Shown here piece after piece: positions 1 to 64,000 of a DNA stretch of 64,000 nt. The position numbers and the translations under genes were made by a program. How positions within the stretch are numbered: the first letter of the stretch is position 1; each line of letters begins with the position of its first letter. The stretch is from Amycolatopsis sulphurea (GTDB lineage Bacteria > Actinomycetota > Actinomycetes > Mycobacteriales > Pseudonocardiaceae). A model generated the notes under the pieces. That model saw nothing but the letters and a program-made list of their open reading frames with translations. It searched no databases and was not told the origin of the DNA. The stretch is taken from assembly GCF_002564045.1 (NCBI RefSeq), contig NZ_PDJK01000001.1, forward strand, positions 1 through 64,000, given 5' to 3'.

Positions 1-684
1 CGAGGGGCGATCCGAGTCCTTCGAGACACAGGGATCGTGGAGGTCATTCGTCCAAAAGGCACGTTCATACGAACGCCGCCGACTCGAACAGTCCGCGAAC
101 CCAGTTCGCGCTACCAGTGGGAGAAGGATAGAGCACTACTGTCCCGCGAAGAGCGACTATCAACGGGGGCCAGCGAAAAAGAGAGCGGGCTCGACACCGC
201 CGATCTTGAGTTTTCGGCGAAATATGAAAAAACCATTTCCGATGAATACATTTCCGGCAGGCTTGGAGTAGAGGAAGGCACCCAGGTTCTCAAAAGGACG
301 TACTCCACGACGAGCATTAAATCAGGGTCAGTCATAGGTAGGTCAAACTCGTATATCCCGCTGGATATCGTGGATGGAAACCCGGACCTTCTTGACGATC
401 GTAACGAGCCTTGGCCCGGGGGCACGCAACACCAACTCAGTACCGTAGGCGTCGAGGTAGACTCAATCTCTGATCGGATACTGGCCAGAGTACCAACCGT
501 TGACGAACGTGAATCGATGAAGATTCCCGAAGGTACTCCGCTATTCGTTATCGAAAAAACGTCTATCGACATTGCTGGCCGTATTGTGGAATTTTCGAGC
601 ATTCTTCTCCCCGCTGACCGGGCAGAACTCAAGTACTCCATTCCCTTGAAGCGATGGAAAAAGGGGCAACATGCCGGTAATTAG
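1..684 (+). CDS. GntR-family transcriptional regulator with UTRA domain (5' partial)
   Basis: The reading frame is open from base 1, so the gene begins upstream of the window. The first residues (AIRVLRDTGIVEVIRPKGTFIR in outline) look like the end of a GntR winged helix, where the wing typically reads GRGTFV. The remainder fits a UTRA effector-binding domain: a YIPLDI segment, then a C-terminal stretch with VDERESMKIPEGTPLFVIEKTS, close to the family pattern A..L..P.g.pvl.i.R. It overlaps the following glycosyltransferase by 14 nt, so the two are probably cotranscribed. GC content is visibly lower than in the rest of the window and rare AT-rich codons are common, which suggests acquisition by transfer. 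The effector is unknown. Confidence 0.8.
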   Translation, partial: RGAIRVLRDTGIVEVIRPKGTFIRTPPTRTVREPSSRYQWEKDRALLSREERLSTGASEKESGLDTADLEFSAKYEKTISDEYISGRLGVEEGTQVLKRTYSTTSIKSGSVIGRSNSYIPLDIVDGNPDLLDDRNEPWPGGTQHQLSTVGVEVDSISDRILARVPTVDERESMKIPEGTPLFVIEKTSIDIAGRIVEFSSILLPADRAELKYSIPLKRWKKGQHAGN

Positions 685-1429
685 TGTCATTACCGCCGTA
701 TACCATGGTGGTCACCATTTCCTACGGGAGGCGTACAATTCCCTAGTCGCGCAGAAGCTTCCTAACGGCTGGTCCTGGCAATGGTGCATCCAGGAAGATG
801 GCGATACCGGTCTGCCCGCCGACGAGATCCCAAACGACGAGCGAGTGTCATACGGAATTGGCCTTGGTGGACGAACAGGAGTTGCCCGGACGATGGCGCT
901 TGCCCGCGCATCTGGGATGTACGTTCGAACGCTAGACGCCGACGACATGTTGCTTCCGGGCGCACTCACTCGTGACATTGAAACCCTGGATAGCGTGCCG
1001 TGGTGCACTTCTGCGTGTGTAGACCTCCTGCCGAGCGGCAAGATCGTGCCGGGTCCATACGACCCCACGCCGGGACTGCTCGATCCAGGTCGCTTCTACC
1101 GCGAACATGAGGCTGACCGATTGTCCGTGCAGGCAGTGACCTTCGCGGCGCACACGGATCTAATTTGGGCGCTCGGTGGCTGGCCAGCATTGACCGGCGC
1201 GGAGACGGACGGACTACTCCTTGCCGCCGAAGCCGTAGCCCAAGGGGCATTCATCGGAGAGCCGGGCCTTATCTACCGGAAGCACGCTGCCCAAACGACG
1301 GCATCCGACCGGTATTGGCATGCAGACGAAGCGAAAGCACGCAAGGACGCGGTTCGTCATAGAGCCCGCGCGCTCCGGCGGACCAACTGGTCCTGGAATC
1401 CTCGCCAGCCGGTCCCAGCCAGTGCCTAG
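671..1429 (+). CDS. Family-2 glycosyltransferase
   Basis: A 252-residue GT-A fold glycosyltransferase. It begins ISVITAVYHGGHHFLREAYNSL, the nucleotide-binding start of family 2 enzymes, followed by a QEDGDTG stretch and RTLDADDMLLPGAL, the DxD metal and sugar-nucleotide motif. No membrane segment is evident, so it is probably cytosolic. An AAGGGG Shine-Dalgarno precedes the ATG, and the start lies inside the 3' end of the GntR gene, implying translational coupling. Donor and acceptor sugars cannot be read from sequence. A strong hairpin follows about 35 nt after the stop. With the regulator it forms a small, lower-GC cassette. Confidence 0.8.
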   Translation: MPVISVITAVYHGGHHFLREAYNSLVAQKLPNGWSWQWCIQEDGDTGLPADEIPNDERVSYGIGLGGRTGVARTMALARASGMYVRTLDADDMLLPGALTRDIETLDSVPWCTSACVDLLPSGKIVPGPYDPTPGLLDPGRFYREHEADRLSVQAVTFAAHTDLIWALGGWPALTGAETDGLLLAAEAVAQGAFIGEPGLIYRKHAAQTTASDRYWHADEAKARKDAVRHRARALRRTNWSWNPRQPVPASA

Positions 1430-1463
1430 ACCTCCGTGTTCAGAGTTTCCTTACTTGTTCAAG

Positions 1464-1482
1464 GCGGCCCCTCCGGGGCCGC
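1464..1482 (+). terminator. Hairpin terminator after the glycosyltransferase
   Basis: GCGGCCCC-TCC-GGGGCCGC forms a perfect 8-bp stem with a 3-nt loop, 35 nt after the stop codon. There is no long U-tract, as is usual for actinobacterial terminators. Confidence 0.7.
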
Positions 1483-1654
1483 TGAGCACTGTGTTTGATC
1501 CGCGGGCAAGCCCCGCCGGGGCGTGCGGGCTGGCGCCCGGTCCCCGGCGGTCGCCCGCGGAAAAGCAGCCCAGCGACCACCCGCCGGAGGAGCCGCAGAC
1601 AGGGGCTCACCGATCAAGAGATGTCCTCGCCGGACGGGCAGGTCTCCAGGATGG

Positions 1655-1841
1655 ACAAGTGGGGCGCATCGGTTGCGTTCGTGCGTGCCTGTCGTCCATC
1701 CCGACGACCTCCCAAGGGCTATCAAGCCTGTCAAGGGGGCAGTCCCGCGGTACGCTCACCAGGGGCGGGAAGGTGCCCCCTTGACAGGCTTGATCGGGCT
1801 GAAGCCAGGTCGACGGGATGGACGAAGAGGCCCCCACTTGT
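1655..1841. repeat. Large imperfect inverted repeat, possible MITE remnant
   Basis: The inner arms are a perfect 21-bp inverted repeat at 1721-1741 and 1774-1794, containing CCTGTCAAGGGGGCA. Outside them the arms keep pairing imperfectly: CCATCCCGaCGACCT (left) against the complement of AGGTCGaCGGGATGG (right), then ACAAGTGGGG against CCCCACTTGT. The whole is about 187 bp with a 32-bp centre. It has no credible coding capacity. It is unrelated in sequence to the GTGAAGGGGCCC repeats elsewhere in the window. Confidence 0.7.
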
Positions 1842-1924
1842 AGGTTGAGACGGCGGTGGTCGGCAACCCACATTCCGCCCACATGACACCGGCGAACAAC
1901 GACTGACAACCATGATCACGGACA

Positions 1925-1973
1925 GGTATTTTCTTTGATAGCAAAGGAAATACCGAACCCGACGCAGGTCGGG
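1925..1973. repeat. Two adjacent hairpins, one AT-rich
   Basis: GGTATTTTCTTT and AAAGGAAATACC (1925-1954) pair at 11 of 12 positions around a 6-nt loop. CCCGAC-GCAG-GTCGGG (1958-1973) follows. The AT-rich first stem is unusual for this genome and lies just before a decayed ABC ATPase gene. It could be an old terminator or an operator; no function is evident. Confidence 0.45.
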
Positions 1974-2022
1974 CAAGAGCCGAGTAAGTACATCAGCCCC
2001 ACACTCATCAGTCTCGAACGCT

Positions 2023-2620
2023 GTGCCGCCGACGCAGGCGGTGGTGCATAGCTACGCGCTGTTCCCGCACCAGCGAGTCGAAGGCAACGTGGCGTTCGGG
2101 TTGAAGGCGCGACGGATGCGCCGGGCGGAGGTCGCCCGGAGAGTGGGGGAAGGGCCTGGGGCCTATGCCCGGCGGTTCCCGCGGGAGCTTTCCGGTGGGC
2201 AGCAGCAGCGCGGGGCGCTCGCGATCCGCCGGCGAGTGCTGCTGCTCGACGAGCCACTGTCCGCTTTGGACGCGACATTGCGTGAGGACATGGTCGCCGA
2301 GTTGCTGCGGCTGCGGGCCGAATTGCCGGACACCACGCTGATCTACGTCACCCACGACCGGGCGGGGGCGCTCGCGCTTGCCGACCGGGTCGCCGTGCTG
2401 CGGGAGCCCGGCTGGTGGAGCCGGGCTCGTGCGAACAGCTCTACCGGCGGCTGGCCGGCGAGTTCACCTTCCGGTTCCTCGGCGCCGCGAACCTGATCCC
2501 GGTCGAGCTGGTGCGGATCGCCGAGACGGTCGCGACAGTGCGGTTCGGACCCGCCGGATTGACGGACGCTGCGCTCTTCGCCCTCACCGACCGTGGCCAG
2601 GTCTTCCTCGCGTCGGCGAG
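2023..2620 (+). pseudogene. ABC transporter ATPase remnant (PotA/FbpC type)
   Basis: Recognisable pieces of a CUT1/polyamine-type ATPase: a Q-loop region SYALFPHQRVEGNVAFGL, signature LSGGQQQR, Walker B RRVLLLDEPLSALDA and an H-loop IYVTHD. The Walker A (P-loop) region is absent because the gene has lost its 5' third. The segment between signature and Walker B is several residues short. Near position 2405-2420 the frame shifts: the tail EPGSCEQLYRRLAGEFTFRFLGAANLIPV continues in another frame. Without a P-loop it cannot be an active ATPase. No permease or binding-protein partner is nearby. Confidence 0.8.
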
Positions 2621-2717
2621 CACGGTGCTGTTGCTGGTCGGGGTGGGGTCGGGCTCGCTGACCGGATTTCTGGGCTGCCGATGCAACCCGAACGGCCTGG
2701 ATTCCGTCCGCACGGGT

Positions 2718-3236
2718 ATGCGGAGAACCGGAAAGGTCCTGGGAACGGGTGCGCTGTTGCTCGTGGTGGTCGGCTGTGGCGCGCACAACGCCGGGAGCGC
2801 GCCATCTTCGACGCCGCCTGCCGCGACGACCACGCCGCCTGCTTCGACCACGACACCGCCCGCCTCGACCACCACACCGCCGGCGCCTTCGACGAATGTG
2901 CCGCCGCGGAGCCACCCGACGCAGGGCGTACCGCCGGGGGACACCGATCCGGCGGCGAACCAGGTCGACGTGTCGGCGTTGCCCGCGGATTACCCGCGCG
3001 ACGTGATCCTCGCCGACGGTGGTGCGACTGTGGTGATCCAGGCCGAGCAAGCCGGCTGTGACCGCCTGAGCGCCGCTCCCGGGGAGCAGACGGCGAGCCA
3101 GGTCGTGGTGACCGTGACCCTGACCCGGGCGCCGCGTGGGCAGATGTGTCCCATGCACATCAAGGAAAATCCGCTGTTCGTGCACTTGAACGCGCCGCTC
3201 GGCGGGCGGCAGCTCGTGCTGCGGCCCGGTTCCTGA
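2718..3236 (+). CDS. Secreted lipoprotein, paralog of the next gene
   Basis: 172 residues. The ATG at 2718 gives a classic lipoprotein signal: MRRTGK, a hydrophobic core, then VVGC as lipobox with the lipidated Cys near residue 20. A Thr/Pro-rich linker of TTTPPAS repeats follows, then a conserved C-terminal domain with LPADYPRDVILADGG, a central Cys, and GQMCPMHI. That domain aligns clearly with the downstream lipoprotein (LPREFPREVYTSDGG, GQMCTMDL). The two shared Cys residues may form a disulfide. A longer upstream frame exists but runs into the ABC remnant and is rejected. Function unknown; attached to the outer face of the membrane. Confidence 0.7.
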   Translation: MRRTGKVLGTGALLLVVVGCGAHNAGSAPSSTPPAATTTPPASTTTPPASTTTPPAPSTNVPPRSHPTQGVPPGDTDPAANQVDVSALPADYPRDVILADGGATVVIQAEQAGCDRLSAAPGEQTASQVVVTVTLTRAPRGQMCPMHIKENPLFVHLNAPLGGRQLVLRPGS

Positions 3237-3277
3237 GCGCATGCAACCCCTCGCGGCGATCATTCCGTCCCCTGTGC

Positions 3278-3730
3278 ATGAGGTACTCGACGAAGCTGAT
3301 CGGAACGGCAATCATCCTCGCGACGGTCACCGCGTGCGGCGGGCCGTCGGTGGCCACGGCGCCGGCGGGCTCCCCATCCCCGAGTTCGCCCCCGTCCGTC
3401 AAGCCGCAGTACCAGGCTCCGGCGGGCAGCATCCCGGTGCCTGCGGCGAAGCTCGACCCGGCCGCGCTGCCGAGGGAATTCCCGCGTGAGGTCTACACCA
3501 GCGACGGCGGCAAGGTCCTGGTCGTGCGCGCCGAGGAAGGCGGCTGTCAGCACGCGCTCGGTGAAGCGGTCGAGCAGACCCCGCAGCACGTGGTGATCGA
3601 CCTGAGTGAAACCAAGGCGCAGACCGGCCAGATGTGCACAATGGACTTGCGGCACCCGGTGATCACGGTGCCGCTGACCGCCCCGCTCGGCGATCGGACA
3701 GTCGTCCTGAAGCAGTCCTCACCTCGGTGA
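3278..3730 (+). CDS. Secreted lipoprotein, paralog of the previous gene
   Basis: 150 residues. The ATG at 3278 starts MRYSTKLIGTAIILATVTAC, a signal peptide with lipobox VTAC. A short Ser/Pro linker leads to the same domain as the upstream gene, ending PLTAPLGDRTVVLKQSS. The longer frame starting at 3146 is rejected because its first 44 codons lie in the previous gene and have no signal peptide. The pair looks like a local tandem duplication with diverged linkers. The family is unknown to me; its two conserved Cys residues suggest an extracytoplasmic disulfide. Confidence 0.7.
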   Translation: MRYSTKLIGTAIILATVTACGGPSVATAPAGSPSPSSPPSVKPQYQAPAGSIPVPAAKLDPAALPREFPREVYTSDGGKVLVVRAEEGGCQHALGEAVEQTPQHVVIDLSETKAQTGQMCTMDLRHPVITVPLTAPLGDRTVVLKQSSPR

Positions 3731-3750
3731 CCACGCTCCGCGCCAAGGCT

Positions 3751-3797
3751 GTGAAGGGGCCCTTCACGGACTCAGAGTCCGTGAAGGGCCCCTTCAC
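3751..3797. repeat. Palindromic repeat, two arms (copy 1)
   Basis: GTGAAGGGGCCCTTCAC (3751-3767), GGACTCAGAGTCC (3768-3780) and GTGAAGGGCCCCTTCAC (3781-3797). The 23-bp outer arms are perfect inverted repeats about a single central A, and each 17-mer is itself nearly palindromic. The right edge abuts the stump of a truncated gene. Confidence 0.9.
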
Positions 3798-3802
3798 GGC
3801 AT

Positions 3803-3952
3803 TTCGGCGAAGGGCAGGCCAAGGTCACCGAGACCTTCGACTGGTCCACGGCGCGGCTCCCGTTCGCGATCGGCCTCGCCGGATTCCCGAAGCGCAACGC
3901 GGAGGCGATCGAGAAGACCCTCGCCCGGCTCGGGGCGCTGTTTCCCGGCTGA
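3803..3952 (+). pseudogene. C-terminal stump of an SRPBCC-like gene
   Basis: An in-frame tail of about 49 residues, with TETFDWSTARLPFAIGLAGFP and IEKTLARLGALFPG, ends in TGA at 3950. It resembles the last helix region of SRPBCC (START-like) proteins, but there is no start codon. It begins within a few bases of the palindromic repeat. The 5' part of the gene appears to have been lost at the repeat boundary. Family assignment is tentative. Confidence 0.5.
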
Positions 3953-4018
3953 TTTCTCCGGTATACGCCGGTCCGGCCGGTGATCTTCACCCTGCCCGGA
4001 ACAGCCCGGCCGAGATAG

Positions 4019-4050
4019 TTGTAGCATTGCAAATGTTGTAGAGCTATAAC
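4019..4050 (+). promoter_or_regulatory. Candidate promoter/operator of the MFS-marR operon
   Basis: An AT-rich island in high-GC surroundings carries two direct TTGTAG repeats (4019-4024 and 4036-4041), 17 bp start to start, around TTGCAA, followed by TATAAC (4045-4050). It lies just upstream of the exporter start. It is a plausible binding region for the MarR protein encoded in the same operon. The -35/-10 assignment is not certain. Confidence 0.45.
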
Positions 4051-4068
4051 CATCTCGATCGGAGGCAC

Positions 4069-5502
4069 ATGCCGGAGCTGAGCCACCGGCGGCGGCAGCT
4101 GGTCCTCGCGGTCTGCTGTCTGAGCCTGTTCATCGTGGGCCTGGACAACACCATCGTGAATCTGGCGCTGCCCGCGATCCAGCGCGAACTCGGCGCGTCC
4201 GTGTCCAGCCTGCAATGGACCATCGACGCGTACACGCTGGTGCTGGCCAGCCTGCTGATGCTGTCCGGATCCACCGCGGACCGGATCGGCCGGCGCCGCA
4301 CCTTCCAGACCGGGCTGGTGCTGTTCGGTCTCGGTTCGCTGCTGTGCGGGCTGGCGCCGAACCCCGGGCTGCTCATCGCGTTCCGCGCGGTGCAGGCGGT
4401 CGGCGGGTCGATGCTCAACCCGGTCGCGATGTCCATCATCACCAACACCTTCACCGAACCCCGCGAACGCGCCCGCGCGATCGGCGTCTGGGGCGGGGTG
4501 GTCGGCCTGAGCATGGCGGTCGGCCCGGTCGTCGGCGGGGCGCTGGTCGCGTCGGCGGGGTGGCGGTCGATCTTCTGGATCAACGTCCCGGTCGTGCTCG
4601 CCGCGGTGGTGCTGACCGCGGTGTTCGTGCCGGAATCACGTGCGCCGCGGGCGCGCCGGCTCGACCCGGTGGGGCAGCTGCTGGTGATGGTGTTCCTGGC
4701 CGGGCTGACCTACGGGATCATCGAGGGCCGAGACGCCGGGTACGGCGCCCCGTACATCATGGTGTCCTTCGGGCTGGCGCTGGTCGCGCTGGTGATGCTC
4801 GTACCGTATGCACGACGGCGCGCGGAACCGTTGCTGGAGTTGAGGTTCTTCCGCAGTGCCCCGTTCTCCGGGGCCACCGTGATCGCGGTCTGCGCGTTTG
4901 CGGCGCTCGCCGGGTTCCTCTTCGTCAACACGCTCTACCTGCAGGAGAGCCGGGGCTACAGCGCTTTGCACGCCGGGCTGCTGACCTTGCCGATGGCGGT
5001 GGTGACGGCGGTCGCGGCGCCGCTGTCCGGGTGGATCGTGGGCACCCGCGGGGCGCGGTTCCCGCTCGTGCTGGCGGGTGCGGCGATCGCGGCGTCGGCG
5101 GGGCTGCTCGCGACGATCACCGTGGACACCCCGTTGTGGTGGCTGATGCTCGCCTACGTGCTCTTCGGGCTCGGGTTCGGCATGGTCAACGCGCCGATCA
5201 CGAACGCGGCGGTGTCCGGGATGCCGCGGGCGCAGGCCGGGGTGGCCGCCGCGATCGCGTCGACGAGCCGTCAGGTGGGGGCCTCGCTCGGGGTCGCGGT
5301 GATCGGCGCGGTGGTGACCGGTGGGGTACACGGCGGGTTCGGGGCGGGGCTGGCCGAGGCGAGTCACGCCGGATGGTGGATTATCGCCGGATGCGGGCTG
5401 CTGGTGCTGATGCTGGGTCTGGTCACGACGAGCGCGCGGGCGCGGGCGGGAGCGAGCCGGGTCGCGGCGGAGCTGGATCCGGAACCGGTGGCCACGGGAT
5501 GA
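4069..5502 (+). CDS. MFS drug-efflux transporter, DHA2 (EmrB/QacA) family
   Basis: 477 residues with about 14 predicted membrane helices, the count expected for DHA2 proton-driven exporters. It opens with LVLAVCCLSLFIVGLDNTIVNLALPAIQ (the helix-1 D-x-T-I-V-N-x-A-L-P signature), followed by the loop-2/3 motif GRRRTFQTG and a motif-C-like helix GVVGLSMAVGPVVGG. GGAGG sits 5 nt before the ATG. The stop overlaps the ATG of a MarR regulator, a typical arrangement in which the regulator senses the exported compound. The substrate is unknown. Confidence 0.88.
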   Translation: MPELSHRRRQLVLAVCCLSLFIVGLDNTIVNLALPAIQRELGASVSSLQWTIDAYTLVLASLLMLSGSTADRIGRRRTFQTGLVLFGLGSLLCGLAPNPGLLIAFRAVQAVGGSMLNPVAMSIITNTFTEPRERARAIGVWGGVVGLSMAVGPVVGGALVASAGWRSIFWINVPVVLAAVVLTAVFVPESRAPRARRLDPVGQLLVMVFLAGLTYGIIEGRDAGYGAPYIMVSFGLALVALVMLVPYARRRAEPLLELRFFRSAPFSGATVIAVCAFAALAGFLFVNTLYLQESRGYSALHAGLLTLPMAVVTAVAAPLSGWIVGTRGARFPLVLAGAAIAASAGLLATITVDTPLWWLMLAYVLFGLGFGMVNAPITNAAVSGMPRAQAGVAAAIASTSRQVGASLGVAVIGAVVTGGVHGGFGAGLAEASHAGWWIIAGCGLLVLMLGLVTTSARARAGASRVAAELDPEPVATG

Positions 5503-5955
5503 ACGACGAGGCGTTCCGGGTGTGGGCCCGGCTGCGGGCGATGGTGCTGGAGCTGCACGATCGGCGCAGCGTCGCCTCCGCGGAGCTGGGCATGAGCTTC
5601 ATCAAGGTGAAGGCGTTGCTCAAGGTGGCCGCGGGGCCGCTGACCATGCGGGAGCTGACCGATCGGCTGAGCACCGACCGGCCCTACACCACGCTGGTGG
5701 TGGACGAGCTGGTGCGCCGCGGGCTGGCGGTCCGGGAGCCGCATCCCGAGGACCGCCGCAGCCGGGTGGTGACCGCGACCCCGGCCGGTGCCGCGGCGGC
5801 CGCGCGGGCGCAGCAGATCCTGGGGGAGCCGCCGCCGCAGTTGCGGGCGCTGCCGGCGGCCGAGCTGGCCGCGCTGGACCGGATCACCGCGCTGCTCGTG
5901 CCCGGTCCGTCCACTGCGGACGGACCGCACCGAGGGGTCCGTCCGCGGCGTCGCC

Positions 5956-5969
<14 letters not shown>
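5499..5969 (+). CDS. MarR-family transcriptional regulator
   Basis: 156 residues with a winged-helix core: [12 protein letters not shown], then [50 protein letters not shown], where the wing keeps the D-R-R-S-R signature. The ATG overlaps the exporter stop (ATGA), so the pair is translationally coupled. It probably represses its own operon at the upstream AT-rich site and releases on binding an exported compound. The 3' end overlaps the convergent fumarase stop by 14 nt and contains a strong hairpin; the last few residues may be poorly conserved. Confidence 0.85.
5903..5927. terminator. Hairpin between convergent marR and fumarase genes
   Basis: CGGTCCGTCC-ACTGC-GGACGGACCG, a perfect 10-bp stem with a 5-nt loop, inside the 3' end of marR and about 30 nt beyond the fumarase stop. 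It is placed to act as a bidirectional terminator. Confidence 0.6.
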
Positions 5970-7626
<1,657 letters not shown>

Positions 7627-8003
7627 AGCCAGGCTCCTTTGCCCTGATCGGGATCCGCCCACGGTACTCAGGCCGCTCCGGCGCCGTCCGCCCCCGCAGG
7701 GTCACTGTGGGATACCACACGCCCGGCGGGATACCGCCCGCGCCGGTGGGTTGTGGTTCGGGAGGCCGGGCCCACCCCGACGGACCCGACCTCCCGGGGA
7801 AAGCGGCGTGGCTGCGCTTACACCCACCCGCGTGGCCTCACCGCGACCGTCCGGCCGACCCCCCGCCGGACGTCACCCCCGCTTCCTACCCACCCAGTCT
7901 CGCACCCAAACCCGCTCGTCCCCAACCCCTCGTAACAACTCGACCACCCCTTGCGCACACCCCTGCCTCCCCCCGGCCCCGTCGCACGGCAGGCAACGGA
8001 GCT

Positions 8004-8050
8004 GTGAAGGGACCCTTCACGGACTCAGAGGCTGTGAAGGTGCCCTTCAC
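8004..8050. repeat. Palindromic repeat, two arms (copy 2)
   Basis: GTGAAGGGACCCTTCAC, a central GGACTCAGAGGCT, then GTGAAGGTGCCCTTCAC. The arms have drifted slightly from the consensus. It lies in the non-coding gap between fumarase and sigB. Confidence 0.85.
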
Positions 8051-8086
8051 AGACCTGCGGTGCGGTGCAGGTGACCACGCCGGGGT

Positions 8087-8133
8087 CCAGGGGGCTCGCC
8101 CCCTGGCGGGGGTTTGGGGGTTCGGCCCCCAAA
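8087..8133 (-). terminator. Double hairpin downstream of sigB
   Basis: CCAGGGGG-CTCG-CCCCCTGG (8087-8106) and TTTGGGGG-TTCGG-CCCCCAAA (8113-8133) are perfect 8-bp stems. They lie about 65 nt beyond the sigB stop on the minus strand. Confidence 0.7.
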
Positions 8134-8198
8134 GGACACGGAGGTGGGGCCACAGGCGAGCGCACTCCGCGTGCACACTTCACCCAACCCCACCGACC

Positions 8199-9230
8199 TC
8201 AGCTGGCGTACGCGCGCAGCCGGTCGGCTCGCTCGCCTTGGCGGAGCTTCGACATGACCTCGCGTTCGATCTGGCGGACGCGTTCGCGGGAGAGGCCGAA
8301 GTGCTTGCCGATCTGGTCGAGGGTGCGGGGCTGGCCGTCGTCGAGGCCGTAGCGGAGCCGGATGACGTGCTGTTCGCGGTCGTCGAGGGTGGCGAGTACG
8401 CGGCGCATGTCGTCCTGCAGCAGCCCGGAAATGACGGCGCTTTCCGCGTCGGTGGCCTCGGAGTCCTCGATGAAGTCGCCGAGCGGCGCGTCCTCCTCGG
8501 TGCCGACCGGCATGTCGAGACTGACCGGGTCGCGGGACTGGTCGAGCAGGTCGGAGATCTTGTGCTCGGGGATGCCCGATTCCGCCGCCAGTTCCTCGTG
8601 TGTGGCGTCCCGGCCGAGCTGCTGGTGCAGGTCGCGCCGGATCCGGGCGAGCTTGTTGACCTGCTCGACGAGGTGCACCGGGAGCCGGATGGTGCGGCCC
8701 TGGTCGGCCATGCCGCGGGTGATGGCCTGCCGGATCCACCAGGTGGCGTAGGTGGAGAACTTGAATCCCTTGGAGTAGTCGAACTTCTCCACCGCGCGGA
8801 TCAGGCCCAGGTTCCCCTCCTGGATCAGGTCCAGCAGCGGCATGCCGCGGCCGGTGTAGCGCTTGGCCAGCGACACGACCAGCCGGAGGTTGGCCTCCAG
8901 CAGGTGGTTCTTGGCGCGGTGGCCGTCGCGCACGAGCGCGGACAGCTCCCGGCGGCGCTGGCCGGTGAGGTTCTCGGCGGTGTCCAGCATGTGCTGGGCG
9001 AACACGCCGGCCTCGATCCGCTTCGCGAGCTCGACCTCGTCGGCCGCGGTGAGCAGCGCGGTCTTGCCGATGCCGTTGAGGTACACGCGCACCAGATCGG
9101 CGGCCGGGCTCTGCGCGTCGAGGTCGGCGTCGGTGAGCGCCCCCACGCTCACCGGCTCCTGGGTCTGCGGTGCTGGGATCCCGCGCTCACGAATCCCGCG
9201 CGTTTCGCGTTCGAGAGTCTGGACTGACAT
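8199..9230 (-). CDS. sigB: Group 2 sigma-70 factor, SigB type
   Basis: 343 residues. Region 1.2 is [29 protein letters not shown]. Region 2 follows with [37 protein letters not shown] and the -10-recognition segment [28 protein letters not shown]. Region 3 is degenerate, and region 4.2 ends [28 protein letters not shown]. It lacks the acidic, Lys/Ala-rich N-terminus of SigA in this window, typical of the non-essential general stress paralog. ATG 9230 has GGGAGG upstream; the longer frame to 9419 is not used. An ECF-type promoter lies about 110 nt upstream. A double hairpin follows the stop. Confidence 0.92.
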
Positions 9231-9340
9231 GCTGCCTCCCCGGTCACGGGCTGAACGTGTCTCGCCGGTGCTTCTGCCCGAGGAGCGGGGCCTGTGGAAT
9301 CCCGATCCGCGGGCCCAGCCGGCTTGGCTGGACACTGGTG

Positions 9341-9369
9341 TCAACGCGCCGGGTCGGAAAAACGTTCCC
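9341..9369 (-). promoter_or_regulatory. ECF sigma (SigE/SigH/SigR-like) promoter of sigB
   Basis: On the minus strand GGGAAC (9369-9364), a 17-nt spacer, then CGTTGA (9346-9341). This matches the GGAAT/C-N16-18-CGTT pattern of oxidative/envelope-stress sigma factors. It sits about 110 nt upstream of the sigB start. In mycobacteria sigB is known to be driven by such factors; the assignment here is by motif only. Confidence 0.65.
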
Positions 9370-9501
9370 GGTGCGCCGATCGGGAGACGGCCCGGGCGGG
9401 CAGGCGGTTGCTCCACCAAAACTGAGGTTTTGCTGAGAAACCTCGTCCGGGCGGGGAATGTGGGTCATGAATACCCGGACGGAGCATAGGTCACACGTGG
9501 T

Positions 9502-9927
9502 CTAGACCTCAAGGAGGACCGTGTACGGACCGTCGTTCACGCTTTCCACGGCCATCATCGCGCCGAAGCGCCCGGTCGCCACGGCCGCGCCGCGCTCGCG
9601 CAGCCCGGCGACCACGGCGTCGACGAGCGGTGCCGCGGTTTCCGGGCGTGCAGCGGCGGTCCACGAAGGGCGGCGGCCCTTGCGGGTGTCGCCGTAGAGC
9701 GTGAATTGGGACACCACGAGCAGGGGCGCGCCGGTGGTGGCGCAGGACTCTTCGCCGCGCAAAAGCCGCATTTCGTACAGTTTCCGGGCCATCGCGGCCG
9801 CTTTCGCCGAGTCGTCGTCAGCGTGGACGCCGAGCAGCACCAGCAGCCCGGGTTCGCCGATCTCGCCGACGACCTCGTCTCCGACGGTCACTTTCGCGCG
9901 GGTGACCCGCGCCACCACCGCCCTCAC
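9502..9927 (-). CDS. dtd: D-aminoacyl-tRNA deacylase
   Basis: 141 residues, the normal length. It hydrolyses D-amino acids (for example D-Tyr) and Gly mischarged on tRNAs, a cytosolic proofreading step. It starts [24 protein letters not shown] and carries both diagnostic motifs: [17 protein letters not shown] (active-site S-Q-F-T-L-Y) and the C-terminal [11 protein letters not shown] (the family's cross-subunit G-x-P-F-like loop is VNDGPYT). Its ATG overlaps the stop of the upstream methyltransferase gene (ATGA-type), so the two form an operon. Confidence 0.95.
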
Positions 9928-11429
9928 CGTGCGGACGCGGGGACAAGCATGCCGTGGCGGACAAGTTCGCGGACCACCGGCAGCGCCGCCGCGGCCAGCT
10001 CTTCCGCTGCCAATCCTTGCGCGGCGGCAAGAAGCTCCACCAGGTCGGTGAGCGGGAGCAAGCCGCGGCAGCCGGCGAGCAGGCGCGTGGTGAGTTCGTC
10101 GACTTCGTGCTGCCAGCCGGGGCCGTCCGTGCGGTGCAGCCGTCGCACGGTCGTCTGCCAGCCTTCGTCGCCGGGGGAGTCGACGCGTTCGAGCAGCACG
10201 GTGTCGGGGACACGGAACGCAGTGTCGAGAAGTTCGTTGTTATGCGTACGCAGCCATTCGACGCGGTCGAGCCAGTTCGCGGCTTCCGGGCCGAGTGGAT
10301 CGTCGTACGCCTGGCGAAGGTCTTCGCATACGACAGTCGGCGTCCGGTCGTTCGCGCGGCGGAGCGTGACGAACCCGAAGCCGATGCCTTGAACATTGTT
10401 CTCCCGGAACCAATCGAGCCACGCGGATGCTTTCGCGCGGCCTTCCGGGGAGCGCGGGTCGATGCCTTCGTCGCGTAGCCAGGTGCCGACGTATAGACCC
10501 GGATCCGCGACGTCGCGTTGGACGAACCACGCGTCGGTCTCCGGAGGCAACCAGCGCGTCACGCGGTCGGCCCAGTCTTCGCCGCGCCGGTGCAGCCACG
10601 AGGCGAGCAGCTGACCGACGCCGCCGTCGTCGAGGAAGCCCGGCAGCTGCCGCACGACCAGTGCGCTGGCGTCGTCACCGGCGAGGCCGGAATCCCGGTA
10701 GGTGTAGTCGACGCGGGGCGGGCCGACCACGAATGGCGGATTGCACACCACTTGGTCGAACCGGCGGCGCGCGACCGGTGCGAACCACTCACCGCGCAAG
10801 AGTTCCACCTCCAGCTCGTTGAGCCGGAACGTGCCCGCCGCGAGCGCGAGGGCACGCGCGGACACGTCGGTGGCCGTCACCTGCCGGGCATGCCGGGTGG
10901 CGTGCAGCGCTTGCACGCCGTTGCCGGTTCCGAGGTCCAGCAACCGGTTCACCGGACGACGGCTCGTCGCGCGGATGAGGCTGAGCGAAGCATGCCCGAC
11001 ACCGAGTACGTGGTCTTCGGGCACGGCGTGGCCGAGCATGTCGGCGTCGAGATCGGAGACGACCCACCAGGAGCCTTCTTCGTCACCGTGCGGGCGAATA
11101 TCCAGCGCCGCAGCGAATCCGTTTCCTGCGGGGCGGAGAATGCCTGCCGTTACCGCCTCGCTCACGCTCAGTGGCGCGAACGCGTTCGAGACGGTCTTCT
11201 CCGGCTCGGCGAGGCCGAGCAGAAATACTCGGATGAGGCAGCCCAGCTCTCCCGCGTCGAGGCTGGCGCGGCGGGCGGGTTCGGGCTCGCCGCGGCCGAG
11301 GGCGGTGTGGGCCGCGCCGCCGAGTGCGGCCACGACCCCGTCGGCGTCGTAGCCGGCGCGGCGGAAGGCCTCGCGCAGGCGGGCGCAGAGGTCCTCGGAC
11401 AGATCAGGCAAGTCTGTGTTGGTGCGCAC
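9924..11429 (-). CDS. Class I SAM-dependent methyltransferase, HemK/RsmC-like
   Basis: 501 residues. The central domain has [28 protein letters not shown] (SAM-binding motif I and post-I) and the catalytic [12 protein letters not shown] (N-P-P-F/Y), seen in enzymes methylating the amide or amino nitrogen of Gln, adenine or guanine. The N-terminal ~130 residues form an actinobacterial extension, and the C-terminal ~150 residues a winged-helix-like region with no catalytic motif. This architecture is a conserved actinobacterial protein usually annotated only as methyltransferase. It overlaps dtd by 4 nt, so a translation-related substrate is plausible but unproven. The start lies 26 nt from a divergent amidohydrolase gene. 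Confidence 0.8.
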
Positions 11430-11448
11430 GGACTAATCCTGCCACAAT
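11419..11448 (+). promoter_or_regulatory. Candidate promoter of the M20 amidohydrolase gene
   Basis: TTGGTG (11419-11424), 18 nt, CACAAT (11443-11448), then 7 nt to the GTG at 11456, consistent with a leaderless transcript. It overlaps the start of the divergent methyltransferase gene. Confidence 0.4.
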
Positions 11449-11455
11449 AGAGGCT

Positions 11456-12721
11456 GTGACGGACGATCTCCCCCGCCGTGTCCTGGCCCCTCTCGAAGCA
11501 GCGTTGCCCGATCTGGAGGCGTTGTACAAAGACCTCCATCAGCATCCCGAGCTGGCGTTCGCCGAAACACGCACGGCGGCCGAAGTCGCCCGGCGGCTGA
11601 CCGAGGACGGATTCGAGGTGCACACGGGGATCGGCCGTACCGGCGTGGCCGGCGTGCTGCGCAACGGCGAAGGCCCCACCGTGCTGCTGCGCGCCGACAT
11701 GGACGCCTTGCCGATCGAAGAACAGACCGGATTGCCCTATGCGAGCACCGCGCGCGGCGTCGACGACGGGAACGACGTGCCGGTGATGCACGCCTGCGGG
11801 CACGACATGCATGTCACGTGGCTCTCCGGAGCCGCTCGTCTGCTGGCGGCCGACCGCGAGGCTTGGTCCGGCACGCTGCTCGCCGTGTTCCAGCCCGCCG
11901 AAGAGGGCAAGGGCGGCGCCAAGGCGATGCTCGAAGACGGTCTCTTCGACCGTGTCGGCCGCCCCGACGTGGCTTTCGGGCAGCACGTCGCGTCCGCCCC
12001 CGCCGGTTGGATGTTCACCCGGCCGGGCGTGCTCATGGCCGCCGCCGAAGTGATGCGTATCACGCTGCACGGCCAGGGCGGTCACAGCTCCCGCCCGGAG
12101 GCCACTGTCGACCCGATCGTGATGGCGGCTTCAGTGGTCCTGAAGCTGCAGACGGTGGTTTCATGGGAGATCGCGGCGACCGAGTCGGCGGTGGTCTCCG
12201 TCGGCTCGGTGCACGCCGGCACCGCACCCAACGTGATCCCGGACGAGGCCGTGCTGGAGATCAGCACGCGCGCGTTCGACGACGGCATGATGAAGCGGGT
12301 GCGTGCCGCCGTCGAACGGATCGTCAACGCCGAAGCCGTCGCAGCGGGCGCGCCGAAGCCGCCGACGATCGAGACGCTCGCGGCCTACTCGGCCACCGAC
12401 AACGACGAAGCCGAGACGAACGCGCTGACCGAGGTGTTCCGCGAGCACTTCGGCGCCGAAGCCACCCATCTCGCACCCCAGATCACCGGCAGCGAGGACT
12501 TCGGCGAGTTCGGCCGCGCGGCCGGGATCCCGTCGGTGTTCTGGCTGGTCGGCGGGGCCGACCGGGACGAGGTGCTCGCCGCGCTGAACGAGGGCCGGTT
12601 CGAGCGCGATGTGCCCGCGGCCCACACCTCGCGGTTCGCCCCGATCCTGCACCCGACCCTGCGCGCGGGCGTCGAGAGCCTGGTCGTCGCGGCTTTGTCC
12701 CGGTTCGCCCCGCCCAGCTGA
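11456..12721 (+). CDS. M20-family amidohydrolase
   Basis: 421 residues. A metal-dependent amidohydrolase of the hippurate hydrolase/N-acyl-amino-acid deacylase type. Seen motifs: LHQHPELAFAETRTA at the N-terminus, LRADMDALPIEEQTG (metal-bridging Asp), HACGHDMHV (metal His/Cys) and QPAEEGKGGA (catalytic Glu pair). The dimerisation domain has GQGGHSSRPEATVDPI, and the C-terminus has QITGSEDFGEF with metal-binding Glu. GTG 11456 is chosen because it follows a promoter-like CACAAT by 7 nt; the upstream frame is antisense to the methyltransferase. Substrate is not determined by sequence. No signal peptide, so cytosolic. Confidence 0.88.
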   Translation: MTDDLPRRVLAPLEAALPDLEALYKDLHQHPELAFAETRTAAEVARRLTEDGFEVHTGIGRTGVAGVLRNGEGPTVLLRADMDALPIEEQTGLPYASTARGVDDGNDVPVMHACGHDMHVTWLSGAARLLAADREAWSGTLLAVFQPAEEGKGGAKAMLEDGLFDRVGRPDVAFGQHVASAPAGWMFTRPGVLMAAAEVMRITLHGQGGHSSRPEATVDPIVMAASVVLKLQTVVSWEIAATESAVVSVGSVHAGTAPNVIPDEAVLEISTRAFDDGMMKRVRAAVERIVNAEAVAAGAPKPPTIETLAAYSATDNDEAETNALTEVFREHFGAEATHLAPQITGSEDFGEFGRAAGIPSVFWLVGGADRDEVLAALNEGRFERDVPAAHTSRFAPILHPTLRAGVESLVVAALSRFAPPS

Positions 12722-12766
12722 CGGCGGGCGGGCCGGAGTGGGAGGATGAGAACCGGAGGTGCTGCC

Positions 12767-13090
12767 GTGAACGAGCACGCCGAAGGACCGCAGGACCGGC
12801 CCGCGGTCCTGATCACCGGGGCCGAACCGTCCTACGATGATCAGCTCGCCGTCCGGAAGCGGAAGTACGTGACCATGATGGTCTGCCGTATTCCGTGCCT
12901 GGTGCTGGCCGGCCTGACCTACCACACCTGGTGGCTGGCGCTGACCTTCCTGATCATCTCCGTTCCGCTGCCCTGGGTCGCGGTGCTCATCGCGAACGAC
13001 CGTCCGCCGCGCAAAGCGGAGAAGGTGAACCGCTTCGCGCGCGAGGCCGGGCAGATCGAGCACCGCGACCACCGGGTCATCGACGGCTGA
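12767..13090 (+). CDS. DUF3099 small membrane protein
   Basis: 107 residues from GTG 12767, with GGAGG 7 nt upstream. A short soluble N-terminus with VLITGAEPSYDDQLAVRKRKY leads to two membrane helices (CRIPCLVLAGLTYHTWWLALTF and IISVPLPWVAVLIA) and a charged tail. It matches the actinobacterial DUF3099 family, which I recall as syntenic with Rv2709 of M. tuberculosis. Function unknown. Its position near sigB and DUF3039 agrees with that conserved neighbourhood. Confidence 0.82.
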   Translation: MNEHAEGPQDRPAVLITGAEPSYDDQLAVRKRKYVTMMVCRIPCLVLAGLTYHTWWLALTFLIISVPLPWVAVLIANDRPPRKAEKVNRFAREAGQIEHRDHRVIDG

Positions 13091-13099
13091 GGCCGCCGG

Positions 13100-13240
13100 T
13101 CAGCGCGGTTCCAGGCCCAGCTCGCCGGCGAGGAAGGTCAGGACGTCGATGTCCGCCGCGTGCGCGCTGCGCTTGCCCGGGGCCGTCCCGTGCCCGGAGT
13201 CGGCCTGCACTTGGATCAGCACCGGGTGCCGCGAGGACGT
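13100..13240 (-). pseudogene. C-terminal remnant of a prolyl oligopeptidase-like gene
   Basis: About 42 residues read HPVLIQVQADSGHGTAPGKR followed by DIDVLTFLAGELGL and a stop. The D-x-GHG context is the catalytic-His region of prolyl oligopeptidases (family S9). Upstream sequence in the same frame has no peptidase features, so the rest of the gene is lost. Confidence 0.55.
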
Positions 13241-13288
13241 CGCGGCCTGCGGCCGGGCCCCCAGCTTGCGGCAGTGCCGGGCGAGCGG

Positions 13289-13464
13289 ATGGTGGCGATC
13301 GCGGAAAAGGCCGATGCGCCGCTTGCGGCGCAGGCGTACGGGGACCCGGAATTGTGGGACACCGACCTGATGCTGCGGCGGATGCTGCGTGTCGCGCTGG
13401 CCGGCATCGCCGCATCGCCGCGGAACTGCTGCCCGATCCCGAGCCGGGCGCGGAAAAGCGGTGA
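13289..13464 (+). pseudogene. Fragment of an unidentified gene, possibly a regulator C-terminus
   Basis: Plus-strand codons read MVAIAEKADAPLAAQAYG, then DPELWDTDLMLRRMLRVALAG; after a frame change near 13415 they continue IAAELLPDPEPGAEKR to a TGA at 13462. The helical, Leu/Arg-rich composition resembles the C-terminus of TetR-like regulators. It opposes the peptidase remnant, so the whole 13.1-13.5 kb gap looks like rearranged debris. Assignment is weak. Confidence 0.35.
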
Positions 13465-13509
13465 TGGGCACCTCGACGAACTCGGATGTGCCCGGCACGG
13501 TTTCGCGGG

Positions 13510-14391
13510 TCAGGGGGTGTCGGGAGGTTGCGGGCCGATGCGGCCGACCGCGAGGGCGCCGAGGCGGGTACCCGCCCGCAGTACGTCCACTGTGGACTTA
13601 CCCGCCAGCCAGGCGGTGAGCACTCCGGCGTCGAACGCGTCGCCGGCGCCGGTCGAATCCACGCATTCCGCCTCGATCGCCGGGACCGTCGTCACGCCGT
13701 CGCGATCGACCCAGCAGGCGCCGTCCAGCCCGGCGGTGACCACGACCGCGCCGACCGTGTCGAGCAGGTCGGTGGCCGACCGTGGATCGGCGGAACCGGT
13801 GAGTGCCACGAGTTCCTCGGTGTTGGGCATCAGCAGATCCGTGCCGTGAATGTCGGCGAGGAACGCCTCCGGATCGTGGATGTGCGCGGCCGCCTGCGGG
13901 TCCACCGAGGTGCTCAGCCCGGCCTCCTTCGCCGCCGCGAGCGCGGCCAGCCCGGCCGGGCGCGAGGACGGATCGAGCAGTACATACCCGGACAGATGCA
14001 GATGACTCGCCCCGGCCAGCGCCTCCGGCGTGACGTCTTCGGGGGCGAACCGCTTGTTCGCCCCGCGGTCGGCCAGCATGCTGCGCTGACCGCTGCCGTC
14101 GACCAGCACGACCACGCAGCAGGTGGCCGCCTCGGGGTCGGTCGCGAACGCGCATCGGATACCGGCCGCTGCCAGCTCGGCCCGGATCAGCCGCCCGCCC
14201 GAATCGTCGCCGATGCGGGCCACCAGCGTGGTGTCCGCGCCGAGGGAACGCAGCCACAGCGCGGTGTTCGCGCCCGCGCCGCCCCCGGTGAACCGGATCC
14301 GGGCACGGGCGTCGCCGCCGTGCGGGAGCGGCTGGTCGTGCCGGGCGACCACGTCGAGACCGGCGTCGCCGACCACCACGATGCCGGTCAT
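13510..14391 (-). CDS. PfkB-family sugar kinase, probable pseudouridine kinase
   Basis: 293 residues of the ribokinase/PfkB family. N-terminal substrate-binding segment GDAGLDVVARHDQPLPHGGDARARIRFTGGGAGANTALWLRSLGA; C-terminal signature VDSTGAGDAFDAGVLTAWLAG with the catalytic Asp and anion-hole GAGD. Its ATG overlaps the stop of the psuG-type gene by 4 nt. Because pseudouridine catabolism uses a PfkB kinase (to pseudouridine 5'-phosphate) followed by PsuG (to uracil and ribose 5-phosphate), this kinase most likely phosphorylates pseudouridine. Substrate specificity is inferred from the partner gene. Confidence 0.82.
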   Translation of the reverse strand: MTGIVVVGDAGLDVVARHDQPLPHGGDARARIRFTGGGAGANTALWLRSLGADTTLVARIGDDSGGRLIRAELAAAGIRCAFATDPEAATCCVVVLVDGSGQRSMLADRGANKRFAPEDVTPEALAGASHLHLSGYVLLDPSSRPAGLAALAAAKEAGLSTSVDPQAAAHIHDPEAFLADIHGTDLLMPNTEELVALTGSADPRSATDLLDTVGAVVVTAGLDGACWVDRDGVTTVPAIEAECVDSTGAGDAFDAGVLTAWLAGKSTVDVLRAGTRLGALAVGRIGPQPPDTP

Positions 14392-15299
14392 GACAGCGCC
14401 ACCGCCACTTCGGCGGCGAGCCTCGCGTTGGACAGCACCAGCGCCTCGTTCGCGTCGATGCTCACCCCGCCGCTGGCGGTGTGGAAGTGCTCCAGCAGCA
14501 CCGGGGTCACGTCCGCGCCCCGCACCCCGTCACGGTCCACTTTGGCCAGTCCTTCGCGGAGCAGCCGGTCGTGCAGCGCACGGTCCATTTCGGACTCCGG
14601 CGGGATCGGATTGGCCAGCAGCAACCCGGAATCCGCGAAATCGCGGTGCGCGGAGATCACCGCCGCGGCCTCCAGCGGGTCGTTCGCCCGCCAGCCGACC
14701 GGATGTCCCGAGGAACGCAGGTAGAACGCCGGGAAGTCGTCCGTGCGATAGCCGAGCACCGGCACCGACCGCGTTTCCAGCACCTGGAGGGTGGCCGCGA
14801 TGTCCAGCACGGACTTGACCCCGGAGCACACCACCACGGTCGGCACCTGCGCGAGCACGCCCAGATCGGCGGACACGTCCCAGCTGTGCGTGGCACCGAG
14901 GTGCACCCCGCCCAGCCCGCCGGTGGCGAACACGCCGATGCCGGCCGCGGCGGCCAGCGCGGAGGTGGCGGCCACCGTGGTCGCGCCGGAACGGCCGAGA
15001 CCGGCGGCCGGGCCGAGGTCGCGCAGCGACAGCTTCTCCAGCCCCGCACCGGGCGCGCACACGCGGGCCAGTTCCTCGGGGGAGAGGCCGATCACCGCCC
15101 GCCCGTCGAGCACCGCGATAGTGGCCGGTATCGCGCCGTTTTCGCGCACCACCCGCTCCAGCCGCCGTCCGACGTCGAGGTTGCGTCCGTACGGCAGGCC
15201 GTGGGAGAGGATCGTGCTTTCGAGCGCGACGACGGGATGACCGTCACGCAGCGCCGAGGCGACCTCGTCGTGCAGGAACAGCGGAGTCTGTGTGATCAC
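14388..15299 (-). CDS. psuG: Pseudouridine-5'-phosphate glycosidase
   Basis: 303 residues. It cleaves the C-glycosidic bond of pseudouridine 5'-phosphate. Characteristic stretches: VVALESTILSHGLPYGRNLDVGR, ATIAVLDGRAVIGLS, VFATGGLGGVHLGA, PTVVVCSGVKSVLDI and YRTDDFPAFYLRSSGHPVGWR, with metal-coordinating Glu/Asp and the catalytic Lys region. The chosen start is GTG 15299, giving VITQTPLFLHDEV; a longer frame to 15455 runs over the divergent DUF3039 promoter and is not supported. First gene of a two-gene operon with the PfkB kinase. Confidence 0.9.
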   Translation of the reverse strand: MITQTPLFLHDEVASALRDGHPVVALESTILSHGLPYGRNLDVGRRLERVVRENGAIPATIAVLDGRAVIGLSPEELARVCAPGAGLEKLSLRDLGPAAGLGRSGATTVAATSALAAAAGIGVFATGGLGGVHLGATHSWDVSADLGVLAQVPTVVVCSGVKSVLDIAATLQVLETRSVPVLGYRTDDFPAFYLRSSGHPVGWRANDPLEAAAVISAHRDFADSGLLLANPIPPESEMDRALHDRLLREGLAKVDRDGVRGADVTPVLLEHFHTASGGVSIDANEALVLSNARLAAEVAVALS

Positions 15300-15393
15300 C
15301 AACGGATCATCGGCGATCGCCGCGGTGCGGGCGCGGGCGGGTCGGCTCCCGCCGCCCGTTCCGGGAGCCGGGCCGCTGAGGCATGATGGAGGG

Positions 15394-15636
15394 GTGAGCA
15401 CCGATACGCTGACCAAGCCGGAGACCGACAGCACCGAGTCGACCGACGACGACACACCGAAGATGTTCCACTACGTGCGCAAGAACAAGATCGCGGAGAG
15501 CGCGGTCATGGGCACGCACGTGGTGGCGCTGTGCGGCGAGGTCTTCCCGGTGACCCGCTCGCCGAAGCCGGGTTCGCCGGTCTGCCCGGCCTGCGAGAAG
15601 ATCTACAAGGGCTTGCGCCCCGGCAAGGACGACTGA
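15394..15636 (+). CDS. DUF3039 small Cys-containing protein
   Basis: 80 residues from GTG 15394. The acidic Thr/Ser-rich start is followed by MFHYVRKNKIAESAVMGTHVVALCGEVFPVTRSPKPG and PVCPACEKIYKGL: one Cys plus a C-x2-C pair, suggesting metal binding. It matches DUF3039 (recalled ortholog Rv2708c). CATGAT (15382-15387) lies 6 nt before the GTG and GGAGG abuts it, so it may be leaderless. It is divergent from psuG. Function unknown. Confidence 0.82.
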   Translation: MSTDTLTKPETDSTESTDDDTPKMFHYVRKNKIAESAVMGTHVVALCGEVFPVTRSPKPGSPVCPACEKIYKGLRPGKDD

Positions 15637-15811
15637 GCCGCGCGGGCAGCCTCGCGGGACGAAAGCGAAAATCCTTCACCCGAGGGCTGGGCATCCGGGG
15701 GGAGACCGGTAGCACTGCTGGGCGCCGAAGTCCCCTCCTCCCCACGGAGTGCCCAGGGTGTCGGCAAAGTCGGTGTGGAGGTCCGTGAAGGGGACCTTCA
15801 CAGACTCTGAG

Positions 15812-17370
15812 CTTGTTGTTTAACCCGGTTGCGTTGTCGCGCTACCCCGGTTGATCGTGGGTGAGGCCCTTGGTTGATCATTCTTCTTGCGACAGAAGGA
15901 AGATCACAACCAGGGGCCTCAGTTGATCAGTGTGCACGACGCCGGCCGTGCCGGTGCACTCGGGGAGTTGTCCGCGTTCCGGGAGCGGTTCCACCAGTGC
16001 CTGACCAGTCGGGCGGACGCCTTGTCCGACCTGGCCGACGCGGTGCTGTGCGCCGACGGGCCGGTCGCCAGCCTGGCCGAACTGTCGCTGGTCCCGGAGC
16101 ATCGGCGCGGGCACGGCGCCGGCTACGACGCGATCAACCACGGCACGATCGAGGTCGGCCGGTTACGCACCACCCTGGCACGCCTGCCCCTGCCTCGTGC
16201 CGCGGGCGGGCGGATCGCATTGGGCGTGGACGTGTCGCACTGGCTGCGCCCGGACGCCGCGTGCAGCCCCGAGCGGCTGTTCTGCCACACCTACGCCCGC
16301 GGCAAGGGCCAGGCCCAGATGATCCCCGGCTGGCCCTACTCGTTCGTCGCGGCGCTGGAGACCGGGCGCACCTCGTGGACAGCGGTCCTGGACGCGGTCC
16401 GGCTGGGACCCGCCGACGACGCCACCGCGGTCACCGCCGCCCAGCTACGCGCGGTCGTGGGCCGGATTATCGACGCCGGCCATTGGCAGCCCGCCGATCC
16501 GAGCATTCTGATCGTGGCCGATGCCGGCTACGACCTGCCCCGGCTGGCGTTCGTGCTGGCTGATCTGCCCGTCGAGGTGGTGGGCAGGATCCGTTCCGGC
16601 CGGGTGATGCTGCGGCCCGCACCGCCCCGGCGGCCGGGCGCGCCCGGCCGCCGGGCCAAGCACGGTGGGGTGTTCACGTTGGCCGATCCCGCCAGTTGGC
16701 ACACCCCCGAGCACACCACCGGCACCGACACCACCCGCTATGGACACGCCCAGGCCCAGGCATGGGACCGGCTGCACCCACGCCTGACCCGTCGCGGCCC
16801 CTGGCTGGACCACGACGGTGAGCTTCCCCTGGTGGAGGGCACCGTGATCCGCCTGCAGGTCGAGCATCTGCCCGGTGATCGCGACCCCAAACCGGTCTGG
16901 CTGTGGTCCTCGGTCACCGGCGCCAGTGCCGAACTGGTCGACCTGCTCTGGCAGGTGTTCCTGCGCCGCTTCGACCTGGAGCACACCTTCCGGCTGTTCA
17001 AGCAGACCCTCGGGTGGACCCGTCCCAAGCTGCGCGCCCCGGAATCGGCTGACCGCTGGACCTGGCTGATCCTGACCGTCCACACGCAACTGCGACTGGC
17101 CCGCCCGCTGGCCGAGGATCACCGCCGCCCGTGGGAGAAACCAGTCACCGAGCCCCGCCGGTTGACTCCGGCTCGGGTTCGGCGGGGGTTTCGCAACCTG
17201 CACGCGACGACAACCCGCCCCGCAGCCGCACCGAAACCCTCCCGGCCTGGTCCTGGACGCCCAGCCGGCTCGACCAACCACCACCCCGCAACCCGCTACA
17301 ACGTCGGCAAAACCGTCAAACGCGACCTCACCCTCGCGCAGCACCGCAACCACACAGGTTAAACAACAAG
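15812..17370 (+). mobile_element. Complete insertion sequence, IS4/IS701-like, 1,559 bp
   Basis: The ends are inverted: CTTGTTGTTTAACC at 15812 and its complement GGTTAAACAACAAG ending at 17370 (14 bp perfect, then imperfect). A 5-bp direct repeat CTGAG flanks it (15807-15811 and 17371-17375). The duplication lies at the exact centre of the palindromic repeat it entered. One transposase gene fills the element. Terminal repeats, duplication and an intact frame indicate a recent, possibly active insertion. Confidence 0.92.
15887..17362 (+). CDS. DDE transposase of the insertion sequence
   Basis: Up to 491 residues (TTG 15887); a start at TTG 15923 or GTG 15932 is equally possible. It begins, after a short lead, LSAFRERFHQCLTSRADALSDLADAVLCADGP, the helix-rich DNA-binding start of IS701-like transposases. 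The RNase-H core shows a first Asp in GVDVSHW, a second in VADAGYDLPRLAF, and the catalytic Glu in FDLEHTFRLFKQTLGW, similar to the IS4 Y-R-E-K signature. The basic, Pro-rich C-terminus ends 8 nt before the element's end. No frameshift was seen. It catalyses cut-and-paste movement of the element. Confidence 0.88.
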   Translation: MRQKEDHNQGPQLISVHDAGRAGALGELSAFRERFHQCLTSRADALSDLADAVLCADGPVASLAELSLVPEHRRGHGAGYDAINHGTIEVGRLRTTLARLPLPRAAGGRIALGVDVSHWLRPDAACSPERLFCHTYARGKGQAQMIPGWPYSFVAALETGRTSWTAVLDAVRLGPADDATAVTAAQLRAVVGRIIDAGHWQPADPSILIVADAGYDLPRLAFVLADLPVEVVGRIRSGRVMLRPAPPRRPGAPGRRAKHGGVFTLADPASWHTPEHTTGTDTTRYGHAQAQAWDRLHPRLTRRGPWLDHDGELPLVEGTVIRLQVEHLPGDRDPKPVWLWSSVTGASAELVDLLWQVFLRRFDLEHTFRLFKQTLGWTRPKLRAPESADRWTWLILTVHTQLRLARPLAEDHRRPWEKPVTEPRRLTPARVRRGFRNLHATTTRPAAAPKPSRPGPGRPAGSTNHHPATRYNVGKTVKRDLTLAQHRNHTG

Positions 17371-17454
17371 CTGAGTCCGTGAAGGGCCCCTTCACAGACC
17401 TTCACGGACCTCCGCCGTCTGCGCAGGGCCCCTAACACCGACTTTGCCGACACC

Positions 17455-17631
17455 CTGGTGACCGGGCACGTGACTTCGCTGGGTCGGCTGTCGCTGGAAA
17501 GCGGCTGCAGCGGGACCTTCGAAACCGAAGGCATCGACTTCGACGAGCGGGACGGCACCCTGCGGGTCGTGGTCGTCTCGCCGGGCGTCTGCGCGGCCGT
17601 GGACAGCAAGACCTGGCGCTTCCACCGCTGA
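17455..17631 (+). pseudogene. C-terminal stump of an unidentified gene
   Basis: An in-frame tail VTSLGRLSLESGCSGTFETE followed by GIDFDERDGTLRVVVVSPGVCAAVDSKTWRFHR ends in TGA at 17629. It has two Cys and beta-strand-like composition but no start codon. It starts exactly at the right terminal repeat of the MITE-like element. It looks like the surviving 3' end of a gene cut by the element. Family not recognised. Confidence 0.4.
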
Positions 17632-17636
17632 GGCGC

Positions 17637-19478
17637 TCACGACGGGCGCGGCGGCTTCTCGCCTTCGTGCCCGTCGCCCTCCGGCTCGGGGCGGCGCAAC
17701 GGGATCGTGGTGCGCTCCCAGCGGGTGCGGCCGTCCTCGGCGTGCATCCGCTCGCTGGCCCGGACCATCTCCAGCCGGCGCCATTTGCGGCGCTGCCGCC
17801 GGGTCGGCTTCGCCGGCCACAGCTCCTGGATCGCGCTGTTGAAGTAGGCGCCGCCGACCACCGCGAGCCCGATGAAGAACATCAGCAGCAGGAAGGCGAT
17901 CGGGGCGGCCAGCGCGCCGTAGGTGTAGCCGGTCTTGGTGATCCAGTTGAGGTAGATGCGCAGCCCGATACTGGCGATCAGGAACACCAGCATGGCCAGG
18001 ATCGCGCCGGGCAGCCCGCGGTGCCAGGGCAGCCGCCGCGGCAGCGCGAGCTTGTACAGCGTGGTCAGCGCCAGCACGATCATCACCCCGAGGACCGGGA
18101 AGTAGAGCGTGCCCACCCAGGAGGCGACCGTGGGCCGCCAGGTCACCGGGAAGAACTCCGGCAGCAGATCCGGCCCGATCGCCAGCAGCGGCAGCCCGAC
18201 CACCAGCACGATCAGCCCGGCGAGATACAGCAGCAGCGCGAAGATCCGCTGCCACACCTCGTTGCGCACGCCGTACTGATCGTGCGCCACGGTGATCGCG
18301 TCGACGAACGACGACATCGCCGAGGATCCCGCCCACAGCGAGATCACGAACCCCACCGACACGATCTCGCCCTTGCCGACGGTGAGGATGCTGTTCACCG
18401 TCGGCTCGATGATCTCCTGCACCGCGTTCTGGCTGAAAATGGTGTGGCAGAAGGCGATGATCCGGTCGTGCACGGCGGTGACCACGTCCTGGCCGAACCA
18501 TTCGCCGACGAACCCGAGACTGCCCAGCAGCCCGAGCAGCAGGGGCGGCAGCGAGAGCGTCTGCCAGAACGCGGCCTCGGCGCCTTCGGAGAAGATGTTG
18601 CCTTCCCAGGCCTTCGCGAGGGTGCGGGTGAGGAGCCGCCAAGGCCCCTTGCGCGGCGGCTTCGCCGGTGGCGCGGGTGGCGGTTCCGGTGGCGGGGCAC
18701 CGGGTGCGGGGTTCTCGGGCACGGTGGTTCCGGACGGGGTCCTCGGATTCGGGTGGGGTGCGGGCGGAATTCCGGGCGAAAGGCCCGCCGCGGAGAAACC
18801 ACCCGAACCCGAGTCTTCCACGACCGGCCCGGCGGCGGACGGGCCGTGCACCGCAGCGGCGGGCGGGGACGGGTGGTGAGCTGCCGGGGCAGCGGCGGCC
18901 GGGCTGCCGGTGGGTGTGTTCGGTGCTGGTGAGCCGGTCGGCGGCGGGTTCGGTGCGGGCCGGCCGGCGAGGGCTGGGGGTGCCGGTTGCGGGGCCGGAG
19001 TGGGCGGCGGTGCTTCGAGACGGCCGGAGGTGGGGTGACCGGGTGCGGGTGGGGTTGGTGCCCCGGGATTGCCGCTGGCCGGGTCGTCGGGGACCTGGCC
19101 GTTCGCGGGCGGGGTTACTGCGGGCCGGTCGCCGGGTGGCGTGGCCGTGGTGTGTGCAGATCGGGTCGGTTCGCTGCTGGGGCCGGCGGTCCGGCTGTTC
19201 GCGGGCCGGGTCACTGCAGGCCGGTCGCCGGGTGCTGTCACTTCGCTGGGCGCGGGTGTGGCCGGGTCGGCGGTCGGGTTGCTCAGGGCCTCGCCTTGTG
19301 CGGGCCGGTCTGCCGCAGGCCGGTCGCCCCGTGCGTCGCCCTCGGCGACCTCCGGATGGCGGGCCGGGCTCTCCGCCTGCCCCGCGCCGGGCAGGGACGG
19401 ATCCCGCGGTGCCTCGCGCGCCGTCGTCCTGCCCGTTTCCGGTTCCACCTCACCCATCGTGGTTCCAGCATGGTCCAT
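17637..19478 (-). CDS. YihY/BrkB-family membrane protein with long Pro-rich N-terminus
   Basis: 613 residues. The first ~285 are disordered and Pro/Ala/Thr-rich, with repeated DRPAVT and PPANG-like units. The C-terminal half is a YihY/BrkB domain: WEGNIFSEGAEAAFWQTLSLPPLLLGLLGSLG, then about six membrane helices including GFVISLWAGSSAMSSFVDAITVAHDQYG, which is the family's most conserved loop, and LLLYLAGLIVLVVGLPLL. It ends in a basic cytoplasmic tail. Ortholog of the recalled Rv2707. ATG 19478 lacks a clear ribosome site; ATG 19457 (GGAA 6 nt upstream) is an alternative. Function of the family is not established. Confidence 0.82.
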   Translation of the reverse strand: MDHAGTTMGEVEPETGRTTAREAPRDPSLPGAGQAESPARHPEVAEGDARGDRPAADRPAQGEALSNPTADPATPAPSEVTAPGDRPAVTRPANSRTAGPSSEPTRSAHTTATPPGDRPAVTPPANGQVPDDPASGNPGAPTPPAPGHPTSGRLEAPPPTPAPQPAPPALAGRPAPNPPPTGSPAPNTPTGSPAAAAPAAHHPSPPAAAVHGPSAAGPVVEDSGSGGFSAAGLSPGIPPAPHPNPRTPSGTTVPENPAPGAPPPEPPPAPPAKPPRKGPWRLLTRTLAKAWEGNIFSEGAEAAFWQTLSLPPLLLGLLGSLGFVGEWFGQDVVTAVHDRIIAFCHTIFSQNAVQEIIEPTVNSILTVGKGEIVSVGFVISLWAGSSAMSSFVDAITVAHDQYGVRNEVWQRIFALLLYLAGLIVLVVGLPLLAIGPDLLPEFFPVTWRPTVASWVGTLYFPVLGVMIVLALTTLYKLALPRRLPWHRGLPGAILAMLVFLIASIGLRIYLNWITKTGYTYGALAAPIAFLLLMFFIGLAVVGGAYFNSAIQELWPAKPTRRQRRKWRRLEMVRASERMHAEDGRTRWERTTIPLRRPEPEGDGHEGEKPPRPS

Positions 19479-19508
19479 GGGCGGGCGTTCGGCTCACCGC
19501 CCCGTGCC

Positions 19509-19681
19509 CCAGGGGTCCGGCAAAGGGCCGAGGACCCGGCAGTGGGCGATGCGGAGGTGTGTGCGACCACCTCGTGGCGTGCGCCGGACCGGTTTCGGGT
19601 CCGTGAAGGGGCCCTTCACGGACTCTGAGTCTGTGAAGGGCCCCTTCACGGACCTCCACACCGACTTTGCCGACACCCTGG
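19509..19681. mobile_element. MITE-like element with palindromic repeat (copy 4)
   Basis: 173 bp. The left end CCAGGGGTCCGGCAAAG and right end CTTTGCCGACACCCTGG are imperfect inverted repeats. Between them is a conserved ~75-bp stretch with GACCCGGCAGTGGGCGATGC and ACCACCTCGTGGCGTGCGCC, then the two palindrome arms (19603-19619, 19633-19649). The same internal sequence recurs at 37.9 kb and 53.2 kb. Confidence 0.85.
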
Positions 19682-19762
19682 CCCCGTGCCCGGCGGGCGG
19701 GGCGGGGACCCCGGCCGTGCCGCTGCCGGGTGCCGGCCGCTCCGGAAGGTAGGCTGACCGGC

Positions 19763-19855
19763 GTGCCCTCATCGTGGCCGCCGGCGCCGAAGCCGGTGCC
19801 GGCGTGGGGGTTTTCGCACGTCACGGCCGCAACGCGTGGCCGGAGGAGGGGGTGA
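19763..19855 (+). CDS. Possible leaderless 30-residue small protein coupled to the helicase
   Basis: TAGGCT (19750-19755) lies 7 nt before GTG 19763, the geometry of leaderless actinobacterial starts. The frame encodes VPSSWPPAPKPVPAWGFSHV then TAATRGRRRG, a Pro/Trp-rich start and Arg-rich end. Its TGA overlaps the helicase GTG (GTGA). It may be a real small protein or a leader peptide for translational coupling. Conservation is not known to me. Confidence 0.45.
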   Translation: MPSSWPPAPKPVPAWGFSHVTAATRGRRRG

Positions 19856-21612
19856 GCCGAGCTTTGTCCGAGACGACGACCCAGGGGGTCCTCGGGGCAC
19901 CGCCTGCCGGGCAGGACAGCACCGCGCGCCCGTTGCGCGCCTGGCAGCGCCGCGCGCTCACGAAGTATCTGACCCGCAAGCCGAAGGACTTCCTGGCGGT
20001 GGCCACGCCCGGGGCCGGCAAGACCGTGTTCGGCCTGCGGATCGCCGCCGAGCTGCTCTCGGACCGGACGGTCGAGGCGGTCACCATCGTCACGCCCACC
20101 GAGCATCTCAAGCACCAGTGGGCGAGCGCGGCCGCCGCGGCCGGGATCGCGATCGACTCGAACTTCCGCAACACCACCGGGGTCACCTCCCGCGACTACA
20201 CCGGGGTCGCGGTGACCTACGCGCAGGTGGCCGCGCACCCCACGCTGCACCGGGTGCGCACCGAGAACCGCAAGACGCTGGTGATCCTCGACGAGATCCA
20301 CCACGGCGGCGACGCGAAGTCCTGGGGCGACGCGGTGCGCGAGGCGTTCACACCCGCCGTACGCCGGCTCGCGCTCACCGGCACTCCGTTCCGGAGCGAC
20401 GATTCCGCGATCCCGTTCGTCACCTACGAACCGGACGCGGGCGGGTTCCAGCGCAGCAAGGCCGACCACTCCTACGGCTACTCCGACGCACTCGCCGACG
20501 GCGTGGTCCGGCCGGTGGTGTTCCTCGCCTACTCCGGCGAGGCGTCCTGGCGCACCAGCGCGGGGGAGGAGTTCACCGCCCGGCTCGGGGAGCCGTTGAC
20601 CGCCGAGCAGAACGCCCGTGCCTGGCGGACCGCGCTGGATCCGTCGGGCGAGTGGGTGCCCGCGGTGCTGCAGGCCGCCGACACCCGGCTGACCCAGGTC
20701 CGCCAGGGCGTGCCGGACGCGGGTGGCCTGGTCATCGCCACCGATCAGGAGTCCGCGCGCGCGTACGCCAAGATCCTGCAGCGCATTTCCGGCGAGATGC
20801 CCACCCTCGTGCTGTCCGACGATCCGAAGGCTTCCGGCCGGATCAAGGAGTTCTCCGAGACGAACGAACGCTGGATCGTCGCGGTCCGGATGGTGTCCGA
20901 GGGCGTCGACGTGCCGCGGCTGGCCGTCGGGGTCTACGCCACCAGCGCGTCCACGCCGCTGTTCTTCGCCCAGGCGATCGGCCGCTACGTGCGGGCCCGG
21001 CGCAAGGGCGAGACGGCCAGTGTGTTCCTGCCCAGCGTGCCCGTGCTGCTGGAGCTGGCCAGCGAGCTGGAGGCCCAGCGCGACCACGTGCTCGGCAAGC
21101 CGCACCGGGAGAAGGAGGGCTGGGAGGACGAGCTGCTCGCCCAGGCCAACCGGACCGAGGACGAACCGGGCGAGGAGGAGAAGGCGTTCACCTCGCTCGG
21201 CGCCTCGGCCGAGCTGGACCAGGTGATCTACGACGGCAACTCGTTCGGCACGGCGGTGTTCTCCGGGTCCGAGGAGGAGCAGGAGTACCTGGGCCTGCCC
21301 GGCCTGCTGGAGCCCGACCAGGTGCGCGCGCTGCTGCGCAAACGGCAGGAGGAGCAGCTTTCCGACGAGAAGCGGCGCCGCCCCGCCGAGCCCGAGCGGC
21401 CCGCCCCGGCCGCCCGGCCGCAGTCGGTCAGCGAACGGCTCGGCGCGCTGCGCAAGGAGCTGAACGCCCTCGTCGGCGTCTACCACCACCGCACGAAGAA
21501 GCCGCACGGCGCGATCCACAACGAGCTGCGCCGGGTGTGCGGCGGCCCGCCGACCGCGATGGCCACCATGGAACAGATCGAGGAACGGATCGTCACCCTG
21601 CGCTCCTGGTAG
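19852..21612 (+). CDS. DEAD/DEAH-box SF2 helicase (ResIII type)
   Basis: 586 residues from GTG 19852, with GGAGGAGG immediately upstream. Superfamily 2 motifs in order: RPLRAWQRRALTKYL (Q-like), VATPGAGKTVFGLR (Walker A), VTPTEHLKHQW (Ia), LVILDEIHHGGD (Walker B, DEIH), LALTGTPFRSDD (III), then VRMVSEGVDVPRLAVGVYATSA (V) and FFAQAIGRYVRARRKGETASVFLP (VI). The C-terminal ~200 residues are acidic then basic and may bind a partner. ATP-dependent translocation on nucleic acid is predicted; no nuclease or methylase partner is nearby, so it is not an obvious restriction subunit. Usually found near DUF3039 in actinobacteria. Confidence 0.88.
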   Translation: MSRALSETTTQGVLGAPPAGQDSTARPLRAWQRRALTKYLTRKPKDFLAVATPGAGKTVFGLRIAAELLSDRTVEAVTIVTPTEHLKHQWASAAAAAGIAIDSNFRNTTGVTSRDYTGVAVTYAQVAAHPTLHRVRTENRKTLVILDEIHHGGDAKSWGDAVREAFTPAVRRLALTGTPFRSDDSAIPFVTYEPDAGGFQRSKADHSYGYSDALADGVVRPVVFLAYSGEASWRTSAGEEFTARLGEPLTAEQNARAWRTALDPSGEWVPAVLQAADTRLTQVRQGVPDAGGLVIATDQESARAYAKILQRISGEMPTLVLSDDPKASGRIKEFSETNERWIVAVRMVSEGVDVPRLAVGVYATSASTPLFFAQAIGRYVRARRKGETASVFLPSVPVLLELASELEAQRDHVLGKPHREKEGWEDELLAQANRTEDEPGEEEKAFTSLGASAELDQVIYDGNSFGTAVFSGSEEEQEYLGLPGLLEPDQVRALLRKRQEEQLSDEKRRRPAEPERPAPAARPQSVSERLGALRKELNALVGVYHHRTKKPHGAIHNELRRVCGGPPTAMATMEQIEERIVTLRSW

Positions 21613-21957
21613 GGCCCCTCCGTGCCCGGGCGAAATCGCGGGCCACGTCATCCGACCGGCCCGGCCGGGCGGTCCTGCGATCACGCGGGGTATCGCCCGG
21701 GTCCGGGCCGGTCGCTCGTCCTGGGGAAAACGGTCAAGTTCGGTTACCCTTGGTGAGTGGTCCGGACCACGCCGTCAGCGTCGGTCACATTTTCGGCCTA
21801 CGTTGCCGAACCGTGTCCTTAAGGTGTCGATTCGTCGTTCCCGCCGTCTTCCGTGCAGCCCTCCGGGCGCATATGTTGTCGTCCACAACATATGCGCGAC
21901 GGTGCGCCGGTTGGTTCCGGAACACCGCTGCGCGAGCTTGATCCGGAAGGAACGAGG
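21613..21957. other. Upstream region of the xylFGH-like operon
   Basis: No gene seen. It contains a 14-bp palindrome GTGGTCCGGACCAC (21757-21770), a run AAGGTGTCGATTCGTCG and the perfect ROK-type operator described separately. The operon promoter must lie here, but I cannot place a convincing -35/-10 pair. Confidence 0.6.
21867..21897. promoter_or_regulatory. Perfect palindromic operator upstream of xylF
   Basis: GCGCATATGTTGT-CGTCC-ACAACATATGCGC: 13-bp perfect arms, 5-bp spacer, 60 nt before the xylF ATG. An AT-rich palindrome of this size in front of a sugar ABC operon that ends with a ROK regulator gene is the expected repressor site. Confidence 0.8.
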
Positions 21958-23094
21958 ATGCGCAGCAGAACCATTACCCTCCTCGCCGCCACGGTGAGCG
22001 CCGGTCTGGCGCTGACCGCGTGCGGTGCGAACAGCTCGAACTCCGGGAGCTCGGGGAGCAGCTCCTCGTCCGCGCCGGCCCCGGCCGGTGGCGGGGCCGG
22101 CGGCAAGGTCGGCGTGATCCTGCCGGAGACGGCCACCTCGGCCCGCTGGGAGGCCTTCGACAAGCCGATGCTGCAGGCCGCGCTGTCCGCGCAGGGCTTC
22201 AGCTCGGACATCCAGAACGCGCAGGGCGACAACCAGAAGTTCTCCTCGCTGGCCGACGGGTTCATCAGCCAGGGCGTCAAGGTTCTGATCATCGCGCCGT
22301 CGGATCCGGCGGTCGGCGCGCAGATCGAGGCCAAGGCGAAGGCCGCGGGCATCCCGGTCATCGACTACGACCGGCCCAGCCTCGGCGGTTCGGCGAACTA
22401 CTACGTCTCCTTCGACAACGAGAAGGTCGGCGAACTGCAGGCCCAGGGCCTGGCCGACGCGCTGAAGAGCAAGCCGGGCGCCGGCGTCGTGCAGATCGAG
22501 GGCGCGCCGACGGACAACAACGCGACCCTGTTCGGCGACGGGCACGACAAGATCCTCAAGCCGCTGTACGACTCCGGCGCGCTCAAGCTGGTCCAGAAGC
22601 AGCCGATCAACGACTGGGACCCGCAAGTCGGCGGCCAGACCTTTGAGCAGATCTTCAGCCGGGCCGGCGGCAAGGTCGACGGCGTGGTCGCGGCGAACGA
22701 CGAGCTGGCCGGCGCGGTGATCACCGTGCTGAAGAAGAACGGTCTCAACGGCAAGGTCCCGGTCACCGGCCAGGACTCGACCGCGGCCGGGCTGCAGGCC
22801 ATCCTGCGCGGCGACCAGCTGCTGACCATCTTCAAGCCGATCAAGGAAGAGGCCGAGAACACCGCCAAGCTGGCGGCGGCGCTGGCCAAGAACGACACCG
22901 CCGCGGCGGACAAGATCGCGACCGGCACGCTGCACGACCCGAAGAACAACCGCGACATCAAGTCGGTGCTGCTGGCCCCGCAGCTGATCACCGTCAACGA
23001 TGTCAAGAAGGTCGTCCAGGCCGGCTACGTGAAGGCCTCGGATGTGTGTACCGGTGACGTCGCCGCCAAGTGCACCCAGTACGGCATCTCCTGA
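21958..23094 (+). CDS. xylF: Sugar ABC transporter substrate-binding lipoprotein (xylose type)
   Basis: 378 residues from ATG 21958, GGAAGGAACGAGG upstream. Signal peptide with lipobox LTAC (Cys near residue 21), a Ser/Gly linker, then a periplasmic-binding-protein type I fold (KVGVILPETATSARWEAFDKP, LIIAPSDPAVGAQIEAKAKAAGIPVIDYDR, VDGVVAANDELAGAVITVLKKNG, PVTGQDSTAAGLQAI). This D-R-P and Q-D-S-T pattern is typical of xylose/ribose-class binding proteins. It captures the sugar outside the membrane for XylGH-like partners. Xylose specificity is inferred from the similarity to the Streptomyces xylFGH-rok7B7 arrangement; other pentoses are possible. Confidence 0.88.
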   Translation: MRSRTITLLAATVSAGLALTACGANSSNSGSSGSSSSSAPAPAGGGAGGKVGVILPETATSARWEAFDKPMLQAALSAQGFSSDIQNAQGDNQKFSSLADGFISQGVKVLIIAPSDPAVGAQIEAKAKAAGIPVIDYDRPSLGGSANYYVSFDNEKVGELQAQGLADALKSKPGAGVVQIEGAPTDNNATLFGDGHDKILKPLYDSGALKLVQKQPINDWDPQVGGQTFEQIFSRAGGKVDGVVAANDELAGAVITVLKKNGLNGKVPVTGQDSTAAGLQAILRGDQLLTIFKPIKEEAENTAKLAAALAKNDTAAADKIATGTLHDPKNNRDIKSVLLAPQLITVNDVKKVVQAGYVKASDVCTGDVAAKCTQYGIS

Positions 23095-23189
23095 GCCGGA
23101 CCCGGTAGCACCCTAGACCGCCGGGCCGGGACGCGCGTACCCCCGACCACGCGTCCCGGCCCGGTCCCCACGGGAGAGACAAGCGAACC

Positions 23190-23963
23190 ATGAGCGAGCC
23201 CATTCTCGACATCTCCGGCCTGAACAAGAGCTTCGGCCCGGTCCACGTCCTGCACGACGTGGACTTCGCGGTGCGCGCGGGCGAAGTGACCGCGCTCGTC
23301 GGCGACAACGGGGCCGGTAAGTCCACTTTGGTCAAATGCATCGCCGGCATCCACCCGTACGACACCGGCAAGGTGACCTTCGGCGGCGAGCAGGTGCACA
23401 TCCACGGCCCGAAGGACGCCTCCGAACTCGGCATCGAGGTCGTCTACCAGGATCTCGCGCTGGCCGACAACCTCGACATCGTGCAGAACATGTTCCTCGG
23501 CCGGGAGCGCGGCAGCTCCTGGCTGCTGGACGAGGCCGCGATGGAGAAGGCCGCCCGCGAGACGCTGGCCTCCCTCTCGGTGCGCACGGTGAAGTCCGTG
23601 CGCACCCCGGTCTCCGCGCTCTCGGGCGGTCAGCGCCAGACCGTGGCGATCGCGAAATCGGTGCTGTGGAACAGCAAGGTCGTGATCCTGGACGAGCCGA
23701 CCGCGGCACTCGGCGTCGCGCAGACCCGGCAGGTGCTCGATCTGGTCCGCCGGCTCGCCGAGCAGGGCCTGGGCGTGGTGCTGATCAGCCACAACATGGC
23801 CGACGTGTTCGAGGTCGCGGACCGGATCGACGTGCTGTACCTGGGCAGGCTGGTGGCCGAGGTGCTGACCAAGGACGTGACGCACAGCCAGATCGTCGAA
23901 CTCATCACCGCGGGCCGGTCGGGCGACCTCGGCCTCGCCCGCCCCGAAGCCGTCGCTCTGTGA
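23190..23963 (+). CDS. xylG: Sugar ABC transporter ATPase (single-domain, xylose type)
   Basis: 257 residues, a single ABC domain rather than the tandem ~500-residue ATPase of many CUT2 systems; Streptomyces XylG is likewise short. Walker A GDNGAGKST, Q-loop VVYQDLALADNLDIVQNMFLG, signature LSGGQRQT, Walker B VVILDEPTAAL and H-loop VLISHNMADV are all present, so it should be active as a homodimer. GGGAGAG precedes the ATG. It is separated from xylF by 95 nt and from the permease by 23 nt. Confidence 0.9.
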   Translation: MSEPILDISGLNKSFGPVHVLHDVDFAVRAGEVTALVGDNGAGKSTLVKCIAGIHPYDTGKVTFGGEQVHIHGPKDASELGIEVVYQDLALADNLDIVQNMFLGRERGSSWLLDEAAMEKAARETLASLSVRTVKSVRTPVSALSGGQRQTVAIAKSVLWNSKVVILDEPTAALGVAQTRQVLDLVRRLAEQGLGVVLISHNMADVFEVADRIDVLYLGRLVAEVLTKDVTHSQIVELITAGRSGDLGLARPEAVAL

Positions 23964-23986
23964 GCAGCCACGAGAAAGAACCTGCC

Positions 23987-25420
23987 ATGACTGAAACCCC
24001 TGCGAAGCCGGCGAACCCGGAGGCGGGCAGCGGCGCCATCACCGACTTCGGCATCGACACGACCTCGATGTCCACCGGTGAGGCCATCAAGGACTACTTC
24101 GCCCGGATGAAGGACGGCCAGCTCGGCTCCATCCCGGCCGTGCTGGGCGTGATCGTGCTGGCGATCCTGTTCAGCGCGCTGTCCGGGGACTTCTTCACCC
24201 TGCGCAACATCGCGAACCTGCTCGAACAGGGCGCCGGGCAGACCATCATCGCGATGGGCATCGTGTTCGTGCTGCTGCTCGGCGAGATCGACCTGTCCGC
24301 CGGTACCGCCTCGGGCGTGTGCGCCGGGCTGATGGCGCTGCACTACGTGCGCAACGGGAATCTGCTCGGCTCCATGGGCACCGGGGTGTTCGTCACCTTC
24401 ATCGTGGTGCTCGTGATCGCGGCGGGACTCGCGCTGCTGCAACGGATCTGGGCCGGTGCGGTCATTTCGGTGATCGGCATCGTGATCATCCTGATCGGCG
24501 CCCCGGTGAACGCCTGGGTGGAGATGGCGATCGCGATCTGCACCGGGACGGCGATCGGCTGTATCACCGGGTTCCTGGTCTCGAAGATCGGCATGCCCTC
24601 GTTCGTGGTGACGCTGGCGTTGTTCATTGTGTGGCAGGGCGTACTGCTGCAGTTCATCGGCGAAGGCGGCACGCTGCCGATCAGCACCAGCGACACGCTC
24701 AACGCGGTGGCCAACGGAAACCTGTCGGTGACAGGCAGCTGGGTGCTGTTCGTCGTGGCGGTCGGCGGGTACGCGGTCATCGCGCTCGGGCAGCACTTCA
24801 CCCGGCTGCGGCGGGGGCTGGTGGTGCAGCCGACGCCGATCGTGGTGTTCAAGGTCGGCGTGCTCGCGGTGCTCGCCGCGGTCTCGACCTACCTGCTCAC
24901 GGTGAACCGCTCGTCCAACGACCAGGTGAGCATCCAGGGCGTGCCGTACGTGGTGCCGATCGTGCTGGTGCTGCTGTTCGCGGGGACCTACGTGCTCAAC
25001 CGGACCAAGTACGGACGGCACCTGTATGCGGTGGGCGGCAACAAGGAAGCCGCCCGGCGGGCCGGCATCAACGTGCCGAAGCTGCGCACGAGCGTGTTCG
25101 TGATCAGCTCGTCGTTCGCCGCGATCGGCGCGATCGTGTACTCGTCGAAGATCGGCGCGGTGAACCCGCAATCCGGTGGCCTGAACACGCTGCTGTTCGC
25201 GGTCGGCGCGGCGGTGATCGGCGGGACCTCCCTGTTCGGCGGCAAGGGCCGGGTCATCGACGCGGTGATCGGTGGTGCCGTGCTGGCCATCGTGAACAAC
25301 GGGCTCGGCCTGCTGCAGCAGTCGGCCGCGGTGGTCAACATCGTGACCGGCCTGGTGCTGATGCTGGCCGCGACCGTCGACGCGTTGTCCCGGCGGCGAG
25401 CCGAGGCGTCGGCGCGCTGA
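23987..25420 (+). CDS. xylH: Sugar ABC transporter permease (xylose type)
   Basis: 477 residues. A soluble ~50-residue N-terminus is followed by about ten or more membrane helices of the BPD_transp_2 family: NIANLLEQGAGQTIIAMGIVFVLLLGEIDLSAGTASG, then GFLVSKIGMPSFVVTLALFIVWQGVLLQFIG, the cytoplasmic coupling segment GGNKEAARRAGINVPKLRTSVFVIS and the C-terminal GGTSLFGGKGRVIDAVIGGAVLAIVNNGLGLL. Length exceeds ribose-type permeases because of an extra segment around residues 120-180 and 260-310, as in XylH. Third gene of the operon; the ROK regulator gene follows after 22 nt. Confidence 0.9.
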   Translation: MTETPAKPANPEAGSGAITDFGIDTTSMSTGEAIKDYFARMKDGQLGSIPAVLGVIVLAILFSALSGDFFTLRNIANLLEQGAGQTIIAMGIVFVLLLGEIDLSAGTASGVCAGLMALHYVRNGNLLGSMGTGVFVTFIVVLVIAAGLALLQRIWAGAVISVIGIVIILIGAPVNAWVEMAIAICTGTAIGCITGFLVSKIGMPSFVVTLALFIVWQGVLLQFIGEGGTLPISTSDTLNAVANGNLSVTGSWVLFVVAVGGYAVIALGQHFTRLRRGLVVQPTPIVVFKVGVLAVLAAVSTYLLTVNRSSNDQVSIQGVPYVVPIVLVLLFAGTYVLNRTKYGRHLYAVGGNKEAARRAGINVPKLRTSVFVISSSFAAIGAIVYSSKIGAVNPQSGGLNTLLFAVGAAVIGGTSLFGGKGRVIDAVIGGAVLAIVNNGLGLLQQSAAVVNIVTGLVLMLAATVDALSRRRAEASAR

Positions 25421-25442
25421 GGGCCGATGGGAAGATAGCCTG

Positions 25443-26612
25443 GTGAGCAGCTCGCCCGTCGCCCGCCCGGACGAGGTGCGCCGGCACAACCGCACGACTC
25501 TGCTGCGGCTGTTGCACGTGGGTGGCCCGAGCACGCGGGCCGCGCTGGCTGCCGAACTCGGGCTCAACCGCAGCACGATCAAGACCCTCGTGGACGGGCT
25601 CGCCGAGGCGGGCGTCGTCGAGGAGCGGGTGCCCCGGCCGGGGCGGGGGGCCGGGCGCCCCTCGCTCCTGGTCCTGCCGCAACCGCACGCCGCGGTGGTG
25701 CTCGCGGTCGACCTGCAGGTCGAGCACGTGGCGATGGCGCTGGTCGGGCTGGGCGGGCAGATCCTGGTCCGGGACAGCTGGCATCTGCGCACGCCCACCC
25801 GCACCGCGGACGAGGTGATCACGCACGTGATCGAGTCGACCCGGGTGCTCGCCGCCGATCTCGGCGTGGACCCGGTGGCCGCCGGCATCGCGGTGCCCGG
25901 CGTCGTCCGCCGCGCGGACGGGCACGTGCACGAGGCGCCCAACCTGCGCTGGACCGACGTCGCCCTCGGCGAACGCCTTGGTGGCGTGCTGCGCATCCCC
26001 ATCCTGGTCGGCAACGACGCCGAGCTGGGCGCGCTCGCGGAGCACCTGCGCGGCGTCGCCCGCGGCTCGTCCGACGCGGTGTACGTCTCCGCCGATGTCG
26101 GCGTGGGCGGCGGCGTGATCGCGCAAGGCTCGTCGCTGAGCGGCGGCGCGGGCTACTTCGGGGAGATCGGGCACATGGTGATCCGCCCCGGCGGGCGGCC
26201 GTGCTACTGCGGCAACAGCGGATGCTGGGAGACCGAGATCGGCGAAGCCGCGCTGTGCCGTGCTTTGGGCCTGCCCGAAGGCATCGCCCGCGGCGCGATC
26301 CTGGTGGAACTGCGCGAACTGGCCCGCGATCCGGAAGCGGCGCTGGAGCGGCTCGCGGAGTTCACCGAGTGGCTGACTCTCGGCCTGGTGAACGTGGTGA
26401 ACCTGCTGGGCCCGCAGCTGGTGGTGCTGGGGGACCTGCTGACCGTGCTGCCCGAGGCGGTGATCCGGGTCGTCGCCGAGGAGGTCCGGCGGCGCAGCCT
26501 GGTGAGCCGGGCGGTGGGCGGGACCCGGATCGTCAGCTCGGTCCTGGGCGCGGACGTGAAGCTGCTCGGCGCCGCGGAAGTCGCCTTCGAAACCGTCCTC
26601 GACACGGTCTGA
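25443..26612 (+). CDS. ROK-family transcriptional regulator (XylR/Rok7B7 type)
   Basis: 389 residues from GTG 25443. N-terminal winged helix: HNRTTLLRLLHVGGPSTRAALAAELGLNRSTIKTLVDGLAEAGVV. ROK domain: AVDLQVEHVAMALVGLGG, GIAVPGVVRRADG, GNDAELGALAEH, VGVGGGVIAQGSSLSGGAGYFGEIGH, then PCYCGNSGCWE, the C-x-C-G-x2-G-C-x-E zinc motif of the family. It lies directly behind the xylFGH-like genes and probably represses them through the palindrome at 21867, with the sugar as inducer. In Streptomyces coelicolor the adjacent Rok7B7 has wider roles in development, so global effects are possible here. Confidence 0.87.
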   Translation: MSSSPVARPDEVRRHNRTTLLRLLHVGGPSTRAALAAELGLNRSTIKTLVDGLAEAGVVEERVPRPGRGAGRPSLLVLPQPHAAVVLAVDLQVEHVAMALVGLGGQILVRDSWHLRTPTRTADEVITHVIESTRVLAADLGVDPVAAGIAVPGVVRRADGHVHEAPNLRWTDVALGERLGGVLRIPILVGNDAELGALAEHLRGVARGSSDAVYVSADVGVGGGVIAQGSSLSGGAGYFGEIGHMVIRPGGRPCYCGNSGCWETEIGEAALCRALGLPEGIARGAILVELRELARDPEAALERLAEFTEWLTLGLVNVVNLLGPQLVVLGDLLTVLPEAVIRVVAEEVRRRSLVSRAVGGTRIVSSVLGADVKLLGAAEVAFETVLDTV

Positions 26613-26631
26613 ACCTGCTTGCCGATGGGCT

Positions 26632-26678
26632 GTGAAGGGGCCCTTCACGGACTCAGAGTCCGTGAAGGGCCCCTTCAC
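26632..26678. repeat. Palindromic repeat, two arms (copy 5)
   Basis: Perfect consensus: 17-mer, GGACTCAGAGTCC, 17-mer. It begins 20 nt after the ROK gene stop, in the gap before the convergent DUF7455 gene, a terminator-like location. Confidence 0.9.
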
Positions 26679-26739
26679 AGCCTCTGAGTCCGTGGCGACG
26701 GGCCGGGGTCCCGGGATGTGGAACGGCCCCGAAACGGCC

Positions 26740-26774
26740 GGAGGCGGCAGGTGCGCCGGGCACCTGCCGCCTCC
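26740..26774. terminator. Strong hairpin terminator of the DUF7455 gene
   Basis: GGAGGCGGCAGGTG-CGCCGGG-CACCTGCCGCCTCC: a perfect 14-bp stem with a 7-nt loop, 23 nt past the DUF7455 stop. It can also stop readthrough from the ROK side. Confidence 0.85.
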
Positions 26775-26796
26775 GGGACGGAAGTCTGGTCGTCGG

Positions 26797-26976
26797 TTAC
26801 TTCTGGATCTCTGCCGCGAGCTCCTTGAGCTTCGCCTCGTGTTCGCGGGCGTGGTGGCCGCAGAAGAGCAGTTCGCCTCCGGAGCTGAGTACGGCGCGGA
26901 CCTGAGCTGCTGCTCCACACCGGTCGCAACGGTCGGCGGCGGTCAATTCGGGGCGGGTGAGCGTCGGCGTTGTCAT
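26797..26976 (-). CDS. DUF7455 small zinc-ribbon-like protein
   Basis: 59 residues: MTTPTLTRPELTAADRCDRC, then GAAAQVRAVLSSGGELLFCGHHAREHEAKLKELAAEIQ. The C-x2-C pair and the FCGHH motif (Cys and two His) look like a single metal site. It matches a short protein conserved across actinobacteria (DUF7455) that often lies near sigma factor genes. GGAGGGAG is 6 nt before the ATG, and a strong terminator follows. A longer minus-strand frame across the same bases is a shadow. Function unknown. Confidence 0.85.
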   Translation of the reverse strand: MTTPTLTRPELTAADRCDRCGAAAQVRAVLSSGGELLFCGHHAREHEAKLKELAAEIQK

Positions 26977-27475
26977 GGGGGTCTCCCTCCGTCCCGGTAC
27001 CGGTCTCCCGGTACCTCGATCCAGCTACGCCCACTTCGGAGAGACTGCCTTCGGCGGGATCGCTTCCGGCTCCGCGGTGTTCGTGCTTCCACTCTTGCAG
27101 ACGTTTCGCTGCCCGCAAGTGTTCCCGCGCCGGTGGGAGGTGTGTCACGCCGAATTACCCCGGTTGCCGTAGCGCCCGGCGCCGGGCACTGCTCCACCCC
27201 ACCCAATGCCGGACATTTTGCGTGGTCAGACCCTATGCGGGGGAGGATTTCGGGTGGCCGGGGAAACCCGGCGACGCGATTCCGGTGCGGGTCTTGTTCG
27301 TTCTCAGCGGAATTTTCCGGGGTCTGCCGGTCTGGTCCTCGCGGCCGGGGTTTCCGGGCAAGCGGATCCGGGCGGAGTGTGTTCTTCGCCACGGTGGCCC
27401 GGAATCCGGCCGGGAGGGCCGATCGGATCGCTCGGCGCCGGACCGGAATACTGACAGTGACGAAGGGAGCACACT
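26977..27475. other. Intergenic region with divergent promoters
   Basis: No gene recognised. It must hold the DUF7455 promoter (minus strand) and that of the glutamine-synthetase-like gene (plus strand). The only clear structure is the palindrome at 26996-27015. Confidence 0.5.
26996..27015. promoter_or_regulatory. Palindrome in the DUF7455 leader
   Basis: GGTACCGG-TCTC-CCGGTACC, 8-bp perfect arms, 20 nt upstream of the DUF7455 start codon. Either a leader hairpin that could affect translation or an operator. Confidence 0.55.
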
Positions 27476-28789
27476 ATGGCCAAGGCGGCGTCGGCGGCGG
27501 CGAAGGATCTGGCTGCGGCGGGGGTCGGCGGCGTCCATCTGGCCTGGGCGGACAACAACGGCATCCCCCGGTCACGAGTCGTGCCGATCGCCGGTCTGGC
27601 CGACGCGGCGGTACGCGGGGTCGGCGCGACCACGCTGTTCGCCGTGTTCGACAGCCACGACATGATCACCTACGCGCACGCCGGGCTATCGACTCCGTCC
27701 GGGGACCATCGGCTCGTCCCGGTCGTCGAGCGGCTCCGGCGGCTGACCGGGCAGCCTGCGTTCGCCTGGGTGCCGGTGTGGCAGCGCACCGTGGCGGACG
27801 AGCCCTCGCCGTACTGCCCGCGCGCGGTCCTGCAGCGGCAAGTGGACGAAGCGGCCCGGCGCGGTCTCGAATTCCGCGCGGGCTACGAGATGGAGTTCAC
27901 CGTGACGCCGGGCCATCCCGGCCCGGCCTACAGCCCGCACGCGCTGATCGGCCTCGACGGTTTCGTGGCCGCGATCCTGCACGACTTCGCCGGGAACGGC
28001 CTGCAGATCGGCCAGCTGCACGCCGAGTACGGCCCGGCGCAGCTGGAATTGTCCCTGGCCGCAACGGATCCGCTGTCCGCGGCCGACGACCAGCTGCTCG
28101 CCCGCCAGACCATCCACGCGGCCGCGCACGCGCACGGGCTGCGCGTGAGCTTCTCCCCGCTGCCGGACCTCACCGGCGCGGGCAACGGCTGGCACCTGCA
28201 CACCTCCGTGCGCAGCAACGGCAAGAACCTGCTCGCCGGGCCGGGCCAGGAGGGCGCCGCCTACATCGGCGGGCTGCTGCGGGATCTGCCCGCGCTGACC
28301 GCGATCACCGCCCCCAGCGTGGCGTCCGCGATGCGGCAGCGGCCGGGCTACTACACCGGGGCGTACGGATTCTGGGGTGTCGAGAACCGTGAGGCGCCGC
28401 TGCGGTATGTGCTGGGCTCGGAGCTGCTCGGGCAGGGCCACGCGAATGTCGAGCTGAAAGCCTCCGACGCGTCGGCCAACCCGTACCTCGCGCTGGCCGT
28501 CGTGCTCGCCTCCGCGATGGCCGGGATCGAGGACGGGGTGGTTCCGCCCGAGCCGATCAGCCAGGACCCGGGCACCTGGAGCGAAGCGGAACGGGAGGCG
28601 CGCGGCGTGCGGCCGTTGCCCGCGAACCACGCCGAGAAGGACGAGGCGTTGCGCGCCAGCCCGCGGGTTTCCGGTGTGCTGGGGGAGGAATTGCTGGGTG
28701 CGTTCCGCGCGGTGCGGGCCTCGGATGCGGCGTGGGCGGCCGAGCGGACTCCGGAGGAGATCCTCGACGCGCACCGGTGGCGCTACTGA
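27476..28789 (+). CDS. Glutamine synthetase family protein (GlnA-like)
   Basis: 437 residues. A type-I-like glutamine synthetase fold: N-terminal beta-grasp with HLAWADNNGIPRSRVVPI, then catalytic domain GYEMEFTVTP (metal Glu), GQLHAEYGPAQLELSLA, the ATP/ammonium loop GNGWHLHTSVRSNGKN, and RQRPGYYTGAYGFWGVENREAPLRY. The tail has ELKASDASANPYLALAVVLASAM. It lacks the adenylylation loop of GlnA1. Such paralogs ligate glutamate to polyamines or other amines (for example gamma-glutamylpolyamine synthetases), so an amine-detoxifying role is plausible; ordinary glutamine synthesis cannot be excluded. GAAGGGAG precedes the ATG. Confidence 0.82.
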   Translation: MAKAASAAAKDLAAAGVGGVHLAWADNNGIPRSRVVPIAGLADAAVRGVGATTLFAVFDSHDMITYAHAGLSTPSGDHRLVPVVERLRRLTGQPAFAWVPVWQRTVADEPSPYCPRAVLQRQVDEAARRGLEFRAGYEMEFTVTPGHPGPAYSPHALIGLDGFVAAILHDFAGNGLQIGQLHAEYGPAQLELSLAATDPLSAADDQLLARQTIHAAAHAHGLRVSFSPLPDLTGAGNGWHLHTSVRSNGKNLLAGPGQEGAAYIGGLLRDLPALTAITAPSVASAMRQRPGYYTGAYGFWGVENREAPLRYVLGSELLGQGHANVELKASDASANPYLALAVVLASAMAGIEDGVVPPEPISQDPGTWSEAEREARGVRPLPANHAEKDEALRASPRVSGVLGEELLGAFRAVRASDAAWAAERTPEEILDAHRWRY

Positions 28790-28840
28790 GGTGATCGTCC
28801 CGTCCGTCTATAGTGGACATTTACCGGGAGACGGTGCGGC

Positions 28841-29212
28841 TCAGTCTTTTTCGCGTGCGGCCAGGCGGGAGTGCTTGCGTCCGTAGCAGAAATAGAGGAG
28901 CAGTCCGAGCACCAGCCAGGCGGCGAACCGGATCCACGTGAGCACGTCGAGGTTGAGCATCAGGGAGAAGCAGGCGAGCGCGGCGATGACCGGCACCACC
29001 GGGGAGAACGGCACGGTGCAGGTCCGGCCGCCGTTTGCGCAGCACCGGGACCGCCACCGCGACGATGATCATCGCGGACAGCGCGCCGATGCCGACCATG
29101 TCCGACAGCGCGTCGATCGGCACGAAGGCGGCGAGCCCGGCGATCAGCACCGCCCCGCCGATGGTCATCCGATGCGGGGTGCCCCAGCGCGGGTGCGTGG
29201 TGCCGCTGCAAA
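28841..29212 (-). pseudogene. C-terminal remnant of a cationic amino acid permease (APC family)
   Basis: Two frames together give the end of a CAT/YfnA-type permease. TPHRMTIGGAVLIAGLAAFVPIDALSDMVGIGALSAM and VAVPVLRKRRPDL lie in one frame; after a shift near 29010-29025 comes TVPFSPVVPVIAALACFSLMLNLDVLTWIRFAAWLVLGLLLYFCYGRKHSRLA, ending TGA at 28841. The first ~10 helices are gone. About 120 codons remain; it cannot be functional. Confidence 0.8.
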
Positions 29213-29286
29213 GTCGAGGGCCGTACCCGTCGGCCAGTGCGGTGGCGAATCCAGCAGGCCGGCCCGGGGGTAGCTAGAGTGGAGTC

Positions 29287-29667
29287 ATGAACGGCGCCAC
29301 GGCCGGAACCCTTGTGCTGTTCGCCGTGGTCAGCCTCGCCCCCTCGGCGCTGTTCTGGGCTGCGTTGCGGACCCCCGCGCTCGTGCGGCGGCTGCGCCGG
29401 GCGCGCCCGGTCCCGTCCGGGCCGCCTGTGGAACAGGTCGCCGCCGATCTGCGCCGGGTCCGCCGGACGCTCGCCGGATTCCCGCCCGGCACACCCGCCG
29501 CCCGCCGGATCGGCACCCGGCAGGCCTACGACGAGCTGCTCCTCACCGCCTGCCGGGAACTGGGCGTCGAGCATCGGCTCGCCACCCTGCCGGAGGGCTT
29601 CGAACGCGAGCTGGAACGGCTGCGGGTGGCCGACACCCTGTCGCGGCGTGGCCTCGTGCTGCACTGA
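29287..29667 (+). CDS. Hypothetical protein with one N-terminal membrane helix
   Basis: 126 residues. Residues 5-27 (TAGTLVLFAVVSLAPSALFWAAL) form one membrane segment; the rest is an Arg/Leu-rich soluble domain with VEQVAADLRRVRRTLAGFPPGTPAARRIGTRQAYDELLLTACRELGVEHRLATLPEG. TAGAGT (29275-29280) sits 6 nt before the ATG, and GGAG overlaps that gap, so a leaderless or near-leaderless start is likely. I recognise it only as a conserved actinobacterial hypothetical. It may share a transcript with the next gene (20-nt gap). Confidence 0.7.
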   Translation: MNGATAGTLVLFAVVSLAPSALFWAALRTPALVRRLRRARPVPSGPPVEQVAADLRRVRRTLAGFPPGTPAARRIGTRQAYDELLLTACRELGVEHRLATLPEGFERELERLRVADTLSRRGLVLH

Positions 29668-29687
29668 TCACGTGGCAGGATGCCCGG

Positions 29688-30683
29688 GTGGAGTTCCATC
29701 CGCTGGACCGGCCCGTGGACGCGTTCCAGCGTGCGCTCACCGCGCCCCTCGTCGAGCTGCTGTGCCGCCGTGCGCTCGGCTCGCACATCCACGTGCTCGC
29801 GGCCACCGAGCTGGGGCTGGGCAGTTACAACACGACCTACCGGGTGGAGCTGGCCGACGGTCCGGTGATCCTGCGGGTGGCCCCGGAACCGGCCCGGCAG
29901 ACCCGGACCGAACGGCAGTTCATGCGCAACGAATACCTTGCCACGCCGTACTTCGCGCCGATCGCGCCGCTGCTGCCGCGCACGCTCGCCGCGGATTTCA
30001 CCCACGAGGTGATCGGCCGCGACTACCTGGTGCAGGAGGTCCTCGACGGACGCCCGGCGCCTGAGGTGCTGCCGGGCTCCGCGCCAGATGCCCGTCGCCC
30101 CTACTTCCGCCGCCTCGGCGAGATCACCCGCGCCGTGCACGGTGTGCGTGGGCCGGGCTTCGGGGCCGTCGCCGGTCCGCACACGGATACTTGGAGCGAA
30201 GCGCTCGTACGCTGCTTCGCGGACAATGCTGCGGATTTAGACGACCTCGGCCTCGATGCGTCCGATGTGCGCGCGGTGGGCGACCGTGCCGCACAGGACG
30301 CCGCGTTGCTCAACGAGATCACCGAACCCCGTCTGCTGCACGGGGATCTGTGGCACGTGAACGTGATGGTGTCCCCGGATCTGGAGATCACCGGCGTCTT
30401 CGACCACGACCGGAGCTGGTGGGGAGACCCGGCCGCGGACTGGACGATCTGGATGACCGCGAAGAAGCCGGGCACCGAGCGAGACGCGTTCTGGGAGACC
30501 TACGGCCCGCTCGCCGCCACCCCGCAGGCCCGGCGACGGGCGCTGTACTACCGGGCACGGCACCTGGCCGCTGTCCGGCTGGAACGGCACCGGTACGAGC
30601 AGCGGGAGCGGCTGGCCGATTCCTACACCGAACTGGGCGAGGTGCTGGCGGCGCTGGACTCAGGACGGATCGGACCCGCGTAG
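29688..30683 (+). CDS. Aminoglycoside phosphotransferase-fold kinase
   Basis: 331 residues. Protein-kinase-like fold of the APH family: ELGLGSYNTTYRVELADGPVILRVAPE (nucleotide loop and Lys/Arg), then the catalytic LLHGDLWHVNVMVSPD (H-G-D-x-W-x-x-N, Brenner motif) and the metal-binding VFDHDRSWWGDPAADWTI. These proteins phosphorylate small hydroxylated metabolites, sometimes aminoglycosides; resistance should not be assumed. GTG start. Its 3' end overlaps the convergent DUF3592-like gene by 24 nt. Confidence 0.82.
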   Translation: MEFHPLDRPVDAFQRALTAPLVELLCRRALGSHIHVLAATELGLGSYNTTYRVELADGPVILRVAPEPARQTRTERQFMRNEYLATPYFAPIAPLLPRTLAADFTHEVIGRDYLVQEVLDGRPAPEVLPGSAPDARRPYFRRLGEITRAVHGVRGPGFGAVAGPHTDTWSEALVRCFADNAADLDDLGLDASDVRAVGDRAAQDAALLNEITEPRLLHGDLWHVNVMVSPDLEITGVFDHDRSWWGDPAADWTIWMTAKKPGTERDAFWETYGPLAATPQARRRALYYRARHLAAVRLERHRYEQRERLADSYTELGEVLAALDSGRIGPA

Positions 30684-31592
30684 CGCGGCCCACCAGAACC
30701 CGAACGCCGCGATCAGCACGGTGACCACGAGCCAGCCGGTGAACCCGCTGCCGTCGACCAGCGCCCAGAACACCCCGGCCACCGGCGCGACGGCCAGCAC
30801 CGGCAGGTCCGTACGGAACTGGTGCCGCAGCGGCACCGGGCGGACCGCGGCGGCGCTGCGTTCCTCGTCCGGCCCGGCCGGGTTGTCCGTGCGTCGCCCG
30901 CGTGGCTCGGCCATGCGCGTCGCGCCCGCGGGGTACAGCACTTCCCCGGCCACCCGGACCGCGACGTGCCGGTCCTGCCGCAGATCACCGAGTACCTCGA
31001 CCTTCACCGGCGACGGCAGGCCGATCAGCGTGGGGGAGAAGTAGACCGGAATCCACCGTGGCGTCGCGCCTTCGGTCTCCAGCCAGGACCGGGTGAGCAG
31101 GCCACGTTGCAGCTTGACCCGGCGTACCGGCACAGTGCTCCGTACGGCGGCACGAGCGGGCCGGACGAACCGGGTCAGCAGCAGGAACCCGGTCACCAGC
31201 AGCACGGCCAGCGCCGCGACCACGGTCACCGTGGCGTAGGTCGACGCGCGGTCCGCGGTGATCAGCGGGGTGGCGCCGGGGATCACCGCCCGCGCCGGAT
31301 CCGCCGGGTCGTAGCGCACCGGCACGCGGCTGCCGTTCGCTGGGGGAGTGCTGTCGAGCCCGATCGTCGCACTGACGTCCGGCCGCCCCGGCACGGCGAA
31401 CCGCACCGTGGCCGAGTCCTCGGCGGAACCGGTCACGGTGGCGGTGGTCTGCGGGCCGAATCCCTCCAGCGCCGCACGGGCCTGGCCGAATTCGGCCAGC
31501 TGCAGCGCGAGCACCGCGGCGCAGGCGAGCAGCACGGCTGCGCTCGTGACGAGGATGTGGTGCACGGGCCGCAGCCGCAGGATATTCCGCAC
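30660..31592 (-). CDS. DUF3592-like membrane protein
   Basis: 310 residues from GTG 31592 (AAGG 9 nt upstream); TTG 31616 is an alternative. Helix at residues ~11-35 (HHILVTSAAVLLACAAVLALQ), an extracytoplasmic domain with ATVTGSAEDSATVRFAVPG and GSRVPVRYDPADPARAVI (the DUF3592 conserved P-V-x-Y-D-P-x-x-P), a second helix, a soluble middle part, and two C-terminal helices. Function unknown. A hairpin separates it from the peptide-binding-protein gene upstream. Confidence 0.7.
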   Translation of the reverse strand: MRNILRLRPVHHILVTSAAVLLACAAVLALQLAEFGQARAALEGFGPQTTATVTGSAEDSATVRFAVPGRPDVSATIGLDSTPPANGSRVPVRYDPADPARAVIPGATPLITADRASTYATVTVVAALAVLLVTGFLLLTRFVRPARAAVRSTVPVRRVKLQRGLLTRSWLETEGATPRWIPVYFSPTLIGLPSPVKVEVLGDLRQDRHVAVRVAGEVLYPAGATRMAEPRGRRTDNPAGPDEERSAAAVRPVPLRHQFRTDLPVLAVAPVAGVFWALVDGSGFTGWLVVTVLIAAFGFWWAALRGSDPS

Positions 31593-31623
31593 GGAGAACC
31601 ACCTTACTGTCCACAAAGGAAGA

Positions 31624-31650
31624 AGCGGCGCGAACCCGGTCCGCGCCGCT
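31624..31650 (-). terminator. Terminator of the dpp-type operon
   Basis: AGCGGCGCG-AACCCGGTC-CGCGCCGCT, a perfect 9-bp stem, 24 nt beyond the stop of the substrate-binding protein gene, the last gene of the operon. Confidence 0.7.
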
Positions 31651-31673
31651 CCTTCTCGTTCACCTGCGCACGG

Positions 31674-33362
31674 CTACTTCAGGAAACCGATCTTGAGATA
31701 GTCGTACGGGTGGTTCGCGTAACCCGGCGAACCGAAGTTGCCCAGCGTCTTGCGCGTCGCGAAGGCGCCCGGCGACTGGAAGATCGGCAGCTGGTGGCCG
31801 ATCGCCCAGATCTCCTGGTCCGCGGCGTTGATGTCCGCGGCCCGCTTGGTGTCGTCCAGTTCCTGCGCGGCGGTGTCGAGCAGCTTGTTCAGCTTCTCGT
31901 CCCCGACATGGCCGTAGTTCTGGCTGATGTTGTTCGGGTCCAGGTAGTAGATGCCCTTGCTGCCGTCGATCGGGAACGAGTTCGACAGCCAGCGGAACAA
32001 CGTCACGTCGAAGTTGCCGACGTTCACGAAGTTCTTGAAGAACTCGGCGGTCGGCACCTGCTGGATGTCCAGCTGGGCCCCGATCGTCTTGAGCTGCGAC
32101 TGCAGGAGCTGGCCGGTCTGCTGGCTGATCGGGGTGCCCGAGGGGATCACCATGCGGATCTTCAGCGGCTTGCCGTCCTTGGCGCGGACGTCGCCGGACT
32201 GCTTCCAGCCCAGCTTGTCCAGCTCCGCCTTGGCCGCGTTCGCGTCGAACTTGTACGGGCCGGAGTTGTCCGCGTATTCCTTGGCGCCCTTGAGATAGAG
32301 GTGATTGCCCAGCGGAGTGGTGTCCTTCTGCATCTGGCCGAGGATCGACTTGGCGATGGTGACCGTGTCGATGCCCTTCATGATGGCCAGCCGCAGGTCC
32401 TTGTCGGCGAGGATGGACGAGGCGGCACCGTTGAACGTCAGGTGCGTGTAGTCGGGGTTGTTGGACTGGCGGACCACCGCGTTCGAGTCGGCCTGCGCCC
32501 GCTTGAACAGGTTGATGTCGTTGTTGAGGTTGTAGAAGTCGATCTGGCCGTTGGCGAAGGCGTCCGGCAGCGCGGAACGCTCGACGACCTTGTAGGTCAC
32601 CGTGTCCAGCTTCGGCTTTTCACCCCACCAGGCCGGGTCCCGCTCGACGACGACCTGCTTGCCGGTCTGGTCGATGCTCTTGATCTTGAACGGGCCCGCG
32701 GTGATCTCCGGCTTGACCGCCCACCCCTTGTTGAACATGCCCGGGTCGGAGTTGAGCTCCTTCGGGTACAGCGGGGCGAACATCCCCTTCCACTCGGCGT
32801 ACTTCTTGCCGAAGGTGACCTTGACGTCCTGTTCGTCGGTGCCCTTCTCGACCTTCGCGATGTCCTCGTAGCCGGACGTCGTCGAGACCTGGTAGTCCTT
32901 GTTCTTTCCGTTGAGGGCGTTGGCCTGGGCGGCGAAGTCCTCCCAGGAGAACTGCCTGCCGGTGCTCCACTTCGCCTTCGGGTCGATCTTGTACTCGACC
33001 ACCTGCGGGTCCTGGCTGATCAGCTCGGCCGAGGTGAAATAGCTCTTGTTCAGCGCTACCGAGGCGTCCGAGTTCTGCGTGAAGACGTAGGGCAGGATGG
33101 CGCCCTCGATGTACGCGCCGTCGGCCACGGTGCCGTCGACCTGGTGGTAGTTCCAGTTGTCCGGCATCAGGTCTATCGGCCACTGGAGGTTGCCGCCGTC
33201 CTTGAGCTTGTCCAGCGGCTGCGGGTTGATGTCGGCGGACTTGACGCTCTGAGTGCCGGCGTCCTGCAGTCCGTTGCCGCCGCCGCTACCGCCGCCGCAA
33301 GCGGCGAGCAGGAGCCCCAGAGCGGCAACGGGAGCCACGAGTGCGGCCATTCTCCGTCGCAT
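31674..33362 (-). CDS. dppA: Peptide/nickel ABC transporter substrate-binding lipoprotein
   Basis: 562 residues. Signal peptide MRRRMAALVAPVAALGLLLAAC with lipobox (Cys near residue 22), then an SBP_bac_5 domain with NSDASVALNKSYFTSAELISQDPQVVEYKIDPKAKWSTGRQFSWEDF and, at the C-terminus, SNSFPIDGSKGIYYLDPNNISQNYGHVGDEKLNKLLDTAAQELD. It binds oligopeptides (or a similar ligand) outside the cell for the DppBCDF-like partners. It lies last in the operon, 42 nt after the ATPase, so its dosage depends on readthrough or an internal promoter. Ligand not predictable. Gene name by family only. Confidence 0.88.
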   Translation of the reverse strand: MRRRMAALVAPVAALGLLLAACGGGSGGGNGLQDAGTQSVKSADINPQPLDKLKDGGNLQWPIDLMPDNWNYHQVDGTVADGAYIEGAILPYVFTQNSDASVALNKSYFTSAELISQDPQVVEYKIDPKAKWSTGRQFSWEDFAAQANALNGKNKDYQVSTTSGYEDIAKVEKGTDEQDVKVTFGKKYAEWKGMFAPLYPKELNSDPGMFNKGWAVKPEITAGPFKIKSIDQTGKQVVVERDPAWWGEKPKLDTVTYKVVERSALPDAFANGQIDFYNLNNDINLFKRAQADSNAVVRQSNNPDYTHLTFNGAASSILADKDLRLAIMKGIDTVTIAKSILGQMQKDTTPLGNHLYLKGAKEYADNSGPYKFDANAAKAELDKLGWKQSGDVRAKDGKPLKIRMVIPSGTPISQQTGQLLQSQLKTIGAQLDIQQVPTAEFFKNFVNVGNFDVTLFRWLSNSFPIDGSKGIYYLDPNNISQNYGHVGDEKLNKLLDTAAQELDDTKRAADINAADQEIWAIGHQLPIFQSPGAFATRKTLGNFGSPGYANHPYDYLKIGFLK

Positions 33363-33404
33363 GGTGAATACCTTTCTTTCCCTTGTGCGCCAACGGACAG
33401 GTGG

Positions 33405-35528
33405 CTACACGACGTCACGGGTCTCGGCGTGATGGCAGGCCGCGTCGTGGTCGGCCCCGCGAGATTCGCGCACGGGCTCGACGTCGACGCAGTTCCTCCG
33501 GTCCTCTTCGGACAGACGGGCGAACACGAAGCACCGTGTGCGGAACCGGCAGCCCGAGGGCGGGTTCGCCGGGCTCGGCAGATCGCCGGTGAGGATGATC
33601 CGGCTGCGTTCGCGCTCCCGGACCGGGTCCGGGACCGGGATCGCGGACAGCAGCGCCTGGGTGTAGGGGTGCTGCGGGGCCTCGAACACGGTGCGCACGT
33701 CGCCGATCTCCACGATCTTGCCGAGGTACATCACCGCCACCCGGTCGGCGATGTGCCGCACCACGGACAGGTCGTGCGCGACGAACAGGTAGGACAGGCC
33801 GAGCTTGGCCTTCAGCTCGTCGAGCAGGTTGATCACGCCCGCCTGGATGGACACGTCGAGCGCGGACACCGGCTCGTCCAGCACGATCAGCTTCGGTTCC
33901 AGCGCGAGCGCGCGGGCGATGCCGATGCGCTGGCGCTGCCCGCCGGAGAACTCCGCCGGGTACCGCTCGGCGTGCTCGGCCCGGAGGCCGACCAGCCGGA
34001 GCAGTTCCGGTACCCGCTGTTCGATCCGGGCCTTGTCGTAGCCGTGCACGACCATCGGCTCGGCGATGATGTCGCCGATCGGCAGCCGCGGGTCCAGCGC
34101 GGCCATCGGGTCCTGGAACACCACCTGCAGGTCCCGCCGGATCGCCCGCCGGCCCTTCCCGTCCAGCTTCGCGACGTCCTTGCCCAGCACCGCCACCGAA
34201 CCGGCCGACGGTGCGGCCAGCTCCAGGATCTCCATCAGCGTGGTCGACTTGCCGCAGCCGGATTCGCCGACCAGGCCCAGGGTTTCGCCTTCGACGAGGT
34301 CGAAGCTGATCCCGTCGACCGCCTTGACCGCGCCGACCCTGCGCTTGAGGACCGCGCCCTTGGTCACCACGTAATGCTTCTGCAGGTCCCGCACGTCGAG
34401 CACAGTGGCGCGCTCGGCCCGCGGTACCGCGGCGTCCGCGGCCTCCCGGACCACTTCGGCCCCGTACACTTCGGCCGCGCCGACGTCCGGCCGCGCGAGT
34501 TCCTCGGTACGGAGGCAGGCCGCCCGGTGCGCGGTGCCGGCCGGCGCGCCCACGGTGATCGTGTGCAGCTCGGGCTCGTCCTGCCGGCAGGCGTCGATCG
34601 CGAGCGGGCAGCGCGGCGCGAACGGGCATCCGGCCGGCAGGTCCACCAGTGACGGCGGCTGCCCGTCGATCGGCACGAGCGGCTGCTTCTCCCGCGCGTC
34701 CACCCGCGGGATCGAACCCAGCAGGCCCAGCGTGTACGGCATCCGCGGCCGCGCGTAGATGGCCTCCACCGGACCCTGCTCCACCGCGCGCCCGGCGTAC
34801 ATCACCATCAGCCGGTCGGCGAACCCGGCGACCACACCCAGGTCGTGAGTGATGATCACGATACCCGCGCCGGTGACCTCCTGCGCGGTCTTGAGCACCT
34901 CCAGCACCTGCGCCTGCACCGTCACGTCCAGCGCGGTGGTCGGTTCGTCGGCGACGATCAGGTCCGGGTCGTTGGCGATCGCTATGGCGATCACCGCGCG
35001 CTGGCGCATCCCGCCGGAGAACTCGTGCGGGAACGCCTTCGCGCGCTGCGCGGCGTTCGGGATCCCGACCAGATCGAGCAGCTCGAGGGCACGGTTGTGC
35101 GCCTGCTGCTTGGTCATCGAGCCCTTGGCGTGTACCAGCAGCGCCTCGGCGATCTGCGCGCCCACGGTGTACACCGGCGTCAGCGCGGACAGCGGATCCT
35201 GGAAGACCATGGCGATCTTCTTGCCACGGATCTTCGACAGCTGGGCGTCGGACCGGCCGATCAGTTCGCTGCCCTGGAACCGGATCGAGCCGGATACCCG
35301 GGCCTGCGGCGGCAGCAATCCCATCACCGCCAGCGAGGACACCGACTTGCCGGAGCCCGATTCCCCGACGATGCCAAGTACCTCACCCGCGCCGACCTGA
35401 TAGCTCAGCCCGCGCACCGCGTGCACCCGGCCGGACTCCGAGGGGAAGGACACCTCCAGATCCGAGACTTCCAGCACGGTGCCGGTCGGCTTGCCGGTCT
35501 CCGCGCTCAGTTCGAGTGCGGCGCTCAT
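33405..35528 (-). CDS. Fused DppD-DppF peptide ABC transporter ATPase
   Basis: 707 residues with two complete ABC domains in one chain. Domain 1 (~20-270): Walker A GESGSGKS, signature FSGGMRQR, Walker [14 protein letters not shown]. Domain 2 (~395-640): [29 protein letters not shown]. Each ends with a Cys-containing oligo/dipeptide C-terminal motif ([27 protein letters not shown]). ATG 35528 overlaps the dppC-type stop by 4 nt; the longer frame to 36326 lies in the permease gene. The single chain replaces the usual DppD/DppF pair. Confidence 0.92.
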
Positions 35529-36526
35529 GCTTGTGCTCCCACGGTGCTGGCGGACGGCGACTTCGTCTTTTCCTCGATGCGCTTGCGCTCCTTGCGCCGC
35601 GACCGGCTCGACGACGGGTCGAGCGCGTCCCGCAGGCCGTCCCCGGCGAAGTTCACCGCGAGCACGGTCGCCACCAGGAAACCGGTCGGAATGTAGAACA
35701 GCCACGGGAAGGTGCGCACCGCGTCGGAGCCGGCGGAGATCAGCGTGCCCAGTGAGACGTCCGGGGCCTGCACCCCGAACCCGAAGAAGGACAACGAGGT
35801 CTCGGTGATGATCGCGGCGCCGACGTTGATCGTCGCGTCGATGATCAGCAGCGAGGCCATGTTCGGCACGATGTGCTTGACGATGATCCGCCAGGAGGAC
35901 TGGCCCATGAACCGCGCGGCCTGCACGAACTCGCGCTCGCGCAGGGTCAGCGTCATCCCGCGCACGATCCGCGCGGTGATCATCCACTGGAACACCGCGA
36001 TCAGGCCGACCAGGATCAGCCAGGTCTTGCCGCGGAAGGCCGGCGAGAGGATCGAGATGATCAGGAACGGCGGCAGGATCAGCAGCAGGTCCACCACCCA
36101 CATCGCGATCCGGTCGGTCCAGCCGCCGAAATACCCGGCCGCGGCGCCGATGATCGAGGCCACGCCGGTGGAGAACAACGCGGCCAGCAGGCCGATGGTC
36201 AGCGACTTCTGCAGCCCGCGCATGGTCTGCGCGAACATGTCGCCGCCGATCTGGTTGGTGCCGAACCAATGCGTGCCGTCCGGCGGCATCAGCGTGGCGG
36301 CCGGGTCCAGCTCGTCGTAGGCCCACGGCGCGTACCAGGTGTAGGTGAACGCCACCAGGTAGAACAGCACCACCACGAGCAGCCCGGCCACCGCGAGCCG
36401 GTTGCGCAGGAACCGGCGGGCGACCAGCTTGCCGCGGCCGGAGGACCGGCTGTCGCGCTCGCTGCCCGCATCGGTGGCCGCGACCGCGGCGTCGGCGAGG
36501 TCGGCCTCGTTCAGGGGAGCGGCCAT
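35525..36526 (-). CDS. dppC: Peptide ABC transporter permease, DppC type
   Basis: 333 residues. N-terminal cytoplasmic stretch, then the OppC_N helix ([23 protein letters not shown]), the [45 protein letters not shown] segment and the coupling helix EAA-like motif [28 protein letters not shown]. Five or six membrane helices, and a basic C-terminus. ATG 36526 overlaps the dppB stop (TGATG). Confidence 0.92.
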
Positions 36527-37503
36527 CAGATCCTCACCCTCGGGTCGAGCACGGCGTAGAACACGTCCGCCAGCCAGCCGGCCAGCAGCACGCAGACCGC
36601 GATGAACAGGGTCACGGTGGCCACGATGTTCGTGTCCTGCTTCTGGATTCCGGTCACCAGCCAGTCGCCCATGCCGTACCAGCCGAAGATCTTCTCGGTG
36701 AAGATGCCGCCCGTGATCAGCAGGCCGAACCCGAAGGCGAACAGCGTCGCCATCGGGATGAGCGCGGTCCGCAGGCCGTGCTTGAACAGTGCGCGCCGGC
36801 GGGTCAGGCCTTTGGCCTGCGCGGTGCGCAGGAAGTCCGAGCCGAGCACGTCGAGCATCGCCGAGCGCTGGTAGCGGCTGTAGTAGGCCACCTGGGTCAG
36901 CACGATCGCCAACGTGGGCACGATGATGTGCTGCAACCGGTCCAGCACCACGTCCCCGAATCCACCGGAGACGTCGCCGGATTCGCCCTGCACGATGAAG
37001 AACTGGTACCCGCCCAGGAGCGTGTCGTTCACCGACTGGGCGCCGGCCTTCAGGATCGTCGCGATCACGAAGACCGGGGTGGAGAGCACCACGAAGGAGA
37101 ACGTGGTCGCCAGGTAGTCGCTGATCTTGTACTGGCGGATCGCGCTGACGACCCCGACCAGCACACCGATGATGATGCCGAGGGTGATCCCGAGCAGGAA
37201 CAGCCGCAGGCTCACCCCGGCGCGGCGCAGCAGCTCGTCGGTGATCGGCTGATCGGCGATCGTGCGGCCGAAGTCGCCCTGGAACACGCCGCCCAGCCAG
37301 GTCAGGAACCGTTGCGGGATAGGCTGATCCAGGTACAGCTCCGCGGTCTTGGCGTCGATCGTGGACTGCGGGGCGGGCGGATTGCGCAGCTTCAGCGCGT
37401 CGAGCGGGCTGAATGCCAGTGATGCCAGGGAAAACGCCGCGAAGGTGGCCACGAGGCACAGGGCCACGTAGTTGACCAGCCGGCGGACGAGGAACCCGAT
37501 CAC
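36526..37503 (-). CDS. dppB: Peptide ABC transporter permease, DppB type
   Basis: 325 residues from GTG 37503 with GAGGG upstream. [24 protein letters not shown] opens the first helix; [30 protein letters not shown] is the conserved external loop plus helix 2; the coupling motif is [31 protein letters not shown]. Six helices, ending LDPRVRI. First gene of the operon dppB-dppC-dppDF-dppA. Its upstream region has a 21-bp palindrome at 37637. Confidence 0.92.
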
Positions 37504-37636
37504 GGTTCCCTCGATTCACCCGGGCCGCCGGATCCGCCCCGCGCCGCGGGATTTTCGCGCGAAGGAGTTTTCGTCGAGAACACGTGCCGGTGCTGCCTTC
37601 CGAATGCGGACGCTCGTTGCTGGCGCAGCCTAATGC

Positions 37637-37657
37637 CGAAGATCGTTGCGATCTTCG
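37637..37657. promoter_or_regulatory. Palindrome upstream of the dpp-type operon
   Basis: CGAAGATCG-TTG-CGATCTTCG, 9-bp perfect arms, about 135 nt upstream of the dppB start. Candidate operator for a dimeric regulator; a leader hairpin is the alternative. Confidence 0.5.
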
Positions 37658-37817
37658 TTCCCAGGCAACCAAATAGTCACGATTTCCGTAGGCAGCAGGA
37701 AAAACTCCGACTTTCGGCCGTAGCGCCGCGGAAGATCTCTCGGTCGGTATGCGCCTCTTTACCGGCGATCATGGTTCCGGAATGGTTCCGCGTATTCCGG
37801 CCCCGCTACCGGAACGC

Positions 37818-38086
37818 CCGGAACGCTCCACTCGCGAAGGCTGTGAAGGGGCCCTTCACGGACGCTGAGGCTGTGAAGGGACCCTTCACGGACGCTGAGG
37901 CCGAGGACCCGGCAGTGGGCGATGCGGAGGGTTGTGTGCGACCACCTCGTGGCGTGCGCCGGACCGGTTTCGGGTCTGTGAAGGGGTCCTTCACGGACGC
38001 TGAGTCTGTGAAGGACCCCTTGACGGACCTTCACACCGACTTTGCCGGAACGCTCCACTCGCGAAGGCTGTGAAGGGCCCCTTCAC
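37818..38086. repeat. Compound palindromic repeat cluster with a 33-bp direct repeat
   Basis: Contains two-arm copies at 37843-37889 and 37978-38024, the 75-bp MITE internal sequence (37902-37977), a right end ACACCGACTTTGCCGG (38035-38048), and a single arm at 38070-38086. The 33-bp sequence CCGGAACGCTCCACTCGCGA and onward occurs twice, at 37818-37850 and 38045-38077, 227 bp apart. The cluster looks like an element inserted next to, or duplicated with, an existing copy. Confidence 0.8.
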
Positions 38087-38113
38087 AGCCCGCAGGCGCA
38101 TACCCCGGAAACG

Positions 38114-38155
38114 CGAGAACCCCGTCGCCGCGGTCCGCGGCAGACGGGGTTCTCG
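38114..38155 (-). terminator. sigA terminator
   Basis: CGAGAACCCCGTC (38114-38126) pairs perfectly with GACGGGGTTCTCG (38143-38155), and the interior GCCGCGG-T-CCGCGGC can extend the stem. It begins 18 nt past the sigA stop on the minus strand. Confidence 0.85.
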
Positions 38156-38172
38156 GCACCTGTCCGGGTGGT

Positions 38173-39591
<1,419 letters not shown>

Positions 39592-39802
39592 TTACGCCCT
39601 TTCGCAGCGGTCGATCATGACGAACCGAGATGTCGACACCTCGGCTGCCTCACATTCGGGGAACACGCCCCGGCCTGCGGATTTCCCTCCCGCAGCCGTG
39701 CGCTGCGTTCCATTGTAACGACGTCGGCCCGGTGCGTCGCGAAGCGATCACCCTCCGGCCTGCCGCTCGTGACCGTTCCGGGACGCGGGGCGGCTCCCGG
39801 GG

Positions 39803-40564
<762 letters not shown>

Positions 40565-40628
40565 TGACGTGGTCCCTTCTCGCACGATTCAGAAGCCTGC
40601 TGCGGAGACTTTAACCGGATGTGATGAC

Positions 40629-41450
40629 ATGGCCGACGTGGGAGCTGACGAGTTGGTGCTGAAGAAGATCGCCGAACAGGTCGCGGGCGAGGCCGCCGAG
40701 CTGGTCCGGTCCGCGTGGGAATCCCTGCGCGCGGGCGGGGACCTGCGGGTGGACACGAAATCCGCGGAAACCGATGTGGTCACCGCGGCCGATCGGGAGT
40801 CCGAGGAGCTGGTGCGGGCCCGCCTGGCCGTGCTGCGCCCGGGCGAACCCGTGCTCGGCGAGGAGGGCGGCGGCACGGCCGCGAGCGGCGGGGTGACCTG
40901 GGTCGTCGATCCGATCGACGGCACCGTGAACTTCCTGTACGGCCTGCCCGATTTCGCGGTGTCGATCGCGGCGCAGGTGGACGGTGTCTCGGTGGCGGGC
41001 GCGGTGATCGAACCGGTCAGCGGCCGCTGCTGGACCGCCGCCCGCGGCGAGGGCGCCTGGCTCGACGGGCGTCAGCTGTCGGTGTCCGAACCGGCGCGGC
41101 TCGACCTCGCGTTGGTCGGTACCGGGTTCGCGTACGTGCGTGAGCGTCGCGTCCGTCAGGCTGCGCTCGTGGCCGCGCTGGCCGGTGAAGTCCGCGACAT
41201 CCGCCGCCGCGGCGCGGGCTCGCTGGACTTGTGCGCGACCGGCGCGGGCTGGCTGGACGCGTACTTCGAGCACGGCCTGCACCGCTGGGACTGGGCCGCG
41301 GGCGGGCTCGTGGCCGAAGAAGCCGGTGCGACCGTGCTGCTGCCGGGCAGCGCCCCGGACCTCGGCGAGGACATGACGTTCGTCGCGGCCCCGCCGATCG
41401 CCGCGCAGCTGCGCGAGCGGCTGGTCACGCACGGCGCCGCCGGAATCTGA
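40629..41450 (+). CDS. suhB: Inositol monophosphatase family protein (SuhB-like)
   Basis: 273 residues from ATG 40629. Mg2+-dependent phosphatase with the family's signatures: [27 protein letters not shown] (metal Glu), [23 protein letters not shown] (motif 1 D-P-I-D-G-T) and [17 protein letters not shown] (motif 2 W-D-x-A-A-G). Substrate likely inositol 1-phosphate, as for the syntenic recalled Rv2701c, supporting inositol and downstream mycothiol or phosphoinositide synthesis. Divergent from ppgK with a short promoter region. Confidence 0.9.
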
Positions 41451-41466
41451 CGGCGGCTCGGCAGGT

Positions 41467-42153
41467 TCAGCAGGTGACGTCGCGGGCGGCGGCGAGCAGG
41501 GTCTGGTCGACCGTCGGCGCGCCGCTGCCCGACGACTGCTCGCTGCCGCCACCACTGCCCTGGTGGGCGTGGGACCAGTCGGAGAGCTGCTTGAGCACGG
41601 TGCGGGCCTCGGCGCGCGGCTGGATGTCGGTGAAGAGCTTGCCGGTGGCCAGATCGACGCTGGCGTCCCGGCGGTTGTCGTGGACCAGCTCCGCGCACGG
41701 GGCCACCAGGCTCACCGTGCGGGCGGCGGCGGCGCCGTTGTCGCCGTAGCGGATCTGGCCGCGGCACTGCGCGTCGCCCTTGGGGTAGGCCGGGTCGTTG
41801 CCGGGGTCGCCGATGCCGGTGAAGCCCAGCTCGCGCAGCGCGGAGGTGGCGATGCCGCCCTGGCCGCGGGTGGTGCTGGCGTTGAGCACCTTCAGCGTGA
41901 CCTTGTCCGGCGGGATGGGGGAGCGGTCGTCGAGACCGTTGTGCGGCACGGAGGTGAAGACCGCCCCCGGCTGTGGCGCGGGGTCGGGCGTGCAGCGCAC
42001 CGCCTCGTCGACATCGCCGCGGCCGACCACCGCGTTGACCCAGACGACCACCGCGCCGAGCGCGAGCACCCCGATCACGATGAGCGCGGGCAACGGCCGG
42101 TGCCTGCGATAGGGCCGCGCATCACGGTTGCCCGAGCCGTTCCCCGACGCCAC
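41467..42153 (-). CDS. cei: Cei-like envelope integrity protein (LytR C-terminal domain)
   Basis: 228 residues from GTG 42153 with GAAGGGGA 8 nt upstream; longer frames have no ribosome site. Short basic N-terminus (RPYRRHRPLPALIVIGVLALGAVVVWVN) containing one membrane helix, then an extracytoplasmic domain with KVTLKVLNASTTRGQGGIATSALRELGFTGI, the LytR_C fold, and four Cys. Matches the recalled Rv2700 position, between suhB and DUF4193. Probable role in cell-envelope integrity, by homology only. Confidence 0.82.
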   Translation of the reverse strand: MASGNGSGNRDARPYRRHRPLPALIVIGVLALGAVVVWVNAVVGRGDVDEAVRCTPDPAPQPGAVFTSVPHNGLDDRSPIPPDKVTLKVLNASTTRGQGGIATSALRELGFTGIGDPGNDPAYPKGDAQCRGQIRYGDNGAAAARTVSLVAPCAELVHDNRRDASVDLATGKLFTDIQPRAEARTVLKQLSDWSHAHQGSGGGSEQSSGSGAPTVDQTLLAAARDVTC

Positions 42154-42680
42154 TGCCGCGTCCCCTTCCCCGAAGCGGGGATCCCGCGGCCCCGCTGTAG
42201 CCGACGGTGTACTCACCGGAACCGTCGTAGCCGGTGAGCCTAGGCGTTCCACCCCGCACCCGGTGGTGCGGGGCGCTTTCGCCGCCGTGCGCCCCGAGCA
42301 GCCCTCCCCCGGAACCCCCGCGTCCCCGATCAGCCGATCGCACCACGACCGGCCGCGAAGGGGCAAGCGGACACGGCGGCCGGGTGCGCTTCGTGACGCG
42401 CGCGCAACCCGAACGGAGGATGTGCGTCTCACCTGCGCATTCCCCCTGCCGGGTGACGTGTGACGGGCATTGCCCGACTCGGTGCGGGGCGCGCCCGGCG
42501 GTGAGCTACCCTTCCCGGGCTCCGGCCGCGGAAAGCGGGCCCTGTCAGCTGAGACCTCGGTCACTGCGCGCGCCGGGCACAAACCGGGGCGCTGGAACGT
42601 TGACCAGCGGCACGACCGGATCCGGGTCCCGCCCGGACCGGGGTAGGACGACAAGCAGATTCGCAGGGGTGAGGGACACC
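42154..42680. other. Intergenic region between cei and DUF4193
   Basis: No gene recognised in 527 nt. Two hairpins lie at 42212-42273. The DUF4193 promoter should be near its 3' end, where TAGGAC precedes the start, but a -35 could not be assigned. Confidence 0.6.
42212..42273. terminator. Two hairpins upstream of cei
   Basis: CTCACCGG...CCGGTGAG (42212-42219, 42231-42238; 11-nt loop), then CCCCGCACC-CGGT-GGTGCGGGG (42252-42273; 9-bp stem). They lie in the leader of cei or between divergent promoters, not after a known gene, so their role is open. Confidence 0.45.
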
Positions 42681-42989
42681 ATGGCTACCGACTACGACGC
42701 GCCGCGCCGCAGCGAAGCCGACGAGCTGGCCGAAGACTCGTTGGAGGAGCTGAAGGCCCGGCGCAACGAGAACCAGTCCGGCGTCGTCGACGTCGACGAG
42801 GACGCGAGCGCGGAGAACTTCGAACTGCCCGGCGCGGACCTGTCCGGGCTCTCGGGCGAGGACATGACGGTGAAGGTCGTGCCGAAACAGGCCGACGAGT
42901 TCACCTGCTCCGTGTGCTTCCTGGTGCACCACCGCAGCCGGCTCGCCGAGGAAAGCGGCGGGCGGCTGATCTGCCGCGACTGCGCCTGA
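42681..42989 (+). CDS. DUF4193 zinc-ribbon protein
   Basis: 102 residues. ATG 42681 with GAGGGAC upstream. Acidic N-terminus ([52 protein letters not shown]), then [16 protein letters not shown] and LICRDCA: two C-x2-C pairs forming a zinc ribbon. Family DUF4193, one of the most conserved small proteins of actinobacteria (recalled Rv2699c). Function not established; it is often highly expressed. A 21-bp-stem terminator follows. Confidence 0.9.
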
Positions 42990-43091
42990 GCCGTTCCGCG
43001 CGGGCGGACTTCGAAGGCCCGGCGTCGGCCGGGGAACGGGGATCAGGGAAACCACAGTCGCGACAGCGGGGGAACGCAGGTCGCACGAACC

Positions 43092-43137
43092 ACTAACGAA
43101 AGGGACCGGCCCGCCGGGGCCGGTCCCTTTCGTTAGT
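43092..43137. terminator. Bidirectional terminator between DUF4193 and DUF3093
   Basis: ACTAACGAAAGGGACCGGCC(C) and its exact complement form a 21-bp stem with a 4-nt loop (GCCG); on the plus strand the stem ends in TTTCGTTAGT. Strongest simple terminator in the window, placed between convergent genes. Confidence 0.92.
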
Positions 43138-43155
43138 CGTGTCCGGGCGGGCGGC

Positions 43156-43641
43156 TCAGCCGGCTTCGCGCAGCAGGTCCGCGACGCGCTGCGGGTGACG
43201 GGTGCTGAACAGCCAGTACGGGGTCGGGTCGGCCGGATCGGTCAGCCGGATCCGGACCGCGGGGCCCACCCAGCCGCGGTGCAGCACGAACGCCGAGGGA
43301 TCGCCGTCGCGGCCGAGGGCGTGCCGTTTGGCGTCGCCGGTCAGCACCTCGATCTCGCCGGCGAAGCGCACCGGCAGGTGGGCCTCGCCCACCCACAGCT
43401 CCGGTTCGCCGCCGCCGGTCACCCGGACCCGGGAGCGGCCCAGCGACAGCAGCAGCGCCGCCATCACCAGTACGGCCACCGGCAGCGGGATCCACACCGG
43501 CACCGCCGGGTAGCCCAGGTGGATTTCGACGCCGAGCAGGACCGCCCCGAGCATCGGCAGGAGCCATCCCCACCACGGCACGTACAGCCGTTCGGAGTGC
43601 CGGAGGACGCCGGGCCCGGCGGTGTTCACGCGATCAGCCAC
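43156..43641 (-). CDS. DUF3093 membrane protein
   Basis: 161 residues from GTG 43641. Two membrane helices ([42 protein letters not shown]) then a soluble beta-rich domain with [30 protein letters not shown], ending [20 protein letters not shown]. Matches DUF3093 (recalled Rv2698). TACCCT on the minus strand 6 nt before the start suggests a leaderless mRNA. GTG 43629 is a possible alternative. Function unknown. Confidence 0.85.
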
Positions 43642-43647
43642 GCGGCC

Positions 43648-43657
43648 AGGGTAGTCT
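43648..43657. promoter_or_regulatory. Overlapping divergent -10 boxes for DUF3093 and dut
   Basis: TACCCT on the minus strand (43653-43648), 6 nt before GTG 43641. TAGTCT on the plus strand (43652-43657), 8 nt before GTG 43666. Both fit leaderless starts; the boxes share two base pairs, so polymerase can serve only one gene at a time. Confidence 0.6.
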
Positions 43658-43665
43658 CGCCGCCC

Positions 43666-44157
43666 GTGTCCAGCGTTCAGGTACTCCTCCAACGGCTCGA
43701 TCCGGATGTCCCGCCGCCCGCCTACGCGCGGCCGGGCGATGCCGGCGCCGATCTCGTCACCACCTCGGATATCGTGCTCGGACCCGGCGAGCGCGGGGTC
43801 GTCGGCACCGGGGTGGCGATCGCGCTGCCGCCCGGGTACGCCGGGTTCGTGCATCCCCGCTCCGGGCTCGCCGCGCGCGTCGGGCTGTCGGTGGTGAACA
43901 CGCCCGGCACGATCGACGCGGGGTATCGCGGTGAGATCCGGGTCTGCCTGATCAACCACGATCCGCGGGAGAAGCTGGTGCTCACCCGCGGCGACCGGAT
44001 CGCGCAGCTGGTGGTGCAGCAGGTGGCGCGGGTGGAGTTCGTCGAGGTCGCCGAGCTGGGCGGCACCGAACGCGGCGCGGGCGGCTACGGCTCGACCGGC
44101 GGGCACGCCACACTGGTCCCCGACACGGAGCAGGCCGGGGAAGGAACGGAGAGCTAG
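43666..44157 (+). CDS. dut: dUTP diphosphatase
   Basis: 163 residues. Trimeric dUTPase: converts dUTP to dUMP and PPi. All five motifs are visible: [60 protein letters not shown] and [13 protein letters not shown] (the flexible arm with the stacking aromatic). GTG start; its TAG overlaps the next gene's GTG. Recalled ortholog Rv2697c. Confidence 0.95.
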
Positions 44158-44807
44158 TGGGGATTTTCGGACGCAAGCGCGGGTCCGGCGGCAACGGGCG
44201 CGGCCCCGGGACCGAGCCGGAGGAGACCGGCGCGGACGACGCGGTCGAACCCGGTGACCGGTTGTCGGAGACCTCGGACGGGCCGTTCGACGTCGCCGAC
44301 GCCGAGGACGACGGCATCCCGCGGATCGACCTCGGCTCGGTGAAGGTGCCGGTGCCCGACGGTTCGCAGGTCCAGGTCGAGATGGACCCCGACGCGGGCG
44401 GGGTGCGCGCGGTGCACATCGTGACCGAGCACGGCCAGATCACCGTGAGCGGGTACGCCGCGCCGCGGTCGGGCGGGCTGTGGCGCGAGGTGAGCACGGA
44501 GCTGGGCGATCAGCTGCGCGCGGACGGGGCGAAGGTCAACGTCGGCCGCGGCGAGTGGGGCATGGAGCTGTCGGCCATCATCGGCGACGTCGCGCTGCGG
44601 TTCGTCGGTGTGGACGGCCCGCGCTGGATGCTGCGCGGCGTGATCGCCGGGCCGCAGTCCGCCGCGGCGCAGGCACCGGAGGTGCTGCGGGCCATCGTGC
44701 GCCGCACCGTGGTGGACCGCGGGGACTCGCCGATGCCGGTGCGGACCCCGCTGCCGATCACGCTGCCCGAAGCGGTCGCGCAGCACATCGCCGAACAGCA
44801 GGGCTGA
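44157..44807 (+). CDS. DUF3710 protein
   Basis: 216 residues from GTG 44157, which overlaps the dut stop by one base. Low-complexity, Gly/acidic N-terminus (MGIFGRKRGSGGNGRG...), then a conserved domain from IPRIDLGSVKVPVPDGSQVQVEMD through GLWREVSTELGDQLRADGAKVNVGRGEWGMELSA to GPRWMLRGVIAGPQSAAA. Matches DUF3710 (recalled Rv2696c). Cytosolic, no membrane segment; function unknown. Cotranscribed with dut. Confidence 0.88.
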   Translation: MGIFGRKRGSGGNGRGPGTEPEETGADDAVEPGDRLSETSDGPFDVADAEDDGIPRIDLGSVKVPVPDGSQVQVEMDPDAGGVRAVHIVTEHGQITVSGYAAPRSGGLWREVSTELGDQLRADGAKVNVGRGEWGMELSAIIGDVALRFVGVDGPRWMLRGVIAGPQSAAAQAPEVLRAIVRRTVVDRGDSPMPVRTPLPITLPEAVAQHIAEQQG

Positions 44808-44830
44808 AGCGTCACCGCGGTTTCAAGTCC

Positions 44831-45138
44831 GTGAAGGGGCCCTTCACGGACTCAGAGTCCGTGAAGGGCCCCTTCACAGACCTCCGCAGCGCAGGGCCCC
44901 GGCAAAGTTGGTCGTGGGCTCGTGATCAGCAGAGAGAGCCGTGGCGGCCCGACCGGTTTCGGGTCCGTGAGGGTGCCCCTGACGGACTCAGAGTCCGTGA
45001 AGGGGCCCTTCACAGCCCTCCGCAGCTACGCAGGGCTGTGAAGGGGCCCTTCACAGCCCCCTCCGCAGCTGCGCAGGGCCCTCCACGCCGACTCTGCCGA
45101 CACCGTTGACTCTGAGTCAGTGAAGAGGGCCCCTTCAC
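44831..45138. repeat. Cluster of palindromic repeats (two double, two single arms)
   Basis: Two-arm copies at 44831-44877 (perfect) and 44967-45013 (degenerate left arm GTGAGGGTGCCCCTGAC), single arms at 45038-45054 and 45120-45138. MITE-like end sequences GGCCCCGGCAAAGT (44894-44907) and CCGACTCTGCCGACACC (45088-45104) lie among them. It fills the DUF3710-hydrolase gap, and the last arm overlaps the 3' end of the hydrolase gene. Confidence 0.85.
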
Positions 45139-45860
45139 GGACTTCCCATCGCTCGAAGGGCGCGCAGATAGGCGAGCACGGTGGCGCGGCCCAGGGATTC
45201 GGGGTCCGCGCCGAGTGCGGCCAGCGTGGTCTCCACGTACTGCGCGCGCGGGAGCGCCCCGGCCCATTCGCGGGCCACGCCTGCCGGGTGGATCGGGTCG
45301 TCGGTGCACGCCCCGATCCCGGCGGGCACGGCCAGCCCCCGCAACGTTTCGAGGGTGGGCGCGGGCCTGCGGGCCGCGACGCGGAGCCCGGCCGCCAGCC
45401 CGGACCCGTGCCTCGGCCACGCCCGGCCCAGCTCCGCGGCGAGCCACGGCGGGCTGCCCGCTTCGGCTTGGGCCAGCGCGGCGGACACGCCGTGGGTGGC
45501 CACCAGATCCACGGTGAGCGTCGCAGACTGCGCGGCGGGTGCCTGGCCGGGTTCGCCGTGCCAGGCCGGGAGAGCGGCGAGCAGGCCCGCGCATCGGCCC
45601 GGATGCGCGACCGCCCACTCCGCGGCCAGATGCGCGCCGAAGGAGATCCCGCCGGCCAGCACCGGGCCGTGCTGCGCGGACAGCCGGTCCAGCGCCGCCA
45701 GGAACCCCTCCGCGAGCCCGGCGCCGGGTACCGGAGCAGGGGTGTGCAGCGGCACGCCGAGCGCGGCCAGCGGGCCGCAGAACACCGCGCGGACGAACAC
45801 CTCGTCGGAGCCGGTGCCGGGCAGCAGCACGGCGGCCCGAACCGGGATCGCGGACGTCAC
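45135..45860 (-). CDS. Alpha/beta hydrolase-like protein (Rv2695-type)
   Basis: 241 residues from GTG 45860; CAAGAT 6 nt upstream suggests a leaderless start. Alpha/beta-hydrolase pattern: AAVLLPGTGSDEVFVRAVF, GPVLAGGISFGAHLAAEWAVAHPG where the nucleophile elbow is G-x-S-x-G (GISFG), and VPAGIGACTDDPIHPAGVAREW (acid/His region). The His is followed by a short tail ending RALRAMGSP. The stop codon TGA is provided by the palindromic repeat, so the native C-terminus may have been shortened. Substrate unknown. Confidence 0.78.
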   Translation of the reverse strand: MTSAIPVRAAVLLPGTGSDEVFVRAVFCGPLAALGVPLHTPAPVPGAGLAEGFLAALDRLSAQHGPVLAGGISFGAHLAAEWAVAHPGRCAGLLAALPAWHGEPGQAPAAQSATLTVDLVATHGVSAALAQAEAGSPPWLAAELGRAWPRHGSGLAAGLRVAARRPAPTLETLRGLAVPAGIGACTDDPIHPAGVAREWAGALPRAQYVETTLAALGADPESLGRATVLAYLRALRAMGSP

Positions 45861-45963
45861 GTTGCGATCTTGCCGCAAACCGGTTTCGCTTGCCGGGACC
45901 ACAGCTACGCTGGAGACGCACGGGCCGCAGGATGTCGGCGGCCCCGGAGCACAGGAGCACACC

Positions 45964-46344
45964 ATGCCCGCCAAGGACGGCGGCTACTTCAGCCGGCTGG
46001 TTCGCAAGCTGACCAGCGACGTCGAGGACCTCGACGCCGACGAGATGTCCGAACGGTCCGGGGCCGAGGGCGCGCAGCGGGCGTGCGACTGCCGCTCCGG
46101 CGAAGAGGTGACCGTTCTCGGCAGATTGCGCAGTGTGGAGCTGTGCCCGACCGACGGTGCGGCGACCCTTCAGGCGGAGCTGTTCGACGGCACTCAGGGC
46201 GTGACGCTAATCTGGCTCGGCCGACGCCGGATTCCCGGCATCGAGCCCGGTCGCACCGTCAAGGTCCGCGGCCGGATGGCCGAACGGGACGGGCAGAAAG
46301 TGCTCTACAACCCGTACTACGAACTCCAGAGCCCCGTAGGGTGA
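45964..46344 (+). CDS. OB-fold nucleic-acid-binding protein
   Basis: 126 residues; GGAGCACAGGAGCACACC precedes ATG 45964. Helical start (GGYFSRLVRKLTSDVEDLDADEMS) then an OB fold: CDCRSGEEVTVLGRLRSVELCP, LQAELFDGTQGVTLIWLGRRRIPGIEPGRTVKVRGRMAERDGQKVLYNPYYEL, the tRNA_anti/RecG-wedge pattern. Recalled Rv2694c. TACGCT about 50 nt upstream is a candidate -10. Likely single-strand nucleic-acid binding; partners unknown. Confidence 0.85.
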   Translation: MPAKDGGYFSRLVRKLTSDVEDLDADEMSERSGAEGAQRACDCRSGEEVTVLGRLRSVELCPTDGAATLQAELFDGTQGVTLIWLGRRRIPGIEPGRTVKVRGRMAERDGQKVLYNPYYELQSPVG

Positions 46345-46353
46345 TCGACTCTC

Positions 46354-47202
46354 GTGACTGAACCTGCCCCGCACGACCGCCGGCCCGTGCCCGGCGCCGA
46401 CGCGACCCCGTCCGCCGCGCCCGGAGCCGAGACACCGGGCGCCGAGACGCCGGGAGCCGAGGTGCCCGGCACCGGGGCACCGGCTTCCACAGCGGCCGGC
46501 GAGGCGAAGGAACCGGACGCCAAGCCGACCATGCTGGACCAGATGGGCGGGACCGCCGGCCTGTTCTACTCCTCGCTGCCGGTGATCTTCTTCGTCCTGC
46601 TCAACTCCCTGTTCGGGCTGACCGTGGCGATCTGGGGCTCCCTCGGCGGCGCGGTGGCCATCACCGTGCTGCGGATGGTGCGCAAGGAGCCGCTGCAGCC
46701 GGCCATCTCCGGGTTCTTCGGGGTGGCGATCGCGGCCTTCATCGCCTACCGCACCGGCTCGGCGAAGGGGTTCTTCCTCTTCGGCATCTGGACCAGCCTG
46801 CTCTACTGCGGGGTGTTCGTGGCCTCCATCCTGGCGCGCTGGCCGCTGGCCGGGGTGGCCTGGAACGCGCTGAACGGCAAGGGCACCGCCTGGCGCAAGG
46901 ACAAGGTCTCGATCCGCGGCTACGACATCGCCACGCTGGCGCTGGCGCTGGTCTTCGCGGCCCGGTTCGTGGTGCAGCGCTGGCTCTACGACAGCGACTA
47001 CACCGGCTGGCTGGCCTTCGCCAAGATCGCGATGGGCTACCCGCTCTACGCGCTGGGCCTGCTCGTGGTCGTCTGGGCGGTGCGCCGTTCGGACAAGCGG
47101 CTCAAGGCGCTCGCCGAGACCGCGCCTGTGCCGGAGACCGACGCCGAGGCCGAAGACCGCCTGCGCCGCAAATACGCCCAGTCACCGACCCCCGACGCTT
47201 GA
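46354..47202 (+). CDS. DUF3159 multi-pass membrane protein
   Basis: 282 residues from GTG 46354, 9 nt after the OB-fold gene stop. Pro/Ala/Gly-rich start of ~45 residues with repeated GAETPGAETPGAEVPG, then about six membrane helices: LPVIFFVLLNSLFGLTVAIWGSLGGAVAITVLR, GFFGVAIAAFIAYRTGSAKGFFLFGIWTSLLYCGVFVASILAR, and ALALVFAARFVVQRWLYDSDYTGWLAFAKIAMGYPLYALGLLVVVWAVR. Matches DUF3159 (recalled Rv2693c), an intracellular-septation-like fold. Function unknown. Confidence 0.86.
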   Translation: MTEPAPHDRRPVPGADATPSAAPGAETPGAETPGAEVPGTGAPASTAAGEAKEPDAKPTMLDQMGGTAGLFYSSLPVIFFVLLNSLFGLTVAIWGSLGGAVAITVLRMVRKEPLQPAISGFFGVAIAAFIAYRTGSAKGFFLFGIWTSLLYCGVFVASILARWPLAGVAWNALNGKGTAWRKDKVSIRGYDIATLALALVFAARFVVQRWLYDSDYTGWLAFAKIAMGYPLYALGLLVVVWAVRRSDKRLKALAETAPVPETDAEAEDRLRRKYAQSPTPDA

Positions 47203-47223
47203 CCCCCTCCTGATCGCACGGCT

Positions 47224-47270
47224 GTGAAGGGGCCCTTCACGGACTCAGAGTCCGTGAAGGGCCCCTTCAC
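47224..47270. repeat. Palindromic repeat, two arms (copy at a convergent junction)
   Basis: Perfect consensus, placed between the convergent ends of DUF3159 (stop 47202) and the TrkA-type gene (stop 47307), where a bidirectional terminator would be expected. Confidence 0.9.
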
Positions 47271-47306
47271 AGCTTTTCGGCAGGGGGGCGGGCAGAGGGG
47301 GCGGGC

Positions 47307-47963
47307 TCAGTAGCCGAGGGCGGAGCGGATCTCCGGTTCCACGTCCGAGGTCGCCACGAACAGCAGTTCGTCGCCGGGCTCCAGCGGGTCCTCCGGCTGG
47401 GGCACGATGACCCGGTCCCCGCGCAGAATGGTGACCAGCGCCGCGTCCCGCGGCAGGGCCAGCTCGCTCACCGGACGCCCGGCCAGCGGCGTCTCCGCGG
47501 GCAGGGTCAGCTCCACCAGGTTCGCCTGGCTCTGGCGGAAGGTCATCAGCCGCACCAGATCGCCGACGCTCACCGCCTCCTCGACCATCGCGGCGAGCAT
47601 CCGCGGGGTGGACACCGCCACGTCCACGCCCCAGGCGTCGGTGAACAGCCACTCGTTGCCGGGGCTGTTCACCCGCGCCACCACCCGGCGGACCGCGAAC
47701 TCGGTCTTCGCCAGCAGGGACACCACGAGGTTGGCCTTGTCGTCCCCGGTCGCGGCGATCACCACGTCGCACTGCTCGATCCCGGACTCCTCCAGGATGG
47801 AGACCTCGCAGGCGTCGCCGAGCACCCAGTCGGCCTGGGGCACCGACTCCGGTTCGAACTGACCGGCCTCCCGTTCGATCAGCATCACCTGGTGATTGCC
47901 GTCGATCAGCTCGGTGGCGATGGACTGCCCGACGGCGCCCGCGCCGGCGATCGCGACCCGCAT
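47307..47963 (-). CDS. TrkA-type potassium uptake regulator (CeoB-like)
   Basis: 218 residues. RCK/TrkA_N domain: MRVAIAGAGAVGQSIATELIDGNHQVMLIEREAGQ (Rossmann G-A-G-A-V-G), CDVVIAATGDDKANLVVSLLAKTEFAVRRVVARVNSPGNEWLF, followed by a TrkA_C domain FRQSQANLVELTLPAETPLAGRPVSELALPRDAALVTILRGDRVIVPQPEDPLEPGDELLFVAT. ATG 47963 is shared with the stop of its upstream neighbour (TGATG). The pair probably forms a ligand-gated ring controlling K+ uptake; no Trk channel gene is in the window. Confidence 0.88.
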   Translation of the reverse strand: MRVAIAGAGAVGQSIATELIDGNHQVMLIEREAGQFEPESVPQADWVLGDACEVSILEESGIEQCDVVIAATGDDKANLVVSLLAKTEFAVRRVVARVNSPGNEWLFTDAWGVDVAVSTPRMLAAMVEEAVSVGDLVRLMTFRQSQANLVELTLPAETPLAGRPVSELALPRDAALVTILRGDRVIVPQPEDPLEPGDELLFVATSDVEPEIRSALGY

Positions 47964-48628
47964 CAGTTCTCCTCCTCCGGGGCCCGCGCGGCCACGCTCG
48001 TCACATCGCCGACGGTGCCCGATCGCGCCGCCACCCAGACCACGTCGTCGGCCTGCACCACGGTCTTGCCGTCCGGCAGCACGCCGGTGCCGAAGCGCAT
48101 GATGAACGCCACCCGGGCACCGGTCGCCTCCTGCAGCGAATGCACGCTCTGGCCCACCCAGCCCTCGTGCAGCGGCAGCTGCAGCAGCGCCACGTTGCCG
48201 GAGGGATCGCGCCAGGCCGAGGCCACGCCGTCGGGCAGCAGGGTGCGCAGGAACCGGTCGGTGGTCCACGGCACGGTGGCCACGGTCGGGATGCCGAGCC
48301 GCTCGTACACCGCGGCCCGTTTGTGGTCGTAGATCCGCGCGACCACATGCTCCACACCGAAGTTCTCGCGCGCCACCCGGGCGGAGATGATGTTGGAGTT
48401 GTCGCCGCTGGACACCGCGGCGAACGCGCCGGCCCGTTCGATGCCGGCCTGGATGAGCACCTGCCGGTCGAACCCGATCCCGACCACCTGCTCGCCGTGG
48501 AAGTCGCTGCCCAGCCTGCGGAAGGCCTGCTGGTTCTTGTCGATGATGGCCACGTCGTGGCCGAGCCGCTCCAGCGCCGCGGCCAGGGAAGCGCCGACCC
48601 GGCCGCATCCCATGATCACCACGTGCAC
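47963..48628 (-). CDS. TrkA-type potassium uptake regulator (CeoC-like)
   Basis: 221 residues. MHVVIMGCGRVGASLAAALERLGHDVAIIDKNQQAFRRL (Rossmann motif) with FAAVSSGDNSNIISARVARENFGVEHVVARIYDHKRAAVYERLGIPTVATV, then a TrkA_C domain ending VQADDVVWVAARSG. Diverged tandem paralog of the next gene; they overlap by a TGATG junction. Recalled Rv2692/Rv2691 pair, with NAD(H)-binding expected. Confidence 0.88.
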   Translation of the reverse strand: MHVVIMGCGRVGASLAAALERLGHDVAIIDKNQQAFRRLGSDFHGEQVVGIGFDRQVLIQAGIERAGAFAAVSSGDNSNIISARVARENFGVEHVVARIYDHKRAAVYERLGIPTVATVPWTTDRFLRTLLPDGVASAWRDPSGNVALLQLPLHEGWVGQSVHSLQEATGARVAFIMRFGTGVLPDGKTVVQADDVVWVAARSGTVGDVTSVAARAPEEEN

Positions 48629-48782
48629 GCTCAGCCTCCTTGCGGGGTATGGATGACCCGCGGTTCCGGGTACCCTCTGACACCAGCGCCGAACCTACCC
48701 TGCCCGGGGCCGGGCGGGTCCACCGTCCTCCCCTCCGCCGCCCTGAAATCGGCAGGCGCCGCTCCGCTGTAGATTCCTGACT

Positions 48783-50861
48783 GTGTCGAAGTTCCCGACT
48801 GTGCTGAAGCGGCTGGTCCTCGGGCGCCCGTTCCGCAGCGACCGGCTGGCCCACACCCTGCTGCCGAAGCGCATCGCCCTGCCGATCTTCGCCTCCGACG
48901 CGCTGTCCAGCGTGGCGTACGCGCCGGAGGAGATCTTCCTGACCCTGAGCTTCGCCGGCCTGTCCGCGTACGCGTTCGCGCCGTGGATCGGGGTGGCCGT
49001 CGCGCTGGTGATGCTGACGGTCGTCGCCTCCTACCGGCAGAACGTGCACGCCTATCCGAGCGGGGGCGGTGACTACGAAGTCGCCGGGACCAACCTGGGC
49101 GGCAGGTTCGGCCTGACCGTGGCGAGCGCGCTGCTGGTGGACTACGTGCTCACGGTCGCGGTGTCGACCTCCTCCGGGGTGGCCAACATCGGCTCGGCGA
49201 TTCCCTGGGTGGCCGAGCACAAGGTGCTCGCGGCGGTGGTGATCGTCGCGGTGCTCAGCGCGCTGAATCTGCGCGGAGTACGCGAATCGGGCAAAGCGTT
49301 CGCGATTCCCACCTACGGGTTCATCCTGGGCATCCTGGTGATGGTGGCCTGGGGTCTGGTGGAGGCGGCCACCGGCACCGAGATGCGGGCCGAGAGCGCG
49401 GGCTTCCAGCTGCACTCGGAGGGCGACTGGACCGGGTTCGCGTTCGTCTTCCTGATCCTGCGCGCGTTCTCCTCCGGCGCCGCCGCGCTGACCGGGGTCG
49501 AGGCGATCAGCAACGGCGTGCCCGCCTTCCGCAAGCCGAAATCCAAGAACGCGGCCACCACGCTGCTGCTGATGGGTGTGCTCGCGGTGACCATGCTGGT
49601 CGGCATCATCACCCTCGCGGTGATCACCCGGGTGAACTTCGCGGACAACCCGGCGCAGCAGCTGCAGGGCGCGCCCGCCGGGTACGAGCAGAAGACCATC
49701 GTGGCGCAGATCGCGCACGCGGTGTTCGCGGACTTCCCGCCCGCGTTCTACTACATCTCCTTCTCCACCGGCATCATCCTGCTGCTGGCCGCGAACACCG
49801 CGTTCAACGGGTTCCCGGTGCTCGGCTCGATCCTCGCCCAGGACCGGTACCTGCCGCGGCAGCTGCACACCCGCGGGGACCGGCTGGCCTTCTCCAACGG
49901 CATCCTGTTCCTGGCGGTGTTCGCGCTGGTGCTGATCATCGCCTTCGACGCCGAGGTGACCCGGCTGATCCAGCTCTACATCGTGGGTGTGTTCGTGTCC
50001 TTCACGGTGAGCCAGACGGGCATGCTCCGGCACTGGAACCGGTTGCTGGCCCGGGAGACCGACCCCGCCGTGCGGCGGCGGATGCGCCGCTCGCAGACGG
50101 TGAACGCGATCGGCCTGACCATGACCGGCACCGTGCTGGTGATCGTGCTGATCACCAAGTTCCTGCTCGGCGCGTGGATCGCGATCGCCGCGATGGTGGC
50201 GATCTTCGTGCTGATGACCGCGATCCGCAAGCACTACGACCGGGTGGCCGAGGAGCTCAAGGAACTCGACGACACCCCGACCGTGCTGCCCTCGCGCAAT
50301 CATGCGATCGTGCTGGTGTCCAAGTTGCACCGGCCGACGCTGCGGGCGCTGGCCTACGCCAAGGCGATGCGCCCGGACGTGCTCGAAGCGGTCACCGTGA
50401 ACGTGGACGACGCGGACACCCGGCGGCTCACCCAGGAATGGGAGGAGCACAAGTTCAAGGTGCCGCTCAAGGTGGTCGAGTCGCCGTACCGGGAGATCAC
50501 GAAACCGGTGCTGGAGTACGTGAAGCGGGTCCGCGGCGCGAACCCGCGCGACGTGGTCACGGTGTTCATCCCGGAGTACGTGGTCGGGCACTGGTGGGAG
50601 CAGGTGCTGCACAACCAGAGTGCGTTGCGGCTCAAGGGCCGGCTGCTGTTCCAGCCCAGCGTGGTGGTGGCCAGCGTGCCGTGGCAGCTGGAGTCCTCGG
50701 CGAAGGCCGTGGCCCGCGCGCGGCGAACGCGGCCGGCCGCCGGTGACGTGCGCCGCGGGTTCGGGCCGGGCGGCCCGAACCCGCCCGCGGGATCGAACGC
50801 TGCGGGATCGAACAAGGGCGGAACCCCCTCCGCCGGAACCGACAAAGAAAGCACGGAATGA
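48783..50861 (+). CDS. APC-family amino acid permease with C-terminal soluble domain
   Basis: 692 residues. GTG 48783 lies 7 nt after TAGATT (48770-48775), a leaderless geometry. Twelve or so membrane helices of the APC superfamily from LPIFASDALSSVAYAPEEIFLTLSFAGLSAYAF, with VASALLVDYVLTVAVSTSSGVANIGSAIPW, to the last helix. A ~150-residue cytosolic C-terminus (LPSRNHAIVLVSKLHRPTLRALAYAKAM, VTVFIPEYVVGHWWEQVLHNQSALRLKGRLLF) resembles KUP/BASP-like regulatory domains. Substrate unknown. The 3' end overlaps the methyltransferase ATG. Confidence 0.86.
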   Translation: MSKFPTVLKRLVLGRPFRSDRLAHTLLPKRIALPIFASDALSSVAYAPEEIFLTLSFAGLSAYAFAPWIGVAVALVMLTVVASYRQNVHAYPSGGGDYEVAGTNLGGRFGLTVASALLVDYVLTVAVSTSSGVANIGSAIPWVAEHKVLAAVVIVAVLSALNLRGVRESGKAFAIPTYGFILGILVMVAWGLVEAATGTEMRAESAGFQLHSEGDWTGFAFVFLILRAFSSGAAALTGVEAISNGVPAFRKPKSKNAATTLLLMGVLAVTMLVGIITLAVITRVNFADNPAQQLQGAPAGYEQKTIVAQIAHAVFADFPPAFYYISFSTGIILLLAANTAFNGFPVLGSILAQDRYLPRQLHTRGDRLAFSNGILFLAVFALVLIIAFDAEVTRLIQLYIVGVFVSFTVSQTGMLRHWNRLLARETDPAVRRRMRRSQTVNAIGLTMTGTVLVIVLITKFLLGAWIAIAAMVAIFVLMTAIRKHYDRVAEELKELDDTPTVLPSRNHAIVLVSKLHRPTLRALAYAKAMRPDVLEAVTVNVDDADTRRLTQEWEEHKFKVPLKVVESPYREITKPVLEYVKRVRGANPRDVVTVFIPEYVVGHWWEQVLHNQSALRLKGRLLFQPSVVVASVPWQLESSAKAVARARRTRPAAGDVRRGFGPGGPNPPAGSNAAGSNKGGTPSAGTDKESTE

Positions 50862-52048
50862 GCGAGAACTGGCTGGGCCGGACTCTGGAGCTGGAGATCG
50901 GCCCGGTGGCGCACGGCGGGCACTGTGTGTCCCGAGTGGACGGACGGGTGGTGTTCGTCCGGCACGGGCTGCCCGGTGAACGCGTGCGGGCGGAGGTGAC
51001 CGAGGACAAGGGCGGTGCGTTCTGCCGGGCTGACGCGCTCGAGGTCCTCACGGCGTCGGCGCATCGGGTCACCCCGCCCTGCCCGCTGGCCGCGCCGGGT
51101 GGATGCGGTGGCTGCGATTGGCAGCACGCGGATCCGGGCTACCAGCGGGAACTGAAGGCGGCCGTGGTGGCCGAGCAGCTGCAGCGGCTGGCCGGCATCT
51201 CCCGCGAAGTGGTCGTGGAACCGCTGGACGGCGGCCCGCTCGGCTGGCGTACGCGGGTGCGGCTGGTGGCCGGGCGAGATGGTCGCGCAGGCTTGCGCGC
51301 GCACCACAGTCATCGCGTGATTCCGTTGGACGACTGCCCGATCACGGTGCCGGGCGCGCTGGCGCAGCCGCTGTCGAAGCGATGGAAGCCGGGTACGGAG
51401 CTGGAAGTGACCAGCGACGGCGACAGCCGGGTCCACGTGCGCGAACTGTCCACAGTGCACGGACGTACCCGTGGCCGTCAATTGTCCGGTGGCGAGGCCG
51501 TACAGCATGCCGCGGATCGCGACTGGCGGTTGGACGCCCACGGCTTTTGGCAGGGGCACCCGCTCGCCGCCGACACCTTCGCGCGGCTGGTCGCGAAGTG
51601 GGCCGAGGTGCCGCAAGGCGGGGTGGCGTGGGATCTCTACGCCGGTGTCGGCCTGTTCGCCTCGGTGCTCGCCGAGCAGGCCGGGCCGGAAGGCCTTGTG
51701 TACGCGGTGGAATCGGGTCGCCGCGCGGTGTCCGACGGCGAGCGGAACCTCGCCGATCTGCCGCAGGTGCGGTGGCAGGCCGGTCGCGTGGAACACGTGC
51801 TCGCGGACGCTCCGAAGCCGGTCGACGTGGTCGTGCTCGATCCGCCGCGCAGGGGCGCCGGCCGTGCGGTCGCGGACGCGGTGGCCGAGGGCGAGCCGGA
51901 CCGGATCGTGTACGTGGCCTGTGATCCGGCCGCGCTCGCCCGGGATGTGGCGTACTTCGCCGAGCACGGCTACTCGCTCACCGAGCTGCGCGCCTTCGAC
52001 GCGTTCCCGATGACGCATCACGTGGAATGCGTGGCGCTGCTGCAATAG
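50858..52048 (+). CDS. TRAM-domain RNA (uracil) methyltransferase
   Basis: 396 residues, ATG 50858 overlapping the permease TGA. TRAM domain at residues 1-60 (LELEIGPVAHGGHCVSRVDGRVVFVRHGLPGERVRA), then CPLAAPGGCGGCDWQHADPGYQRELK, Cys residues typical of the RumA/RlmD [4Fe-4S] site, and SAM motif AWDLYAGVGLFASVLAEQAG, with catalytic YVACDPAALARDVAYF (C-D-P) and RAFDAFPMTHHVECVALL. Makes m5U in rRNA or tRNA; exact target not predictable. Recalled Rv2689c. Confidence 0.9.
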   Translation: MSENWLGRTLELEIGPVAHGGHCVSRVDGRVVFVRHGLPGERVRAEVTEDKGGAFCRADALEVLTASAHRVTPPCPLAAPGGCGGCDWQHADPGYQRELKAAVVAEQLQRLAGISREVVVEPLDGGPLGWRTRVRLVAGRDGRAGLRAHHSHRVIPLDDCPITVPGALAQPLSKRWKPGTELEVTSDGDSRVHVRELSTVHGRTRGRQLSGGEAVQHAADRDWRLDAHGFWQGHPLAADTFARLVAKWAEVPQGGVAWDLYAGVGLFASVLAEQAGPEGLVYAVESGRRAVSDGERNLADLPQVRWQAGRVEHVLADAPKPVDVVVLDPPRRGAGRAVADAVAEGEPDRIVYVACDPAALARDVAYFAEHGYSLTELRAFDAFPMTHHVECVALLQ

Positions 52049-52052
52049 CGCG

Positions 52053-53096
52053 TCAGCGGGCGAGTGCGGCGGCGAGCTTCGGTACGCACTCCTGCAGCCC
52101 GTACGGCACGCTCAGCGCGGTCGGGAAGGCGAGCGCGATCGCCGTGGTCATGTCCAGCGGCACGTACGCGCCGCGTTGCACGGCAGGGATGCGCTGGAAC
52201 AGCGGCTCGGCCTCCAGGCGCTTGCGGCTCTCCGGCGTGGCGTACGTCAGGACGAGCACGTCGGCGTCGAGCAGGTCGAGCCGTTCCGGGCTGATCTGCG
52301 AGCGGCCGGGGATCGAGGTCTGCGGCAGTGAGGTGACCTTCGGTGACAGCACGAGTCCCAGCTGTCCCAGGAACAGCGCGGACGAGTCCTGTGTGCTGCT
52401 GATGGTGGTGACCGTGCCGTCCGCGACCACCGGGCCGATGGTGAAGGTCCGGCCGGCGAACCCGGGATGGGCCTGTTTCGCCGCGGTGATCCGGTGTTCC
52501 ACGTCGGTGACGAGCCGTTCGGCGTCGGCGGACCGGCCGAGCGCGGCGCCGATCCGGCGGATGGTGACCTGCCAGGTGTCCTTGTTGTAGCCCTCCGCGG
52601 GCGAGATCGTGGGCGCGATTCCGCTGAGCGTCCGGTAATCGCGGGCCAGAGTCGACCGGTCGGTACCGAGGATGAGGTCCGGGCGCGCCGTGGCGATCCG
52701 CTCGAACGGCAACTCCACGTCGGCGAACAGCTCGGGCAGGCGGTCCCCGGCGCGCGCCTTGAGCCACGGCGAGAGCCCGCCCGGCAGGAACTTGCTCAGA
52801 TCCGGGGTGAGCAGGGGAGTCACCCCGAGCGCCACGGCCGCGTCGGTATCGCGGTACTGGCCCACCGAAACGACCCGCTCCGGCCGCCGCGGCACGGTCG
52901 CGGTGCCCTGCACTCCGCGCACGTCGACCGGGTAGCCCGGGCCGGCCTCGCCTTCGGGCGCGCCGGAGCGGCCGCTGCAGGCGGCGAGCGTGGCGGTGGC
53001 GGACAGCGCCGTCGCGGCCCGCAGGAAATCCCGCCGTCCGAGGCCTGTGCGGGGCAGCTGGGGACGGGCGGCGTCGGCGGATCTCCAAGCAGGCAT
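52053..53096 (-). CDS. Iron-siderophore ABC transporter substrate-binding lipoprotein
   Basis: 347 residues. Twin-arginine signal (GRRDFLRAATALSATATL) ending in lipobox LAAC, so Tat-exported and lipidated. Type III periplasmic-binding fold (PF01497 type): PERVVSVGQYRDTDAAVALGVTPLLT, FERIATARPDLILGTDRSTLARDYRTLSGIAPTI, and the C-terminal LDLLDADVLVLTYATPES. It captures Fe3+-siderophores outside the membrane. An IdeR-type iron box overlaps its promoter, so it should be expressed under low iron. No permease or ATPase is adjacent; it must use a system encoded elsewhere. Confidence 0.87.
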   Translation of the reverse strand: MPAWRSADAARPQLPRTGLGRRDFLRAATALSATATLAACSGRSGAPEGEAGPGYPVDVRGVQGTATVPRRPERVVSVGQYRDTDAAVALGVTPLLTPDLSKFLPGGLSPWLKARAGDRLPELFADVELPFERIATARPDLILGTDRSTLARDYRTLSGIAPTISPAEGYNKDTWQVTIRRIGAALGRSADAERLVTDVEHRITAAKQAHPGFAGRTFTIGPVVADGTVTTISSTQDSSALFLGQLGLVLSPKVTSLPQTSIPGRSQISPERLDLLDADVLVLTYATPESRKRLEAEPLFQRIPAVQRGAYVPLDMTTAIALAFPTALSVPYGLQECVPKLAAALAR

Positions 53097-53105
53097 GCGC
53101 GGATA

Positions 53106-53124
53106 TTAGGTAAGGTTTGCCTGA
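53106..53124. promoter_or_regulatory. IdeR/DmdR iron box
   Basis: TTAGGTAAGGTTTGCCTGA against the consensus TTAGGTTAGGCTAACCTAA: 14 of 19 positions match, including both half-site cores. It ends 10 nt from the siderophore-binding protein start, covering the probable promoter. Confidence 0.8.
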
Positions 53125-53205
53125 CTTGCAACCCTTGGGAGTGTGCCCGGTGTGACCGTGCTCATAAAATGAGCCGGTGAGAACCCTGCCTCAGGGGCAC
53201 ACTGG

Positions 53206-53372
53206 CCAGGGTTCCGGCAAAGTTGTGTCGGGGACCCGGCAGTGGGCGATGCGGAGGTGTGTGCGACCACCTCGTGGCGTGCGCCGGACCGGTTTCGGGT
53301 CCGTGAAGGGGCCCTTCACGGACTCAGAGTCTGTGAAGGGCCCCTTCACGGACCTCCACACCGACTTTGCCG
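53206..53372. mobile_element. MITE-like element with palindromic repeat (right end worn)
   Basis: Left end CCAGGGTTCCGGCAAAG (53206), internal sequence as at 19.5 kb (GACCCGGCAGTGGGCGATGC, ACCACCTCGTGGCGTGCGCC), arms at 53303-53319 and 53333-53349, right end CACACCGACTTTGCCG (53357-53372), after which the terminal repeat is interrupted. A truncated peptidase-like gene starts directly at this edge. Confidence 0.83.
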
Positions 53373-53373
53373 T

Positions 53374-53680
53374 GCGCGCAGCCGGCTCCTTCCTGGCCGG
53401 GAGCGCCGGCACGAGTGCCGAATGCGCCTCGGTGACCGTGCCGGTCGACTACCAGCCGGGCCGGAGCGAGCTGCAGCTCGTCGGGCACCAGTCCGAATCC
53501 GTGACCCCTTATTCCGGGACGACGGAAATGCAGCGGCGCATGGGCGGATCGCTGCTGACGGTGAAGGACGACAGGCACGGCTCGCTGGTGAAACTGCCGT
53601 ATGCGAGCGAAGTGGTCCGATTCTCCGAAGCCGGGCAACCGGGACCGGCAGCTGCGCCGGTCCCGGAGCCGCGGCCGTGA
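53374..53680 (+). pseudogene. Tripeptidyl aminopeptidase-like (TAP) gene with internal deletion
   Basis: An N-terminal fragment AGSFLAGSAGTSAECASVTV(PVDYQPG), like the start of secreted SlpD/TAP-family alpha/beta hydrolases, is joined directly to a C-terminal TAP-domain fragment LQLVGHQSESVTPYSGTTEMQRRMGG, LLTVKDDRHGSLV and VVRFSEAG. The catalytic core (Ser and Asp regions) is missing; the D-x-R-H-G His segment remains. About 100 of an expected ~500 codons survive. The signal peptide was probably lost at the upstream MITE edge. Confidence 0.7.
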
Positions 53681-53735
53681 CCCTCGGTCCGGCTGACCGG
53701 CTTCGCTGAGGAGACCGTCCTGCCCAGGGGCAGGA

Positions 53736-55271
53736 CTACCGGGAAACCTCTTCCGGCCCGCCCGCGACCGGGGCGGCGTGGTCGGCCAGCACCCCGATCC
53801 GGTGCCGTTGCACGAACCAGTAGTAGGCGAAGCCTCCGGCCGCGAACACGCCCACGAACAGCACCGAGATCCATTGCAGATACCAGTGATACGGCGGGGA
53901 CGCGTTGTAGATCTCGTTGCGCGGCCAGGCCAGGTCGATCGTCATCGCGCCGCCCCAGAGCACGGCGAGCACGTTCGCCGGCAGGCCCCAGCGGCCGAGG
54001 GAGAACCGGCCCGCCGGGGCGTCCTTGCGTGGCCAGCCGCCGCGTAGTCTGCGGACCAGCATGGGCACCGTCACCAGCAGGTAGGACAGGTAGATCAGGA
54101 TGATCGCCAGGCTGGTCACGGCGGAGAAGATCTGCGTCGAATCGATGTTGACCAGCAGCAGCGCGATCGCGAGCACGCCGATCACGATCGCGGGCAGCAC
54201 CGGGGCGCCGGTCTTCTTGTTGACCCGGGCCAGTTTCGAGCCGCCGGGCAGCGCGTTGTCCCGTGCCATCGCGAAGGCGATCCGGATCGCGGCGGTGTGC
54301 ACCGCCAGCACGCACACGGTGATCGCGATGAACACCACGAACAGGAACATCCGGCCGACCGCCGGACCCAGCGCGTCGGTGAGCACGTATTGGAGGCCGA
54401 CGGTGCCGAGTTCGGGTGCGTGGATGTCGCCGACCGCCATCAGCGCGAACAGGATGATCAGCCCGCCCAGCAGGAACGAGGCGATCAGCGCGCGCATGAT
54501 CGCCTTCGGCGCGTTGCGGTGCGGATTCAGCGATTCCTCGCCGAGCGACGCCGCGGTGTCGAAGCCGTACATCACGTACGAGGAGGCGATGCCCGCGATG
54601 AGGAACGCGCCGAGATAGCCGCCCGCGTGTCCGGCGCCGGTGCCGTTGGTCTCGGTCACCACGCCCGGCCCGCGCACGAAGTGGAAGGCCAGGAACACCA
54701 CCAGCAGCACCGCGAACAGCAGCTCCACGAACACCCCGGCGCTGTTGATGCGGGCCATCAGCTTGACGCCGAACGCGTTGACCAGCGTCGTGAACACGAT
54801 CAGCAGGGCGGCCAGCAGCACGCCGTTGGCCGCGTCGCTGGTGCCCGTGCCGTCGCCGATGAACTGGAAGAACGACGAGATCTGCGGCAGCGTGCGCTGG
54901 TACGCCAGCGCGGTCGCGGAGATCGAGACGATCGAGGCGAGCAGCATCATCCAGCCCGCCATCCAGGCCAGATGCGGGTTGCTGAGCTTCTTCGCCCAGT
55001 TGTAGACCGAGCCCGCCACCGGATACTGCGCGGCCAGTTCGGCGAAGCACAGCGCCACCATCAGCTGGCCGGCGAAGACCGCGGGCCAGGACCACCAGTA
55101 CGCCGGCCCGCCCTCGGAAAGACCGAGGTAGGACAGCTGGAAGACGCCGGTGAGCACCGAGATGTAGCTGATCCCGGCGGCGAAGGTGTGGAAGCCGCCG
55201 AGGGTTCTCCTGAGCTGGTTGGTGTAGCCGAACTCGTTCAGTTCACGGTCGCCGGAGTCGCTCAACGGCAC
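53736..55271 (-). CDS. APC-family amino acid permease
   Basis: 511 residues from GTG 55271 with GGAAGGAACC upstream; a longer frame upstream has no ribosome site. About 12 membrane helices of the amino-acid/GABA permease type: LRRTLGGFHTFAAGISYISVLTGVFQLSYLGLSEGGPAYWWSWPAVFAGQLMVALCFAELAAQYPVAGSVYNWAKKL at the start (G-x-V-Y-x-W motif), GIASSYVMYGFDTAASLGEESLNPHRNAPKAIMRAL in the middle. Substrate not determined. Located beside a broken peptidase gene and not in an operon with dxs. Confidence 0.87.
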   Translation of the reverse strand: MPLSDSGDRELNEFGYTNQLRRTLGGFHTFAAGISYISVLTGVFQLSYLGLSEGGPAYWWSWPAVFAGQLMVALCFAELAAQYPVAGSVYNWAKKLSNPHLAWMAGWMMLLASIVSISATALAYQRTLPQISSFFQFIGDGTGTSDAANGVLLAALLIVFTTLVNAFGVKLMARINSAGVFVELLFAVLLVVFLAFHFVRGPGVVTETNGTGAGHAGGYLGAFLIAGIASSYVMYGFDTAASLGEESLNPHRNAPKAIMRALIASFLLGGLIILFALMAVGDIHAPELGTVGLQYVLTDALGPAVGRMFLFVVFIAITVCVLAVHTAAIRIAFAMARDNALPGGSKLARVNKKTGAPVLPAIVIGVLAIALLLVNIDSTQIFSAVTSLAIILIYLSYLLVTVPMLVRRLRGGWPRKDAPAGRFSLGRWGLPANVLAVLWGGAMTIDLAWPRNEIYNASPPYHWYLQWISVLFVGVFAAGGFAYYWFVQRHRIGVLADHAAPVAGGPEEVSR

Positions 55272-55710
55272 GGTTCCTTCCGGTGGGGATCGGGGTTCGC
55301 GGGTTCCGGAGCGAGGCGCCCGGGGGTCCCCGGCAGGGAAGCCGGTGCTCCACGCCGTGCGGCCGGTTCGCCGCGGGCCGGGCGGCCGCGCGGACCAGAG
55401 CGGCCTCCGCCGGACGGCGGGTCTCGCTTCGCCCGCCTGCGCGCGCATCCACCCGTTCGCCGTCGATGGGCACCTCCACCATGGGATCCTCTCGTACCGG
55501 GTGATCGAAGGGGAGTATTTCGGCGACGCGGGGTGACCGCGCGCTGGCCGGGCGAGGCCACAATTCGCCTGGTCGTGCAGTTGCTCTCACGTGGGACGGT
55601 GTGACTCGCGCCGCCGTGGGCGTGGCGGCGCTGGCGGGCGTCCGTAGACTGGCCCGAACCGGCGGACGAAGCGGACAGCGAGCGGGAACGGACGAGGTGG
55701 AGCTGTGACG
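55272..55710. other. Divergent promoter region of the APC permease and dxs
   Basis: No gene recognised in 439 nt. TAGACT at 55651-55656 is a plausible dxs -10 about 55 nt before the start codon. Long frames here are shadows. Confidence 0.5.
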
Positions 55711-57621
55711 ATGCTGGACTCGGTGCGGGGACCGGCGGACCTGAAGCGCATGAGCGTCGAGGACCTCGGCGAGCTGGCGGCCGAGATCAGGGACTTCCTC
55801 GTCGACAAGGTGCGCCGCTCCGGCGGGCACCTCGGGCCGAACCTCGGGGTGGTGGAGCTGACCCTGGCCCTGCACCGGGTGTTCGACTCGCCGCGGGACG
55901 CGATCATCTGGGACGTCGGGCACCAGTCCTACGTGCACAAGATCGTGACCGGCCGGCACCCCGGCTTCGACCGGCTGCGCCAGGAGGGCGGCCCGACCGG
56001 GTACCCGTGCCGCGGCGAGAGCGAGCACGACCTGGTGGAGAACAGCCACGCCTCCACCGCTCTGTCCTATGTGGACGGTCTGGCGAAGGCCTTCGAGCTG
56101 GCCGGCGGGCCGCGCCGGCACGCGATCGCGGTGGTCGGCGACGGGGCGCTGACCGGCGGGATGTGCTGGGAGGCGCTGAACAACATCGCCGCGCACAAGG
56201 ATCGCCCGCTGGTCATCGTGGTCAACGACAACGGCCGGTCCTACTCGCCGACCATCGGCGGGATGGCCGACCATCTGGCCGCGCTGCGGCTGCAGCCCGG
56301 CTACGAGCGGCTGCTCGACGGCGGCCGCGAGATCCTGCGCAGCACGCCGGTGGTGGGCAAGCCGCTCTACGCCGCGCTGCACGCCGCGAAGGCCGGCATC
56401 AAGGACGCGCTGAGCCCGCAGGTGATGTTCTCCGATCTGGGCCTGAAGTACCTCGGCCCGGTGGACGGGCACGACCTGGCCGCGCTGGAGAAGGCGTTCC
56501 AGAGCGCGCGTGCCTTCGGCGGCGCGGTGATCGTGCACGTGGTCACCGAGAAGGGCCACGGGTACGCGCCCGCGGTGAACCACCAGGCCGACCAGATGCA
56601 CCAGACCGATCCGATCGATCCGGAGACCGGCCTGCCGCCGGTGAAGGGCCCGAGCTGGACCGGGGTGTTCGGCGAAGAGCTGGTGAAGATCGGCGCGGAG
56701 CGCGAGGACGTGGTGGCGATCACCGCGGCGATGCTGCGCTCGACCGGGCTGGAGAAGTTCGCCGAGCGGTTCCCGGACCGCTGGTTCGACGTGGGCATCG
56801 CCGAGCAGCACGCGGTGACGTCGGCGGCCGGGCTCGCGATGGGCGGCTACCACCCGGTGGTGGCGGTGTACTCGACGTTCCTCAACCGCGCGTTCGACCA
56901 GGTGCTGATGGACGTGGCCCTGCACCGCCAGCCGGTCACCCTGGTGCTGGACCGGGCGGGCATCACCGGCCCGGACGGCCCGAGCCACCACGGGATGTGG
57001 GACCTGTCGTTGCTGGGCATGGTGCCCGGGATGCGAGTGGCCGCCCCGCGTGACCCGGGCACGCTGCGCGAGGAGCTGCGCGAAGCGGTCGCGGTGCAGG
57101 ACGGCCCGACCGCGCTCCGCTTCTCGAAGGGCAGCGTCGGCCCGGACGTACCCGCCGTGGAGCGTCTGGGCACGGTTGATCTCCTGCGTCGTCCGCAGGG
57201 CTCGACAGACGTGCTGCTGGTCGCTGTGGGCGCGTTCGCGAAGCTCGCGCTGGCGGCTGCGGGCCGGCTCGCGGATCAGGGCATCGGCGTCACGGTGGCC
57301 GACCCGCGCTGGGTGGTCCCGGTGCCTGCGGAGCTGGTCGCGCTGGCCGAGCAGCACAAGCTCGTGGTGACGGTGGAGGACAGCGGACGCCATGGCGGCT
57401 TCGGCTCCGCGTTGGCCGCGGTACTGCGCGACGCGGACTGTGACGTCCCGCTGCGTGATCTGGCGGTGCCACAGTCGTTCCACGAGCACGGCTCGCGGGA
57501 CGAGGTGCTGGACCGGATGGGCCTGACCGCGCAGGACGTGGCCCGCCGGATCACCGAATGGGCGTCCGGCCGCCTGGGCAGCGACGTGTCCGCGACGGCG
57601 GACGAGCAGCCCCGTACCTGA
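55711..57621 (+). CDS. dxs: 1-deoxy-D-xylulose-5-phosphate synthase
   Basis: 636 residues. ATG 55711 has GGTGGAG 8 nt upstream and matches the usual start [17 protein letters not shown] 55705 is too close to the ribosome site. First enzyme of the methylerythritol phosphate pathway: pyruvate plus glyceraldehyde 3-phosphate to DXP, TPP-dependent. Seen: [18 protein letters not shown] (catalytic His), [19 protein letters not shown] (TPP/Mg motif), [15 protein letters not shown], then the pyrimidine-binding and transketolase-like C-terminal domains with [20 protein letters not shown]. Recalled ortholog Rv2682c (dxs1). Confidence 0.96.
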
Positions 57622-57664
57622 CCGCTGCCCGGTTCGGGGGCGAAGGTGGCACACCTTCGCCCCC

Positions 57665-58193
57665 TTACGCGAAGCGTGTCATCACGTGCTTTATACGGGT
57701 GTACTCGGCGAAGGAATACGCTGAGAGGTCCTTGCCGTGCCCGGAATGGTCGTAGCCGCCGTGAGGCATCTCCGCGGCCAGTGGGCCGCGGGTGTTGACC
57801 CATACGCAGCCGAAGTCCAGCTCTCGTGACAGGCGGTGCACGCGGGCGACGTCGTTGGTCCACACCGACGAAGCCAGGCCGTACGGGACGCCGTTGGCCA
57901 TTTCGAGCGCTTCGGTCTCGTCGGTGAACGGCTGTACGGTCAGCACGGGCGCGAAGACTTCTTCCTGCACCAGCTCGTCGTCCTGGCGCAGCTTCAGCAG
58001 TGCTTCCTGGTGTTGCAGCGGAGTTACTGCTTCGCCAGCTTCGAAACGCGCGCGACGCAGCCTACAGCGCGGCATCCACTTCAGACTGTCCGGAGAGGAC
58101 GCTGTGGTCCACGATCGCACCGGTGGCCGGATCGGTCAGCTCAAGCGTCCCTGGTGCGTCGGCTGTCGCGCCGTCGATGAAGTTGCTGATCAC
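57665..58193 (-). pseudogene. Aldehyde dehydrogenase gene with large internal deletion
   Basis: Starts ISNFIDGATADAPGTLELTD, PATGAIVDHSVLSGQSEVDAAL (the N-terminus of gamma-aminobutyraldehyde dehydrogenase-type enzymes), then a TAG stop. The remaining sequence resumes in another frame as AVTPLQHQEALLKLRQDDELVQEEVFAPVLTVQPF and ends AEMPHGGYDHSGHGKDLSAYSFAEYTRIKHVM, the ALDH C-terminus. The catalytic Cys and Glu regions (~300 codons) are gone. The start overlaps the TPP-enzyme stop, so it was the third gene of an operon. Confidence 0.85.
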
Positions 58194-59843
58194 GGGTGAT
58201 CCAGATGACTGGGGGCGAACATCTTCAGAACCGCCGGCAGCACGACGACGGACGGCCCCGGCGTACGCACGGCTTCGGCGAGATCGCTGCGTACGGTGTC
58301 GAGCGACGAGCGTCGGGCCGGGACGCCGAACGACTCCGCGAGCGCGACGAAGTCCGGCCTGGCCAGCTCTGTCGCAGTGGTCTCGCCGAACGCGTCGGTC
58401 AGGTACTCGCGAAGGATGCCGTAGCCACCGTCGTCGATCAGCAGCCACGTGACGTCGAGATTGTGTTGTACGGCGGTCGCCAGCTCCGACAGGCCGTACA
58501 TCGCTCCGCCGTCCCCAGAGACGGCGAGCGCGCGTACGCCGGCTGCTGCGGCACCGAGCGCGCCGGGGAGTCCGTAACCGAGCCCGCCTGCACCCTGTGC
58601 GGTGTGGATCGGTAAACCGTCGGGATTCCACGCCGACCACGCCCAGTACGCCGCGATCGTCATGTCCCAGAAGGACTGTGTGCCTTCAGGAAGCGCCGCG
58701 CGCACGTCCTCGATCAGCTTCCGCTCGGCGGCTAGCGGCTGTCCGTCCAACCTGGACTCGACGCGGGCGAGGAGATCCTTGACGGCAGCTTCGGCGCTGC
58801 CGTCCACGGGACGCGCAGGAAGCTGCGGCAGCAGCGACCGCAACGTCGTCCGGACGTCGGCGTGCAGCGCGAGCGCCGGATAGTTGGACTCCAGCTTCCC
58901 GAGTTCGGCTTCGACCTGGACGAGCCGGCCGCGTGGAGCGAATTCCCGATAGTTGCTGGACAGCTCGCCGAGCCCGGAACCGAGTACCAGGAGCACATCC
59001 GCGTCGGCGAGGAACTCCGTGGTGTGCCAGTCCTCCAGCCACGACCGCGCGGAAAGCGGGTGGTCCCAGGCGAACACGCCCTTGCCGCCGAAGGTGGACA
59101 CGACCGGCGCCCGCAACGCTTCGGCGAGTTCGCGCAGTTCGGCGTACGCACCGGAGCGCAGCGCGCCGCCACCAGCGAGGACTACCGGATTCTTCGCGCC
59201 GCCCAACACCTTCGCAGCTTCGGCGACCAGCTCCGGCAGCGGCTCCAGCGGCGGGGGAGAGGCTGTGACGGCGGTCAACGGCGGTCAACGGCGGCAGCGC
59301 GGCTTCGGCGAGCAGTACGTCCTCCGGGATCTCCACCCACACCGGGCCGTACGGCGCGGTCGCCGCGATGGTCCAGGCTTCGCGCAGCGCGGTCGGGATC
59401 TGGCTCACCGAGCGGACGACGTGCACCGACTTGACCACGTTGCGGAAACTCGCCTGCTGGTCGGGTAGCTCGTGCAGGTAGCCGTGCTGTCCGCCGCCCA
59501 GCCCGGCGACCGGGACCTGGCTGGAGATGCCGAGCACGGGCACCGACGCCGCCCGCGATTCCTGCAGGGAAGCCAAAGTGAGCAACGCGCCCGGACCGGT
59601 CGACACGATCATCGGCGTGACCGGGACGGCTCCTTCCGGATTCGCGGCCAGCCGGGCGCGCGCGTGTCCGTCTGCGGCGAAGGCGAGGTTGTTCTCCACT
59701 CGCGAGCCGACGACACGAAGACCGCCGGCTCGGCGAAGGGCTTCGAACAGGCCGAGCGCGTGCTGTCCGGGCAGGCCGAACACAATGTCCGCGCCGAGCG
59801 CGCGCAGCGTCTCGACGACAACGTCACCACCGATACGAGTCAT
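58190..59843 (-). pseudogene. TPP-dependent acetolactate synthase-like enzyme, frameshifted by a 10-bp duplication
   Basis: The N-terminal half (MTRIGGDVVVETLRALGADIVFGLPGQHALG, VPVLGISSQVPVAGLGGGQHGYLHELPDQQASF) and C-terminal half (PGALGAAAAGVRALAVSGDGGAMYG, DVTWLLIDDGGYGILREYL) are intact but in different frames. The break coincides with a tandem GCGGTCAACG (59271-59280 and 59281-59290). Removing one copy restores one 547-residue frame with all TPP-enzyme domains. Related genes sit with agmatinase and aldehyde dehydrogenase in actinobacterial polyamine-degradation operons. It could be a recent mutation, a slippage-prone site or a sequencing error. Confidence 0.88.
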
Positions 59844-60021
59844 GCGGACTTCCCCAGGACATCAGGCTCACGAGGTCGTAAGCGGCGTGGGATGCGGCGA
59901 TCGCGGTGATCTCCGCCCGTGGCACCTCGTCCCGCCGCGGCAGCCGGGCGAAGTTCGCGAAACCGGCGTAACGCGGCACCGGTGACGAGTCGTGTGGGCC
60001 GACCGGGGGAAGATCACTCAC
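59824..60021 (-). pseudogene. Agmatinase gene with internal deletion
   Basis: About 65 residues remain: SDLPPVGPHDSSPVPRYAGF, ANFARLPRRDEVPRAEI (agmatinase N-terminus, ending at R-x-E/D) joined to TAIAASHAAYDLVSLMSWGS (the enzyme's C-terminal helix). The entire Mn2+-binding core (~250 codons) is missing. GTG 60021 start; its stop lies inside the start of the TPP-enzyme gene, so it was the first gene of the same operon. Confidence 0.82.
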
Positions 60022-60264
60022 CTGGGCAACTCCTGTCTCGTCGGAATGACTTCGGTCCCGGCCACACCGCAAGAATGCGCTCCGGCGTACGCGGCGTATC
60101 GAGGCCGACTGTGACGTATACGACCAGACTTGCCGCGGACCCGCCCGTCTTCGAGCATTTCGCCAACGTTCGCGGCACCCGGTCCCCAAGCCGGCCACGG
60201 CGTTTCCCCGAGTGTCCACTGAGGTCTCTCAGGCACTCTCAGGAAACTGTGGGATTGTGGTCTG
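60022..60264. other. Intergenic region between the dead agmatine operon and the two-component system
   Basis: No gene. Contains the former promoter of the agmatinase operon and the direct repeats in front of the response regulator. Confidence 0.6.
60226..60243 (+). promoter_or_regulatory. CTCTCAGG direct repeats upstream of the response regulator
   Basis: CTCTCAGG at 60226-60233 and again at 60236-60243, a 10-bp period (one helical turn), with CACTGAGG just upstream. Direct repeats spaced one turn are the usual site for OmpR-family regulators, so autoregulation is likely. GATTGT (60253-60258) is a candidate -10, 6 nt before the GTG. Confidence 0.6.
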
Positions 60265-60936
60265 GTGCGAGTTCTGGTAGTCGAAGACGAAGAGCCACTG
60301 GCCGATGCGATCGCCCGCGGGCTGCGCCGGGAGGGCATGGCGGTGGACGTGGCGCTCACCGGGGACGACGGACACGAGAAGTCCGCCGTCACCCGGTACG
60401 ACGTGGTCCTGCTCGACCGCGATCTGCCCGGGATGTCCGGGGACGAGCTGTGCCGCGAGATCGTCGCCTCCGGCGAGCTGACCCGGGTGCTGATGCTCAC
60501 CGCGAGCAGCTCGGTCTCCGACCGGGTGGACGGGCTGTCCCTCGGCGCGGACGACTACCTGGCCAAGCCGTTCGCCTTCCCGGAGCTGGTGGCCCGGGTG
60601 CGCGCGCTGGGCCGCCGCGCCACCCCGGCCGCGCCGCCGCTGCTCACCGCGGGCGACGTGGAGCTGGACCCGGCCAAGCGCACGGTGCGCCGGGCGAGCG
60701 GGCCGATCGAGCTGACCCGCAAGGAGTTCGGCGTGCTCGAGGTGCTGCTGTCCGCGGCGGGTTCGGTGGTCAGCAGCGAGGAACTGCTGGAGCGGGTCTG
60801 GGACGAGAACGCCGACCCGTTCACCACGACCGTGCGGGTGACCGTGATGACCCTGCGCAAGAAGCTCGGCGAGCCCGGCGTCATCGAGACCGTGGTCGGC
60901 TCGGGCTACCGGGTGCCGGTGGACGCCGCCGGGTGA
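60265..60936 (+). CDS. OmpR-family response regulator
   Basis: 223 residues from GTG 60265. Receiver domain with acidic pocket VEDEEPLADAIARGLRR, phospho-acceptor Asp51 (VVLLDRDLPGMSG), Thr (MLTASSSVSDRVDG) and Lys (ADDYLAKPFAFPELVARVRALGRR). Winged helix: ELTRKEFGVLEVLLSAAGSVVSSEELLERVWDENADPFTTTVRVTVMTLRKKL. GTGA overlap with the kinase gene. Resembles CutR-like regulators, which lack an N-terminal extension. Target genes unknown; direct repeats upstream suggest autoregulation. Confidence 0.92.
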   Translation: MRVLVVEDEEPLADAIARGLRREGMAVDVALTGDDGHEKSAVTRYDVVLLDRDLPGMSGDELCREIVASGELTRVLMLTASSSVSDRVDGLSLGADDYLAKPFAFPELVARVRALGRRATPAAPPLLTAGDVELDPAKRTVRRASGPIELTRKEFGVLEVLLSAAGSVVSSEELLERVWDENADPFTTTVRVTVMTLRKKLGEPGVIETVVGSGYRVPVDAAG

Positions 60937-62081
60937 GGCCGTCCGGCGCCCGGAGCCTGCGGGTCCGGGTCACCGTGCTCGCCACCGTGCTGGTCGCCGC
61001 GGCCGGGCTGCTGCTGCTCTGGCTGGCCTGGACGCTGGTCGGCGACGCGGTGGACGCGGTGCCGCACCTGCCGCCCGGCACCCTGGTGCGGGTGGACGGG
61101 GTGGACGTGGACGCCTCCACCCTCGCCCAGCACCTGCGTCAGCACGCGGTGAACCGGGTGCTGCTGTTCGGCTCGCTGGCGTTCTGCTTCGTCGTGGCCG
61201 CGGCGGCGATCCTGGCCTGGACGTTCACCTCGCGCGTGCTGCGGCCGCTGCGCGAGATCACCGGTACCGCGCGGCGGCTGTCGGTGGAATCGCTGGGTGA
61301 GCGCATCGGCGAGGTCCGCGCGCGCGACGAACTGGCCGAGCTGGCCCGCACCTTCGACGACATGCTCGACCGGCTGCAGGCCGCGTTCGACGCGCAGCGT
61401 CACTTCGTGGCCAACGCGAGCCACGAGCTGCGCACCCCGCTGTCGGTGATCCGGACCGAGCTGGACGTCACGCTGTCCGACGAACACGCGGACGAGGCCG
61501 AGTTCCGGCGGATGGCCGGCGTGGTGCTGGACGCCACGGACCGGGCGGGCCGGATGGTGAACTCCCTGCTGCTGCTGGCCCGCACCGACGGAGCCGGGCT
61601 GGTGGTCCGCGAACCCGTGGACCTGGCCACCGTCGTGGCTCGGGCCTGGGCGGCCGTGCGCGCCGAAGCGGAGCACCGCGGCCTGCGCGTCACGCTGGAC
61701 ACCCCGGCCGCGCTCACCGTCGGCGACCCGGCACTGCTCGAACGCATCGCCGGGAACCTGGTGGAGAACGCGGTGCGGCACAACGTCGACGGCGGCTGGA
61801 TCGAGGTCGCCACCGAGGCCGGCGCGCAGTGGTCCACCCTGCGCGTGCGCTCCTCGGGCGGCCTGCTCGACCCCGCGGCGGTCCCGGAGCTGTTCGAACC
61901 CTTTCGCCGCGCCGGCGTGGCCCGCACCGCCCGCTCCGGCGCCGGCCTGGGCCTGTCCATCGTGCGCGCCGCGGTCCAGGCACACAGCGGGACGATCGCC
62001 GCGGAACCGGTGGTCGGCGGGGGACTGGCGATCACCATCCGCCTCCCGACGCCGGAGCACTCCGGTGCGGCGGGGCTCTGA
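60933..62081 (+). CDS. Sensor histidine kinase
   Basis: 382 residues from GTG 60933 (GTGA overlap with the regulator). Two membrane helices (residues ~10-38 and ~75-98) enclose a short extracytoplasmic loop of ~36 residues. HAMP domain follows (SRVLRPLREITGTARRLSVESLGERI), then DHp with phospho-acceptor His164 (FVANASHELRTPLSVIRTELDV) and HATPase_c: N box GNLVENAVRH, G1-like, and SGAGLGLSIVRAAVQAHSG (G2). The G1 box (usually D-x-G-x-G) is not obvious; the loop reads VRSSGGLLDPAAVPELFEPF. The small sensor loop suggests membrane-stress or small-ligand sensing. Confidence 0.9.
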   Translation: MRPSGARSLRVRVTVLATVLVAAAGLLLLWLAWTLVGDAVDAVPHLPPGTLVRVDGVDVDASTLAQHLRQHAVNRVLLFGSLAFCFVVAAAAILAWTFTSRVLRPLREITGTARRLSVESLGERIGEVRARDELAELARTFDDMLDRLQAAFDAQRHFVANASHELRTPLSVIRTELDVTLSDEHADEAEFRRMAGVVLDATDRAGRMVNSLLLLARTDGAGLVVREPVDLATVVARAWAAVRAEAEHRGLRVTLDTPAALTVGDPALLERIAGNLVENAVRHNVDGGWIEVATEAGAQWSTLRVRSSGGLLDPAAVPELFEPFRRAGVARTARSGAGLGLSIVRAAVQAHSGTIAAEPVVGGGLAITIRLPTPEHSGAAGL

Positions 62082-62365
62082 TCCCCACCTCGATCAGCCG
62101 CCGGAGGATCTTGTGCCCGGTTTGCGCGATCTCCCGCGCCAGCTTCGGATCCGCTATCCCCGCCACACCGGACAGATCCGCGCCGGCGGCGAACGCCCCG
62201 TCCAGCGAGACCAGGCCCTGCGGGCCGAAGGTGTTCGGCCGGGTGTGGTCGTGGCCCTTGCCCACAGTGCTCAGTGCGACCGGCTTGTCCAGACCAGACA
62301 CGGTGACCAGGCGCGTGATCGCCCTGGTGACGACCTCGTCCGGGATCCTCCGCGGTGAAAGTCAT
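62032..62365 (-). pseudogene. Possible frameshifted hypothetical gene, antisense to the kinase 3' end
   Basis: ATG 62365 with GAAGGC upstream begins MTFTAED, then the frame goes to a non-informative reading. A +1 shift near 62340 gives EVVTRAITRLVTVSGLDKPV, ALSTVGKGHDHTRPNTFGPQ, GLVSLDGAFAAGADLSGVAG, IADPKLAREIAQTGHKILRRLIEVG, a plausible soluble protein ending at 62032. The frame overlaps the kinase 3' end by 50 nt. I do not recognise the family. Either a frameshifted gene, or translation from an internal GTG. Confidence 0.4.
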
Positions 62366-62474
62366 GCCTTCGCCCCCCTAGTAGGCCGGTTTCGGGCGAG
62401 TGGGGCAGCGCACACTCCCGCGGAAGGTGGCCTGCGGCACACTGGTCCGAAGCGATCCGGACGGGGGGACGGCG

Positions 62475-63566
62475 ATGGGGCTATTCCGGGCGAACAGCGC
62501 GCGCAAGCAGGCGGCCGAGCTGGCGAAGGTGCGCAAGGCGCTGGCCAAACGAGCCGATCAGGAGAGCCCGGACGCCATGGTGCTGCGGCACCGGCTGGGC
62601 CTCCTGCTGGTCGGAACCGGTGACTGGCCCGCCGCGGAGGAGCACTATACGGAGCTGGCCGAGGCCCAGGTCCGGGTGGCGGGCGAACAGGACCCGGGCA
62701 CCCTCGGCGCGTGGGCGAACCTCGCCGTGGCCCGCGCCGCGCAGGGCCGGATCACCGCGGGGCTCGACCTGCTGGAGTCCACTGTGGAGCGTTATGCGGC
62801 CGTGCTCGGGCCCGGTGATCCCGCCACCCTGCAGGCGCAGGTCATGCTGTCGGAAATGCTTTCGCTGGCCGGGAATTACCCCGGCGCGCTGGCCGTGCTC
62901 GACCGGTATCACGACGGCTGCCGGGAGCAGTTCGGCCCGGCCGCGGCCGAAACCGTGGCAGCCGGGTTCCGGAAGGTGGGCGTGCTGCGCACCCTGGCCC
63001 GGTTCGAGGAGGCCAGACAGCTGCACGAGGAGCTGTCCGCGCACGCGAGCACCCCGGAGGAGCAGGACGAGGCCCGTACGATCGAGCTGCTGATCAAGGC
63101 GGAAAGCGGGAAAGCCCACGGAATCCGGCTGGCCGCCCGGCTGCACGCCGAACGCCGCCCGACCGCGGATTCGGTGGAGGTGCTCGCCACGGTGCTGCGG
63201 CGCGCGGGCGAACCGGCGGAAGCGGCTGTGCTGTACCGCTCGCTGCTCGCCGCGGCCCCGGCGGGGTCCCCGCGAACCTGGAGCCTGGCGGGCGAACTGG
63301 CGCGAGCGTGCCTGGAAAGCGGGGACCTCGACCAGGCCGAGCACCTCGCCGGCGGTCTTGTCGAGTCGACGGCCCTCCCCGGCGCGCACCCGCTCAAGCT
63401 GGGCTTCCGGGCGACCCTGGCCAGAACCGCCCGCGCACGAGGCCGGGATGAGGAGGCGGACCGCGAACTGGCCGCGGTGGTGGCCGGGCTGACGGAGGTG
63501 TTCGGGGCGGAGCATCCGGACACGGTGGAGGCGGCGGAATGGCTGCGCGAAGGTGCGGGCGGCTGA
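62475..63566 (+). CDS. Tetratricopeptide-repeat protein
   Basis: 363 residues from ATG 62475, GGGGGGAC upstream; the longer frame from 62400 is unneeded. A basic start (MGLFRANSARKQAAELAKVRKALAKR) precedes several TPR-type helix pairs: LGLLLVGTGDWPAAEEHYTELAEAQVRV, LGAWANLAVARAAQGRITAGLDLLESTVERYAAVLG, TLQAQVMLSEMLSLAGNYPGALAVLDRYHDGC, and a final DEEADRELAAVVAGLTEVFGAEHPDTVEAAEWL. These end in the E-H-P-x-T kinesin-light-chain pattern. Probably a protein-interaction scaffold in the cytosol; partner unknown. Confidence 0.85.
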   Translation: MGLFRANSARKQAAELAKVRKALAKRADQESPDAMVLRHRLGLLLVGTGDWPAAEEHYTELAEAQVRVAGEQDPGTLGAWANLAVARAAQGRITAGLDLLESTVERYAAVLGPGDPATLQAQVMLSEMLSLAGNYPGALAVLDRYHDGCREQFGPAAAETVAAGFRKVGVLRTLARFEEARQLHEELSAHASTPEEQDEARTIELLIKAESGKAHGIRLAARLHAERRPTADSVEVLATVLRRAGEPAEAAVLYRSLLAAAPAGSPRTWSLAGELARACLESGDLDQAEHLAGGLVESTALPGAHPLKLGFRATLARTARARGRDEEADRELAAVVAGLTEVFGAEHPDTVEAAEWLREGAGG

Positions 63567-64000
63567 GGCCGGGGTCAGCTGGGCTTGCGCGTGGCTGATC
63601 GAGGTGTTCGATCTGAGCCTTCCTGCTGCCGTTGTGGCAGCGTGCCGGTGGGAGTGGCTGGGGACGCCGTCGAACCGGCAGGAGAGTGCGGGCTGCTGAG
63701 AAGGCGTTGGTGGCGCGCGGCCGATGGGGGCGCTCGCCCGAGCCCTCTCACCGCGGCTGCCGCAGTAGGCCGGCCCGGTACGCCGGCGAACTGCCGTGGA
63801 CGGCTGAGATTGTAGCTGTGCCGAGACGGCGTCGGGCGGGCTTCGCGCCGCCGATCGAGGCGTTCGACCGGAACTTCCCACCGCGATTGCGGCCGGGAAC
63901 CGCCCGTCGTGTTGTCCGGACCGGAGTCCCGGCACTGTCGAGCCGCTGCGGCGACTACGCCGTCGTACAGGTCCCTGGGCCGGCAGCATCCCGGGCGACC
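63567..64000. other. Downstream region, no gene recognised
   Basis: High-GC sequence with only short, unsupported frames on both strands. It contains two diverged similar segments (around 63595 and 63851) that share GATCGAGG-GTTCGA and a CCG-TTG/CGATTG stretch. It may be a decayed gene or the untranslated 3' side of the next gene outside the window. Confidence 0.4.

Follow-up and report, generated by a model that had tools for sequence, protein, structure and literature searches.

Introduction

Short dispersed repeats of bacteria are commonly regarded as selfish insertions, and concerted evolution is familiar mainly from tandem arrays. Neisseria and Haemophilus carry DNA uptake signals whose paired copies double as terminators. 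Among the described systems closest to the repeat reported here, REPINs are high-copy extragenic pairs of palindromes around a spacer, with a hairpin or clover fold and lineage-specific types (PMC3116915). The 47-bp hairpin analysed here shares these traits but differs in its fixed length, its tie to stop codons, the many gene-end slots it shares with two relatives, and a host genome in which no tyrosine transposase was found. SPRITE, a rho-independent terminator-like repeat of Streptococcus pneumoniae, is likewise dispersed and terminator-resembling, and occurs in clusters with other repeats and nested between them (PMC10969869); we liken the two by description alone, shared slots and homogenisation being observations on the 47-bp hairpin. 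Finally, GC-rich actinobacteria have bidirectional and I-shaped terminators, which likewise place strong GC stems at the ends of transcripts, with a U-tract that is slight or absent, and in some cases serve both strands (PMC8269248); those are individual sites, whereas the 47-bp hairpin forms a near-identical dispersed family. Among the papers listed in topic searches of the open-licence literature, none dealt with such a hairpin family in this genus, and the arm sequences had no match there except in one paper with a 12-mer.

A palindromic repeat in the window and across the genome

We analysed the first 64,000 nucleotides of contig NZ_PDJK01000001.1 of Amycolatopsis sulphurea (the window) and confirmed that the repeat in it is real. 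Searching both strands, so that most palindromes score twice, we found 47 matches to the arms GTGAAGGGGCCCTTCAC with three or fewer mismatches (shuffle mean 0.13, maximum 2) and 21 matches to the 13-nt spacer GGACTCAGAGTCC (2.1 expected). The original prediction had called for a genome-wide count: exact GTGAAGGGNCCCTTCAC arms occur 1140 times in the 6.86-Mb genome, against 0 for a reversed control, and arms with any central three bases 1231 times. The two-arm and single-arm copies that it had claimed were recovered in place, with two arms at 30-nt spacing at 3751, 8004, 19603, 26632, 37843, 37978 (second arm diverged), 44831, 44967/44997 (first arm degenerate), 47224 and 53303, single arms at 38070, 45038 and ~45120, and a split arm pair at 15785/17379. 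Arms also occur alone or as a triplet at 30-31 nt spacing (77877). No Rfam family matched the window at gathering score, and plasmids gave no match to a 59-nt relative of the hairpin.

Over 464 kb, made up of the window and another 400 kb, 68 of the 69 arm clusters lie outside genes and one inside, genes here being predictions of our own codon model, and the sites are spaced more evenly than random placement (CV 0.62). The proposed extragenic placement thus holds; random or coding-region placement, which had been named beforehand as counting against the prediction, was not observed in this partial test.

Two mobile elements layered over the hairpins

The prediction had treated all copies as one family, either a MITE or a chromosomal punctuation element, and had thereby merged three things: a solo 47-bp hairpin, an ISAs1-type MITE with an internal hairpin, and an IS701-like insertion. 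The larger ends and shared interior that it had noted at some copies are real. The ends, CAGGGTNNCGGCAAAGT, are those of an ISAs1-type MITE carrying the hairpin inside, and a 144-nt block is common to 19529 and 53229 (99%) and 37904 (81%). Another genome, G102, contains a 1.35-kb element delimited by CAGGGTTCCGGCAAAGT ends, and the 407-aa protein of this element matches NCBIfam ISAs1 (193 bits); with this protein as query, the search for an autonomous partner in the A. sulphurea genome returned only a 60-aa fragment (26.6 bits). Target duplications of 10-12 bp accompany 4 of the 11 paired-end copies (19510, 218862, 337543 and 439651), imperfect ones are seen at 67416 and 357378, and the remaining 5 have no clear duplication; the full 47-bp core is present in 7 of the 11. 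In places the MITE appears to be inserted in a hairpin.

One example, a 171-bp MITE at 19510..19680 with an 11-bp target duplication (GCCCCGTGCCC), has its hairpin at 19603-19649. Another at 53207..53372 encloses a hairpin at 53303-53349 and has a truncated right end. At 37818..38086 lies a composite, in which a solo hairpin (37843-37889), a MITE-derived 144-nt block (37904-38047) and the single arm at 38070 lie between copies of a 42-bp direct repeat (98%), while 44893..45140 is a degenerate MITE-like stretch comprising the two-arm copy at 44967-45013 and the single arms at 45038 and ~45120.

A further MITE, at 15754..17457 with ends CAGGGTGTCGGCAAAGT and no clear target duplication, is interrupted by an IS701-like element (15812..17370, + strand, terminal inverted repeat CTTGTTGTTTAACC) flanked by CTGAG at 15807-15811 and 17371-17375 and encoding a 491-aa transposase (15887..17362, + strand; NCBIfam NF041680, Pfam DDE_5). 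What had been read as a split family copy at 15785/17379 is therefore a separate insertion at a hairpin centre. All five complete copies of this element sit at hairpin centres, whose CTNAG is its target, and the hairpin centre offers an IS element a predictable target. Similarly high fidelity for a repeated palindrome is shown by insertion sequences directed at REP sequences, with 5/5 ISPsy8 and 10/10 ISRm22 copies on target (PMC1525189); unlike those, the element here is of the NF041680/IS701-like type with a CTNAG target, and the name IS701 does not occur in that paper.

The solo hairpin lies mostly past stop codons and keeps its predicted pairing along its whole length

The solo hairpin is 47 bp long and reads GTGAAGG-N3-CCTT, followed by a palindromic middle and then the mirror image. 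In the window, copies lie 21 bp past a predicted + strand stop (3751..3797), 20 bp past the stop of 25443-26612 on the + strand (26632..26678), 24 bp past the stop of a DUF3710 gene, 44157-44807 on the + strand (44831..44877), and between convergent genes with predicted stops at 47202 (+) and 47307 (-) (47224..47270); a diverged copy (8004..8050) is downstream of a sigma-70 family gene (8199-9419, - strand), 149 bp from its 3' end. The location at gene 3' ends suggested in the prediction was upheld for this form. Within 60 bp past a predicted stop we found 21 of 28 solo two-arm copies, compared with 15% of 3000 random intergenic placements (p=3e-12), the other 7 having no predicted stop within 60 bp. 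The corresponding figure for MITE copies is 4/28 (solo versus MITE, p=9e-6), where one MITE arm in a predicted gene (286813) had been excluded before counting and the two classes were split by inverted ends within 300 bp, a rule under which a few MITEs with mutated ends score as solo (173383 looks like one). Nine other species, sampled at 100-120 kb each, hold 27 members of the hairpin class; none is in a predicted gene, and for 23 a stop is no more than 60 bp away. A sample of 110 kb from this genome, with solo and MITE forms mixed, holds 11, of which 5 are equally close to a stop and 1 is in a predicted gene.

Compensatory change supports the long fold: 12 of its 23 pairs change on both sides, and the covariation score is 0.42, against 0.07-0.11 when the pairing is slid. 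Covariation also favours one long hairpin over three small ones. The copy at 47224..47270 has a predicted RNA stem of ~26 pairs (-60.9 kcal/mol on folding a 76-nt stretch). Among 27 distinct outer GTGAAGG...CCTTCAC pairs from other genomes, at loci mostly chosen for containing an arm, 15 span 47 bp, 9 are single 17-bp arms and 3 are of other kinds.

As in a terminator, a stable GC stem stands just past the stop (21/28 copies within 60 bp; two copies folded). Positions +5 to +7 of the solo two-arm copies are 54%, 64% and 46% T in a window of 70% G+C; the U-tract is short, and the enrichment is weak when ten species are pooled. A consensus terminator scan of 37-54 kb detected none of the hairpin sites, and G-U pairs gave nothing clear in the way of strand bias relative to the upstream gene. 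Because it is symmetric, the solo hairpin could be used by transcripts from both strands. Judged from sequence, its most likely role is to end transcripts, to protect their 3' ends, or both.

Two relatives share many of the slots, with other sequences

A covariance model built on 18 sequences from the genus, three of them from this genome, matched the hairpin class in 79 of the 80 genomes from the genus, a total that counts this one, with ~77 candidates scored per genome, so that per-genome counts are lower bounds. In two relatives the hairpins occupy many of the same positions: the orthologous ends of solo-bearing genes carry one at 14/16 in G033 (32/196 other ends) and at 11/20 in G028 (20/240 other ends), or 11/13 and 8/16 loci, respectively, with convergent pairs counted once. 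G008 gives 3/4 versus 12/48 (p=0.07). Four of nine relatives (G007, G030, G052 and G112) have hairpins at just 0-1 of 3-4 orthologous solo ends, and the solo sites at 274478, 281599 and 392957 have none in any mapped relative. Some slots in relatives hold an unrelated hairpin in place of the 47-bp class.

The sequences behave differently from the positions. Where G033 has a 47-bp member, which is so at five loci (a sixth, 246050, was left out as its G033 hairpin is not 47 bp), identity is 0.97 within this genome, 0.79 between orthologous and 0.79 between non-orthologous copies; the within-G033 value of 0.83 is slightly above the orthologous one. At six loci picked for a TGAAGG hairpin in G028, core identity is 0.99 within this genome versus 0.63 between orthologues, and within-G028 identity (0.62) is no higher than between species; the hairpins of G028 vary in length, and this depresses identity. 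The same core recurs in G007 and G118, G030 and G033 each have more than one version, and one version is common to 15 of the 21 best members. Hairpin sequence does not follow locus, and homogenisation is a feature of this genome, hardly detectable in G033 and not in G028. The prediction had offered identical positions in all relatives, with no sign of movement, as evidence against it; many positions are indeed shared and the sequence is not, an outcome that it did not foresee.

Weighing the explanations

We favour the explanation, with a probability of roughly 0.6, that terminator-like hairpins occupy old slots and have been homogenised in this lineage. The slots appear older than the present sequence because this genome's copies are near-identical and the orthologous ends of relatives carry other or unrelated hairpins. 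The solo repeat would be a fixed-length terminator-like hairpin lying mostly tens of bases past stop codons; from its observed placement, compensatory pairing and counterparts at orthologous ends we infer termination itself. The occupants of the slots would have been rewritten in this lineage by concerted evolution with the slots retained, whether by conversion between copies or through replacement by a hairpin inserting at terminators, and the ISAs1-type MITE and the IS701-like element would be two mobile elements layered on top. Several results count against this explanation: homogenisation is slight in G033 and absent in G028, some versions recur in more than one species, the U-tract is short and the terminator scan negative, some relatives have few or no hairpins at the orthologous solo ends, and 7 of the 28 solo two-arm copies are remote from predicted stops. 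Random insertion of a new repeat is rejected for the slots shared with relatives.

An unlikely alternative, though the strongest of the rivals, is that the solo hairpin is itself a REPIN-like mobile element, with palindromic arms on either side of a spacer, which a REP-associated tyrosine transposase would move in single-stranded form and which would favour sites just past genes. High-copy extragenic paired palindromes, the mark of REP/REPIN families, are what we find; an architecture of paired palindromes folding as a long hairpin or clover fits the published description of REPINs (PMC3116915), and the high number of near-identical copies in one genome, the occurrence of arms singly or in threes, and the solo sites that lack a hairpin in mapped relatives fit as well. 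However, many of these gene ends carry a hairpin in G033 and G028 too, the covariation fits a single long hairpin better than three small ones, and Y1_Tnp (PF01797) has 0 matches in this genome, the only study genome searched, where 5 of 14 control genomes were positive; a strict REP/RAYT origin is rejected on this last ground. A GTAG or CGTC end tag, a REP trait according to PMC3733652, is also absent from the flanks of the solo two-arm copies, which have GCT...AGC instead. We consider it improbable that all forms are one MITE family whose short members are internal leftovers of the long one. The long form has inverted ends and, at four copies, direct repeats, and most paired-end copies contain the full core, but the solo copies, whose ends are part of a full palindrome, show no target duplication (best z 1.97 over 81 combinations of boundary and length in 28 two-arm copies) and have their own edge, AGGCT...AGCCT, distinct from the MITE edge. 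The two also differ at a diagnostic pair, G-T at core position 18 being present in 10/13 MITE and 5/28 solo cores; relatives have 47-bp hairpins after genes, and no exact MITE ends were found in G028. A single family is accordingly rejected: of the predicted alternatives, punctuation is supported for the solo hairpin (by placement, compensatory pairing and the hairpins of relatives) and MITE for the larger-ended form only.

Equally improbable is that the arms are sites of a chromosome-wide DNA-binding protein of lineage-specific recognition, their hairpin potential being incidental. As 17-bp palindromes at a constant 30-bp spacing, distributed more evenly than random, they would suit such a role, but between-species changes keep pairing over the whole 47 bp, placement tracks stop codons, and a relative has an unrelated hairpin at some slots. 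Least credible of all is that the arm serves as a signal for DNA uptake or recombination and that its paired copies also act as terminators. Uptake sequences vary among species as dialects, according to PMC3630211, and the 7-mer GTGAAGG occurs outside arms 103 times (69 in predicted genes), about twice the 45.5 expected from base composition alone, codon usage not included. Longer half-arm pieces outside arms are not enriched, with 21 versus 16.1 for GTGAAGGG and 3 versus 2.0, none in genes, for GTGAAGGGGC, and we reject the uptake signal for this lack of excess in spite of the bare 7-mer.

Broader still, and rather doubtful, is the possibility that terminators in this genus are rewritten by a genome-wide process, which can copy one 47-bp version over others while the ancestral gene-end slots stay fixed, leaving a lineage such as this one with a single dialect. 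Positions shared with relatives and sequences that are not are the signature of concerted evolution. Under this broader possibility, hundreds of dispersed regulatory hairpins would evolve in concert with neither tandem linkage nor a known transposase. Concerted evolution here, if true, would raise the question of what copies one 47-bp hairpin over hundreds, and would offer a natural experiment with changing sequence on a constant hairpin geometry.

Abundance and taxonomic range of the repeat

The dispersed palindromic repeat of the original prediction is real and far from chance: the 17-nt arm, at up to 3 mismatches, matches the window 47 times against 0.13 in shuffles, and the exact arm GTGAAGGGNCCCTTCAC occurs 1140 times in the 6,856,290-base genome of Amycolatopsis sulphurea, where its reversed control is absent. 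Cores of 47 bp, comprising two arms and a 13-nt spacer, number 46 in 464 kb (the window plus 400 kb of the same genome), with 24 distinct sequences and the commonest present 12 times; extrapolating from these 46 cores and 113 arms to 1231 arms gives an estimate of about 500 two-arm copies genome-wide. The exact arm is found in 21 of 99 relatives, all of the same genus (21 of 59 genus genomes), at no more than 11 copies each, and none approaches A. sulphurea; it is absent from all 40 genomes of other families of the order. The 47-bp hairpin class is genus-wide, as a covariance model built from the same genus, run on a capped number of candidates per genome, matches at least 79 of 80 genus genomes. 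Along positions 1-464000 of contig 1, 60 repeat sites have a mean spacing of 7.6 kb (CV 0.62), evener than random placement.

A solo hairpin at gene ends

What was predicted to be a single family of MITE-like copies separates into three layers: a solo hairpin, a larger-ended MITE and an insertion sequence (IS). The solo form consists of GTGAAGG-N3-CCTTCAC, a palindromic spacer GGACTCNGAGTCC and a second arm, usually edged in this genome by AGGCT...AGCCT. It folds as one stem, with about 26 pairs at 47224 and z of -9.8 to -10.7 in three folds. Top members from 21 genomes all match over positions 1-47, with GTGAAGGCCCCCTTCACTGCG... common to 15 and the others differing in inner bases. Among 27 distinct outer GTGAAGG...CCTTCAC pairs at loci of other genomes, 15 span 47 bp, nine are single 17-bp arms and three have other lengths. 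Both-sided changes occur in 12 of 23 pairs of the long hairpin; a three-hairpin alternative is less supported, its outer helices lacking any both-sided pair change.

Of 28 solo two-arm copies, 21 follow a predicted stop by no more than 60 bp, as against 15% of random intergenic placements; for MITE copies the count is 4 of 28. The 40 solo clusters divide into 15 between convergent genes, 19 tandem and 6 divergent (baseline, 392 gaps between predicted genes: 73, 247 and 72). In 100-kb stretches of nine other species (120 kb for G028), none of 27 class members, defined by GTGAAGG or GTGAATG outer ends, falls in a predicted gene and 23 are within 60 bp of a stop.

Shared slots, unshared sequences

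Hairpins recur at many of the same gene ends in two relatives, G028 and G033. G028, which looks like the nearest relative compared (about 88% DNA identity over most of 5.5 kb), has no exact arms. In gene-end counts that enter convergent pairs twice, and whose p values are therefore somewhat too small, hairpins occupy 11/20 ends orthologous to solo-bearing ends in G028 versus 20/240 others (p=9.5e-7), 14/16 versus 32/196 in a second relative, G033 (p=7.6e-9), and 3/4 versus 12/48 in a third, G008 (p=0.07); TGAAGG-type hairpins occupy 9/20 versus 0/240 in G028 and 5/16 versus 13/196 in G033 (p=0.006). By locus, with convergent pairs counted once, hairpins are present at 8/16 orthologous solo ends in G028 and 11/13 in G033. 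Pooled across nine relatives, the first 110 kb gives 18/35 versus 72/377 (p=5e-5), with only 0-1 each added by G007, G030, G052 and G112. The slot at 47202/47307 holds a strong hairpin in five of nine relatives, with several unrelated sequences. Slots 258622, 44807 and 115484 are probably older than the split, since G033 has a 47-bp member at each (in G028 the hairpin is short or missing); at 274478, 281599 and 392957 no mapped relative has a hairpin.

The sequence of a hairpin is not tied to its locus. At six loci selected for a TGAAGG hairpin in G028, where varying hairpin lengths lower identity, core identity is 0.99 within this genome, 0.63 between orthologous and 0.63 between non-orthologous loci, and 0.62 within G028. 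The corresponding values for G033, from five loci where each of the two genomes has a 47-bp member, are 0.97, 0.791, 0.789 and 0.83. Because identity is 0.97-0.99 within this genome and 0.63-0.79 between genomes, orthologous or not, copies here appear to have been homogenised since the split, an effect weak in G033 and absent in G028. Versions are not strictly species-specific: G007 and G118 share an identical core, and G030 and G033 each contain more than one.

Other dispersed hairpin families are also present. One, CCCAATGTGGCATTGGG with TGCG spacers or its relatives, occurs in stretches of G033, G102 and G118, and fills the slot of window 47224 in G033; TCGTGAGTGGTAAGGACGGTT..., GTGTGGAAATAGGGACGTT... 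and GTCGCGAAAGCCACTTTC... each occur in several of G112, G052, G030 and G007, the inner 47 bp of the last sharing the 17+13+17 layout. Within the window, sigma-70 family genes at 8199-9419 and 38173-39591 share a 300-nt block at 82% identity.

An ISAs1-type MITE and a hairpin-targeting IS

The larger-ended form is an ISAs1-type MITE, as judged by its ends, their short spacing and direct repeats. Exact CAGGGTNNCGGCAAAGT ends number 154 on one strand and 142 on the other in this genome; counting it, 31 of the 80 genus genomes have one or more. The ends lie 1.3 kb apart in G102, G111 and G016, and the element in G102 has a transposase gene of the ISAs1 family (193 bits, NCBIfam). Of 11 end pairs in 464 kb, the spacing is 143-306 bp in ten and 1704 bp in the one that contains an IS; direct repeats of 10-12 bp flank four of the 11 and are imperfect at two more. 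MITEs with these ends in G036, G105, G004 and G042 carry other hairpins, and a search of this genome with the G102 protein found no complete ISAs1 partner. The segment at 37818-38086 combines hairpins with MITE sequence and is flanked by a 42-bp direct repeat, far longer than the 10-12 bp duplications elsewhere.

The copy at 15785/17379, predicted to be a split family member, does have hairpin arms, but the split reflects an IS (15812-17370) inserted at CTGAG. Its transposase matches NF041680, and IS701 models far more weakly. Each of the five complete genomic copies of this IS interrupts such a hairpin at its centre; as 57 of 485 CTNAG target sites in 464 kb fall at an arm, the chance of this is 2e-5. 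Among 31 transposase matches in other genus genomes, 17 were inspected and two, both in G102, are plainly within hairpins. At G102 loci L156 and L163, NF041680-type copies interrupt hairpins that belong to another sequence family.

What the solo hairpin may do

The hairpin's position, symmetry, pairing and occurrence in shared slots are consistent with a putative terminator or 3'-end protector working on both strands. Structured transcript ends without a U-tract, and bidirectional ends, are among those described for GC-rich actinobacteria (PMC8269248); scanning window positions 37-54 kb for consensus terminators gave no match at any hairpin site. The architecture of the hairpin is the same as that outlined for REPINs (PMC3116915), and a search for a Y1 transposase, made in this genome only, found none. 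Counts of longer half arms lend no support to the idea of the arm as a DNA uptake signal, although the bare 7-mer exceeds the number expected from base composition.

In sum, the solo hairpin forms a real class, found across the genus, well placed and unusual in how it evolves; over it lie a MITE of an ordinary kind and an IS that targets hairpins. Our strongest claim, based on comparing this genome with two relatives, is that putative terminators may be rewritten in shared slots.
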